The notes under the pieces are model-generated. The model made no database searches, was not told where the DNA came from, and worked only from the letters and a program-made list of their open reading frames with translations. A program made the position numbers and the translations under genes. Shown here one piece after another: positions 1 to 37,420 of a stretch of 37,420 nt of DNA (within the stretch, counting starts at the first letter, position 1; every line of letters starts with the position of its first letter). Origin of the DNA: an uncultured Eubacteriales bacterium (GTDB taxonomy: Bacteria; Bacillota; Clostridia; Saccharofermentanales; Saccharofermentanaceae); the NCBI GenBank assembly GCA_900317035.1, contig ONFC01000002.1:1-37420 (forward strand). Reading direction: 5' to 3'.

Positions 1-24
1 CGCCCAAATATCAAGAAACTCGTA

Positions 25-53
25 TTGACATTATCATATATAAGGAATATATT
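25..53 (+). promoter_or_regulatory. sigma-A type promoter of the fab operon
   Basis: TTGACA at 25-30 and TATATT at 48-53 are separated by exactly 17 bases, a near-consensus housekeeping promoter. Transcription would begin near base 60, giving a leader of about 30 bases before fabH. The upstream gene lies outside the window, so I cannot say whether this is the only promoter of the operon. Confidence 0.75.
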
Positions 54-66
54 TTGAATGTAAAAT

Positions 67-83
67 AGTTTGAAAGGCAAAGT
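67..83. promoter_or_regulatory. possible FabT-like operator in the fab leader
   Basis: AGTTTGAAAGGCAAAGT contains the dyad TTTG-5-CAAA directly downstream of the predicted transcription start and overlapping the fabH ribosome binding site (AAAGG). It resembles the TTTGA..TCAAA dyads bound by the MarR-family repressor FabT in streptococci, recalled from memory and not aligned. No fabT gene is in the window. The dyad is short and AT-rich, so chance is a real alternative. Confidence 0.3.
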
Positions 84-88
84 AATTT

Positions 89-1099
89 ATGAGCAACACA
101 AATTCATCCACTGAAATGACTAGAGGTTTCGGCCGGGTGATTGGTATTGGCAGCTATCTGCCTGATAGAATTATGACGAACGACGATCTGGCGAAGATCG
201 TTGATACGAACGATGCATGGATCACCGAGCGCACCGGTATCAAGGAGCGCCACATCTCCGATCCGGAAAAGGATACATCCGAGAGCATGGCAATCGAGGC
301 GGCGAAGCGCGCTGTCGCAGATGCCGGCATCGACCCGATGGAGATCGGACTGATCATCGTGGCATCCACAACGCCAAATGTACTTTTCCCGGTACTGAGT
401 GCGAGCGTTCAGGCAGCGGTCGATGCGGATAACGCCATGTGTTTCGATACGAACGCGGCGTGCCCGGGATTCCTGACCGCTTTTGTTACTGCCCAGAACT
501 ATCTTCGTTCCGGCATGGTGAAAACAGCACTGGTCATCGGAACAGAGAACCTCAGCAACTATATGGATTTCACGGACAGAGGCACCTGCATCCTCTTTGG
601 CGACGGAGCCGGAGCCTGTGTGATCACGTCCGATGAGACGCTCCAATACGATGCGATCATGCGCGCAGCCGGAAAACGCGGCGAGTGCATGCACTGCGAG
701 TCCTATATGCAGAAAGGGAAAGAGAAGACTCCTGAGTTCTTAAAGTCCAACTACATTCAGATGGACGGCCAGACAGTCTTTAAGTTTGCGGTCACGGAAG
801 TGCCGAAGATCATCGAGGATCTTCTCGGGAAGACCGGCACGGATCCGGATGAGATCGACTACTATATCCTGCACCAGGCGAATCGCCGCATCATCGAGTC
901 GGTGGCCAAGCGCCTGAAGCAGCCGATCGAGAAGTTTCCGATGAACATCGAAAAGACAGGTAACACATCTTCGGCGAGTATCCCGATCCTTCTTGATGAG
1001 ATGAAGAAGCAGGGCCTGCTCGGTGAAGGAAAGAAGAAGGTCGTTATGTCCAGCTTCGGCGCCGGCCTTCTCTGGGGCGCAGTACAGACAGAGATCTGA
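89..1099 (+). CDS. fabH: 3-oxoacyl-ACP synthase III (KAS III)
   Basis: FabH condenses a short acyl-CoA with malonyl-ACP and so starts type II fatty acid synthesis in the cytoplasm. The 336-residue protein has normal family length and the full catalytic triad: Cys125 in TNAACPGF, His262 in LHQANRR and Asn292 in GNTSSASIP. The glycine-rich FGDGAGA segment is at about 170-176. ATG at 89 follows AAAGG by 11 bases. It is the first gene of a six-gene fab operon driven by the promoter at 25-53. The gap to fabK is 87 bases and holds a hairpin but no terminator, so fabK is probably cotranscribed. Confidence 0.97.
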   Translation: MSNTNSSTEMTRGFGRVIGIGSYLPDRIMTNDDLAKIVDTNDAWITERTGIKERHISDPEKDTSESMAIEAAKRAVADAGIDPMEIGLIIVASTTPNVLFPVLSASVQAAVDADNAMCFDTNAACPGFLTAFVTAQNYLRSGMVKTALVIGTENLSNYMDFTDRGTCILFGDGAGACVITSDETLQYDAIMRAAGKRGECMHCESYMQKGKEKTPEFLKSNYIQMDGQTVFKFAVTEVPKIIEDLLGKTGTDPDEIDYYILHQANRRIIESVAKRLKQPIEKFPMNIEKTGNTSSASIPILLDEMKKQGLLGEGKKKVVMSSFGAGLLWGAVQTEI

Positions 1100-1111
1100 T
1101 TCATATACGGC

Positions 1112-1119
1112 AAAAGCAC
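1112..1119 (+). repeat. dispersed 8-base word AAAAGCAC (intergenic copy)
   Basis: One of 19 copies of AAAAGCAC/GTGCTTTT counted in the window. This one lies 13 bases after the fabH stop codon, outside any gene, so codon use cannot explain it. The full list is given in the findings. Confidence 0.6.
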
Positions 1120-1151
1120 CCGCAGGTTTTTATGAGTGCGTGAATAGAAAA

Positions 1152-1169
1152 GCCGCGGACCCACGCGGC
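1152..1169 (+). other. hairpin between fabH and fabK
   Basis: GCCGCG and CGCGGC form a perfect 6-bp GC-only stem around a 6-base loop, ending a few bases before the fabK ribosome binding site (AAGGAG at 1173-1178). No T-run follows, so it is not a standard terminator. It may affect mRNA stability or fabK translation, which is inference. Confidence 0.45.
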
Positions 1170-1186
1170 ATTAAGGAGATCATGAA

Positions 1187-2116
1187 ATGAGAACGAGACT
1201 TACAGAACTTCTGAACATCGAATACCCGATCATGCAGGGCGGCATGGCCTGGGTCGCAGATTACCATCTCGCGGCTGCAGTAAGTAATGCCGGTGGCCTG
1301 GGTATCATCGGTTCCGGCGGAGCGGATGCGGACTGGGTAAGAAACCAGGTCAAGTGCTGCCGTGAACTGACAGACAAGCCTTTCGGCGTAAATGTTATGC
1401 TGATGAACCCGCATGCTCCGGAGATCGCAGATGTCCTGGCAGAAGAGAAAGTCGCAGTAATCACCACCGGAGCCGGTTCTCCGGAAAGATATCTTAAGAA
1501 GTGGCAGGAAGCCGGCATCAAGATCATTCCGGTCGTTGCTTCTGTCGGTCTTGCAAAGAGAATGGAAAAGCTCGGCGTCGACGCAGTTGTTGCCGAGGGT
1601 ACCGAGTCCGGCGGACATATCGGTGAACTGACCACCATGACACTGGTACCGCAGGTCGTGGATGCGCTCTCCATTCCGGTCGTTGCCGCAGGCGGTATCG
1701 CAGACGGAAGAGGAATCGCGGCAGCATTCATGCTGGGCGCTGAGGGCGTACAGTGCGGCACCTGCTTCATCCCATGCGAAGAGACGAATATTCATCAGAA
1801 CTATAAGGACCTTGTCATTAAGGCCAGCGACATCGATACCAAGGTCACGGGAAGATCGACCGGCCATCCGGTAAGAACGATCAGAAACCAGCTGACCAAG
1901 CTCTATCTGAAGATGGAAGCGGACGGCGCGACTCTGGATGAGCTCGAGCAGCTCTCCCTCGGATCCCTGCGAAAAGCTGTCCTCGATGGTGACAAGGACA
2001 TGGGCTCCTTCATGGCGGGCCAGATCTCCGGTCTCCTGAAAGAACAGGTAACAGTAAAAGAAAGAATCGTATCCATGATGGATCAGGCAGAATCACTCTT
2101 AGGAGGTAAAAAGTAA
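1187..2116 (+). CDS. fabK: enoyl-ACP reductase II (FMN-dependent)
   Basis: FabK performs the last reduction of each elongation cycle using FMN and NAD(P)H. It replaces FabI in many Firmicutes and is insensitive to triclosan. The 309-residue protein shows the nitronate-monooxygenase-like TIM barrel signature: MQGGMAW at 16-22, GGLGIIG at 36-42, the catalytic-region His144 in ESGGHIGE, and the FMN phosphate-binding AAGGIADG near 167-174. ATG at 1187 follows AAGGAG. The stop codon overlaps the fabD start by one base (TAATG), indicating translational coupling. No fabI is visible, so this is likely the main enoyl reductase of the operon. Confidence 0.96.
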   Translation: MRTRLTELLNIEYPIMQGGMAWVADYHLAAAVSNAGGLGIIGSGGADADWVRNQVKCCRELTDKPFGVNVMLMNPHAPEIADVLAEEKVAVITTGAGSPERYLKKWQEAGIKIIPVVASVGLAKRMEKLGVDAVVAEGTESGGHIGELTTMTLVPQVVDALSIPVVAAGGIADGRGIAAAFMLGAEGVQCGTCFIPCEETNIHQNYKDLVIKASDIDTKVTGRSTGHPVRTIRNQLTKLYLKMEADGATLDELEQLSLGSLRKAVLDGDKDMGSFMAGQISGLLKEQVTVKERIVSMMDQAESLLGGKK

Positions 2117-3051
2117 TGAAAATCGCATTTATGTACCAGGGCCAGGGCGCCCAGAAAAACGGAATGATGCAGGATTTCTACGAGCAGTGTGCAGAGGCAA
2201 GAGACCTTTTTAACAAGGCTTCCTCGATCAGCGGCTACGATATTCCGGATCTTTGCTTCCACGAAAAGGAAGAGCTGAACCAGACCAAGTACACACAGGT
2301 CTGCCTTCTGACAGCATGCATGGCAGCGACAGAAACTCTCCGTGCAGAGGGTGTCGAGCCGGATGCAACATGTGGTCTTTCTCTTGGAGAATATACAGCA
2401 CTGGTAGCTTCCGGTGCCATGTCTTTTGAAGATGCGATCAAGCTTGTCACTGAAAGAGGCAAGATCATGGAAGAAGCAGCTCCGGATATCGGCGGCATGA
2501 GCGCTGTCATTGGCATGGGTGAAGAAGATCTCCGTGCTGCGATCGAGGGCATCGACGGCGTGTATGTCGCAAACTTCAACTGCCCCGGCCAGATCGTTAT
2601 CACCGGATATAAAGAAGCTGTTGAGAAAGCAGGCGAAGTCCTGAAAGAAAAGGGCGCGAAGAGAGTTATTCCGCTGAAGTGCAGCGGCCCGTTCCACTCC
2701 CCGATCATGAAGCCGGCCGGTGAGAAGCTCCGCTCCTACATCGATGAAGTTGAGTTTTCTGATCTGAAGGTTCCGTACGCGGCAAACCTCACCGGCGATC
2801 TCGTCAGTGATTCTAAAGAGATCCCGGAACTTCTTGAAAAACAGGTCAGCGGATCTGTCCGTATGCAGCAGGATATCGAAGCTCTGGCTAAATCCGGCGT
2901 CGATACATTTATCGAGATCGGACCGGGTAAGACTATCTCCGGTTTTGAAAAGAAGACACTGTCTGACGTAGAGATCTTAAACGTCGAGACACTCGAAGAT
3001 GTAAAGGCTGTAGCTGCACGCATCAAGGAAAAGGCGGAGGAACAGGCATGA
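2116..3051 (+). CDS. fabD: malonyl-CoA:ACP transacylase
   Basis: FabD transfers malonyl groups from CoA to acyl carrier protein. The 311-residue protein has QGQGAQ at 8-13, the nucleophile Ser89 in GLSLGEY and His194 in GPFHSPIM. The elbow reads GLSLGE instead of the more common GHSLGE, a variant I regard as normal in Clostridia. AGGAGG at 2101-2106 precedes the ATG, which overlaps the fabK stop by one base. The 3' end overlaps fabG by the ATGA motif. The usual neighbour acpP is absent from this operon. Confidence 0.97.
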   Translation: MKIAFMYQGQGAQKNGMMQDFYEQCAEARDLFNKASSISGYDIPDLCFHEKEELNQTKYTQVCLLTACMAATETLRAEGVEPDATCGLSLGEYTALVASGAMSFEDAIKLVTERGKIMEEAAPDIGGMSAVIGMGEEDLRAAIEGIDGVYVANFNCPGQIVITGYKEAVEKAGEVLKEKGAKRVIPLKCSGPFHSPIMKPAGEKLRSYIDEVEFSDLKVPYAANLTGDLVSDSKEIPELLEKQVSGSVRMQQDIEALAKSGVDTFIEIGPGKTISGFEKKTLSDVEILNVETLEDVKAVAARIKEKAEEQA

Positions 3052-3782
3052 GCAAGACTGCGATCGTAACCGGAGGATCCCGCGGTATTGGCCGTGCGAC
3101 CGCCATCGAACTTAGTAAAATGGGCATGAACGTGGCGGTGATCTTCCACGGAAATCAGGAAAAAGCGGACGAGACCGTCGCAGCTTGTAAAGCGAATGGC
3201 GTCGAGGCGATCGCCATCAAGTGCGACGTCAAGGTCATGGCCGAGGTCCAGATCGCGATCGAGAATGTGATGGAGACTTTCGGTTCCGTAGATGTTCTGG
3301 TAAATAACGCCGGCGTGACAAAGGACGGACTCCTTCTCCGCATGAGTGAAGAGGACTTCGATGCGGTCGTCGATACGAACCTCAAGGGATGTTTCCTCTT
3401 CAGCAAGGCCTGCGCGGCGATCATGATGAAGCAGAGATCCGGAAAGATCATCAACATCGCTTCGATCGTCGGCCTTCAGGGAAATGCCGGTCAGGCGAAC
3501 TATGCCGCTTCCAAGGCCGGTATCATCGGCTTTACGAAGTCTCTGGCAAAAGAACTCGGCTCCCGCGGTATTACTGTGAACGCGGTAGCACCGGGCTTTG
3601 TTGAGACAGATATGACCGATGTGCTGAGCGATAAGGTGAAGGAAGCATTCCTTAATATGGTTCCTCTGAAGCGCACCGCAAAGCCGGAAGACATCGCCAA
3701 TGCGATCGGATTCCTCGCTTCGGAAAAAGCAGATTATATTACAGGACAGGTACTGACCGTCGATGGCGGAATGTGCATGTAA
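3048..3782 (+). CDS. fabG: 3-oxoacyl-ACP reductase
   Basis: FabG is the NADPH-dependent short-chain dehydrogenase that reduces 3-oxoacyl-ACP. The 244-residue protein carries the cofactor motif GGSRGIG at 9-15, NNAG at 86-89, and the catalytic Ser139, Tyr152 and Lys156 (YAASK). It ends in the usual GQVLTVDGGM. The ATG overlaps the fabD stop (ATGA). A 72-base gap without a terminator separates it from fabF. Confidence 0.97.
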   Translation: MSKTAIVTGGSRGIGRATAIELSKMGMNVAVIFHGNQEKADETVAACKANGVEAIAIKCDVKVMAEVQIAIENVMETFGSVDVLVNNAGVTKDGLLLRMSEEDFDAVVDTNLKGCFLFSKACAAIMMKQRSGKIINIASIVGLQGNAGQANYAASKAGIIGFTKSLAKELGSRGITVNAVAPGFVETDMTDVLSDKVKEAFLNMVPLKRTAKPEDIANAIGFLASEKADYITGQVLTVDGGMCM

Positions 3783-3854
3783 TAGTGAGAGTTAGCGCGG
3801 CCGTGAAAGGCCTGTGCTCCCGATAAAACCTGAAACAAAGGAAGGTAAAGAAAC

Positions 3855-5090
3855 ATGAGAAGAGTTGTAGTAACAGGAATGGGTGCGGTCACACCGCTGG
3901 GTAACACCGTCGAGGAATTCTGGTCGAATATCAAGGCCGGCAAAGTCGGTATCGGACCGATCACGAAGTTCGATGTAACGGACTACAGAGCCAAGGTCGC
4001 CGGTGAAGTAAAGGACTTCAAGGCAGATGAATACATGGACTTTAAGACGGCCAAGAGAATGGAGCTTTTCTCCCAGTATGCGGCAGCTTCCGCTCTGATG
4101 GCTGTTAAGGATTCCGGCATCGATATCGAGAAGGAAGATGCTTACCGCTGTGGCGTTATCGTCGGTTCCGGCGTCGGTTCCATGCAGGCGACCGAGCGTG
4201 AACACAAGAGACTTCTGGACTTCGGACCGAACAAGATCGGACCTCTCTATATTCCTCTCATGATCTCCAATATGGCAGCAGGTAACATCGCGATCGTTAC
4301 CGGCTTCAAGGGTAAGAATATCGATGTTGTTACCGCGTGTGCTTCCGGTACGAACTCCATCGGTGAGGCATACAGAAGCATCCAGCACAATGAGGCGGAT
4401 GTGATCCTTGCCGGCGGTACTGAGGCGGCGATCTGCCCGATGGGCGTTGCCGGTTTCTGTGCGCTAAAAGCACTTTCCTTCAACGAGGATCCGATGAAGG
4501 CGTCGATCCCGTTTGATAAGAATAGAGATGGCTTCGTTCTCGGTGAGGGCGCAGGCGTTCTCGTTCTCGAAGAGTATGAGCACGCGAAGGCCAGAGGTGC
4601 GAAGATCTATGCCGAGATGGTCGGCTACGGCGCTTCCTGCGATGCATATCACATCACATCTCCGGAGGAGTCCGGTATCGGTGCGGCGCATGCCATGATG
4701 GCAGCGATCGCAGATGCAGGCATCGAGCCTTCTGAGATCGACTATATCAACGCTCATGGCACATCCACCCACCACAATGACCTCTTCGAGACCCGTGCGA
4801 TCAAGACAGCGCTCGGAGATAGTGCGAAGGATGTAAAGATCAATTCCACCAAGTCCATGACCGGACACCTTCTCGGTGCAGCCGGTGCAATCGAGGCGAT
4901 CGTTCTTGCGAAGTCCGTTCAGGAAGGCTTTATCCACCAGACCATGGGCTCTTCTGAGACCGAGGATGAGATGGATCTGAACTACTGCTTTGGCAGATCC
5001 TATGAGCAGGATGTAAAATATGCGATGAGCAACTCGCTCGGTTTTGGCGGACACAATGCTTCCATCATCATGAAGCATTTCGAAGAGTAA
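3855..5090 (+). CDS. fabF: 3-oxoacyl-ACP synthase II (KAS II)
   Basis: FabF carries out the elongating condensations with malonyl-ACP. The 411-residue protein has the elongating-KAS triad Cys162 (TACASGTNS), His301 (NAHGTSTHHND) and His338 (MTGHLLGAAGA), and the C-terminal GFGGHNAS loop. AAGGAAGGTAAAG precedes the ATG. A copy of the AAAAGCAC word falls at 4466-4473 in an Ala-Leu-Lys-Ala-Leu stretch, where Lys is AAA although the gene mostly uses AAG. FabB is not seen. Confidence 0.97.
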   Translation: MRRVVVTGMGAVTPLGNTVEEFWSNIKAGKVGIGPITKFDVTDYRAKVAGEVKDFKADEYMDFKTAKRMELFSQYAAASALMAVKDSGIDIEKEDAYRCGVIVGSGVGSMQATEREHKRLLDFGPNKIGPLYIPLMISNMAAGNIAIVTGFKGKNIDVVTACASGTNSIGEAYRSIQHNEADVILAGGTEAAICPMGVAGFCALKALSFNEDPMKASIPFDKNRDGFVLGEGAGVLVLEEYEHAKARGAKIYAEMVGYGASCDAYHITSPEESGIGAAHAMMAAIADAGIEPSEIDYINAHGTSTHHNDLFETRAIKTALGDSAKDVKINSTKSMTGHLLGAAGAIEAIVLAKSVQEGFIHQTMGSSETEDEMDLNYCFGRSYEQDVKYAMSNSLGFGGHNASIIMKHFEE

Positions 5091-5105
5091 TACGAGGTTA
5101 ATACT

Positions 5106-5549
5106 ATGGCAAAAGCACTTACCACAAGAGAGATCATGGATATTCTTCCGCATCGTTCCCCGTTCTTACTGGTGGATGCGATCGAGGATTATAAAGAAGG
5201 AGAGTATGCCATCGGCAGAAAATGCATCACCTACGATGAGCCTTATTTCCAGGGCCATTTCCCGGAGATGCCGATCATGCCCGGTGTCCTTCAGGTGGAA
5301 GCGCTTGCACAGACCGGTGCGGTCGCGATCCTCTGCAAGGAAGAGTTCAAAGGCCGCATCGCAGTGTTTGCCGGCATCGATAAGTGTAAGTTCAAGCGTC
5401 CGGTAGTTCCGGGTGATGTCCTTACACTGAAGACAGAGATCACAGCTCTTCGTGGTCCGGTCGGTATGGGTCATGGCGTGGCATCTGTCGGTGATGAAGT
5501 GGCATGTGACTGCATCATCAAGTTTGCGATCCTGCCGAACAAAGAGTGA
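5106..5549 (+). CDS. fabZ: 3-hydroxyacyl-ACP dehydratase
   Basis: FabZ dehydrates 3-hydroxyacyl-ACP in a hotdog fold. The 147-residue protein shows LPHRSPFLLVD at 14-24, the catalytic His51 in QGHFPEMPIMPG and Glu65 in VEALAQ. It is the last gene of the operon, 15 bases after fabF and about 70 bases before a strong terminator. The AAAAGCAC word occupies codons 3-5 (5111-5118). The acetyl-CoA carboxylase genes that often flank fabZ in Firmicutes are not here. Confidence 0.96.
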   Translation: MAKALTTREIMDILPHRSPFLLVDAIEDYKEGEYAIGRKCITYDEPYFQGHFPEMPIMPGVLQVEALAQTGAVAILCKEEFKGRIAVFAGIDKCKFKRPVVPGDVLTLKTEITALRGPVGMGHGVASVGDEVACDCIIKFAILPNKE

Positions 5550-5618
5550 GAACTTAACCGGTTTCAATTATCAAATTATTTTACAAACTTCCTATATATA
5601 ATAATATGTATTATATAG

Positions 5619-5651
5619 AAAACGCGAAATCGAAAACGGTTTCGCGTTTTT
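5619..5651 (+). terminator. rho-independent terminator of the fab operon
   Basis: An 11-bp stem pairs 5619-5629 (ending ACGCGAAA) with 5640-5650 (TTTCGCGT...). The loop is 10 bases and the 3' arm runs into TTTTT. It ends the fab transcript. Confidence 0.88.
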
Positions 5652-5661
5652 ACGCCGTTAT

Positions 5662-5689
5662 TTGCACTTTTTGAGGATTCTGCTATCAT
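5662..5689 (+). promoter_or_regulatory. promoter of the 5721 gene
   Basis: TTGCAC at 5662-5667 and TATCAT at 5684-5689 are spaced by 16 bases. TGC just before the -10 box makes it an extended -10 promoter. The predicted start is near 5696, leaving a short leader with GAGGAGA before the ATG at 5721. Confidence 0.6.
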
Positions 5690-5720
5690 ATCGGTAGCAA
5701 AAAAGAAGAGGAGAGATGAC

Positions 5721-6380
5721 ATGCCGGATCCGAGTCTTGAAAAACCGAAACTGAATCTTAAAAAGATGGGATTCAAGAAATCTGTCATCCACCTGTGGAC
5801 ATACTATAAGTGGTGGGTGATCATTCCGGTGATCGTCATCGCCATCATCATCTCCTTTGTGAACTCTTATCTGAAAGCTACGAAAAAGGAATATCTGTCG
5901 ATCGCCTGCGTAAATGCCAGATACGAGTCCAATCATATCTTCGATGAATATGCCAAGTCGATCGGACAGACGATAAGTGTGGACTGCACCTATCATTTCC
6001 CGACGAATGAGGACTCATCCTATTTAAGCCAGGACATGACCAACAGTGTACAGAAGCTGGTGTCGCTGATGCAGAGTGAAGTGATCGATATTGTTGTTAC
6101 CAACTCCCGTGCGATCAAAGAATATGGGGAAGCGGGTGTCCGTGATCTTAGCGAAGTTCTTTCGAAAGAGCAGCTAGAGGATCTGGAAAACCGCGGAATA
6201 CTATTCTATCTGGAGCTCGAAGGCGGAAAGAGATTCCCGGCCGGGATCAATGTAACAGATATGGATTTCTTCTATCCGGCATATAACGGATCGGAAGAGA
6301 AGCACTACCTGATGCTCTCGAAGTTCTCTTCAAAAACAGAAGAAGAGAGACTCCTGATAGAGTATCTCTTCTTCTCCTGA
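5721..6380 (+). CDS. single-pass membrane-anchored protein of unknown function
   Basis: I do not recognise a named family. The 219-residue protein has a basic, probably cytoplasmic N-terminus (residues 1-33, many Lys) and one hydrophobic helix at about 34-52 (VIIPVIVIAIIISFV). The remaining ~165 residues would be extracellular, with no lipobox. The segment at about 105-125 (a serine-rich helix, then IDIVVTNSRAIKEYGEAG) vaguely resembles the way solute-binding-like domains describe a bound state, which is too weak to assign. It has its own promoter and converges on the DUF624 gene, 20 bases away. Confidence 0.75.
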   Translation: MPDPSLEKPKLNLKKMGFKKSVIHLWTYYKWWVIIPVIVIAIIISFVNSYLKATKKEYLSIACVNARYESNHIFDEYAKSIGQTISVDCTYHFPTNEDSSYLSQDMTNSVQKLVSLMQSEVIDIVVTNSRAIKEYGEAGVRDLSEVLSKEQLEDLENRGILFYLELEGGKRFPAGINVTDMDFFYPAYNGSEEKHYLMLSKFSSKTEEERLLIEYLFFS

Positions 6381-6400
6381 AATCTGATTAAGCTTTTCGA

Positions 6401-7306
6401 TCAATCCTCTTCGGACTCTTCTGAAGAGGATTCTTCATCTTCATCCTCTTCAGACTCTTCATCGTCATCATCAGAATCGTCTTCGTCATCCTCGTCAGAG
6501 TCTTCCGCCTCATCGGTGTCGTCTAACTCGTCCGGTTCATATTCCTCATCGTCTTCATCGTATTCTTCATCATCCTCATCGGAATCGGAGTCGCTGTCTT
6601 TATCTTTGTCATCGATATATTCGATCAGGTCGTCGTAGGACTCCTCATATGCGACGCCGCCTTTGGAGATCTTGATCTTCTTCAGGTCAAACGCCTTGTG
6701 AAGGAATACGGAACAGATATATACGCGCAGTGCAAGATTAAAGAAGATCTCGCATCCGACGACTCCGTAAAAAGTCTGGGGGAATGTGTTGACCAGGAGA
6801 GGAGTGAAGAGCCAGACCGCGATCAGCAGGATCGTGATCGGAATATGCTTGATGCTGAGAAGGATGGAGTTGATGATCGTATTCTTAAAAGAATTCTCGA
6901 AAACAGAGAGAAGTGCGAATCCGTACAGGAAGACCTGCACTACGATAAGGAGCATCGCCCATACAGGATACTGGAGCCAGTCAAGGCTGTTGCTGATCAG
7001 GTCGTCGCGGAAGTAGATGCCATATAGCTCAAATCCGAAAAGCCCTCCGAAAAGAAGTACGAGTATCCAAAGAAGCGTACCCTTTTTAAAACTGTTCTTG
7101 AATTCACGGAAATACTCGTGATAGACCATCGGGTCCTCGCCGGAGATGATCTTCAGACAGACACGGTAAAGAGCGCAGAGAGAAGGGCCGATGGTGATGA
7201 TCGGAATACATGTGAAGAAGAAGAGAAGATTAGCCCAGAATATATTAAAAAGGTTCGTCAGGAACCGCATTGCCGGGTTATTGGAATTGAAAGTAGATTC
7301 GTTCAT
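6401..7306 (-). CDS. DUF624/YesL-family membrane protein with acidic C-terminal tail
   Basis: The first ~215 residues fit the DUF624 (YesL) family: an N-terminal ..NPAMRFLTNLFNIFWANLLFFFTCIPIITIG-type start, the GPSLCALYRV segment and about five membrane helices. DUF624 genes are often found beside carbohydrate ABC transporters in Firmicutes, and here the gene is divergent from one. The biochemical role is unknown. The odd part is residues 232-301, about 70 residues made almost only of Asp, Glu and Ser, with no basic residue after the first four positions. The start at 7306 follows GAGGTG and an extended -10 promoter on the same strand. Confidence 0.85.
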   Translation of the reverse strand: MNESTFNSNNPAMRFLTNLFNIFWANLLFFFTCIPIITIGPSLCALYRVCLKIISGEDPMVYHEYFREFKNSFKKGTLLWILVLLFGGLFGFELYGIYFRDDLISNSLDWLQYPVWAMLLIVVQVFLYGFALLSVFENSFKNTIINSILLSIKHIPITILLIAVWLFTPLLVNTFPQTFYGVVGCEIFFNLALRVYICSVFLHKAFDLKKIKISKGGVAYEESYDDLIEYIDDKDKDSDSDSDEDDEEYDEDDEEYEPDELDDTDEAEDSDEDDEDDSDDDDEESEEDEDEESSSEESEED

Positions 7307-7323
7307 TATTCACACCTCGAAAG

Positions 7324-7339
7324 GGAGATTATATTCTCC
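7324..7339 (-). other. short hairpin in the DUF624 leader
   Basis: GGAGA and TCTCC pair around a 6-base AT loop in the predicted leader between the promoter at 7358-7366 and the start codon. It is too weak to be a terminator. I record it as a possible leader structure only. Confidence 0.25.
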
Positions 7340-7357
7340 GGGATTCAACACACAAAG

Positions 7358-7366
7358 ATTATACCA
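7358..7366 (-). promoter_or_regulatory. extended -10 promoter of the DUF624 gene
   Basis: On the minus strand the sequence reads TGGTATAAT, a perfect -10 box (plus-strand ATTATA at 7358-7363) preceded by the TG extension. No good -35 hexamer is present. Transcription would begin near 7351, about 45 bases before the start codon. Confidence 0.6.
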
Positions 7367-7389
7367 AGAAAGCAAAGAATTTGACATAA

Positions 7390-7401
7390 CGAAACGTTTC
7401 G
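7390..7401. promoter_or_regulatory. perfect palindromic operator in the divergent transporter region
   Basis: CGAAACGTTTCG is a perfect 12-bp palindrome with a central CG, the form typical of LacI-family (including CcpA-like) operators. It lies between the DUF624 and binding-protein genes, just after a TTGACA at 7381-7386. I could not find a well-placed -10 box for that hexamer; the best downstream candidate is TACAAT at 7437-7442. The regulator is not identified, and no LacI-family gene is in the window. Confidence 0.55.
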
Positions 7402-7550
7402 CCCTCGAAATAGCAATAAACGTCATCAAAACAGAGTACAATTCGCAAGAAATGTAAAGAAAGAAGTCGATGCAATGGTTATTATGTACCTGTAGTTACA
7501 AGAATCGGGCGAAATTTTCGTCGGAAATCTACAAATATCAGGAGGACGAT

Positions 7551-9062
7551 ATGAAAAAAGTAATTGCAAGTATTCTTTGCTTCACAATGTGCGCTGGAAT
7601 GTTTGCTGGCTGTAAGAAGGACGAGAAAAAAGACGAGTCCACAACCAGCGGCAACGGTGACACAACTGCTTCTGCAACAGAAGGCTCTTCTGCTGAGAGC
7701 TCTGAGTCTGCTGAAAGCAGCGAGACTGAGGCTTCCAGTGAGGAAACCACAACAGAAGTTACCACAGCTATTGAGAGCTACGGTACTGGTTCCATCGAGA
7801 TCAACATGTTCGCGATGAGCCCTGAGGTTCCTGGCATGGTTAAGCGTTTCATGGCTGATAACCCGGACATGGCTTCCAAGTACAAGGTAACAGCTATGGT
7901 ATCTGCTAACACAAACGGCGCTTACGTTACAAAGCTGAACGCTGCTCTGACAGCTGGCGGTGACGGTGCTCCGGACATCTACGTAGCAGAGGCTGACTAC
8001 ATTCTGCCTTATACACAGGGTGACCTTTCTTCTCTCGCAGCTCCGTACGCTGACTTCATCGACAACGTTGATGGTAAGCTGAAGGATGCTCAGATCGCTC
8101 AGTACACAATCGATCTTGGTACTAACACAGACGGTAAGCTGGTTGCTCTTTGCTATCAGTGCACTGGTGGTGCTATGATCTACTCTGCTTCCATCGCTAA
8201 GGAAGTTTTCGGTTCTGATGATCCGGCAGAGGTTAAGAAGGCTGTTGGCGGCGGATCCGGTTCTTGGGATACATTCAAGAAGGCTGCTGCTCAGCTGAAG
8301 GAAAAGGGCTACGCTGCAGTAGCTGACTTCGGTGATCTTTGGAACGTAGCTGAGAAGGCTGCTACAACACCGTGGGTTGTTGACAATAAGGTTAACATCG
8401 ACCCGCAGAGAGAAGCTTACATGGATCTCATCAAGGAAGCTTACGATAACAACTGGACCAACGAGACAGGTAACTGGAACGACGCTTGGTACGCTGCTAT
8501 GAACGGCGAGTCCAAGGATCCTAAGACAAACGAAACACGTAAGGTATTCGCTTTCTTCGGACCTGCATGGCTCATCAACTACACAATGGGTGACCACTCT
8601 GCAAACACAAAGGGCGACTGGCGTGTATGTGAGTCTCCGGTAGGCTTCTGGTGGGGCGGTTCTTGGCTCTGCGTTAACAAGAAGGGCATCGAGAACGCTG
8701 ATAAGAAGGAATTCCTTTCTAAGTTCGTTGAGTGGGTAACACTTGATTCTTCTGACACTGGTCTCCAGTATCTGTGGGCATCCGGTGCTATGAACGAGAA
8801 CGGCACAAAGGATACAGTTGCTTCCTCTACAGTACTTGCTAAGGTTAAGGGTGACATGGCTCTCCTCGGCGGTCAGGATGCATTCCCGATCTTCATCGAA
8901 GCTACAAAGTTCGCTTCCTCTAAGTGTAAGTCTCTCCTGGATGATCAGCTCAATGGTGTATTCACAGACAACGCTGCTGACTATGCTCGTGGCAAGATCA
9001 CTAAGGAAGAAGCTATCAACAACTTCAAGGATGCTTGCGCTGAGAAGGGTATCGAGATCTAA
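7551..9062 (+). CDS. carbohydrate ABC transporter substrate-binding lipoprotein
   Basis: Extracytoplasmic binding protein of a family 1 (MalE-like) sugar transporter, 503 residues from ATG 7551. I chose this start because AGGAGGA sits just upstream and a clean lipoprotein signal follows: Lys-Lys, a hydrophobic core and the lipobox FAG-Cys21. Residues ~22-75 form a Ser/Thr/Glu-rich linker that would hold the domain off the membrane. Typical features follow, such as GDGAPDIYVAEADY and GGGSGSWDTFKKAA. Codon use is strongly biased (many GCT, AAG, AAC), as in highly expressed genes. It is separated from the permeases by a hairpin that probably raises its expression relative to them. Confidence 0.93.
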   Translation: MKKVIASILCFTMCAGMFAGCKKDEKKDESTTSGNGDTTASATEGSSAESSESAESSETEASSEETTTEVTTAIESYGTGSIEINMFAMSPEVPGMVKRFMADNPDMASKYKVTAMVSANTNGAYVTKLNAALTAGGDGAPDIYVAEADYILPYTQGDLSSLAAPYADFIDNVDGKLKDAQIAQYTIDLGTNTDGKLVALCYQCTGGAMIYSASIAKEVFGSDDPAEVKKAVGGGSGSWDTFKKAAAQLKEKGYAAVADFGDLWNVAEKAATTPWVVDNKVNIDPQREAYMDLIKEAYDNNWTNETGNWNDAWYAAMNGESKDPKTNETRKVFAFFGPAWLINYTMGDHSANTKGDWRVCESPVGFWWGGSWLCVNKKGIENADKKEFLSKFVEWVTLDSSDTGLQYLWASGAMNENGTKDTVASSTVLAKVKGDMALLGGQDAFPIFIEATKFASSKCKSLLDDQLNGVFTDNAADYARGKITKEEAINNFKDACAEKGIEI

Positions 9063-9121
9063 TTTAGACCTTGAGACTTCAACCTCGCATCAAGTGATTT
9101 GATGTAAACAATTAAAGATTC

Positions 9122-9161
9122 GGAGGCGGACGAAAGGGATTTCGCCGCCTCCTTTCTTTTT
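9122..9161 (+). terminator. intercistronic terminator/attenuator after the binding protein
   Basis: GGAGGCGG (9122-9129) pairs with CCGCCTCC (9145-9152), with an inner CGAAA/TTTCG stem and a GGGA loop, followed by TTTCTTTTT. No convincing promoter follows before the first permease, so partial read-through is likely. That arrangement gives excess binding protein over permease. Confidence 0.85.
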
Positions 9162-9187
9162 ATTAAAGTGAACGGTGGTGTTAAATT

Positions 9188-10180
9188 TTGAAACGAAAAA
9201 GACTCGTTAGCTATTCAAAATACGGATACCTGTTTGCTATTCCATTCTTTGTTGCTTTTCTTATTTTCACACTTTACCCGATTATGTACACTTTGCTGAT
9301 CGCTTTTACGAATCAGAAAGGTATCATTCCGCCAAAACTGAAAATAGCTAGTGATCCACTCGACAGCTTTAAGTATCTCTTTAAGCCGAGAGGAGCTACA
9401 GGAAAGATGAGTTATTTCCTGGACTCTCTGATCAACACGGCGAAGATTTGGATTATCAACTTTATTCCGCAGTTAACGCTCGCTCTTCTCCTTGCTGCAT
9501 GGTTTACGGATAACCGTGTTAAGGTTAAGGGTCAGGGCTTCTATAAGGTAGTTTTCTATCTTCCTAATATCATCACAGCAGCTACGATCGCTATCCTGTT
9601 CCGTACGCTGTTCGGATATCCTGCAGGATACCCGGTAAACGATATGCTCATTAAGCTCGGCATTTTCAAGAAGGCTTTCTACTTCCTGGATAATGGTATG
9701 GCTTCAAGAGGTATCGTTGAATTCATCCAGTGCTGGCAGTGGTATGGTTCTACCATGATCACTCTTATCGCGGCCGTTATCGGTATCAACCCCGAGATCT
9801 TCGAGGCTGCTGAAATCGACGGTGCCGGCAGATGGAGAAAATTCTGGAATATTACACTTCCGAGTGTTCGTCCGATCATGCTGTTCACACTCGTAACATC
9901 TATGATCGGTGGTCTGTCCATGTTTGATATCCCGATGCTCTTTGGTGAAGGTAAGCAGAAGCTGGGTCTCCAGACGATCGCTATCTATATCTACCAGACA
10001 GCACTCAAGGATCCTTATATGTACAACCGTGCTGCAGCAGCAAGTATCATTCTCTTCCTTATCATCATGGTGATTTCTGTCTTCCTGTTCTGGCTCCTGA
10101 GAGACAAGGACGCAGCGAAGCTCGCTAAGATGAAGAAGCAGGAAATGAAACGCGCAAAAGCATTAGGAAGGGGGTTGTAA
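9188..10180 (+). CDS. sugar ABC transporter permease, MalF type
   Basis: First membrane permease of the transporter, 330 residues with about six membrane helices. The cytoplasmic EAA loop that contacts the ATPase is clear: EAAEIDGAGRWRKFWNITLP at about 199-218. Translation starts at TTG (9188-9190) after GGTGGTG; no better start is present because the hydrophobic N-terminus begins soon after. Its gene is 3 bases before the second permease. The ATPase gene is absent, so a shared MsmK/UgpC-type ATPase encoded elsewhere probably energises it. Confidence 0.94.
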   Translation: MKRKRLVSYSKYGYLFAIPFFVAFLIFTLYPIMYTLLIAFTNQKGIIPPKLKIASDPLDSFKYLFKPRGATGKMSYFLDSLINTAKIWIINFIPQLTLALLLAAWFTDNRVKVKGQGFYKVVFYLPNIITAATIAILFRTLFGYPAGYPVNDMLIKLGIFKKAFYFLDNGMASRGIVEFIQCWQWYGSTMITLIAAVIGINPEIFEAAEIDGAGRWRKFWNITLPSVRPIMLFTLVTSMIGGLSMFDIPMLFGEGKQKLGLQTIAIYIYQTALKDPYMYNRAAAASIILFLIIMVISVFLFWLLRDKDAAKLAKMKKQEMKRAKALGRGL

Positions 10181-10183
10181 TTC

Positions 10184-11053
10184 ATGGCATCAAATGACGT
10201 AGTTTTACACTCCAAGGCAAAGTCCGATATCGCATTTAAGACAGTAATCTATATTGTTTGTACGATTTTGGCACTCTTAAGTCTTTTCCCGTTTATCATC
10301 ATGTTGGTCAACGCGACAAGATCTACTATTCAGATCCAGAACACGGCAGTATCTCTTATTCCTGGTAAGGATCTTTTCAAGAATATCGATATTCTTGGTA
10401 AGAAAGAGACTTTCAAACCTCTCGTTGGTATGAAGAACTCCCTGATCATTTCTGTATCTGTTACAGTACTGAACATTTACTTCTCCTGCTTAACAGCGTA
10501 TGCGATCCATGCATATGACTGGAAGCTGAAGAAAGCGTTCTTCTCTTTGATCATTGGTATCATGTGCCTGCCGGGTACTGTTACTATGATCGGTTTCTAC
10601 CGTGCATGCTATCAGCTGCACCTGACCGACAACAAGCTCATGCTTATCCTGCCGGCTATCGCAGCTCCGATGACAGTATTCTTCATGAAGCAGTATCTCG
10701 AAGGTACTCTCTCGATGGATATCGTTGAGTCAGCACGTATCGACGGTGCGAGTGAGTTTAGAACATTTAACTCGATCGTACTTCCGATCATGAAACCAGC
10801 TATGGCTACACAGGCTATCTTCGCATTCGTAGGTTCCTGGAACAACTACTTCCTGCCGATGATCCTGTTCAATAAGCCGAAGAACTACACCATGCCGATC
10901 ATGGTAGCCTGCCTCAACGAGGATATCTACAAGACTGAGTTCGGTTGTATCTATCTCGGTCTCTCCATGACAGCACTTCCGCTTATCATCGTTTACCTGC
11001 TTCTCAGTAAGTACATCGTAAGCGGTATCGCTCTCGGTTCCGTTAAGGGTTAA
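10184..11053 (+). CDS. sugar ABC transporter permease, MalG type
   Basis: Second permease, 289 residues and about six membrane helices, with the EAA loop ESARIDGASEFRTFNSIVLP near residues 182-201. The ribosome binding site (AGGAAGGGGG) lies inside the end of the first permease gene. A strong terminator follows. The substrate cannot be read from the sequence. Confidence 0.94.
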   Translation: MASNDVVLHSKAKSDIAFKTVIYIVCTILALLSLFPFIIMLVNATRSTIQIQNTAVSLIPGKDLFKNIDILGKKETFKPLVGMKNSLIISVSVTVLNIYFSCLTAYAIHAYDWKLKKAFFSLIIGIMCLPGTVTMIGFYRACYQLHLTDNKLMLILPAIAAPMTVFFMKQYLEGTLSMDIVESARIDGASEFRTFNSIVLPIMKPAMATQAIFAFVGSWNNYFLPMILFNKPKNYTMPIMVACLNEDIYKTEFGCIYLGLSMTALPLIIVYLLLSKYIVSGIALGSVKG

Positions 11054-11102
11054 TCCTCATCACAGAACCGTTCTAATAAAGAGCGGAAAACACATGGTAA
11101 TC

Positions 11103-11149
11103 AAAGTCCCCTTTGTGATTCATTCACGAAGGGGACTTCTTTTAGTTTT
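11103..11149 (+). terminator. terminator of the transporter operon
   Basis: AAGTCCCCTT (11104-11113) pairs with AAGGGGACTT (11129-11138), with a further GTGA/TCAC inner stem, then CTTTTAGTTTT. On the other strand a shorter T-run follows, so it may also stop the convergent AraC-type gene. Confidence 0.88.
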
Positions 11150-11189
11150 GCTGATCGTTTTTTAATAGTGATGGAATAGTTTCCTATGG

Positions 11190-11197
11190 AAAAGCAC
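11190..11197 (+). repeat. dispersed 8-base word AAAAGCAC (intergenic copy)
   Basis: This copy lies 11 bases beyond the stop codon of the AraC-type gene, reading GTGCTTTT in that gene's direction. A second, inverted copy lies 91 bases away inside the gene (11289-11296). Confidence 0.6.
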
Positions 11198-11208
11198 TGG
11201 GCCCCGGA

Positions 11209-12381
11209 TCAATACTCGTCTTCGAAATCGAAATCGGATCCTGTCGTAAAGACCGAGTGCGGTATCGGATGAGAGTCCGGATGGGTCAGTGCTTTTGCCT
11301 CCGGGAAATCCGGATCGGGGATCTGACGGGGAATGCCGTGAGATACTTCGGAAGCAGCATCAGAGGAACCTTCCGGGGAGGATTCCGATCCTTGGGATGG
11401 AAGTTCAGAAGGTAAAGCAGCACGAGAGGCTTTATTGGCCTGCTGCGTCTGGCGGTACTCCGAAGGTGTCATGCCGGTGGCATTTCTGAAGCTTCTCGTA
11501 AAACTGGTCAGGTTGTTAAAACCGGTCTGAAAAGCGATCTCTGTAACTGTTGATGAAGTATCCGTCAGAAGGATCCTTGCCGCCTGCATCCTACGGTGCA
11601 TGAGATAGTCCGCAAAAGTAACATCCGTGTAGTCCTTGAAAAGACGTGAGAAATGATACTTCGAAAATCCGGCAAAATCGGCAGCCCATTCGAGTGTGAT
11701 TTCCTCCATGTAGTGCGAGTTGATATGGTTAATGAGAGATCTGAACTTCTCGTACTTGCTCTTTGTCTTATCATCTTCCGTGCGGATCGGGGCAAACTGG
11801 GGATTGATCGATGCGAGCAGGCTGAATATCTCGAGAAGCTTGGCATAGATCGGCATCTCCAGGACCATATTCGTGTACATGAAGTACTGGTCATTGATCG
11901 ACATAAAGGCAGAGTATATCTTTCCATACACCTGCGTAAACGCCGCCTCGCTGATCACGCGCGGTTCGCTGAAGAATTCTGTAAGGAAAGAAAACTCATA
12001 GAGATCCTTAATAAAGTCGATGGCGAAGAGATAGATAAAACGGCACCCTTCGTTCTGGCACTCGATCTCGTGGAGCATTCCCGGCGGCATAAAGAGGATA
12101 TCGCCCGGGGTGATCACATAGCTCTTACCGTTCGCGATATATTTATATTCATTCTCGATCGGGATACAGATTTCCAGGACATTGTGCTTGTGCTGGGAAT
12201 AGTTTCCGAACTGGTTGTTATACCAGATACGCATATTCGTATCCGGGACAAGGTCGACATCCTCATCTTCGCCGTGAAGCACGCGCTTACTGAAGCTACG
12301 GACCGGCTGGCTGTAGATCAGGGGAGTGGAACCATCATATTCGGAGTGTAATCCGTGGTTTTTCAGTATATCTTCATTCAT
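11209..12381 (-). CDS. AraC-family transcriptional regulator with C-terminal extension
   Basis: The 390-residue protein has a cupin-like sensing domain at about 60-150 (HKHNVLEICIP, PGDILFMPPGMLHEI) and a double helix-turn-helix AraC domain at about 212-310 (ITLEWAADFAGFSKYHFSRLFK and TVTEIAFQTGFNNLTSFTRSF). It converges on the sugar transporter, which it probably regulates (inference from position). Residues 311-390 are an unusual Ser/Pro-rich tail ending FDFEDEY. No ribosome binding site precedes the ATG; an extended -10 box lies so close that the transcript may be leaderless. Confidence 0.93.
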   Translation of the reverse strand: MNEDILKNHGLHSEYDGSTPLIYSQPVRSFSKRVLHGEDEDVDLVPDTNMRIWYNNQFGNYSQHKHNVLEICIPIENEYKYIANGKSYVITPGDILFMPPGMLHEIECQNEGCRFIYLFAIDFIKDLYEFSFLTEFFSEPRVISEAAFTQVYGKIYSAFMSINDQYFMYTNMVLEMPIYAKLLEIFSLLASINPQFAPIRTEDDKTKSKYEKFRSLINHINSHYMEEITLEWAADFAGFSKYHFSRLFKDYTDVTFADYLMHRRMQAARILLTDTSSTVTEIAFQTGFNNLTSFTRSFRNATGMTPSEYRQTQQANKASRAALPSELPSQGSESSPEGSSDAASEVSHGIPRQIPDPDFPEAKALTHPDSHPIPHSVFTTGSDFDFEDEY

Positions 12382-12387
12382 AGCAAC

Positions 12388-12396
12388 AGTATATCA
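12388..12396 (-). promoter_or_regulatory. extended -10 promoter abutting the AraC-type start codon
   Basis: The minus strand reads TGATATACT, a TGn-extended -10 box (TATACT). Counting 7 bases downstream places transcription start on or next to the A of the ATG at 12381, and no Shine-Dalgarno sequence lies between. The -35 region is poor. Confidence 0.45.
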
Positions 12397-12441
12397 GATT
12401 CTTTCAAGTGTTGTGACGCGCAGAGGTGGAATAAAGAAATC

Positions 12442-13422
12442 TCACTCAAAGTCAGGGATGAAGCTCTCGGAGACAGTACCGCCTTCCTGAATAAAGGCAT
12501 TCTCCTGCCCCAGGAGGGCAAGGTGATCGACCATGGCACGGTAGTGCTCCGGCGGAAGCGGCCGGGAAAGCTCGGAAGGAACACCCGGCATCGGAGTATA
12601 CTGGTTCATCAGGCTGATCGTGATGCGGTTGCCGTACGTCTCACAGAGATAGTCCAGGACATGCTTGCTGTCGAAGAGCATACCCGGGAGCATGAGATGA
12701 CGGACGATGACACCTTTTTTCATAAGACCTTTTTCATCAAAGACCTGCTTCGGACACTGGCGGACCATCTCGGTGATAGCTTCTTTCGCATGTTCAAAAT
12801 AGTCCGGGGCGTGCGAGTACTTCGCACTGATCTTCCCGGAGAAGTACTTCATATCCGGAAGGTAGATGTCGATCGTTCCTTCAAGTGAACGGATCGTCTC
12901 GGCGCTCTCATAACCGCCACAGTTAAACAGAGTCGGAATGGAGAGTCCTTTTTCACGGGCAAGACGGACGCCCTCGATAATGTGCGGGACGAAATGTGTG
13001 CCGGTCACGAAGTTGATGTTGTTGGCACCCTGTGCCTGAAGATCGAGCATGGCGTCTGCAAATTCTTCTATGGAATAGACGCGGCCGGGAAGTTCGTAGG
13101 GAAAGGAAGCACATGCTCCGTCGGAAGTGCCGGAAAAGGAAGTGCCCGGATTCTTCCGGCGCGAGATCTCGTGGTTCTGGCAGAAGACACAGCCCAGACT
13201 GCATCCTGTAAAGAAGATCGTTCCTGATCCTGTGGTTCCTGAGATGCAGGGCTCTTCCCACATGTGAAGGCCGACCCTCGAGATCCGAAGCTCGGAGGTC
13301 ATCCCGCAAAACCCGGACCGGACAGTCCTGTCCACACCACAGTTTCTGGGACAAAGACGGCATTTCCGATAGGCAGAAGTGCTTTTTGAGCAGAATTCCA
13401 CGAAAAAGTAGTTCCTTTCCAT
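12442..13422 (-). CDS. PflX-like radical SAM protein (COG1313 type)
   Basis: Uncharacterised radical SAM enzyme related to pyruvate formate-lyase activating enzymes. The cluster ligands Cys74, Cys78 and Cys81 (CSLGCVFCQN) bind the 4Fe-4S/SAM centre. An N-terminal set Cys21, Cys24, Cys28 and Cys39 (CRLCPRNC) marks the PflX subgroup. VTGTHFVPHI and a TLFNCGGYE segment follow. ATG at 13422 lacks a good ribosome binding site. An alternative GTG at 13401 (residue 8) follows AAAGGA by 11 bases and may be the true start, giving 319 residues. The gene is divergent from purF and 60 bases upstream of the AraC-type gene on the same strand. The substrate is unknown. Confidence 0.9.
   Translation of the reverse strand: MERNYFFVEFCSKSTSAYRKCRLCPRNCGVDRTVRSGFCGMTSELRISRVGLHMWEEPCISGTTGSGTIFFTGCSLGCVFCQNHEISRRKNPGTSFSGTSDGACASFPYELPGRVYSIEEFADAMLDLQAQGANNINFVTGTHFVPHIIEGVRLAREKGLSIPTLFNCGGYESAETIRSLEGTIDIYLPDMKYFSGKISAKYSHAPDYFEHAKEAITEMVRQCPKQVFDEKGLMKKGVIVRHLMLPGMLFDSKHVLDYLCETYGNRITISLMNQYTPMPGVPSELSRPLPPEHYRAMVDHLALLGQENAFIQEGGTVSESFIPDFE
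13379..13386 (-). repeat. dispersed 8-base word at the start of the radical SAM gene
   Basis: GTGCTTTT on the plus strand, AAAAGCAC in the direction of the gene. It is read there as Lys-Ser-Thr, a different reading frame from the Lys-Ala-Leu copies in other genes. Confidence 0.5.
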
Positions 13423-13434
13423 TCATTTCTTATC

Positions 13435-13440
13435 AGTATA
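13435..13440 (-). promoter_or_regulatory. candidate -10 box of the radical SAM gene
   Basis: The minus strand reads GATATACTG here, the same 9-mer as at the AraC-type promoter. Transcription would start near 13428, only about 6 bases before ATG 13422 but about 27 bases before the alternative GTG at 13401. This favours the GTG start. There is no clear -35 box. Confidence 0.35.
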
Positions 13441-13445
13441 TCGCA

Positions 13446-13475
13446 TTGACAGAAAAAAGAGTGATTTCATACAAT
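13446..13475 (+). promoter_or_regulatory. purF promoter
   Basis: TTGACA at 13446-13451 and TACAAT at 13470-13475 are spaced by 18 bases. The start is predicted near 13482, followed by AAGGAAGG at 13485-13492 and the ATG at 13503. The short leader leaves no room for a purine riboswitch. Confidence 0.7.
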
Positions 13476-13502
13476 AATCTCGAAAAGGAAGGTGATGTCA
13501 GC

Positions 13503-14900
13503 ATGATCGGTTCCCGACATGAAGAATGCGGTGTTTTCGGTATTTTTGACAACGATGGTCTTCGGATCGCGCCGCTGGTGTATTATGGACTTTTTGCGCT
13601 ACAGCACAGAGGTCAGGAGAGCTGCGGCATCGCCATCAATAACGACGGCTGGATCCGCTGCCAGAAGAATATGGGACTGGTCAGCGAGGTCTTCACCCAT
13701 GAGATGCTTGATTCACTCGAAGGCACGATCGCCATCGGACATGTCCGCTACTCGACGACCGGGGCGAGCGTCCTCAGCAATACCCAGCCGCTGGTCACCC
13801 AGTATGTAAAAGGAACACTCTCTCTGGCGCATAACGGCAATCTTACGAATGCCATTTCCCTTAGAAAAGCACTGGAAGAGGAAGGTGCATTTTTCCAGAC
13901 AACGGTGGACTCGGAGATCATTGCATATCTTGTTGCGAAAGAAAGAACGCGTACACCTTCTGTCGAAACTGCGGTAGAAGAAACGATGAAGCAGATCCAG
14001 GGTGGCTATGCGCTTCTGGTCATGAGCCCGAAGAAGCTGATCGCCGCGAGAGATCCATATGGCTTTAAGCCGCTTTGTATGGGGAAAATCGGCAACTCCT
14101 ATGTGTTCGCATCCGAGACATGCGCACTTGATGCGGTCGGTGCGAAGTACGAGCGGGACGTCGAGCCGGGCGAGATCATCGTGTGCGATGAAAACGGCAT
14201 CCGCTCGATCCGCACACACTGCAGCGGCATCTGTAAGATGTGCATCTTCGAATATATCTACTTTGCCCGTCCGGACAGCCGGATCGATGGAAAGAGTGTC
14301 TATGAAGCGCGTCTTCAGGCAGGAAGACTCCTTTGCCGGCAGCATCCGGTCGATGCGGATGTGGTCATCGGAGTACCGGAATCGGGACTTGACGCGGCCA
14401 GCGGTTTTGCCGAGGAATCCGGAATCCCGGTGGCTAGAGGCTTCATGAAGAATAACTATATCGGAAGAACATTCATCAAGCCCGAGCAGGGTCAGCGGCA
14501 GGAAGCCGTACATATCAAGCTGAACCCGGTAAGAGAAGCCGTCCGCGGAAAACGAGTCGTGCTGATCGATGATTCGATCGTGCGAGGTACCACGATGGCA
14601 AATATCGTCAAGATGCTCCGCGACGCGGGAGCTACCGAAGTACATGTGCGGATCAGCTCGCCGCCGTTTATCTCACCGTGTTATTATGGTACTGATGTAC
14701 CGAGCTGTGACATGCTGATCGCATGCCAGCATACGATCCCGGAGATCTGCGGGATCCTGGGCGCCGATTCCCTCGGATATCTCGAGGTGAGCTCGCTCGG
14801 CGACCTGATCGGCGACACGGAGCATGCTTTCTGCGATGCGTGCTTCACGGGAAATTATCCGAACGAAGAGACCGGCATCGACATGATGAAGGAGAACTGA
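13503..14900 (+). CDS. purF: amidophosphoribosyltransferase, Fe-S type
   Basis: PurF makes phosphoribosylamine from PRPP and glutamine, the committed step of purine synthesis. ATG 13503 (465 residues) is chosen for AAGGAAGG upstream and because it leaves an 8-residue propeptide before the glutaminase nucleophile Cys9 (EECGVFGIF), as in the Bacillus enzyme. The PRPP loop VLIDDSIVRGTT is at 353-364. The four cluster ligands of the Bacillus-type 4Fe-4S enzyme are present: Cys247, Cys393 (SPCYYGTD), Cys444 and Cys447 (CDACFTG). No other pur gene is adjacent; the next gene starts 1 base after the stop. Confidence 0.96.
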   Translation: MIGSRHEECGVFGIFDNDGLRIAPLVYYGLFALQHRGQESCGIAINNDGWIRCQKNMGLVSEVFTHEMLDSLEGTIAIGHVRYSTTGASVLSNTQPLVTQYVKGTLSLAHNGNLTNAISLRKALEEEGAFFQTTVDSEIIAYLVAKERTRTPSVETAVEETMKQIQGGYALLVMSPKKLIAARDPYGFKPLCMGKIGNSYVFASETCALDAVGAKYERDVEPGEIIVCDENGIRSIRTHCSGICKMCIFEYIYFARPDSRIDGKSVYEARLQAGRLLCRQHPVDADVVIGVPESGLDAASGFAEESGIPVARGFMKNNYIGRTFIKPEQGQRQEAVHIKLNPVREAVRGKRVVLIDDSIVRGTTMANIVKMLRDAGATEVHVRISSPPFISPCYYGTDVPSCDMLIACQHTIPEICGILGADSLGYLEVSSLGDLIGDTEHAFCDACFTGNYPNEETGIDMMKEN

Positions 14901-14901
14901 C

Positions 14902-16047
14902 ATGATATCTGCAGTGATTTTCGATATGGACGGGGTGCTTCTTGATAGCGAACCGTACCACGACCAGACCACGACATCGATCCTCGAGAGCTACGGCGCA
15001 AAAGGCGCCTATGAAGCGATCCGTCCGTATGTCGGACGGTCCTCGGAAGATCTGTGGGCGGCAATGAAGGCCAAGTATGATATTAAAGCGTCTGTGGAAG
15101 ACCTGATCGAGCTTCAGTGGAAGAAGAATGTCGCCGGTATCCCGGACTCGGGCCTGGAAAGATCCGAGGGCCTCACCGAACTTCTCGAATTCTGCCATGA
15201 AAAGGGCATCCATATCGCCGTGGCATCGTCTTCGCGCCGGGATTATGTGGAGGCGGTCTTTGACCACCTGAATCTCTGGCCCTATGTCGAAGTATTCGCC
15301 ACAGGCGATGAAGTCGAGAACGGCAAACCCATGCCGGATATCTTCCTTCTGGCGGCCACGAGACTCGATGTCGATCCGGAGAGATGCCTCGTTATCGAAG
15401 ACAGTACCGCAGGCGTACAGGCCGGACGTATGGCCGGTATGTACACGATCGGTTACGATAATCCGACGTCCGGCGGACAGAATGTAAATGCCGCGGATGT
15501 CGTAATCAAATCCCTGAACGAAGTGCCGAAGATCATCGAGCAGCTGTCGGAGGTAAAAGTTCTGCCGGTAACGAATCCGACCAGAAAGATGGCGGTCGTA
15601 TCTCTCGCGCAGATCATCTGGAATGAGCATTTCCCGAAGATCATCTCGCAGGAGCAGATCAACTACATGGTCGATAAATTCCAGAGCATGCCGGCGATCG
15701 ATAAGGCGATCACGGAAGATAATTACAAGTATTTCCTGCTGGTACTGGGCGATACGCCGATCGGCTACTGCGGTGTCGTGCCGGAAGAAGACGACGCACT
15801 GCTCCTGAGCAAACTCTATCTCATGAAGCCCTTTAGAGGACAGCGCCGGAGCATAGTGCTTTTCGATGAGGCAGAGCGTGTGGCGCGGGAGATGGGCAAG
15901 AAGAAACTGCGTCTTTATGTAAATAAGAGAAACTATACTCCGCTCCGTGTATATCTGCGCCGCGGTTTCCGTATCGTGGAAGAAAAGAAGACGGATATCG
16001 GAGAGGGATTCATCTGCGATGATTTCATGATGGAAAAAGAACTCTGA
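14902..16047 (+). CDS. HAD-superfamily phosphatase fused to a GNAT acetyltransferase domain
   Basis: This is a two-domain protein of 381 residues. Residues 1-215 are a beta-phosphoglucomutase-like HAD hydrolase: nucleophile Asp8 and acid/base Asp10 in FDMDGVLLDSE, motif II VASSS at 107-111, Lys142 in GKPMPD, and motif IV VIEDSTAG at 164-171. Residues ~230-381 are a GNAT fold: an IISQEQINYMVDKFQS front helix region, IGYCG, and NKRNYTPLRVYLRRGFR near the end. The acetyl-CoA loop reads RGQRRS (312-317) rather than RGxGxG/A, so catalytic activity of this half is uncertain. Start ATG 14902 follows AAGGAGA and lies one base after the purF stop, so it is probably cotranscribed with purF. Confidence 0.9.
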   Translation: MISAVIFDMDGVLLDSEPYHDQTTTSILESYGAKGAYEAIRPYVGRSSEDLWAAMKAKYDIKASVEDLIELQWKKNVAGIPDSGLERSEGLTELLEFCHEKGIHIAVASSSRRDYVEAVFDHLNLWPYVEVFATGDEVENGKPMPDIFLLAATRLDVDPERCLVIEDSTAGVQAGRMAGMYTIGYDNPTSGGQNVNAADVVIKSLNEVPKIIEQLSEVKVLPVTNPTRKMAVVSLAQIIWNEHFPKIISQEQINYMVDKFQSMPAIDKAITEDNYKYFLLVLGDTPIGYCGVVPEEDDALLLSKLYLMKPFRGQRRSIVLFDEAERVAREMGKKKLRLYVNKRNYTPLRVYLRRGFRIVEEKKTDIGEGFICDDFMMEKEL

Positions 16048-16061
16048 TAGGAGGATCCTTT

Positions 16062-17252
16062 ATGCGTCAGGGAAAGAACGATCCAAGTGGAAAGAAGCAT
16101 ATATCCCGTGTAGCAGGTGCTTTTCTGGCGTCGGCGGTAATGGCCTCATCTTTCGGACTTTCATCCTGCGGAAGAAAACCGGATCCCACCACTATACCAA
16201 GTGAAACGGAAGATACACGCGCGACGGAGTCTATCGCTCAGGTAGGGACGGTGCCCGCGGAATTTGAAAAGATCATCTCGGAAGACAGATTCTGCCATGT
16301 GGAGGCTTTTTCGGACAGACTTCTGGAACTGAAAAAAGATTCCGAAGGGAAAGATCCCAATGCATTTACGATCACGATGATGGATCTTTATGGAGAGGTC
16401 CTGGCGGAGTATTCCGGAGAAACTGAAAACGATGCATACGGCGCGACAACGCTCACGGCGACATCAGATGGAGGGTTCATCTTCGCACAGGGATATAACG
16501 CCAACTACATTCCCGGCATGGATCAGATCAAGACGGGATATCACTCGAGGATCATCAAGTGTGATGCAAAAGGAAATGTCGTATTTGATACAAAGCTGGA
16601 TTCTGTCACGATCGGCGCACTTGACTTCTGCATCGAGAAGGACGGCCGGTACTACTTCTTCGGAGCAGATAAAGAAAAAGAGGGGGACAATGACCTCGGT
16701 AAACCGAAGGTCTCCTGCATGGTTTTTGACGGATCCGGGAAATTGGAGAAGCAGCTCCTTATCGGCGGAAGCAGCCACGATCACTTGATACAGGCGGAGA
16801 GTACAGAGAACGGGTTTCTTCTGGAGATAAATTCCATGTCTGAGGACGGAGACTTCGAAGGATCCGGAGCAAATTACCACGAGATCGGCTGGAAAGTCAC
16901 TATTTCCGATGACCTTGTAATCACGGAAAAAGAGAAACTTGCTGAGCGGACGCGTCTTCGCACCCGTGTCGGGGAGAAGGATGGAAAGCCTGTCTATATG
17001 GATGATAAGATGTTCGATGGCTTTGACGCCGGTGGGGTCATGAGTTATATCGATTACGGAGACAAGTATCTTCTTGTGTCCTATCATCCGACCGGAGAAT
17101 ATGAGAAACAGCCCGCGTATATCAGCTCGATCTGGCAGTACTCGGAGACGGTGTACTCCATGTATGACCGGTCGGGAAAACTTCTATTCCGTGCGTCGGT
17201 CGATAGCAGTCCGGATTATGACGCGATAGTATCTTCGGAAAAAGAACTCTAG
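16062..17252 (+). CDS. predicted lipoprotein of unknown function, possibly propeller-like
   Basis: The 396-residue protein has a positively charged N-terminus, a hydrophobic segment and a lipobox ending LSS-Cys36, so it should be anchored outside the membrane. The mature part has repeated beta-rich units with patterns such as ATSDGGFIFAQG, IIKCDAKGNVVFD and YDRSGKLLFRA, suggesting a beta-propeller-like fold without an assignable function. Similar units make up the front halves of the two large lipoproteins at 20.4-25.3 kb. It follows the HAD-GNAT gene by 14 bases with TAGGAGGA as ribosome binding site. A GTGCTTTT copy lies in the signal peptide (16117-16124). Confidence 0.8.
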   Translation: MRQGKNDPSGKKHISRVAGAFLASAVMASSFGLSSCGRKPDPTTIPSETEDTRATESIAQVGTVPAEFEKIISEDRFCHVEAFSDRLLELKKDSEGKDPNAFTITMMDLYGEVLAEYSGETENDAYGATTLTATSDGGFIFAQGYNANYIPGMDQIKTGYHSRIIKCDAKGNVVFDTKLDSVTIGALDFCIEKDGRYYFFGADKEKEGDNDLGKPKVSCMVFDGSGKLEKQLLIGGSSHDHLIQAESTENGFLLEINSMSEDGDFEGSGANYHEIGWKVTISDDLVITEKEKLAERTRLRTRVGEKDGKPVYMDDKMFDGFDAGGVMSYIDYGDKYLLVSYHPTGEYEKQPAYISSIWQYSETVYSMYDRSGKLLFRASVDSSPDYDAIVSSEKEL

Positions 17253-17280
17253 GACCTTGCTGACCGCCTTCCTCCGGGTA

Positions 17281-17289
17281 TGCTATAAT
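17281..17289 (+). promoter_or_regulatory. extended -10 promoter of the small lipoprotein gene
   Basis: TGCTATAAT is a perfect -10 box with the TG extension. A weak CTGACC at 17260-17265 lies 18 bases before TATAAT. In the leader, GGACGCTT and AAGTGTCC (about 17298-17321) can form an 8-bp stem with one G-U pair. Confidence 0.6.
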
Positions 17290-17351
17290 ATTGCCTGGAC
17301 GCTTTTTGAAAGAAGTGTCCATGGGTCCGGAAATAAATTGGGAGGTTTATC

Positions 17352-17993
17352 ATGGGGGTATTTAAACGCGCATTCGCGTTCATTCTGACGGCAGCCATGC
17401 TTATCAGCGCTGCCGGATGTTCCAAAACAAAGAGAGTTTTTTCTATATCCACAGTCGAGAATATTCTGATCAGCAGAAATGCATACAAATATAATGAGAT
17501 CACGGGGTTCACCCGCGCCGTTCTAAGCCCTTCGGAAGTGGAAGGGAAACCCGTATATATGAGTAGCGAAGGAATGGATGCTCAGTCTCTATATAATGTT
17601 ATCGTCAACCATTCGATGTCCTTTCCAGCCGCTGAAGTGACAGCTGCGTTATATTCGTGCTTCTGGCAGAATGATCCCAGCGGGACACCCACAGATACAA
17701 CGGTATATGTTCTTCATTTCAGTGATGAAAAGACGGCAGATAAGATCTACCGTGCGATCGACCAGAAACTGGTTCAGGGATGGGCGAACGCCCGATATGC
17801 CAGCGGCAAAGACGGGTATCAGTACAGTACGGTCGTCATCGATGTTTCCGGCGGCCAATCCGAGCGTGGCGTATATCTGTCCAGAAATTCGGTCGTATTT
17901 GTAAGAGGTTTCTGTGATGAAAAAAATGATAATGCACTCATCGCAACGGTGTGTGACAAACTTGGTGTTGTCACACCGGTGGATGCAAAATAA
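17352..17993 (+). CDS. small predicted lipoprotein of unknown function
   Basis: A 213-residue protein with a signal peptide and lipobox SAAG-Cys23. GGGAGG lies just upstream of the ATG. I recognise no family. The mature protein alternates helices and strands, with a central VYVLHFSDEKTADKIYRAID segment and a C-terminal strand-rich part (STVVIDVSGG, NSVVFVRGFCDE). Its own promoter separates it from the gene before. Confidence 0.75.
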   Translation: MGVFKRAFAFILTAAMLISAAGCSKTKRVFSISTVENILISRNAYKYNEITGFTRAVLSPSEVEGKPVYMSSEGMDAQSLYNVIVNHSMSFPAAEVTAALYSCFWQNDPSGTPTDTTVYVLHFSDEKTADKIYRAIDQKLVQGWANARYASGKDGYQYSTVVIDVSGGQSERGVYLSRNSVVFVRGFCDEKNDNALIATVCDKLGVVTPVDAK

Positions 17994-18039
17994 CCGGATG
18001 ATATTTGACCGCGGCTTATAATTCGGGAGCTGATTCATC

Positions 18040-19179
18040 ATGACGAACACTAAGCAAAAATGGAAGAACAGAGAATCCGGAATAGAACTTCTCCGGCTGA
18101 TCTCTATGTTCTTGATCGTTGTAAGTCATATGATCATGTCGCTCTGCTATGCTTCGGGCTATATCCCGGATTCAAGCTATGTTCTTCCGATATATAATGT
18201 GACGTTCAACTGGAGAATCATTACTCTGGTAGTGCTCCGTCATAGCGGCAATCTCGGTACCACGATATTCTTTATCTGCTCCGCATGGTTCCTGATCAGC
18301 AGGGAGAAACTGGATAAGAAGAAATGGCTGCAGCTTTTCCTGGATAACTGGGTCATTTCGGTTCTGATCTTTCTGACAGTACTTCTTATCAACGGAGGGG
18401 AGATCGTAATGGACGCAAGTAACAGTCTCTCGCCATTTCTATATAGCAACAACTGGTTTATCACATGCTACCTGATTTTCCTGGTGGTTGCACCGCTTCT
18501 TAATATGATTATCCGCTCATTAAGCCGCAAATCTCTTTTCCGTATTGTGCTTTTCCTTTCTTCGATAATGATAACTATGGGATTTGTGCTCCAAAGAGAT
18601 ATTCTGGCCTCTCCTTTGATTGCATGGTTTGTTATTTATTTTGTTATTGCATATATAAAACTGTATGATCAGAAAGCTGTATCCCGCACTTGTGTCGGTG
18701 TCATAGCGTTTTTTATCGGATTTGCATGCATTTTGGGAACAGTTCTTTTTTCTGAGTTTCAGGCGAGATCTGCCGGCAGTTCGCAGATTTCTGTTCTGAA
18801 CTGGAATACTGACTGTAACCCATTTATCATACTGATGGCATTCGGGCTTTTTATACTGTTCCGAAGATTATCTTGTAGAAATATGGTTATCAATTACCTG
18901 GCAAGCCTAACACTTTTTGTGTATCTGATTCATGAAAATATCATTATCAGAGCTTGCTACCGCCCGATCATCTGGCAGAAAGTATATGAAAACTGGGGAT
19001 ATAGTTTTATCCTTCTGAAACTGATGATTCTTTCTCTGGGAGTATTCCTCGTGTCGATCCTGCTTTCCATCTTTTATGACCAGACGATACGCAGGGTAGT
19101 AATAAAGGTCGGCGAACGGCTATATGATCTGGGAAGAAGGATCTACTTGGAGATAGAAAAACGCGCTATTTCTGAGTGA
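18040..19179 (+). CDS. acyltransferase 3 family integral membrane protein
   Basis: OafA/WecH-type membrane O-acyltransferases transfer acetyl or similar groups to cell-surface sugars. The 379-residue protein has about ten hydrophobic helices and the family N-terminus, ESGIELLRLISMFLIVVSH with the conserved His30. It ends with a basic cytoplasmic tail. The coding sequence is visibly richer in A/T than its neighbours (many ATA, ATT, TTT codons), which can mean transfer but is also common for membrane proteins. GGGAG precedes the ATG by about 10 bases. The acceptor is unknown; no glycosyltransferase is nearby. Confidence 0.88.
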   Translation: MTNTKQKWKNRESGIELLRLISMFLIVVSHMIMSLCYASGYIPDSSYVLPIYNVTFNWRIITLVVLRHSGNLGTTIFFICSAWFLISREKLDKKKWLQLFLDNWVISVLIFLTVLLINGGEIVMDASNSLSPFLYSNNWFITCYLIFLVVAPLLNMIIRSLSRKSLFRIVLFLSSIMITMGFVLQRDILASPLIAWFVIYFVIAYIKLYDQKAVSRTCVGVIAFFIGFACILGTVLFSEFQARSAGSSQISVLNWNTDCNPFIILMAFGLFILFRRLSCRNMVINYLASLTLFVYLIHENIIIRACYRPIIWQKVYENWGYSFILLKLMILSLGVFLVSILLSIFYDQTIRRVVIKVGERLYDLGRRIYLEIEKRAISE

Positions 19180-19278
19180 CGCCCTTTAGGAAAAAACTCT
19201 TTTGGACGTTGAATAAGAGAGAAAAACGGCGAAAATCGATGATTTTTTGAAAATCAGTGAGATTTTTAAGAAAAAGTG

Positions 19279-19307
19279 TTGACAATCCCCTATTTGGCAT
19301 CTATTAT
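19279..19307 (+). promoter_or_regulatory. strong rplM-rpsI promoter
   Basis: TTGACA at 19279-19284, a 17-base spacer and TATTAT at 19302-19307 make a near-perfect sigma-A promoter, as expected for ribosomal protein genes. The start is predicted near 19314. Confidence 0.85.
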
Positions 19308-19316
19308 AGTGAAGCG

Positions 19317-19330
19317 CCCTGAAGACAGGG
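19317..19330 (+). ncRNA. leader hairpin of rplM, candidate L13 autoregulatory leader
   Basis: CCCTG-AAGA-CAGGG forms a perfect 5-bp stem at the very 5' end of the rplM transcript. L13 leaders that bind r-protein L13 are known in low-GC Gram-positives. Assignment here rests on position and the hairpin only; I cannot run a covariance model. Confidence 0.4.
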
Positions 19331-19369
19331 ATATTTATGCGTGATACTTTTAGGAGGAAGAAGTCCATT

Positions 19370-19804
19370 ATGAAGACATTTGTTGCTACACCATCAAATA
19401 TCGAGAGAAAATGGTACGTAGTTGATGCTTCCGGCAAGACACTTGGCCGTCTGGCTACTGAAGTTGCAACTGTTCTGCGCGGTAAGAATAAGCCGACATA
19501 CACACCTTTCATCGATACAGGAGATTATGTAATCGTAATCAACGCAAGTAAGCTCGTTCTCACAGGTAACAAGCTTGACAAGAAGATGTACCGTTATCAC
19601 ACAGGCTATGCTGGCGGCCTCAAGGAGACCACATACAGAAAGCTTATGGATACAAAGCCGGAGAAGGCTTTCGAGATTGCAGTAAAGGGTATGCTCCCGA
19701 AGAACGCTCTCGGACGTCAGATGTTTAAGAAGCTGAAGGTTTATGCAGGTGCTGAGCATGATCATGCTGCACAGAAGCCGGAAGTTCTGAACTTCGAAAG
19801 CTAA
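19370..19804 (+). CDS. rplM: 50S ribosomal protein L13
   Basis: L13 is an early-assembly protein of the large subunit. From ATG 19370 the protein has 144 residues, the usual length, with [48 protein letters not shown] and [10 protein letters not shown] chose 19370 over an in-frame ATG at 19337 because AGGAGG (19352-19357) lies between them and homologues start here. It is cotranscribed with rpsI. Confidence 0.97.
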
Positions 19805-19824
19805 TATAGGGAGGAATAAGTTAC

Positions 19825-20232
19825 ATGGCTAAGAAAGCTACTAAAGTTTACTTCTATGGCACAGGTCGTCGTAAGAATGCTGTAGCATGCGTACGTCTTC
19901 TTCCTGGCACAGGTAAGATCACCATCAACGACAAAGATATGGACGATTACTTCGGTCTCGAGACTCTGAAGCTCATCGTTCGTCAGCCGCTCGTAGCAAC
20001 AGCTACAGAAGGCAAGTTCGATATCATCTGCAAGGCAATCGGCGGCGGTATTTCCGGTCAGGCCGGTGCGATCCGTCACGGTATCTCCCGTGCTCTGGTT
20101 CAGGCAGATGAAGAAGCTTACAAGGCAATTCTTAAGAAGGCCGGTTTCCTCACACGTGACGCACGTATGAAGGAAAGAAAGAAGCCGGGTCTCAAGAAAG
20201 CCCGTAAGGCATCCCAGTTCAGTAAGCGTTAA
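19825..20232 (+). CDS. rpsI: 30S ribosomal protein S9
   Basis: S9 has 135 residues with [50 protein letters not shown] and the conserved C-terminal SQFSKR, whose last Arg contacts the P-site tRNA. GGGAGGA precedes the ATG, 20 bases after rplM. Confidence 0.98.
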
Positions 20233-20274
20233 TCGGAGGTTTATCTTCGGTTTACGTCTTCGGACGAAAGACAA

Positions 20275-20282
20275 GTGCTTTT
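20275..20282 (+). repeat. dispersed 8-base word GTGCTTTT (intergenic copy)
   Basis: Located 43 bases after the rpsI stop and 5 bases before the terminator stem, in non-coding sequence. Confidence 0.6.
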
Positions 20283-20286
20283 CAAC

Positions 20287-20319
20287 AAGGACCGTTCCTA
20301 TATGGAGCGGTCCTTTTTT
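20287..20319 (+). terminator. terminator of rplM-rpsI
   Basis: AAGGACCG (20287-20294) pairs with CGGTCCTT (20308-20315), with an inner TCC/GGA, and runs into TTTTTT. Confidence 0.9.
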
Positions 20320-20425
20320 GTCACTTTAAGGACACATAGGCGATACATCGCTTGGTTACAATAAATCAGGAGGGGGAGCCATACGGCAGGGTATATTGTG
20401 TGGGAAAGGAGCGTTTTAAAGCGAA

Positions 20426-22834
20426 ATGGGGCAACAGCACAATTATTTGAAAAGGACCCTGACGGCGTGCCTTTGTCTTCTGCTTCTTCCCGGAAGCGGA
20501 TGCGGGAAAAAGAAGGAAAAAAGAGCGGATGAGGTGCTCTCCGGCGACCCGTATTTTGATGCGGAGATCCATGAACTGAAAATCCCGACAGATGAGACGA
20601 AAGAGATCAAAAATCTATTTTTTGATTCGGTGAGTTTTTCCGGGAAACAGATACGGATCGTGTATGATCTTTCTTATGTTCCGCCGAAAAAATATGATAT
20701 TTTCTCGGAAGGACATATTTATAACCGCGCAGGTACGGCGGTTTTTGATCTTAAAGGGAATATGCTCTCGAATGAGAATACCAGCCTGAGCACATCCGAT
20801 GCCGCGTCTGCCACTTCTTATGATAAAGATGGCAATCTTGCGGAATTGCACGAAAGATATGGATCGGGAGGAAGAACATTTCAGATCCGGATAATAGATA
20901 GTGGCGGACAGGAGATCCGGAAAGTGGATCTGAAAGCTCCCGCGGAGCTTAGGGAGACATATTTCTGGGACTTTAAATGTCTTCCGGATGGCGGTTTTCT
21001 TCTGGAGGGACCGGATGCTACCAGAGAACTGGCGGAATTTGCATTTGATGCTTCCGGAAAATACCTCTTTACCATTTCGCCTCAGGAGCGGAACATCCGG
21101 AGCAGTGTTTTTCTTTATGAGGGAAAACCCTATGTTCTGACCGGAGCGAAGGGCTCTCTCAGTTCTCTGGAAGTAAATGAGATCGATATGACAAATGGTG
21201 CGATCAAAAAGGGACAGCCGATAAAAGCAGGGCTGGAACTAAGCGGAATTCAGGAAGGTGAAGACGGACTGTATTTCACGACGGGAAACGGAATATCGAG
21301 GCTCGATATTACTACCGGTGAAGCGGAAGAGATCTTAAACTGGAATCAGACAGATGTAAACCGGGAGATGATTCAGATGGCAAAGAGTTACCCGGTAAAT
21401 AAAGATGAGATCAATGTTCTGGTGACATACAGCCACTCAGAGACCGGACGGGATACCTGCTATATTATCCATCTGACACGCGCATCCACTAACCCGCACG
21501 CGGGAAAAAAGATACTCCGGATGGCGGGAACCGGCATCCGTCCGGAAATCTATGGATTGATTTATGAGTATAATGCGGACAGGAATAACCCCGCCAGGAT
21601 CGAAACGATGGATTACCTCATCGACTATGATTCGGATAATACATCCGGATTGTCCGTGACAGATAAGATCTACCTGGACATGATGGAGGGGAACAGTCCG
21701 GATATCCTGCTTTCCTTTGGAGAGATGGGGAAATTCGCAAACGCGGATCTTCTTTTAGACCTGAATCCATATGTTGACGGAGAGAGGGGGCTTACCAGAT
21801 CAGAATACTTCGATAATATATTCCGGGCATGCGAGATAAACGGGAAACTCTATGCAGCCCCGCTCTGCTTCTGGCTGTCCGGGTATCTGGCGGACATGGA
21901 TCGGCTGGATATAAAGAGAAACTGGACGCTGGAAGATCTGGAAAAGGTTTCCGGCTCGCTTCCTCCGGACGCACTTCTTATGTCGCCGAGTGAATGCTCG
22001 GAGCTGCTCTGGCGATATATGGGGTACGATCTATCCCCGTATATGGATTCCAAAACAAAAGATGTGAAATTCTCGTGTGATGAAATGATGAGAATCATGA
22101 GCATAGCGAAAAAATACGGACAGGTGGAAGGAGGAACGGAGGTTCCGCTGCCATCAAGCCGCACCTTGCTTATAGAACCGGATTACCGGGGCGTTTACGG
22201 GTATACGCTCAAAAACGATGAACCGGGACCTTTTGAAGAGGATATGTACCGTGACCGGAAATACGCGCTTATTCCCTACTATATGGGAAGCTTAAGTGAG
22301 TATGCATTTTTCAGCAGTCTTTCCGGAGACGCATATAGACTTGTCGGATCTCCTACATCACATGGAACCGGCGTGACTGCCTCTGTCCCGTATGCGATGG
22401 CGATCACCAAAAGTACAAAGTATCCGAAAGAAGCATGGGAGGCCGTTCGCGGTTTTTTCACAGAGAATGCGCAGAAGACTTTATTGGGGAAGATGAGTGT
22501 GGAATCTGCCTCTTTCCCGATAAGAAAGAGCGTGTTTCAAGAAGAAAATGAGGACGTCGTGAAAAGGATCGGAAAAGCTTATGAATCCTGGAAAGAAGAT
22601 CGCCTTGAAAACGCATCCGGCATGCAGGATTTTATCTATTTCCCGGCACGTGAAGGAATCGCTGAGGAACTTTTTGAGATCGCAGAAGAGGTGAGATGTG
22701 TTATACACGTGGACGACGATATTGCTGATGTGATCGATGAGGAGACTTCCGGGTACTTCGCGGGATCCAGATCTGCGGAAGACGTATTACAGAATATCGA
22801 CCGGCGGGTCCGGCAGATCGTGCAGGAACGATGA
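20426..22834 (+). CDS. large lipoprotein: propeller-like N-terminal half, solute-binding-protein-like C-terminal half (copy 1)
   Basis: The 802-residue protein has a lipobox PGSG-Cys26 followed by a Lys-rich stretch, so it is surface-anchored. Residues ~35-365 show repeated strand units (TAVFDLKGNML, FLLEGPDATR, GLYFTTGNGISRLDITTGE), like a beta-propeller. Residues ~375-802 resemble family 1 extracellular solute-binding proteins: NSPDILLSFGEMGKFA, LLLDLNPYVDGE, YAAPLCFW, YAMAITKSTKYPKEAWE, and the closing GYFAGSRSAEDVLQNIDRRVRQIV. No permease or ATPase gene is adjacent, so a sensor or scavenging role is as likely as transport. AAAGGAG is 14 bases before the ATG. It is a tandem paralogue of the next gene. 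Confidence 0.85.
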   Translation: MGQQHNYLKRTLTACLCLLLLPGSGCGKKKEKRADEVLSGDPYFDAEIHELKIPTDETKEIKNLFFDSVSFSGKQIRIVYDLSYVPPKKYDIFSEGHIYNRAGTAVFDLKGNMLSNENTSLSTSDAASATSYDKDGNLAELHERYGSGGRTFQIRIIDSGGQEIRKVDLKAPAELRETYFWDFKCLPDGGFLLEGPDATRELAEFAFDASGKYLFTISPQERNIRSSVFLYEGKPYVLTGAKGSLSSLEVNEIDMTNGAIKKGQPIKAGLELSGIQEGEDGLYFTTGNGISRLDITTGEAEEILNWNQTDVNREMIQMAKSYPVNKDEINVLVTYSHSETGRDTCYIIHLTRASTNPHAGKKILRMAGTGIRPEIYGLIYEYNADRNNPARIETMDYLIDYDSDNTSGLSVTDKIYLDMMEGNSPDILLSFGEMGKFANADLLLDLNPYVDGERGLTRSEYFDNIFRACEINGKLYAAPLCFWLSGYLADMDRLDIKRNWTLEDLEKVSGSLPPDALLMSPSECSELLWRYMGYDLSPYMDSKTKDVKFSCDEMMRIMSIAKKYGQVEGGTEVPLPSSRTLLIEPDYRGVYGYTLKNDEPGPFEEDMYRDRKYALIPYYMGSLSEYAFFSSLSGDAYRLVGSPTSHGTGVTASVPYAMAITKSTKYPKEAWEAVRGFFTENAQKTLLGKMSVESASFPIRKSVFQEENEDVVKRIGKAYESWKEDRLENASGMQDFIYFPAREGIAEELFEIAEEVRCVIHVDDDIADVIDEETSGYFAGSRSAEDVLQNIDRRVRQIVQER

Positions 22835-22892
22835 AAAAAAGAAATGATGAAAAAATGAAATAAGGACCGGAAAATAAGGAGGTAAATGAACT

Positions 22893-25316
22893 GTGATCAT
22901 TCGTAATCCCGGGCGAAAGCTCATCGCCGTGGCGCTGCTTCTATCTATGGCAGGAGCCTGCACGGCATGTAAGAAAAAAGCGAAAGATAAAAGAAAAAGA
23001 GAGATACTGGAGTCGGACACTTTCTTTGAATCAGAGGTCGGGGAACTAAAATTCCCGGTAGATGAATCAAAGAAACTCTCTTACCTGATGGTCGACTCCG
23101 TAGAGTATCTCGGAGATATGCTCCTGGTCAATTATACAGCAACATACGAGCTTCCGGAGGAGATCTCTCACTCGAATATGCCCTACATACCGGATTTTGA
23201 CTATGACGCTTTTTCTTCGCAGAAAACCGTACTGTTTGATCTTCATGGAGAACCTATCAGTAAAGGAAACCTTCATGATCCGAAAGACGGAGAATTGATG
23301 ACTTGCGCTACGGACAAAGACGGAAACCTGGGCTTCCTCATCAGAGACAATAATGCGAATCCGGAACTGAGCGAATACTTTATTCTTATCAAGAATAACG
23401 AAGGCGAAGTTGTTAAAAGGATCTCCCTGGAAGTTCCCTGGTTCAAGGATAACCGTCCTATAAGCAAGATGCAGTTCCTTCCTGACGGCCTGATTACGAT
23501 GACGGAAGCTAGATCGGGTATGGAGATGCCGATCTATGTGTTTGATGAAAACGGAAAAAATCTCGGGACTATTACCCCGATGGGCCGGGCGATAATGAGC
23601 GACATTTTTGTGCAGAACGGGAAATACTATATACTGACGGCTCCCTCTGACTTCTTATACTCAAATGAAATCAGCTATACGATCAATGAGGTCGATATGC
23701 AGACCTGGTCGCTCAAAGAAGGAAAGAAGACAAATGGGATCATGAGTACGGAGGCTGTATCCGCTTCGGAGGATGGCCTATATTCGACGACGCCGAATGG
23801 GATCGATAAATATGACATTTCTTCCGGGGAGATGAAAGAAATACTTAACTGGAATCAGACGGATGTGAATCATAATGTTCTTTCCATGGTGAAGAGCTAT
23901 CCGAAAAATGAAAATGAGATCTTTGCCATCGCAGAGTTTTTTGATCCGGAGAATACTAGATCGACATACTATGTTATAAATCTGCATCGCGCAGAGAAGA
24001 ATCCTCATGCGGGAGAAAAGATCATGTATGTGGGAGGATCATATATTTCGGACGATTTCTATGATTTTGTGCAGCGATACAACGCAGATCCCGGAAACAA
24101 GCTCCGTATCGAAACGATCGATTACGCCTTTTCCGAAACAGAAACAACAATCGAAATCGCTGAAAAGTCACCGGGTGGACTGGCCGATAAAGTCTATCTT
24201 CAGTTTCTCAGCGGGAATGCCCCGGATATTCTTCTGGGATTTTCCGGATTTGACCAGTTCCAGTACGGAGGATTCCTGGAAGATCTGAATCCATACATCG
24301 ACGGGGAGGATGGACTTGACCGGTCACTATACTTCGATAATATCTTCCGTGCGATGGAATCTGACGGCAAACTCTATTCCGCGCCTCTGTGTTTTGAACT
24401 GGATGGCTGTATTGTGGCTCCGGATCTGGTCGATGCGGAAAGGAACTGGTCTTTTGAGGATCTGGATAAGGTGGCGGCTTCTCTTCCTGAAAATGTCGAG
24501 CTGCTCCCGGATATGAAATGCGAAGAGATGCTGGCAAAATATCTTTCTCCGGATCTTACCGATTATATGGATATGAAAAAGAAAAACGTATCCTTCTCTT
24601 CGGAGAATATGATCCGGCTTATGGAAGAAGTGAAAAAGTACGGAAAAACAGATGAGAAGATAAAGCCTGCCCGCTGGAGTAAGTCGATAATTGGTACCTC
24701 AGGATACGAGGGGGTAATGGGATTAGGCATAGGGTCACCATTTAGCATACAGGATGTCGGTAATTTGCTTGCCTGCGGGAACCTGGCAATGTGTGATGTC
24801 ACCGTATCTGATTTTCAGGATTATCACCTGTATAAGCAGGTAGTTCCCGGTGGCGGAAAGCTCCTCGGGTATCCTTCCGCGCAGAAAAAAGGTATTCTCG
24901 CAGATCCTGTGAAATCGATCTCTATTGTGGAATCTTCGCCATATAAAAAAGAAGCATGGAGCATCATTAAGAGCTTCTTCGGTGAAGAGTCACAGCTCGA
25001 AACCACTGCTTTTCCCGTCAGCAGAAGTGCTTTTGCAAAAATAGGACAGGAAGAGACGGATAAACTTGCCCGGGTATATGAATATTTTCTTAAGAGCAGA
25101 GACCAAAAGGATGTCATTTATTACCCTGCCGATCCGAATATGCCGGAAGAACTGACGGAGATCGTAGAAAGCGTGCGCTTCTGCATCCATAAGGATGATG
25201 CGGTGATGGACATCATCAGAGATGAATCCGCCGGATACTTCCTGGGTTCCAGAACGGCAGAAGATGTCCTGAAGATCGTGGATAACCGGGCGCGCCAGGT
25301 CGTGCAGGAAAGGTAA
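22893..25316 (+). CDS. large lipoprotein: propeller-like N-terminal half, solute-binding-protein-like C-terminal half (copy 2)
   Basis: The 807-residue paralogue of the preceding gene matches it along its whole length: ILNWNQTDVN, NPHAGEKI, DGLDRSLYFDNIFRAMESDGKL, and an end of GYFLGSRTAEDVLKIVDNRARQVVQER. It starts at GTG 22893, set by AAGGAGG (22876-22882); the ATG at 22886 is out of frame. The lipobox Cys is residue 23 or 26. The ligand-facing region around 600-680 differs most from copy 1, which suggests a different ligand after duplication (inference). The 58-base gap has no promoter, so the pair is probably one transcript. Confidence 0.85.
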   Translation: MIIRNPGRKLIAVALLLSMAGACTACKKKAKDKRKREILESDTFFESEVGELKFPVDESKKLSYLMVDSVEYLGDMLLVNYTATYELPEEISHSNMPYIPDFDYDAFSSQKTVLFDLHGEPISKGNLHDPKDGELMTCATDKDGNLGFLIRDNNANPELSEYFILIKNNEGEVVKRISLEVPWFKDNRPISKMQFLPDGLITMTEARSGMEMPIYVFDENGKNLGTITPMGRAIMSDIFVQNGKYYILTAPSDFLYSNEISYTINEVDMQTWSLKEGKKTNGIMSTEAVSASEDGLYSTTPNGIDKYDISSGEMKEILNWNQTDVNHNVLSMVKSYPKNENEIFAIAEFFDPENTRSTYYVINLHRAEKNPHAGEKIMYVGGSYISDDFYDFVQRYNADPGNKLRIETIDYAFSETETTIEIAEKSPGGLADKVYLQFLSGNAPDILLGFSGFDQFQYGGFLEDLNPYIDGEDGLDRSLYFDNIFRAMESDGKLYSAPLCFELDGCIVAPDLVDAERNWSFEDLDKVAASLPENVELLPDMKCEEMLAKYLSPDLTDYMDMKKKNVSFSSENMIRLMEEVKKYGKTDEKIKPARWSKSIIGTSGYEGVMGLGIGSPFSIQDVGNLLACGNLAMCDVTVSDFQDYHLYKQVVPGGGKLLGYPSAQKKGILADPVKSISIVESSPYKKEAWSIIKSFFGEESQLETTAFPVSRSAFAKIGQEETDKLARVYEYFLKSRDQKDVIYYPADPNMPEELTEIVESVRFCIHKDDAVMDIIRDESAGYFLGSRTAEDVLKIVDNRARQVVQER

Positions 25317-25376
25317 GCGGGAGGAAACCGACCGGGGGCTTTGAGAAACTTTCCGGGATGAAAAAGAATAGGAGAA

Positions 25377-25415
25377 ACAGTGAGACGGTCCGATGCGATC
25401 GTCTCATTGTTTTTT
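25377..25415 (+). terminator. terminator after the lipoprotein pair
   Basis: ACAGTGAGACG (25377-25387) pairs with CGTCTCATTGT (25400-25410) with one G-U pair, followed by a T-run to 25415. Confidence 0.87.
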
Positions 25416-25515
25416 AGACGGATTTTTGGCACAATAGTGGCAGAAAAAGCGGGCGGCGCGGGAAGCGGACAAGTTGCCGGAAAAAGTCCCGCGGTGCCTT
25501 AGGAAGAGGAACTGC

Positions 25516-26916
25516 ATGATCATCTATAACGCAGAAATATATACGATGGAAGGGAAAGATCCGATCCGCGACGGGTATGTGGTCTTTGACAGAAAGAAGA
25601 TCCTGGAGATCGGATCCGGTGACGGCTGGCAGGCCTTTATGGAGAAGATGGGAAAAGAAGACCCGAATCTCTATGTGCGCCGTGATTTTGCCGAGAATGA
25701 CGAACGGACGGAACTTCTGAATACTATCGATGCGAAGGGAGCAAGACTCTACCCCGGATTTATCGATGCACACTCGCATCTGGGACTTTTCGATGACGGC
25801 CTGACGGATGAAGGCTCGGACGGAAACGAGATCGTATCGCCGATCTCCCCGGATCTTCGCGCAATCGACGGCATCCATAATGCGGATCCGTGCTTCCTGG
25901 AAGCAAGAGAAGCGGGTGTGACGATGGTCGCGGCGGGCCCGGGTTCTGCCAATATCGTCGGCGGACAGTTCGCGCTGATCAAGACCTACGAAAAGACGGT
26001 CGACCGTGCACTCGTCGATCCGTATATCGCCATGAAGGCAGCGCTCGGTGAGAATCCGAAGATGTGCTACGGCAAGGAGAATAAGGCTCCGCAGACCCGT
26101 ATGGGTAATGCGGCGCTTCTTCGCGGTGTGCTCACGGAAGCCATCGAATACTACGAGAAGAAGAAACAGTCCGATGAAAAGTGGGCGGAATATAACGAAG
26201 CGGTCGAAGCAGGGAAGAAAGAATCTGCGAAGACCGGCAAGTCAGATGCGGATAAAGAGGATAAGCCGGAGCGCCCGGATGTCTTCGAAAAGGATATGGA
26301 GCTGGAGGCGATGATCCCAGTGATCCTCGGAGAAAAGCCCCTGAAGATCCATGCGCACAGGCAGGACGATATCCTGACCGCGATCCGCATCGCCAATGAG
26401 TTCTGCCTGAAATATACACTCGATCACTGCACGGAGGGACACCTCATCTCGGATGTCCTGAAAGAAGAATTTGATGCCGGATGCGGTGAAAACCGAGGCA
26501 TGGGCATCCTTTCGGATCCGGGAAAGCCGTCCGGCGGCAGGCTCCTCGGCGTGATCGTCGGACCGGTCATCGGCGAGCGGAGCAAGCCGGAACTTCGGAA
26601 TATGCAGCTCTCGACTGCGGGAGATCTCTATAAGGCGGGCCTTCCGGTCGCGATCATGACGGATCATCCGGAGATCCCGGAACAGTATCTGCCGCTGTCG
26701 GCAGCTCTTGCAAAGAAAGGCGGCATGCCGGAAACTGCAGCCATTCAGGCGATCACAGTATCCGCGGCAAAAGTGCTCGGCGTGGATGACCGTTACGGCA
26801 CGATCACGGCGGGAAAAGCACCGGATCTGGTACTTCTTGACGGTGATCCGCTGAAACTTGAAAGTGAAGTTGTACTCGTGGTCGGCTCCGGCCGGATCGT
26901 GGTGGATAGAAGGTAG
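25516..26916 (+). CDS. amidohydrolase, imidazolonepropionase-like
   Basis: A metal-dependent amidohydrolase of 466 residues from ATG 25516 (AGGAAGAGGA just upstream). The first metal-binding motif is DAHSHLG with His86 and His88. Later ligands are probably in KIHAHRQDD and TLDHCTEGHLI, and MTDHPEIPEQ near 385. The C-terminus AGKAPDLVLLDGDPLKLE is typical of the superfamily. A Lys/Glu-rich charged insertion lies at about 215-260. Substrate unknown: related proteins act on imidazolone, dipeptides and other cyclic amides. The tsaE gene starts 5 bases after the stop, so it may share that transcript. Confidence 0.88.
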   Translation: MIIYNAEIYTMEGKDPIRDGYVVFDRKKILEIGSGDGWQAFMEKMGKEDPNLYVRRDFAENDERTELLNTIDAKGARLYPGFIDAHSHLGLFDDGLTDEGSDGNEIVSPISPDLRAIDGIHNADPCFLEAREAGVTMVAAGPGSANIVGGQFALIKTYEKTVDRALVDPYIAMKAALGENPKMCYGKENKAPQTRMGNAALLRGVLTEAIEYYEKKKQSDEKWAEYNEAVEAGKKESAKTGKSDADKEDKPERPDVFEKDMELEAMIPVILGEKPLKIHAHRQDDILTAIRIANEFCLKYTLDHCTEGHLISDVLKEEFDAGCGENRGMGILSDPGKPSGGRLLGVIVGPVIGERSKPELRNMQLSTAGDLYKAGLPVAIMTDHPEIPEQYLPLSAALAKKGGMPETAAIQAITVSAAKVLGVDDRYGTITAGKAPDLVLLDGDPLKLESEVVLVVGSGRIVVDRR

Positions 26917-26921
26917 AATCA

Positions 26922-27428
26922 ATGACGATTTGGAATACGGTCAGTACATCGGTTGAGATGACGGAGAAACTCGGGGAAGCGCTGGGAAAAGTAGCGCAGC
27001 CCGGGAATGTGATCACGCTGGACGGGGATCTGGGTGCCGGAAAAACGGCCTTTACCAGAGGCCTTGCAAGAGGCATGGGACTTAGGTCGCGTGTGACGAG
27101 TCCGACGTTCACCATCGTGAATGAATATAACGATGAAAACGGTGTCCCGAGGCTTTTTCACTTTGATACCTACCGCCTGTCCTGCGTGGATGATTTCTAC
27201 GACGCCGGACTGGATGAATATTTCGAAAGAGACGGAGTATGCGCCATCGAGTGGAGCTCCGTGATCGAAGAGGCACTGCCGGAGCAGAGGATCGCCCTTG
27301 CGATCTCCGGAACCGGCGATGAAAGAACGATAAAGATCTCTTTCCCGGATACTTTTCTTCCGAAGATGGAAGAGGTAAAAGGAAAGATGGAAAAGGAGGG
27401 CATGTGCTTTGAAAATATTAGCTTGTGA
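26922..27428 (+). CDS. tsaE: tRNA t6A synthesis ATPase TsaE
   Basis: TsaE is the P-loop ATPase of the TsaBDE complex that makes t6A37 in ANN-decoding tRNAs. The 168-residue protein has the Walker A GDLGAGKT at 35-42, SPTFTIVNEY, HFDTYRL and CAIEW. The ATG follows the amidohydrolase stop by 5 bases and its 3' end overlaps tsaB by 20 bases. A C-terminal tail rich in Lys/Glu extends slightly beyond the usual length. Confidence 0.95.
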   Translation: MTIWNTVSTSVEMTEKLGEALGKVAQPGNVITLDGDLGAGKTAFTRGLARGMGLRSRVTSPTFTIVNEYNDENGVPRLFHFDTYRLSCVDDFYDAGLDEYFERDGVCAIEWSSVIEEALPEQRIALAISGTGDERTIKISFPDTFLPKMEEVKGKMEKEGMCFENISL

Positions 27429-28206
27429 CACATCGAACCGCGCATGCTCGGTATGCCTGTGGGAAGACGGATCCTCTGTGGATACGAGATTTAGAAATGA
27501 CGGGCTTACGCACTCGCAGACATTTATGCCGATGATGCATGATCTGATGGAGAAAAACGGCGCAGCTTACGAAGATCTGGATGTGCTCGCCTGCACGGTG
27601 GGACCGGGTTCTTTTACCGGAATAAGGATCGGAGTATCGGCGGTGAAGACGATGGCGCTGGTACTGGAAAAACCCGCGGTCCCGGTATCTTCGCTCGAAG
27701 CGATGGCCTGGCCGCTGAAAGAGGAGGACGCGCTCGTCGTGCCCCTGATCGACTGCAGGAATAAAAGAGCCTGGGCGGCGGCGTACTATAGAGGGGAACA
27801 GGTGCTTCCGGAGGTTGCTTCGGATATCTCTGAGATCCGTGAAAAAGTGAACGCATACCGCGACGAGAAGCTTCCGGGGAAGAAGATCCTCCTGATCGGC
27901 TCCGGCGCGAAGCTTTTCCTGGAGACAGATGGTCAGGATGGCGCGGCAGGAAATAGTTCGGCTTCTGAAACTGCGATGGCGGAATACCGCGAAGGCCTGG
28001 ATGAGATCCGGCCGGAGAATGTCGCGGCGGTCGCGCAGAAGATCGCAGAGGCAGAAGAGAAGGCAGGCAACGCCCTTCTGGCGAAATACCCGGCTGCTGC
28101 CCTGATGCCGGTGTACTTAAGTAAGACGCAGGCAGAGAGAACAGCCGGCGAACAGGGAAAAGAAGTAAAGGATATCCCGATCCGGTATTACAGCACCAAC
28201 GATTGA
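27409..28206 (+). CDS. tsaB: tRNA t6A synthesis protein TsaB
   Basis: TsaB is the non-catalytic partner of TsaD. The 265-residue protein has the ASKHA front KILACDTSN, THSQ and GPGSFTGIRIG at about 65-75. Start TTG 27409 is set by AAGGAGG about 9 bases upstream, inside tsaE, indicating coupling. The middle (about 145-220) is longer and more acidic than in short TsaB proteins. TsaD is not in the window. Confidence 0.94.
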   Translation: MKILACDTSNRACSVCLWEDGSSVDTRFRNDGLTHSQTFMPMMHDLMEKNGAAYEDLDVLACTVGPGSFTGIRIGVSAVKTMALVLEKPAVPVSSLEAMAWPLKEEDALVVPLIDCRNKRAWAAAYYRGEQVLPEVASDISEIREKVNAYRDEKLPGKKILLIGSGAKLFLETDGQDGAAGNSSASETAMAEYREGLDEIRPENVAAVAQKIAEAEEKAGNALLAKYPAAALMPVYLSKTQAERTAGEQGKEVKDIPIRYYSTND

Positions 28207-28250
28207 TCAAAAAGCGGATCCGAAAAGGAAGGAACGACCGACACGCCCGC

Positions 28251-28268
28251 GCGGCAGAGAAGTGCCGC
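28251..28268 (+). other. hairpin before rimI
   Basis: GCGGCA and TGCCGC form a perfect 6-bp stem with a 6-base loop, without a T-run. Like the one before fabK, it sits shortly upstream of a ribosome binding site. Confidence 0.35.
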
Positions 28269-28290
28269 AGAACGAAAGAAGGATCACATC

Positions 28291-28740
28291 ATGAATCTGG
28301 TATTTGAAACGGCGAAGAAGGATGATCTTCATGAGATCCATGAGATCGAGATCGCATCATTCCCGGACCCGTGGAGCGTGGACTCGCTGTGGGCATTTGC
28401 CTCTAATGAACAGGTGAGAACGCTCGTGTGCGCAAGAGAAAAAGAGAGCAGGGAACTGGTCGGCTACTATGCGCTGCAGTACGTGCTGGATGAGGCAGAG
28501 ATCGCGATCATCGCAGTAAAGCGGAAGTTCAGAAGACAGGGACTGGGAACGAAGCTTCTTCAGGAGATAAGTGCTTTTGCCAAGGAGCGGGGGATCAGCA
28601 AGATCCATCTTGAAGTAAGATCCGAAAACGAGGCGGCGGTCCACCTGTACCGGAGCTTCGGATTCGAGGAAGTCGGGCGCCGGAAAAATTACTACGAGGC
28701 GCCGAAAGATGACGCGATCCTGTTCACTCTTTCTATTTGA
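28291..28740 (+). CDS. rimI: ribosomal protein S18-alanine N-acetyltransferase RimI
   Basis: GNAT acetyltransferase of 149 residues with the acetyl-CoA loop RRQGLGTKLL at 81-90, LEVRSENEAAVHLY near 110-123 and the terminal GRRKNYYEAPKDDA typical of RimI. It follows tsaB, the common tsaE-tsaB-rimI order of Firmicutes. The target in this organism is inferred from family membership. A GTGCTTTT copy is at 28571-28578. Confidence 0.92.
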   Translation: MNLVFETAKKDDLHEIHEIEIASFPDPWSVDSLWAFASNEQVRTLVCAREKESRELVGYYALQYVLDEAEIAIIAVKRKFRRQGLGTKLLQEISAFAKERGISKIHLEVRSENEAAVHLYRSFGFEEVGRRKNYYEAPKDDAILFTLSI

Positions 28741-28810
28741 CAGATTGACAATAAAATTCCGCCGAAATGTGTGACTTTAGCGCAAAAACACGAAATTAAC
28801 CGCGCGCGTG

Positions 28811-28849
28811 TGTCAAAAGATTGACATTAAACTTAAGTGTTCATATACT
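28811..28849 (+). promoter_or_regulatory. promoter with inverted repeat, upstream of the Crh-like gene
   Basis: TTGACA at 28821-28826, 17-base spacer and TATACT at 28844-28849: a near-consensus promoter. The -35 hexamer is the right arm of a perfect inverted repeat, TGTCAA-AAGA-TTGACA (28811-28826), a likely repressor or activator site. Two more TTGACA hexamers occur at 28737-28742 and 28745-28750, without matching -10 boxes. Confidence 0.75.
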
Positions 28850-28874
28850 TTCCTTGTAGCATAAAAAACCGAAG

Positions 28875-28903
28875 TTTGCGCTGTTTTTGCTAGATGGCGC
28901 AAA
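28875..28903 (+). other. leader hairpin of the Crh-like gene
   Basis: TTTGCGC pairs with GCGCAAA across a 15-base U-rich loop inside the ~80-base leader. It ends about 20 bases before GAGGAGG, so it leaves the ribosome binding site free. Function unknown. Confidence 0.4.
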
Positions 28904-28935
28904 GACAAATATATGAACCTCGAGGAGGAAGAAAC

Positions 28936-29199
28936 ATGGTTTCTCAGACAGTTACTTTTCAGTGCGATGAAGCGCTCCAGATGAAGGCGGTTGCGATCCT
29001 TATCCAGAAAGCTTCTGCATTTAAGAGCAGCATCTATCTCACCAGATCCGGCAGACGCGCGAATGCGAAGAGCCTTCTCGGTGTTATGTCTCTGGGTATC
29101 GAGAATGACGCGCAGATCGAAGTTACTGCGGACGGCATCGATCAGGATGAAGCCATCGAAGCATTGGTCGGATATCTCAAAGATCCGAAGATCCAATGA
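28936..29199 (+). CDS. Crh-like HPr paralogue (Gln15, Ser46)
   Basis: An 87-residue HPr-fold protein from ATG 28936 (GAGGAGG upstream). The region that in HPr reads GLHARPA reads ALQMKAV: residue 15 is Gln, not the phosphorylatable His, and Arg17 is Lys. The regulatory site is kept: Ser46 in NAKSLLGVMSL. This is the Crh pattern of Bacillus, where the protein cannot carry phosphate in the PTS but can be phosphorylated on Ser46 by HPr kinase and act with CcpA. Whether it is a true Crh orthologue or an independent derivative is open; hprK is not in the window. It overlaps uvrC by ATGA and has its own promoter. Confidence 0.85.
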   Translation: MVSQTVTFQCDEALQMKAVAILIQKASAFKSSIYLTRSGRRANAKSLLGVMSLGIENDAQIEVTADGIDQDEAIEALVGYLKDPKIQ

Positions 29200-31064
29200 G
29201 TGGTGATCCTGCTTCCAAATTCGACGCAAGATTAGATATAGTACCTACGGATCCGGGAGTGTACCTGATGAAGGACGCCTCGGATTCTGTCATTTATGTG
29301 GGAAAAGCGAAGAATCTTAGAAACCGTCTCCGCTCCTACTTCGGCAAGAACCCGCAGGGAAATGCGAAAGTTCTTGCGATGATCTCCCATGTGGCCGACT
29401 TCGAATATGTGGTCGTCGGCTCCGAACTCGAAGCACTCCTTCTCGAGTGTAATCTCATTAAGCGGTATCAGCCCCACTACAATATCCTCCTTCGCGATGA
29501 CAAGGGATTTCCCTATGTCTGCATTACGATGCAGGAGGAATATCCGCGCATCATGAAGGTCTTCCGCCCCGATAAGAATATGACCGGCGCGAAGTATTAC
29601 GGACCTTTCCTCGGAGGAGACCTTTACCGTGCGCTCCAGGCGCTCCGCGACATCTTCCCGACGAAGACCTGCCGGAAAGTCCTTCCACGGGATATCGGGA
29701 AAGAGCGCGCCTGCCTCAATTACCATATCGGACGATGTGTCGGTCCCTGCCGCGGCGATGTTTCCGCGGAAGAATACCGGAAGGTCATGGAAAATATGTG
29801 CCGTTTCTTCGAGGGAAAATATGACGGCATCCTCCGTGATCTGGAAGCGCAGATGCAGGAGGCATCGGAGAATCTCGATTTCGAGAAAGCGGCGGTCTAT
29901 CGCGACCGGTTAAATGCGCTTCGTGCCGTCATGGCGAATCAGAATGTATCTTTCCCGCGCGAGTCGGATCGTGACGCCGTGGGCTTTTTCCGCGATGCGG
30001 GCGAAATGTGTTTTAGAAAACTGGAACTTCGTGAAGGCCGTATCATCGGTTCTTCCACCTATTTTCTGAAGGATGAGGGAGAGACGGAAGACAGTCTCCT
30101 CGAAGCCTTCCTGATGCAGTATTACCCGACAGCGGCGGAGATCCCGAAAGAGATCCTCGTGTCGATCGATCTCGAGGATCACGACACCGTCGAGCAGGCG
30201 ATCTGCGACATGGCCGGACATAAGGTCTCTGTCCATGTTCCGCAGAGAGGCGATGGCGCGCGGCTCCTGGAGATGGCAAATGCAAATGCGAAAGAAGCGC
30301 TGCGCCGGAGGATCCTCCGGGTAGGCACCTCTCAGCAGAGCGTCGAGACGGCACTGGGACTTCTCCGCGATAAGCTCGCGCTTCGGGATATTCCGCAGCG
30401 AATCGAATCCTACGATATCAGTAACCTCGGAAACGACGACCGCTGCGGCGGTATGGTGGTCTTTACGGACGGCCGCCCGGACAAGCAGGCATACCGTCTC
30501 TTCAAGATCAAGACGGTCGAAGGGCAGGATGACTACGCGTCGATGAGAGAGGTTCTGCTTCGACGGTTCTCGCATACAGGGGATGAGAAGTTCGCCAAGA
30601 TGCCGGACCTGATCCTCGCGGACGGCGGCCTCGGACAGGTGCACGCGATCTACAGTGTTCTCGAGGAACTCGGCCTTCAGGATAAGGTACAGCTGGCCGG
30701 TATGGTCAAGGACCGCCGCCATAGAACGCACGGCCTCGTGAAACTTGACGGGGAGACGATCGATCTGGCAGAGGACGCCAGGGAAGACGAAGACATGATG
30801 GTGCTTTTCCGTCTGATCACGGGAATCCAGAATGAGGTGCACCGCTTCGCGATCACCTATCAGCGAAAGCTCAGCAAGAAGAGAAACCTCACCTATTCGC
30901 TCGAGACGATCCCGGGAATAGGTACCGCCAAGCGAAAAGCACTGATGAAGCACTTCGGTTCGATCAAGGCGATCTCCAAGGCTTCAAAAGAACAGCTCAT
31001 GGAGGCAGAACGAATATCGGAAAAGGATGCGGACGCGATCATCGCGCACTTCCAGCAGGAGTGA
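29196..31064 (+). CDS. uvrC: excinuclease ABC subunit C
   Basis: UvrC makes both incisions in nucleotide excision repair. The 622-residue protein has the GIY-YIG domain (PGVYLMKDASDSVIYVGKAKNLRNR at about 20-44), the Cys cluster CLNYHIGRCVGPC, a UVR helix pair at about 208-245, the RNase H-like nuclease with SYDISN, VFTDGRPDK, LILADGG and HRTHG, and C-terminal HhH motifs (IPGIGTAKRKALMKHFGS). All expected catalytic acids are visible. Its start overlaps the Crh-like gene's stop (ATGA). Two signal-word copies lie in the 3' end and a third just after the stop. Confidence 0.97.
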   Translation: MSGDPASKFDARLDIVPTDPGVYLMKDASDSVIYVGKAKNLRNRLRSYFGKNPQGNAKVLAMISHVADFEYVVVGSELEALLLECNLIKRYQPHYNILLRDDKGFPYVCITMQEEYPRIMKVFRPDKNMTGAKYYGPFLGGDLYRALQALRDIFPTKTCRKVLPRDIGKERACLNYHIGRCVGPCRGDVSAEEYRKVMENMCRFFEGKYDGILRDLEAQMQEASENLDFEKAAVYRDRLNALRAVMANQNVSFPRESDRDAVGFFRDAGEMCFRKLELREGRIIGSSTYFLKDEGETEDSLLEAFLMQYYPTAAEIPKEILVSIDLEDHDTVEQAICDMAGHKVSVHVPQRGDGARLLEMANANAKEALRRRILRVGTSQQSVETALGLLRDKLALRDIPQRIESYDISNLGNDDRCGGMVVFTDGRPDKQAYRLFKIKTVEGQDDYASMREVLLRRFSHTGDEKFAKMPDLILADGGLGQVHAIYSVLEELGLQDKVQLAGMVKDRRHRTHGLVKLDGETIDLAEDAREDEDMMVLFRLITGIQNEVHRFAITYQRKLSKKRNLTYSLETIPGIGTAKRKALMKHFGSIKAISKASKEQLMEAERISEKDADAIIAHFQQE

Positions 31065-31067
31065 GAG

Positions 31068-31075
31068 GTGCTTTT
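31068..31075 (+). repeat. dispersed 8-base word GTGCTTTT (intergenic copy)
   Basis: Begins 4 bases after the uvrC stop codon. It is the third of three copies spaced 134 and 133 bases apart (30801, 30935, 31068), in alternating orientation. Confidence 0.6.
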
Positions 31076-31084
31076 CTAAGAGTG

Positions 31085-31093
31085 TGATATCAT
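31085..31093 (+). promoter_or_regulatory. possible extended -10 promoter of the phosphoesterase gene
   Basis: TGATATCAT (TGn plus TATCAT) lies about 37 bases before the start codon. No good -35 box is seen. Confidence 0.35.
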
Positions 31094-31129
31094 ATCCCTA
31101 GGACCAAGCGAAAGAAAGGAACCGGAGAC

Positions 31130-31855
31130 ATGAGTATTTTTGCCATCGCAGATCTGCACCTCGGGCTGTCGGTCGATAAGCCGATGGATGTTTTCGGCCC
31201 TGCCTGGACCGATCACGTCGAACGGCTCGAAAAGAACTGGCGCGCGAAGGTCACGCCTTCGGATACCGTCCTGATCCCCGGCGATATTTCCTGGGGGATC
31301 TCGATGGAAGAGGCGCTTTCTGACCTGGAGTTTATCGAATCCCTGCCCGGCACGAAGATCCTCAGCAAAGGAAACCACGACTACTGGTGGGGAACCACGA
31401 AAAAGGTCGAAGACTTTATGGCAGCACATGGCCTTCAATCCATGAAGATCCTGAAAAACAAGGGTTTCGTTGTCGAAGACACACTCATCGCCGGCACCCG
31501 CGGCTGGCTGCTTCCGGAAAATCCGGAGAGCAAAAAGGATGATGAGAAGATCTATGCCCGTGAGGTCGGCCGGCTTGAAAGATCACTTCTCGACTCGCTT
31601 GACGCCTGCGAAAAGCAGGGCATTGACGCTTCTCCGATGCAAAAGATCGCGATGCTCCACTATCCGCCGATCTACGACCCGGAGCGGGCGAATGGTTTCA
31701 CGAGGACGCTGGAGAAATATGGTGTGGATCTATGCATCTACGGGCATCTGCACGGACGGGCTCACCAGAATGCGTTTAACGGTGAGAAAAACGGCATCGA
31801 ATACCGCCTGATCGCGGCGGATTTCCTGAAATTTGATCCTTTCCTTATTAAATGA
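31130..31855 (+). CDS. calcineurin-like metallophosphoesterase
   Basis: The 241-residue protein shows all metal-binding motifs of the superfamily: DLHLG (Asp8, His10), GDISWG (Asp52), GNHDYWW (Asn82, His83), LHYPP and GHLHG. The SWG and DYWWG variants match the COG1768 group of predicted phosphohydrolases found in Clostridia, whose substrate is unknown to me. GGAACCGGAGAC precedes the ATG. It stands alone between uvrC and the yicC promoter. Confidence 0.9.
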   Translation: MSIFAIADLHLGLSVDKPMDVFGPAWTDHVERLEKNWRAKVTPSDTVLIPGDISWGISMEEALSDLEFIESLPGTKILSKGNHDYWWGTTKKVEDFMAAHGLQSMKILKNKGFVVEDTLIAGTRGWLLPENPESKKDDEKIYAREVGRLERSLLDSLDACEKQGIDASPMQKIAMLHYPPIYDPERANGFTRTLEKYGVDLCIYGHLHGRAHQNAFNGEKNGIEYRLIAADFLKFDPFLIK

Positions 31856-31923
31856 TCGAAAAACGGCGACCTGAAAATTTCTTATAACGCCTGCGGCTGT
31901 AAGCCAAACGGCGATTTTGACAC

Positions 31924-31952
31924 TTGCACAAATTTGCGCCCTGTAATATAAT
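31924..31952 (+). promoter_or_regulatory. promoter of the yicC-remA-gmk-rpoZ-glyS cluster
   Basis: TTGCAC at 31924-31929, a 17-base spacer and a perfect TATAAT at 31947-31952. The leader would be about 64 bases. An AAACGGCGA direct repeat (31861-31869 and 31906-31914) lies upstream, significance unknown. Confidence 0.75.
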
Positions 31953-32022
31953 CTTTGTACTAAAAATTCAGGCGTGCGGGAGCCCTCGCGCGCGCATATC
32001 TTATGGAATCGGGGAATTTTGC

Positions 32023-32910
32023 ATGGCATCAAGCATGACGGGCTACGGCCGGGCCGAAGCAACATATGCGACACGTCGCTATCTGGTAGAAATCAAATCC
32101 GTAAATAACCGTTTTTGCGATATATCTGTACGTATGCCCAGAGGGTATGCGGTTCTGGAAACCAAGATCCGTGAAAAGATCACCGAGAGACTGGTCCGCG
32201 GCAAGATCGATATTTTTGTAACGATCGAGGATGTCGGGGACGGAAATTCCACCGTTGAAATGAACGAAGGCCTGGCGAAGGCATACTCCGATGCGGTCAG
32301 AAAGATCGCGGAGCTTACCGGCCGTGAAGATAATTCCGATGCATATCAGATCGCGAGATTCCCGGATGTGCTGGTGGCAAGATCCACAAGCCTTACTCCG
32401 GAAGAAGCGGGAGCGGAACTCCTGCCGGTACTGGATGCGGCGATCGACGATATCCTCAAGATGCGCGGCATCGAGGGTGAGAAACTTGTGAATGATCTTC
32501 TCGAAAAGGTCAACAGTTTTGAGAGCATGCATGCGGCAGTGAAACTGCGCGCTCCGCTGGTACCCGGCGAATATAAGGAGCGCCTGATGGCGCGTATCGA
32601 GGATCTTCTCGAAGAGAAGGCGAACCTCGTGTATGACGAAGCAAGACGTGAGGCGGAGGTCGCTGTATTTGCCGACAAGTGCGCGATCGATGAGGAACTG
32701 ACAAGACTTTCCAGCCATATGACCCAGCTGAGGGAGACCCTGAAGGGCACCGGCAGTATCGGAAAGCGCCTGGACTTCATCCTGCAGGAGATGAACCGTG
32801 AAGTGAACACGATCGGTTCGAAGGCGAATGATCTGACGATCACCAATTACGTTCTGGATATGAAAACGGAGCTCGAGAAGATCCGCGAGCAGATCCAGAA
32901 CCTGGCATAA
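32023..32910 (+). CDS. YicC family protein (putative endoribonuclease)
   Basis: From ATG 32023 (GGGGAA upstream) the protein has 295 residues and the complete family pattern: SSMTGYGRAEA at 3-13, EIKSVNNRFCDIS, then the C-terminal DUF1732 part FADKCAIDEELTRLSSHM and KRLDFILQEMNREVNTIGSKANDL. The Escherichia coli homologue has been reported to be an endoribonuclease; activity here is by family inference. First gene of a five-gene cluster. Confidence 0.93.
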   Translation: MASSMTGYGRAEATYATRRYLVEIKSVNNRFCDISVRMPRGYAVLETKIREKITERLVRGKIDIFVTIEDVGDGNSTVEMNEGLAKAYSDAVRKIAELTGREDNSDAYQIARFPDVLVARSTSLTPEEAGAELLPVLDAAIDDILKMRGIEGEKLVNDLLEKVNSFESMHAAVKLRAPLVPGEYKERLMARIEDLLEEKANLVYDEARREAEVAVFADKCAIDEELTRLSSHMTQLRETLKGTGSIGKRLDFILQEMNREVNTIGSKANDLTITNYVLDMKTELEKIREQIQNLA

Positions 32911-32967
32911 AGCCCGGCCCCAAAGCCGGAGAAAAGTGTAGAAGGAAGCAAGAGGAAAGAAATAACG

Positions 32968-33219
32968 ATGGCGTTTATTGATATCGGATTTGGCAATATG
33001 GTCTCCAGCGGCAGGCTGGTATGTGTCGCAGGCTCAGAGTCTGCTCCGATCAGAAGACTGGTACAGGATGCCAGAGACAGAGGCGCCCTCGTAGACTGTT
33101 CTTCCGGTAAGAAGAGCAAAGCTGTTCTGGTAACGGACAGCGGTCATATCGTTCTTTCGGCACTTGCTCCGGAAGAGATCTCCGAGATGCTTGCGAAGGC
33201 AGAAGGAGGCAGAAAATGA
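32968..33219 (+). CDS. remA: RemA/DUF370 family DNA-binding regulator
   Basis: RemA activates biofilm-matrix and osmoprotection genes in Bacillus. The 83-residue protein has FIDIGFGNMVSSGRLVCVAGSESAPIRRL and VLVTDSGHIVLSAL. The yicC-remA-gmk-rpoZ order is widely conserved in Firmicutes, which supports the call. Its stop overlaps gmk (ATGA). Its regulon in this organism is unknown. Confidence 0.93.
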   Translation: MAFIDIGFGNMVSSGRLVCVAGSESAPIRRLVQDARDRGALVDCSSGKKSKAVLVTDSGHIVLSALAPEEISEMLAKAEGGRK

Positions 33220-33821
33220 GTAATGGCTTGATTATTTCGATATCCGGTCCGTCCGGTGTAGGTAAGGGAACGATCATCGCGAAGCTTCGCGAGATGATCC
33301 CGGACTTCGGACAGTCCATCTCGGTGACATCGAGAGACCCGAGAGGCCAGGAAAAGGACGGTGTCGAGTACTACTTCCGCAGTAAGGAAGAGTTCGAGAA
33401 ACTGATCGCGGAAGGCGAGATCATCGAGTACGATGTCTATGTCGGAAACTATTACGGAACACCGCTTTCCCCGCTTCTGACGATGTCGGGAAAAGGACAG
33501 GATGTCCTTCTGGATCTGACCGTCGCCGGATCGCTGGCACTGAAGGAGAAGTTCGAAGAGACGGTAACGATCTTCCTTCTTCCCCCGTCGCTAAAAGAAC
33601 TGCGCTCCCGACTGATCGGCCGCGGCACAGAGTCGGAGGAACTGGTCGATAAGCGCATGGCGCAGGCGAAGAAAGAGATCGAAAACGCACCGGAGTTTGA
33701 CTACGTGGTGACGAACGATACCGTAGAGCAGGCCGCCGGAGAGATCGCAGCGATCGTTGCGGCAGAGCATGCCAGATATGTTAGACGAAGCAAAGAAGTA
33801 GAGACACTTCTTTCTGAGTAA
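33216..33821 (+). CDS. gmk: guanylate kinase
   Basis: Converts GMP to GDP. The 201-residue protein has the P-loop GPSGVGKGT at 11-19, SVTSRDPRGQEKDGVEYYF in the GMP-binding region, VGNYYGTP, and the lid segment RLIGRGTESEELVDKRM. The ATG overlaps the remA stop by ATGA. Confidence 0.96.
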   Translation: MSNGLIISISGPSGVGKGTIIAKLREMIPDFGQSISVTSRDPRGQEKDGVEYYFRSKEEFEKLIAEGEIIEYDVYVGNYYGTPLSPLLTMSGKGQDVLLDLTVAGSLALKEKFEETVTIFLLPPSLKELRSRLIGRGTESEELVDKRMAQAKKEIENAPEFDYVVTNDTVEQAAGEIAAIVAAEHARYVRRSKEVETLLSE

Positions 33822-33852
33822 TAGGGAAAAACCGAAAAGGGAGGAACGAAAA

Positions 33853-34293
33853 ATGTTAGTAGATCCGTCAGTTGAAGAATTGTTACCAAAGGCCGAGTGT
33901 CGCTATTCGCTCTGCATGCTGGTAGCGAAGCGTGCCCGTCAGCTCGTTGATGGTGCGCAGCCGATGGTAGACGATCCGACACCGAGCTATGTTACCCTTG
34001 CCTGCAAGGAAATAGCCGCAGATAAGGTCGTAGGTGTGGAAGGACAGCATACTCCATATGTACCGCTCCGTCCGGAGATCGAGGAAGCACGCCGTCTTGC
34101 AAAAGAAGCTGCTGAGAATCAGGCCCGCATGGATGCAGAAGGTGAAGGCGCAGAGGCTGGTGAAGCTCCTGCTGCTACTGAGTCCTCTGAGACAGACGCA
34201 GCTGCTTCTGAGTCATTCGTAGAAGAGACAGAGTCCTTCGTAGACGTTGTGGAAGAGATCGAAGAATCTGATGATTCAGAGGAGGATTCCTGA
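33853..34293 (+). CDS. rpoZ: RNA polymerase omega subunit with acidic C-terminal extension
   Basis: The first ~85 residues match omega: [16 protein letters not shown] at 16-31, then the conserved [16 protein letters not shown]. Omega in Firmicutes is typically about 65-90 residues, whereas this one has 146. Residues ~88-146 are Glu/Ala/Ser/Asp-rich with one Arg and no Lys, ending [20 protein letters not shown] precedes the ATG. The stop overlaps the glyS start (TGATG). Confidence 0.9.
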
Positions 34294-35726
34294 TGCCTGC
34301 GAAAAAGTCAATGGAAAAGATCGTAGCCCTCGCGAAAACAAGAGGTTTCGTATATCCGGGCTCCGATATCTATGGTGGTCTGGCAAACGCATGGGACTTC
34401 GGTCCTCTGGGTGTCCAGCTCAAGAATAACGTAAAAGCTGCATGGTGGAAGAAGTTCGTACAGGAGAGCCCGTATAACGTAGGCGTTGACTGCGCGATCC
34501 TCATGAACCCGCAGGTCTGGGTTGCTTCCGGTCACGTTGGCGGTTTCTCCGATCCGCTCATCGACTGCAAGCAGTGCAAGGCCCGTGCCCGTGCTGATAA
34601 ACTGGTCGAAGATTTTAACGCCGAGAACGGCATCACTGATGTTGTTGTCGAGGGCATGAACGACGAGGAACTCGTTGCTTATATCAAGGAGAAGAACATC
34701 CCGTGCCCGACATGCGGCGGCCATAACTTTACCGATGTCAGAAAATTCAACCTGATGTTCAAGACATTCATGGGTGTTACGGAAGATAGCAAGAGTGAAG
34801 TATATCTCCGTCCGGAGACCGCGCAGGGTATCTTCGTAAACTTCCTGAACGTCCAGCGCTCTGCAAGAAAAAAGATTCCGTTCGGTATCTGCCAGATCGG
34901 TAAGAGCTTCAGAAACGAGATCACACCGGGTAACTTCATCTTCAGAACACGTGAGTTCGAGCAGATGGAGCTCGAGTTCTTCTGCGAGCCAGGAACTGAC
35001 CTCGAGTGGTTCAAATACTGGAAAGAGTACTGCTACAACTGGCTTACAGGTCTCGGCCTGAAGGAAGATGAACTCAGAACAAGAGATCACGATCCAAAAG
35101 AACTTGCCTTCTATTCGAATGCGACCACAGACTTCGAGTTCTGGTTCCCCTTCAAGGAAGAGGGCGAATGGGGCGAGCTCTGGGGCGTTGCTGATAGAAC
35201 AGACTACGATCTCAAGCAGCACATGGAGTTCTCTAAGCAGGATCTGTCCTACTTCGATCCGGCAAAGAATGAGAAGTACATCCCGTACGTTATCGAGCCG
35301 TCGCTCGGTGCGGACCGTGTCACTCTCGCATTCCTCTGCTCCGCATATGACGAAGAAAAGATCGTCGATGGCGACAAAGAGGATGTCCGTACTGTTATGC
35401 ACTTCCATCCGTTCCTTGCTCCAATCAAGATCGGTATCCTCCCGCTGTCTGCAAAACTCAGTGAGAAAGCTGAGCCGATCTTCGCAGAACTTTCCAAGAA
35501 GTATATGTGCGAGTTCGATGACAGACAGTCCATCGGTAAGCGCTACAGAAGACAGGACGAGATCGGTACTCCGTACTGTGTCGTTTATGACTTTGACTCC
35601 GAGAATGATAACTGCGTCACGATCCGTGAGCGTGATTCCATGAAGAATGTCGAGTACGAGCCGGGCAACATCCGTTTCCCGATCGAAAAGCTCGGTGAGT
35701 TCTTCGAAGGCAAGTTCGATTTCTGA
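34293..35726 (+). CDS. glyS: glycyl-tRNA synthetase, single-chain (alpha2) type
   Basis: Class II synthetase of 477 residues of the bacterial/archaeal/eukaryal alpha2 type rather than the GlyQ/GlyS heterotetramer. [11 protein letters not shown] begins the catalytic domain. Zn-binding-like Cys pairs are CKQC (~97) and CPTC (~138). Motif 2 is [21 protein letters not shown], motif 3 [14 protein letters not shown], and the anticodon-binding end reads [15 protein letters not shown]. The start is fused to the rpoZ stop (TGATG). No T-box is present, consistent with its position inside an operon. Confidence 0.97.
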
Positions 35727-35745
35727 TAAAGAAGTCGGACGAAGA

Positions 35746-35771
35746 CCCGGTTTCCGTAATCAGAAATCGGG
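35746..35771 (+). other. hairpin after glyS
   Basis: CCCGGTTTC pairs with GAAATCGGG (one G-U) around an 8-base loop. No immediate T-run follows, so it is at best a weak terminator or an mRNA 3'-end stabiliser. Confidence 0.4.
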
Positions 35772-35791
35772 CAGAATAATTAGGTTTTTAG

Positions 35792-35799
35792 GTGCTTTT
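35792..35799 (+). repeat. dispersed 8-base word GTGCTTTT (intergenic copy)
   Basis: Lies between the glyS 3' hairpin and the ppdK promoter, in non-coding sequence. Confidence 0.6.
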
Positions 35800-35811
35800 C
35801 GAGACTCCCAC

Positions 35812-35841
35812 TTGAAAAACACCGTAAAAATAGAGTATGAA
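35812..35841 (+). promoter_or_regulatory. possible ppdK promoter
   Basis: TTGAAA at 35812-35817 and TATGAA at 35836-35841 with an 18-base spacer. It is moderate in quality and placed about 30 bases before the ppdK start. Confidence 0.45.
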
Positions 35842-35872
35842 GTAAGATATATTAAGAAAGGCGGGCTAAACA

Positions 35873-37420
35873 ATGACTAAATATGTTTACTTGTTTTCTG
35901 AGGGCAACGGCAACATGCGTGAGCTCCTCGGCGGTAAGGGCGCAAACCTTGCTGAGATGACCAACCTGGGACTTCCTGTTCCGCAGGGATTTACGATCAC
36001 CACAGAGGCTTGTACCAAGTATTATGAAGACGGACGTCAGATCAATGACGAGATCTTCGCTCAGATCCTTGAGTACATCGGAAAAATGGAGGAGATCACC
36101 GGTAAGAAGTTCGGTGACCTGGAGAACCCGCTCCTCGTTTCTGTCCGTTCCGGTGCGAGAGCTTCCATGCCGGGTATGATGGATACCATCTTAAACCTCG
36201 GTCTCAATGAGGAAGTTGTTAACGTAATCGCAGAAAAGTCCAATAACCCGCGCTGGGCTTGGGACTGCTACAGAAGATTTATCCAGATGTACTCCGACGT
36301 CGTAATGGAAGTTGGTAAGAAGTACTTCGAAGAACTCATCGATAAGATGAAGGCAGAAAAGGGCGTGAAGCAGGACGTTGAGCTCTCCGCTGATGACCTC
36401 AAGGAACTGGCGAACCAGTTCAAGGCCGAGTATAAGGCAAAGATCGGTTCCGACTTCCCGACAGATCCGAAGGAACAGCTCATGGGCGCAATCAAAGCCG
36501 TATTCCGTTCCTGGGACAACCCGCGTGCCAATGTTTACCGTCGTGACAACGATATCCCGTATTCCTGGGGTACAGCTGTTAACGTACAGTCCATGGCTTT
36601 CGGTAACATGGGTGACGATTGCGGTACCGGTGTTGCTTTCACACGTGACCCGGCAACAGGTAACAAGGGTCTCTTCGGTGAGTTCCTGACAAACGCTCAG
36701 GGCGAGGACGTTGTTGCAGGCGTTCGTACTCCGATGAAGATCGCCGAGATGCAGGAGAAGTTCCCGGAGGCATTCAAGCAGTTCACTGAAGTATGCTCCA
36801 TCCTCGAGAAGCACTACCGTGACATGCAGGATATGGAGTTCACGGTTGAGCACGGTAAGCTCTACATGCTCCAGACAAGAAACGGTAAGAGAACCGCTCA
36901 GGCTGCTCTGAAGATCGCATGTGACCTCGTTGATGAGGGCATGAGAACAGAAGCAGAAGCTGTTGCGATGATCGATCCTCGTAACCTCGATACACTCCTT
37001 CACCCGCAGTTCGATGCAAAAGCACTGAAGGACGCAACTCCGATCGCTCAGGCACTGGGTGCTTCCCCGGGTGCTGCATGCGGCCAGATCGTATTTACGG
37101 CTGAAGATGCAAAGGCTTGGAAGGCGGAAGGAAAGAAAGTCGTTCTCGTACGTCTCGAGACCTCTCCGGAGGACATCGAAGGCATGAAAGCTTCCCAGGG
37201 TATCCTCACCGTGGGTACCTGCTGCGTATCCGGCTGCTCCGATATCAACATGGACGAAGCAAACAAGAAGTTCACACTCGCAGGTAAGGAATATCACGAA
37301 GGTGATGAGATCTCCATCGATGGTTCCACAGGTAAGATCTATGACGGTATCATCCCGACAGTAGATGCTACTATCGCAGGTGAGTTCGGCCGCATCATGG
37401 CTTGGGCGGATAAGTACAGA
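35873..37420 (+). CDS. ppdK: pyruvate phosphate dikinase, partial at window end, lacking the phosphohistidine loop
   Basis: PPDK interconverts pyruvate, ATP and phosphate with PEP, AMP and pyrophosphate through a phosphohistidine carrier domain. The first 516 codons are in the window. The nucleotide-binding domain is intact: GGKGANLAEM, SVRSGARASMPGMMDT, FRSWDNPRA, FTRDPATG, and MEFTVEHGKLYMLQTRNGKRTA. In the carrier domain, EDIEGMKASQGILTV (to residue 447) is followed directly by GTCCVSGCSDI. Homologues such as the Clostridium symbiosum enzyme have RGGMTSHAAVVARGM between these, with catalytic His455. Exactly 15 residues are therefore missing, in frame (junction near 37213/37214). It may be an inactive or altered enzyme, or a sequence error. 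AAAGG precedes the ATG. Confidence 0.93.
   Translation, partial: MTKYVYLFSEGNGNMRELLGGKGANLAEMTNLGLPVPQGFTITTEACTKYYEDGRQINDEIFAQILEYIGKMEEITGKKFGDLENPLLVSVRSGARASMPGMMDTILNLGLNEEVVNVIAEKSNNPRWAWDCYRRFIQMYSDVVMEVGKKYFEELIDKMKAEKGVKQDVELSADDLKELANQFKAEYKAKIGSDFPTDPKEQLMGAIKAVFRSWDNPRANVYRRDNDIPYSWGTAVNVQSMAFGNMGDDCGTGVAFTRDPATGNKGLFGEFLTNAQGEDVVAGVRTPMKIAEMQEKFPEAFKQFTEVCSILEKHYRDMQDMEFTVEHGKLYMLQTRNGKRTAQAALKIACDLVDEGMRTEAEAVAMIDPRNLDTLLHPQFDAKALKDATPIAQALGASPGAACGQIVFTAEDAKAWKAEGKKVVLVRLETSPEDIEGMKASQGILTVGTCCVSGCSDINMDEANKKFTLAGKEYHEGDEISIDGSTGKIYDGIIPTVDATIAGEFGRIMAWADKYR

Follow-up and report, generated by a model that had tools for sequence, protein, structure and literature searches.

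The nine-base word AGTGCTTTT, together with a weaker 3' flank, is probably a DNA uptake sequence of a genus of Clostridia, which would be read by a pilus and spread by molecular drive. The word is abundant, forms the core of an extended motif, is independent of codon use and of strand, is restricted to one genus and conserved there, trades places with a second dialect at orthologous sites, and occurs in genomes that carry competence and pilus genes. With less assurance, we favor a broader reading: a DNA-uptake language of independent origin, the third of its kind and the first in Bacillota, whose two or more dialects overwrite orthologous sites throughout a single genus. Its reader would be a minor pilin under rapid evolution, it would shape gene exchange in the ruminant gut, and the cells that use it, being Clostridia, would be expected to have a single membrane.

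The window is a stretch of 37,420 nucleotides (contig ONFC01000002.1). When all 8-mers are scored against a second-order Markov model, GTGCTTTT is the strongest 8-mer of the window (19 copies, 1.9 expected); 100 dinucleotide shuffles of the window contain 0.75 copies on average and three at most. The first-pass annotation had counted 19 copies by hand, and every one is found where it was placed, eight reading AAAAGCAC and 11 reading GTGCTTTT on the plus strand. A recount also returns a purine before the word in 18 of 19 copies and C or G after it in 17 of 19, and the copies annotated there as intergenic, five in number (1112, 11190, 20275, 31068, and 35792), all lie between the 34 main ORFs, which were picked by eye from the ORF list. 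The copies of GTGCTTTT, each with its fit to the extended motif (out of 9 positions), are as follows.

1112–1119, minus strand: intergenic, directly 3' of the fabH-like ORF 89–1099; fit 6/9
4466–4473, minus strand: within fabF; fit 6/9
5111–5118, minus strand: 5' end of ORF 5106–5549; fit 9/9
11190–11197, minus strand: intergenic, with convergent ORFs on either side; fit 9/9
11289–11296, plus strand: near the 3' end of ORF 11209–12381 (minus); fit 7/9
13379–13386, plus strand: 5' end of ORF 12442–13422 (minus); fit 8/9
13865–13872, minus strand: within purF; fit 8/9
15856–15863, plus strand: within ORF 14902–16047; fit 7/9
16117–16124, plus strand: within ORF 16062–17252; fit 5/9
18547–18554, plus strand: within ORF 18040–19179, weak flanks, the poorest copy; fit 3/9
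20275–20282, plus strand: intergenic, 3' of ORF 19825–20232; fit 7/9
25027–25034, plus strand: within ORF 22893–25316; fit 8/9
26814–26821, minus strand: within ORF 25474–26916; fit 7/9
28571–28578, plus strand: within ORF 28291–28740; fit 8/9
30801–30808, plus strand: within uvrC; fit 5/9
30935–30942, minus strand: within uvrC; fit 8/9
31068–31075, plus strand: intergenic, adjoining the uvrC stop; fit 7/9
35792–35799, plus strand: intergenic, 3' of glyS (end 35726); fit 6/9
37018–37025, minus strand: within ORF 36191–37297 (minus); fit 7/9

The whole draft genome (2,566,507 bases in 234 contigs) contains 669 + 644 = 1,313 copies of the word, one per 1.95 kb, compared with 64 + 36 = 100 copies of the reversed word. 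The 9-mer occurs 871 times in 2.57 Mb and its reverse 35 times. Comparison with the reversed word is a crude control, since some wordless genomes also exceed it several-fold at low counts (120 versus 5 in G044). In two species, AGTGCTTTT exceeds the Markov model 16–23-fold. The over-representation is of the order seen genome-wide for the uptake sequences of Pasteurellaceae (USS) and Neisseriaceae (DUS), at a density that is below that of Haemophilus.

Copies within genes number 135 in G000 and 130 in G105, versus 17.9 (sd 3.4) and 19.5 (sd 4.5) expected from a synonymous-codon shuffle, an excess of ~7-fold; the reversed word occurs 13 times in genes, with 12.2 expected from the same shuffle. 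Intergenic copies of the two genomes number 29 versus 1.9 expected and 21 versus 2.7 expected. Intergenic density is 2–3 times genic density (1.30 versus 0.47 per kb in G000; 0.73 versus 0.37 per kb in G105), with many copies still in genes, as for USS and DUS. In accordance with the earlier claim, codon use is not the whole cause. Nothing is left in favor of codon usage or base composition as the source of the word, or of a dispersed repeat, and such an origin is refuted: the codon shuffle, the intergenic and Markov excesses, and the reversed-word control all contradict it, and a dispersed repeat is further contradicted by the limits of the conserved sequence.

The word forms the core of a longer, asymmetric motif that spans ~19 bases; outside it there is little conservation. 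The motif is the same whether copies are intergenic (90), sense (224), or antisense (215), is retained in the GTGCATTT dialect, and is absent from 56 copies of a control word. Its flank is one-sided, lying 3' of the core, and is weaker, about ten bases long, and rich in G and purines (S S M G N R G N A). The consensus RGTGCTTTTS proposed from the window alone lengthens into this motif. Perfect 9-mers are not in the majority, at 118 versus 227 singly mismatched (108 expected) in G000 and 78 versus 282 (114 expected) in G105.

The asymmetry bears on a HIP1-like or methylation-linked self-marking word, the former having been offered in the first-pass annotation. The cyanobacterial palindrome GGCGATCGCC, which we take to be the word named HIP1, is likewise lineage-restricted and similarly abundant. 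PMC1939737 gives 5,648 copies in Synechocystis. However, HIP1 has a methyltransferase site and no one-sided flank, whereas the present word is non-palindromic and carries its ten or so flanking bases on one side, and we regard this explanation as improbable. The HIP1 core GCGATCGC itself is ruled out, as GTGCTTTT is neither a palindrome nor that word.

Chi and the signals that guide FtsK or SpoIIIE are strand-polar. Since plus/minus counts in a 234-contig draft are uninformative on replication polarity, polarity was tested separately. There is no orientation bias relative to genes (sense/antisense 64/71 in G000 and 61/68 in G105), no polarity relative to GC skew (G-rich/C-rich strand 64/63 and 55/44, with 21 and 54 copies ambiguous; the local skew proxy points to the same strand as the genes in 57 of 65 windows and in 61 of 70), and no polar run of the word within pieces (p 0.50 and 0.37). 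The lack of strand polarity reported earlier thus holds through gene orientation and GC skew, the plus/minus counts carrying no information by themselves. A Chi-like or FtsK/SpoIIIE-guiding word would fit in length and copy number, as E. coli Chi (GCTGGTGG) is likewise a non-palindromic 8-mer with about 1,000 copies per genome (1,008 in PMC1939737). But the absence of polarity, the long flank of the 19-base motif, and the second dialect within the genus are at odds with Chi and KOPS, which the first-pass annotation had already thought the poorer fit, and make such a role very improbable.

Measured on the window and on stretches of 20 kb or less, copies are not spaced more regularly than chance would give, the coefficient of variation being 1.26 in G000 and 0.98 in G105. 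Spacings within 100 bases make up 15 of 145 in G000 (10.3%, 5.2% expected; six of the 15 in a single cluster in L102) and 7 of 135 in G105 (5.2%, 4.0% expected). The G000 pairs are oppositely oriented in 11 of 15 cases, and the copies at 11190 and 11289 of the window, 99 bases apart, form a pair in opposite orientation. Even spacing is a hallmark of the classical uptake sequences, in which some copies also stand as close pairs of opposite orientation. Between co-directional genes, the density of copies peaks, at 1.8 and 1.5 per kb, in the first 50 bases past the stop; between divergent genes, they are sparser (0.55 versus 1.03–1.04 per kb). These preferences, the opposed pairs, and the T4 in which the word ends would suit transcription terminators or another RNA element. 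Most copies, however, are genic and equal in both orientations, and so few spacings fall within 100 bases that an origin of the word as an RNA element is scarcely credible. According to PMC1852404, the uptake sequences of Neisseria and Pasteurellaceae are often part of terminators, so that a terminator function is compatible with an uptake sequence.

Among related genomes, GTGCTTTT occurs 296–1,402 times in each of the 23 genomes that make up genus g1 here, versus 32–202 times in the family's 92 others, and AGTGCTTTT 127–984 times in the 23, versus 0–62 times in the order's other 165. The members of g1 are little-known Clostridia, some from buffalo stomachs. Four lineages of the genus have fewer words (G093, G094, G098, and G104); 9-mer counts of the word-poor species (135–233) and of G111 (127) overlap those of a few unrelated Clostridia (raw counts up to 164). 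Alignment of orthologues, as the first-pass annotation had proposed, reveals that, in word-rich species, words are better preserved than the sequence around them: conservation is 0.469 at 45 sites of G000, versus 0.229 in flanking 8-mers (p 0.003), and 0.479 at 42 sites of G105, versus 0.200 (p 0.002). In word-poor genomes, conservation of the word does not exceed that of the flanks.

A word that is genome-wide, high in copy number, and conserved beyond its flanks, with an asymmetric core and a weaker flank as in the site of a DNA-binding protein, might also be the site of an intracellular chromosome protein, i.e., a genus-specific nucleoid or repair factor with about one site per 2 kb selected for chromosome organization. 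However, the sites are unevenly spaced and have no orientation along the chromosome, and word-poor species and sister genera manage without high counts. Moreover, for a protein with some 1,300 sites, a change of specificity in a few species that the sites followed singly would be hard to sustain without a drive like transformation. We therefore consider a chromosome protein unlikely.

A second dialect, GTGCATTT, has 664, 577, and 594 copies in G111, G112, and G113, versus 53–157 in the 20 other g1 genomes. The three species retain 354–739 copies of GTGCTTTT, indicating that the switch is partial, and they do not form one clade on the tree computed here. The dialects are swapped at orthologous sites: of 25 sites with GTGCATTT in a dialect species, lying at 19 places, 12 (at 8 places) have GTGCTTTT in a word-rich orthologue and none has GTGCATTT there. 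In the window, site 13379 is GTGCATTT in one aligned dialect sequence, and sites 20275 and 31068 are GTGCATTT in two each.

The competence genes for which the first-pass annotation suggested looking are nearly genus-wide but not genus-specific. Among the 23 g1 genomes, ComEC is present in 21, ComEA in 22, and DprA in 23; T2SSE matches are found in 23 and a full-strength PilB match in 22. G000 has a pilus operon with four pilins and a comEC split over two frames. The model of its pilin 4 has a weak likeness to minor pilins and to competence pilins, with a best E of 0.009; that of pilin 3 is too poor for comparison. Word-poor species also have ComEC, ComEA, DprA, and T2SSE genes, and family-wide ComEC is present in 109 of 115 genomes and T2SSE in 115 of 115. 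Since these genes are common outside the genus, they do not explain the genus restriction of the word.

On our inference, the word is read by a protein carried on the pilus, and uptake favors DNA that has it. Exposed on the surface of competent cells, this protein, most likely one of the fast-evolving minor pilins of the type IV pilus, would bind free DNA at the motif. The pilus would draw the DNA in, ComEA and ComEC would pass it over the membrane, and DprA and RecA would recombine it. Word-bearing alleles would spread by molecular drive because the DNA of word-bearing relatives would be preferentially taken up and recombined, and words would accumulate in either orientation wherever they are tolerated, reaching their highest density between genes. 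Where the preference of the reader shifted or widened, sites would be rewritten singly into GTGCATTT, beside GTGCTTTT, as may have happened in the three dialect species; the scarcity of words in G093, G094, G098, and G104 could reflect decay or relaxed preference. The uptake-like reading put forward at first pass gains support from the counts, the codon null, the intergenic excess, the lack of polarity, the genus restriction, the dialect swaps, and the genes. Counts at the codon-shuffle level, a missing intergenic excess, and a missing excess in relatives, which had been named as evidence against it, were looked for and did not occur.

If uptake marking works here, it would be the first such self-marking of DNA found in the phylum. 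Had uptake sequences arisen a third time, in a different phylum, sequence-marked transformation would prove to be a repeatable outcome, and its essentials (word, flank, reader, and drive) could be separated from accidents of outer-membrane bacteria. The 23 species of one genus, with word-rich, word-poor, and two-dialect genomes, provide natural replicates for testing whether uptake drives the word, and donor DNA tagged with the word could become a practical handle for transforming intractable gut Clostridia.

The Pasteurellaceae USS (Hin-USS, AAGTGCGGT; Apl-USS, ACAAGCGGT) likewise has a non-palindromic nine-base core in high copy number, no orientation bias, a higher density in non-coding DNA with many genic copies, weaker conserved positions mostly 3', and two types in sub-clades. 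The USS cores have AAGTGC in common with AAGTGCTTTT, which is probably chance or convergence. In contrast, uptake here is putative and the phylum is different (Bacillota); the core continues as TTTT with a G/purine-rich flank, whereas the USS has two AT-rich tracts. Words occur once per 2–3 kb with uneven spacing, versus about one per kb for the Haemophilus USS, and perfect copies, reported to outnumber singly mismatched ones in Haemophilus and Neisseria, do not do so here.

The Neisseriaceae DUS, read by the minor pilin ComP, is an unrelated word with little extended flank in Neisseria, and its reader is known, whereas only candidate pilins can be named here. In addition, the dialect here is not confined to one clade of the tree. 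As in the present genus, however, the DUS is a lineage-restricted word with dialects one base apart, and one species may hold two of them, as PMC3630211 describes for Simonsiella muelleri. Both systems also have type IV pili whose minor pilins evolve fast.

All 19 copies of the 8-base word AAAAGCAC/GTGCTTTT that the first-pass annotation located in the window are present at their positions, versus a mean of 0.75 and a maximum of 3 in dinucleotide shuffles of the window. The word is the most over-represented 8-mer there (19 copies versus 1.9 under a second-order Markov model). The draft genome containing the window, G000 (2,566,507 bases in 234 contigs, 94% complete; the window is contig 149), holds 669 + 644 copies, versus 64 + 36 of a control, the word read backwards (reversed word). 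In a G000 sample of 311,564 bases, comprising the window and 20 stretches, the best single word contains the core at every length from 8 to 11, and the 9-mer form AGTGCTTTT occurs 111 times, versus 4.5 expected under a third-order Markov model. With two stretches added, the count is 118 versus a Markov expectation of 5.1 (23-fold). In G105, another genome of the window's genus (g1, 23 genomes), the 9-mer occurs 78 times versus 4.7 expected (16.5-fold).

Codon use is an insufficient cause, as the first-pass annotation had argued. With genes taken as longest-ORF calls, not an annotation, those of G000 hold 135 copies of GTGCTTTT, versus 17.9 when synonymous codons are shuffled inside each gene (sd 3.4, largest among 100 shuffles 29). 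The corresponding numbers are 130 versus 19.5 (sd 4.5) in G105, and 13 versus 12.2 for the reversed word. Intergenic DNA is denser in the word than genes are, with 29 copies per 22,325 bases in G000 and 21 per 28,931 in G105, versus 1.9 and 2.7 expected by composition, computed on slightly larger sets. Intergenic density is highest right after stops, and the word is sparser between divergent genes (12 copies in 21.7 kb) than elsewhere between genes (71 in 69.0 kb).

Because contigs are randomly oriented, contig strand counts were dropped as a test of polarity, and gene strand and GC skew were taken instead. Sense and antisense copies relative to genes number 64 and 71 in G000, and 61 and 68 in G105. 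On the G-rich and C-rich strands there are 64 and 63 copies in G000 (21 ambiguous), and 55 and 44 in G105 (54 ambiguous); gene strand matches the local skew in 57 of 65 windows for G000 and in 61 of 70 for G105. No strand-polar runs of the word are found in G000 or G105 (p 0.50 and 0.37). The missing polarity counts against reading the word as a Chi or KOPS signal.

The spacing of copies looks random (coefficient of variation 1.26 in G000 and 0.98 in G105). G000 has more close pairs than expected (10.3% versus 5.2%), partly from one cluster, and G105 hardly any more (5.2% versus 4.0%). Six of the 15 close pairs of G000 lie within about 400 bases of L102 (contig 120, about 930–1360), among other repeated segments; this stretch is perhaps a repeat array that picked up the word. 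Other locally repeated words, TTAGTCACC, CTTAGCAG, GGTGTAGGT, and GTCTGAAT, in L010 (G105), L132–L136 (G098), L172–L175 (G093), and L191 (G102), are probably local repeats. Perfect copies of the 9-mer are not in excess in G000, numbering 118 versus 227 with a single mismatch.

The word is embedded in a longer, one-sided motif. Flanks were aligned for copies in 16 word-rich g1 genomes (intergenic 90, sense 224, antisense 215; five others set aside), and the three classes show the same pattern. Upstream of GTGCTTTT, position -2 is A or C and position -1 is A (58–66%) or G. Downstream, the order is mostly C/G, G/C, A/C, G (43–51%), any, A/G, G (60–64%), any, A (43–64%). Such flanks are absent around 56 copies of the reversed word. 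In the window, 18 of the 19 copies match at least five of nine lenient flank positions; the copy at 18547 matches only three.

Abundance of the word is restricted to g1. GTGCTTTT occurs 296–1,402 times per genome in the 23 g1 genomes (reversed word 47–159) and 32–202 times in the 92 other genomes of the family; the reversed word gives only a rough control, being nearly absent in some wordless genomes, where low word counts exceed it severalfold. The 9-mer count is 127–984 in g1 genomes versus 0–62 across the 165 genomes of the order outside g1. Among 196 genomes sampled across the class, G000 leads with 871 copies and none of the rest exceeds 164, a maximum above the counts of the poorest g1 members. 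Within g1, 16 genomes are word-rich, four are word-poor (G093, G094, G098, and G104; 135–233 copies of the 9-mer), and three have a second dialect (G111, G112, and G113). G105 and G108 are the water buffalo MAGs RGIG7616 and RGIG8127. Identification of g1 with Saccharofermentans was rejected: the MAG labelled Saccharofermentans sp. RUI264 belongs to another, wordless genus, g5. The genome with the Saccharofermentans label (L012) has 10 + 13 copies of the 9-mer versus 4 + 3 reversed, which is no excess, and its counts are those of the g5 genome G061.

No comparable word was seen in samples of sister genera from G013 (180 kb), G006 (158 kb), G002 (80 kb), G003 (53 kb), and pooled g5 loci (95 kb), of which the smaller have little power, the samples being small for two of the four genomes. 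The highest G score of any 8-mer there is 20, versus 76 for the word in 133 kb of G000. In a pool from distant relatives (40 loci, 688 kb, all around glyS), words recur up to about once per locus; we take these for conserved parts of glyS.

The word is also kept at orthologous sites. In word-rich relatives, 45 G000 sites are conserved exactly at 0.469 and the 8-mers next to them at 0.229 (Wilcoxon p 0.003), and for 42 G105 sites the values are 0.479 and 0.200 (p 0.002); the p values are indicative, because codon frame is unmatched and the genomes are related. Compared with the four word-poor genomes, words are not better kept than neighbours (0.186/0.250 for G000, 0.239/0.175 for G105), and compared with the dialect genomes there is no significant excess (0.289/0.190 and 0.214/0.165). 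The reversed word shows no significant difference at 17 sites (0.373 versus 0.278).

The best distributed word in samples of G111 and G113 is AGTGCATTT. The second dialect, GTGCATTT, occurs 664, 577, and 594 times in G111, G112, and G113, and 53–157 times in the other 20 g1 genomes. The three genomes retain many copies of GTGCTTTT (354, 739, and 662), and therefore use both words. GTGCATTT shares the flanks of GTGCTTTT, with G at +14 in 67–81% of 44 classed copies. At 25 GTGCATTT sites with an aligned word-rich relative, GTGCTTTT is found in at least one relative at 12 and GTGCATTT at none; grouped by orthology, the sites with GTGCTTTT in a relative amount to 8 of 19 places. Pairwise, the two words swap in 28 of 199 cases, pairs that are not independent, versus a background of 0.68% (1,347/197,719) for 8-mers that carry A as their fifth base and differ by A to T alone. 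Of 87 GTGCTTTT sites in G000 and G105 checked against word-rich genomes, none has GTGCATTT there. Orthologous alignments place three swapping sites in the window:

13379, site swapping between the two words
20275, site swapping between the two words
31068, site swapping between the two words

A tree built from nine proteins puts G112 and G113 together on its deepest branch and G111 beside G094 (support 0.72). The dialect is therefore not one clade; its origin may be ancestral, convergent, or by transfer. GTTCTTTT was considered as a third dialect on the evidence of G094 and rejected as such, as whole genomes with flanks show it as a minor form in all 23 g1 genomes (3 to 74 copies, highest in G102; reversed pattern 0–4). 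In small samples, G098 and G104 have a relaxed motif, GTTC/GATC/GTGC-TTTT, a possible lead.

T2SSE matches are present in all 23 g1 genomes and reach full PilB strength in all but G113 (22 genomes); ComEC is present in 21, ComEA in 22, and DprA in 23. ComEC is missing from G101 and G108 and ComEA from G108, both drafts of 88–89% completeness. Across the family, ComEC is found in 109 of 115 genomes and T2SSE in 115 of 115; competence and pilus genes are not specific to g1. The comEC of G000 (L210:11581–13585) is split into two overlapping frames of 357 and 312 aa, through either misassembly or recent breakage of the gene; in 19 relatives it is one open frame of 784–829 aa, and in G105 one of 699 aa near a contig end.

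The pilus operon of G000 encodes PilB, PilT, PilC, PilM, PilN, a PilO-like protein, and four pilins, the names PilB, PilC, and PilO resting partly on place and look, and adjoins a prepilin peptidase. Across g1, identity to G000 is 97–99% for PilT and 93–99% for PilM, and 44–82% for PilN, PilO, and pilins 3 and 4. Such divergence would be expected of a changing surface reader, which may be among these proteins. Pilins from GTGCATTT genomes were recovered from G111 and G112 only. The structure model of pilin 3 is poor (pLDDT 64.5). That of pilin 4 is fair (pLDDT 82.7), with PDB entry 7ba2 as best match (E 0.0094), none at E 0.001, and the Thermus competence pilin 6qvf at a best E of 0.18.

The four divergent G000 proteins (L195:8948–13030) are nearest those of G095 (78–82%), and 63–80% identical to those of the nearest species, G096 and G110. 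Because G095 is closest for these proteins while PilT is near-identical genus-wide, pilus-tip genes seem to have been exchanged between species. The C-terminus of pilin 3 (L195:9502–10020) has a cysteine pattern, C-x2-[C/H] ... C-x4-C, in most g1 members seen, resembling a metal-binding knuckle. Beside the operon (L195:6237–8234) lies a 665-aa protein with a hydrophobic N-terminal stretch, 32–76% identical within g1 over long matches. In the window, the glyS protein (34293–35726) is 95–99% identical in 16 of 18 g1 members with a match, and neighbouring genes are more diverged; glyS was possibly spread by recombination, or is merely a slow gene. Two adjoining lipoprotein-like ORFs (20426–25316), alike by eye, have 26–46% identity in relatives except G110.

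We consider it probable that the word is a DNA uptake sequence. That it is instead the site of a chromosome protein is unlikely, and other readings share the small remaining probability. For uptake sequences, the absence of polarity and palindromy has been argued against intracellular roles (PMC1939737, in part). No rival gains from the partial dialect, from 9-mer counts in the poorest g1 genomes that overlap those of unrelated Clostridia, or from the terminator literature. Terminators can incorporate uptake sequences (PMC1852404, in part), and a survey of terminators from 2026, covering thousands of genomes, mentions uptake sequences for Neisseriaceae and Pasteurellaceae (PMC13020248, in part), the only families with known motifs for uptake according to the consulted part of PMC12616744. 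In open-licence PubMed Central full text, covered mostly at listing level, we found no such word reported for Bacillota, and the 9-mer itself has no match there.

The uptake sequences of Pasteurellaceae (USS) and Neisseriaceae (DUS) have several features in common: a density near one copy per kb, no preferred orientation, enrichment in non-coding DNA alongside many copies in genes, somewhat even spacing, close pairs in opposite orientation, occurrence of the same word in relatives, and an excess of perfect copies over those with one mismatch (PMC1626085, in part). The word resembles them in abundance, orientation, non-coding preference, and presence in relatives, and differs in spacing and in the proportion of perfect copies. 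It leans somewhat downstream of genes, unlike the uptake sequences described in the part of PMC1939737 consulted, which have no such bias. In the consulted part of PMC3630211, Neisseriaceae have eight dialects that follow phylogeny, and Simonsiella muelleri has two in one species, like G111, G112, and G113 with both words. On those tests of distribution and evolution that bear on mechanism, the word behaves as an uptake sequence would; two secondary hallmarks are missing, and the word is a putative member of this class.

Follow-up and report, generated by a model that had tools for sequence, protein, structure and literature searches.

Background

HPr normally links sugar transport, through His15, to carbon regulation, through Ser46, and the HPr kinase/phosphorylase (HprK/P) of Firmicutes responds to FBP and ATP versus Pi. 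Some firmicutes make the HPr-like protein Crh (PMC3526391). Although the preliminary description of the locus treated here regarded Crh as best known from Bacillus, Crh-like HPrs are not confined to that genus: Ccel_0806 of Ruminiclostridium cellulolyticum has been reported as Crh-like, in an organism reported to have neither an HPr orthologue nor a cognate EII (PMC3656788), and PDB entry 7ff5, which gives R. cellulolyticum as its organism, is by our inference the same protein. Our literature search, which covered few subscription papers, found nothing on a series of uvrC-linked HPrs, on HPr in the Saccharofermentanaceae, or on HprK signalling without LacI-type regulators.

Here we examine a Gln15/Ser46 HPr gene from this family, and we consider it probable that its product is a regulation-only HPr, phosphorylated by HprK at Ser46, descended from a uvrC-linked HPr of the Clostridia and transcribed with uvrC. 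This reading draws on the sequence, fold, gene context and gene co-occurrence observed below, from which phosphorylation, partner and physiological role are predicted.

The HPr gene and its junction with uvrC

The window, that is, the whole 37,420-nucleotide stretch analysed, is one entire contig (C149). Its relevant features are as follows.

28291..28740, + strand: GNAT acetyltransferase gene (RimI-like; Pfam), the upstream neighbour, ending before the promoter
28821..28849, + strand: sigma-70 type promoter of the HPr–uvrC pair, TTGACA-17-TATACT (conserved hexamers)
28924..28929, + strand: ribosome-binding site GGAGGA, invariant in the same 28 upstream regions that were aligned for the promoter
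28936..29199, + strand: Crh-like HPr, 87 aa (translation, Pfam, alignment, AlphaFold model)
28978-28980, + strand: Gln15 codon CAG (alignment)
28984-28986, + strand: Lys17 codon (alignment)
29071-29073, + strand: Ser46 codon AGC (alignment)
29196..31064, + strand: uvrC (Pfam UvrC_RNaseH_dom, 161.9 bits; GIY-YIG, UVR, HHH)

The 87-aa translation of 28936-29199, which starts MVSQTVTFQCDEALQMKAVAILIQKASAFKSSIYLTRSGRRANAKSLLGVMSLGIEND, matches the Pfam PTS-HPr family (PF00381) at 77.9 bits (E 6e-22; cut-off 23), and its AlphaFold model has the HPr fold (pLDDT 93.8) with a TM of 0.9 to HPr structures. Its alignment to both B. subtilis Crh and PDB 7ff5 is gapless and begins at residue 1, which makes Gln15, Lys17 and Ser46 exact, as the preliminary description had proposed; its analogy with Crh, in which His15 is lost and Ser46 retained, likewise holds in the alignment to the B. 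subtilis protein and in the family survey below. Judged by function, the protein has what distinguishes Crh (His15 absent, Ser46 present), and it differs from a PTS phosphocarrier HPr in having Gln15/Lys17/Ala18 in place of HARPA with His15, in a genome without enzyme I. The best-scoring curated HPr model, NF010354, which we take to be the Crh model, gives 78.7 bits and does not reach its curated score of 123.

The stop codon of the HPr gene and the start of uvrC share the ATGA at 29196-29199, a 4-nt overlap (the preliminary description had noted that the genes overlap), by which uvrC is predicted to be translationally coupled to the HPr gene. By Pfam, tsaE and a TsaD-domain (tsaB-like) gene lie 5′ of the acetyltransferase gene, while uvrC, a metallophosphoesterase gene, yicC, remA, gmk and an rpoZ-like gene follow 3′ of the HPr gene. 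Both promoter hexamers are near consensus and, in an alignment of 28 upstream regions covering genera g1-g4, invariant. We found no cre site near the promoter, the sole cre-consensus match in the window lying 9 kb off and at chance level. Of the ‘regulated-looking’ promoter described previously, then, the invariant hexamers uphold that it is the pair's own and real, while their near-consensus form and the want of a nearby cre give regulation no support; it looks like an ordinary strong sigma-70, housekeeping-type promoter, from which HPr would be transcribed together with uvrC.

HPr, HprK and PTS genes in the source genome

The source genome (2.57 Mb) is 94% complete and in 234 contigs, a state in which the absence of single genes is weak evidence. 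A PF00381 search of it returned two matches and no canonical HPr: the 28936-29199 gene, which is the only full-length HPr and is thus not the ‘paralogue’ it had been called, and a gene on C178 that is divergent and not as long (26 bits; L002 1453-1731, minus strand). The latter retains Ser in VDAKSIMG (VDAKSIMGIFSLEL), has no His at the phosphorylation site, and is possibly a second HprK substrate; a weak PF00381 match like it is listed in most g1 genomes.

HprK, which the preliminary description had suggested looking for, is present (243 bits; C54:335-841) with the P-loop GESGVGKSE and an EIRGIGILDV stretch, and it sits in an hprK-murB-rapZ-whiA run (the last three named by reading the sequence) that has no HPr or crh gene. 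Phosphorylation of the 28936-29199 HPr by this kinase is likely, and we suggest that HprK would phosphorylate and dephosphorylate it at Ser46 according to energy and glycolytic state. Enzyme I was not found, a TIGR01417 search of the source genome giving just a 39.5-bit fragment, and a profile search of the same genome found no PEP-utilizer C domain. Because His15 is Gln and there is no enzyme I, the protein cannot be a PTS phosphocarrier. Loss of PPDK from the source genome was considered and rejected: relatives carry PPDK about 9 kb past the HPr–uvrC pair (e.g. G093:C34), a position that the window's contig stops just short of reaching; its absence is thus probably an assembly gap.

Conservation across the Saccharofermentanaceae

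The host family belongs to the Clostridia and includes Saccharofermentans. Close relatives of the source organism bear the names Saccharofermentans, Mageeibacillus and Candidatus Scatonaster and come mostly from rumen, gut and digesters. Among 115 family genomes, 109 have an HPr-fold match. Every one of the uvrC-linked HPrs that we read, from 63 genomes, has Gln15 and Ser46 and lies directly upstream of uvrC; residue 17 is Lys except in two, which have Asn17, and Ser46 with its helix (NAKSLLGVMSLG) is conserved in all 63. Given such conservation, the arrangement of a Gln15/Ser46 HPr gene before uvrC is not a chance observation. HprK scores over its cut-off in 112/115 genomes and is matched in all 62 good ones.

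Enzyme I exceeds its cut-off in just 16/115 genomes, and exactly these 16 carry a canonical HARPAG HPr whose gene, ptsH, adjoins ptsI. The 18 canonical-type HPrs read in them (loci L004-L019, L077 and L082) all have Lys46 or Arg46 and none has Ser46, which leaves the Gln15 protein to carry Ser46 signalling; two of the 16 genomes (G103 and G108) belong to the window's own genus and contain both HPr types. Phosphocarrier and regulatory sites are therefore on separate proteins where a PTS exists, and elsewhere the regulatory one alone remains. Two sites that HPr normally combines are here fully separated, whether by loss of the PTS or across two proteins in one genome.

A former ptsH, now functionless and in decay, would account for the loss of the catalytic His and of the ARPA motif in organisms lacking a PTS. 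We find this hardly credible, as aligned family members share 47-81% identity, their helix-2 residues and the promoter are invariant, and the kinase gene is intact.

Candidate readers of Ser46 phosphorylation

Under the regulation-only reading, phosphorylated Ser46 (Ser46-P) might be read by a CcpA-like LacI regulator in the window's genus and by some other partner in relatives without LacI. A CcpA orthologue, for which the preliminary description had also advised a search, did not appear: no match passed the curated ccpA cut-off in any of the 115 family genomes, the source genome included. Genera g1-g4 have a LacI regulator whose score against the ccpA model, about 171-197 bits, is below cut-off and whose best solved (PDB) match is CcpA at 170 bits; in the source genome this gene is truncated by the end of a contig, which leaves its N-terminal part. 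The arginine of CcpA that contacts Ser46-P is R304 (PMC4591507), R303 in chain numbering, and it is kept in the two LacI copies examined for it (G100, G109). Close to this arginine, positions in the examined copy differ: Tyr295 and Asp296 are replaced by Arg and Lys, and Lys307 by Glu, all three of the replaced residues being, as we understand it, contacts of CcpA with Ser46-P HPr. From its sequence, the CcpA-like regulator of the window's genus is a candidate effector.

It is conceivable, then, that the protein works as Crh does in Bacillus, its Ser46-P form binding a CcpA-type LacI repressor and directing it to cre sites, and the resemblance of the g1-g4 regulator to CcpA, its retained arginine and the partial gene in the source genome would fit. 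We nevertheless regard this as unlikely, given the absence of any match over the ccpA cut-off, the altered positions around the contact arginine and the chance-level cre match in the window. Moreover, a LacI-type HTH gene is absent from 57/115 genomes (32/62 good ones) in which HprK and HPr persist. In 21 genomes the Gln15/Ser46 gene was read and there is neither an enzyme I over cut-off nor a LacI HTH, among them G013 (99% complete, 7 contigs), G065 (99%, 8 contigs), and G066 and G008 (both 100%). Many Saccharofermentans-type relatives thus lack a LacI regulator, and another partner would be needed there.

A broader proposition, to which we give about even chances, is that the HprK–HPr(Ser46) module outlives the PTS and that in roughly half of the genomes it has also outlived all LacI-type regulators, CcpA among them, with PTS HPrs bearing Lys46 or Arg46 standing outside HprK control; as the module persists without LacI-type regulators, Ser46-P would then be read by a new effector. 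Genomes with HprK and its substrate and no LacI-type gene offer a view of HprK signalling without CcpA that cannot be isolated in model Firmicutes. As a separate observation, proteins of 580-670 aa with a LacI-type ligand-binding region and no LacI HTH (L036 1345-3102, L038 1255-3084) abound in the family, including in genomes without LacI repressors, and one of them ends in a GGDEF-like region.

Alternatively, the unphosphorylated protein might exert direct control over an enzyme, in the way that Crh of B. subtilis inhibits methylglyoxal synthase, the CcpA-independent Crh target known in Bacillus (PMC9631020). A single-copy MGS-domain protein does occur in 108/115 family genomes, including all 62 good ones, but it scores 40-75 bits against a cut-off of 147, and two aligned copies (L339 761-1252, from G000:C158, and L341 1202-1624) lack counterparts of the E. 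coli enzyme's H19, D71 and H98. With so low a score and these catalytic residues missing from both copies, the family protein is probably not a methylglyoxal synthase, which makes that enzyme a weak candidate target; direct enzyme control is, in our estimation, improbable.

Descent within the Clostridia

The family alignment, used as a query against 391 genomes of Clostridia, matched 305 of them. About 119 of the loci were read: some 81 have His15/Arg17, 8 have His15/Lys17 and 30 lack His15, residue 15 in uvrC-linked HPrs being H, Q, D, N, E, S, Y, R or G. Ser46 is present in all of the approximately 119, a figure to be read in light of a search profile that contains the Ser46 helix and is biased toward it. 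Most of the loci adjoin uvrC, and in several families HPr lies away from uvrC within the stretch examined. Near relatives outside the Saccharofermentanaceae still have His15, with Lys17. Enzyme I accompanies 19/42 HPrs of the His15-Arg17 class, 0/8 of the His15-Lys17 class and 16/30 of those without His15; a strict link between loss of His15 and loss of enzyme I across the Clostridia was rejected on the comparison of 16/30 with 19/42.

Two loci deserve separate mention. In L333 (G452:C1:3222000-3231000), positions 4721-8640 hold an HPr gene with Glu15, an EI-like gene (385 bits, THAS histidine stretch kept) and then uvrC, an order found in other f54 genomes too. At L282 (G330:C1:1486200-1491800), in a genome that is complete, belongs to the same order and encodes enzyme I, the uvrC-linked HPr has Ser15.

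On a tree built without columns 15, 17 and 46, His15 presence requires at least 8 changes, and the Gln15 group of the family is monophyletic (100/100) and nested among the uvrC-linked HPrs, with few columns and a bootstrap that had not settled. A topology that unites the Gln15 sequences with Crh of B. subtilis is rejected (AU p=0.022; 84 columns, one Bacillus Crh sampled). The uvrC-linked HPr is common across the Clostridia and has lost His15 several times; these losses provide, beyond Bacillus, a natural series in which Crh-like proteins were derived. The tree, the AU test and a gene neighbourhood unlike that of Bacillus crh bear out the independent derivation that the preliminary description had suspected: the 28936-29199 HPr appears to derive from a uvrC-linked HPr of the Clostridia and not from Bacillus Crh, a common clade with which is disfavoured. 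The phylogeny, which had been proposed as a check, placed it in no non-regulatory cluster; it groups with uvrC-linked HPrs, all sampled ones having Ser46.

That HPr and uvrC stay together in many families of the Clostridia, even with an EI-like gene separating the two in one lineage, might suggest that HPr takes part in nucleotide excision repair or reports metabolic state to it. To our knowledge, UvrC needs no HPr partner elsewhere, and we know of no mechanism for HPr in repair; the pair lies amid unrelated housekeeping genes, and HPr is away from uvrC in the several families noted above. We think a functional repair link very unlikely, and the adjacency is best read as inherited gene order.

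Comparison with known systems

Relative to the HPr encoded by ptsH, the 28936-29199 protein shares the fold and the Ser46 region and lacks His15, a ptsI neighbour and enzyme I. With B. subtilis Crh it has in common the HPr fold, Gln15, Ser46 and a Ser46-only strategy, but Crh keeps Arg17-Pro18 where this protein has Lys17-Ala18, and Crh serves as backup to an HPr that has both sites, whereas the source genome has no such HPr. The gene contexts also differ: B. subtilis crh follows whiA, in what we take to be the Bacillus order rapZ-yvcK-whiA-crh, while here the hprK-murB-rapZ-whiA run is without an HPr gene, which lies beside uvrC instead.

The closest described relative is the Crh-like HPr of R. 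cellulolyticum (Ccel_0806; PDB 7ff5), which is likewise uvrC-linked, lacks His15, has Lys17, Ser46 and the RRANAKSLLG helix, and is 45-46% identical. It has Asp15 where this protein has Gln15, and since His15 persists in organisms closely related to the window's family, the residue-15 changes in the two lineages look separate. The 28936-29199 HPr is a real, conserved protein that belongs to the same line as Ccel_0806 and was derived independently of Bacillus Crh.
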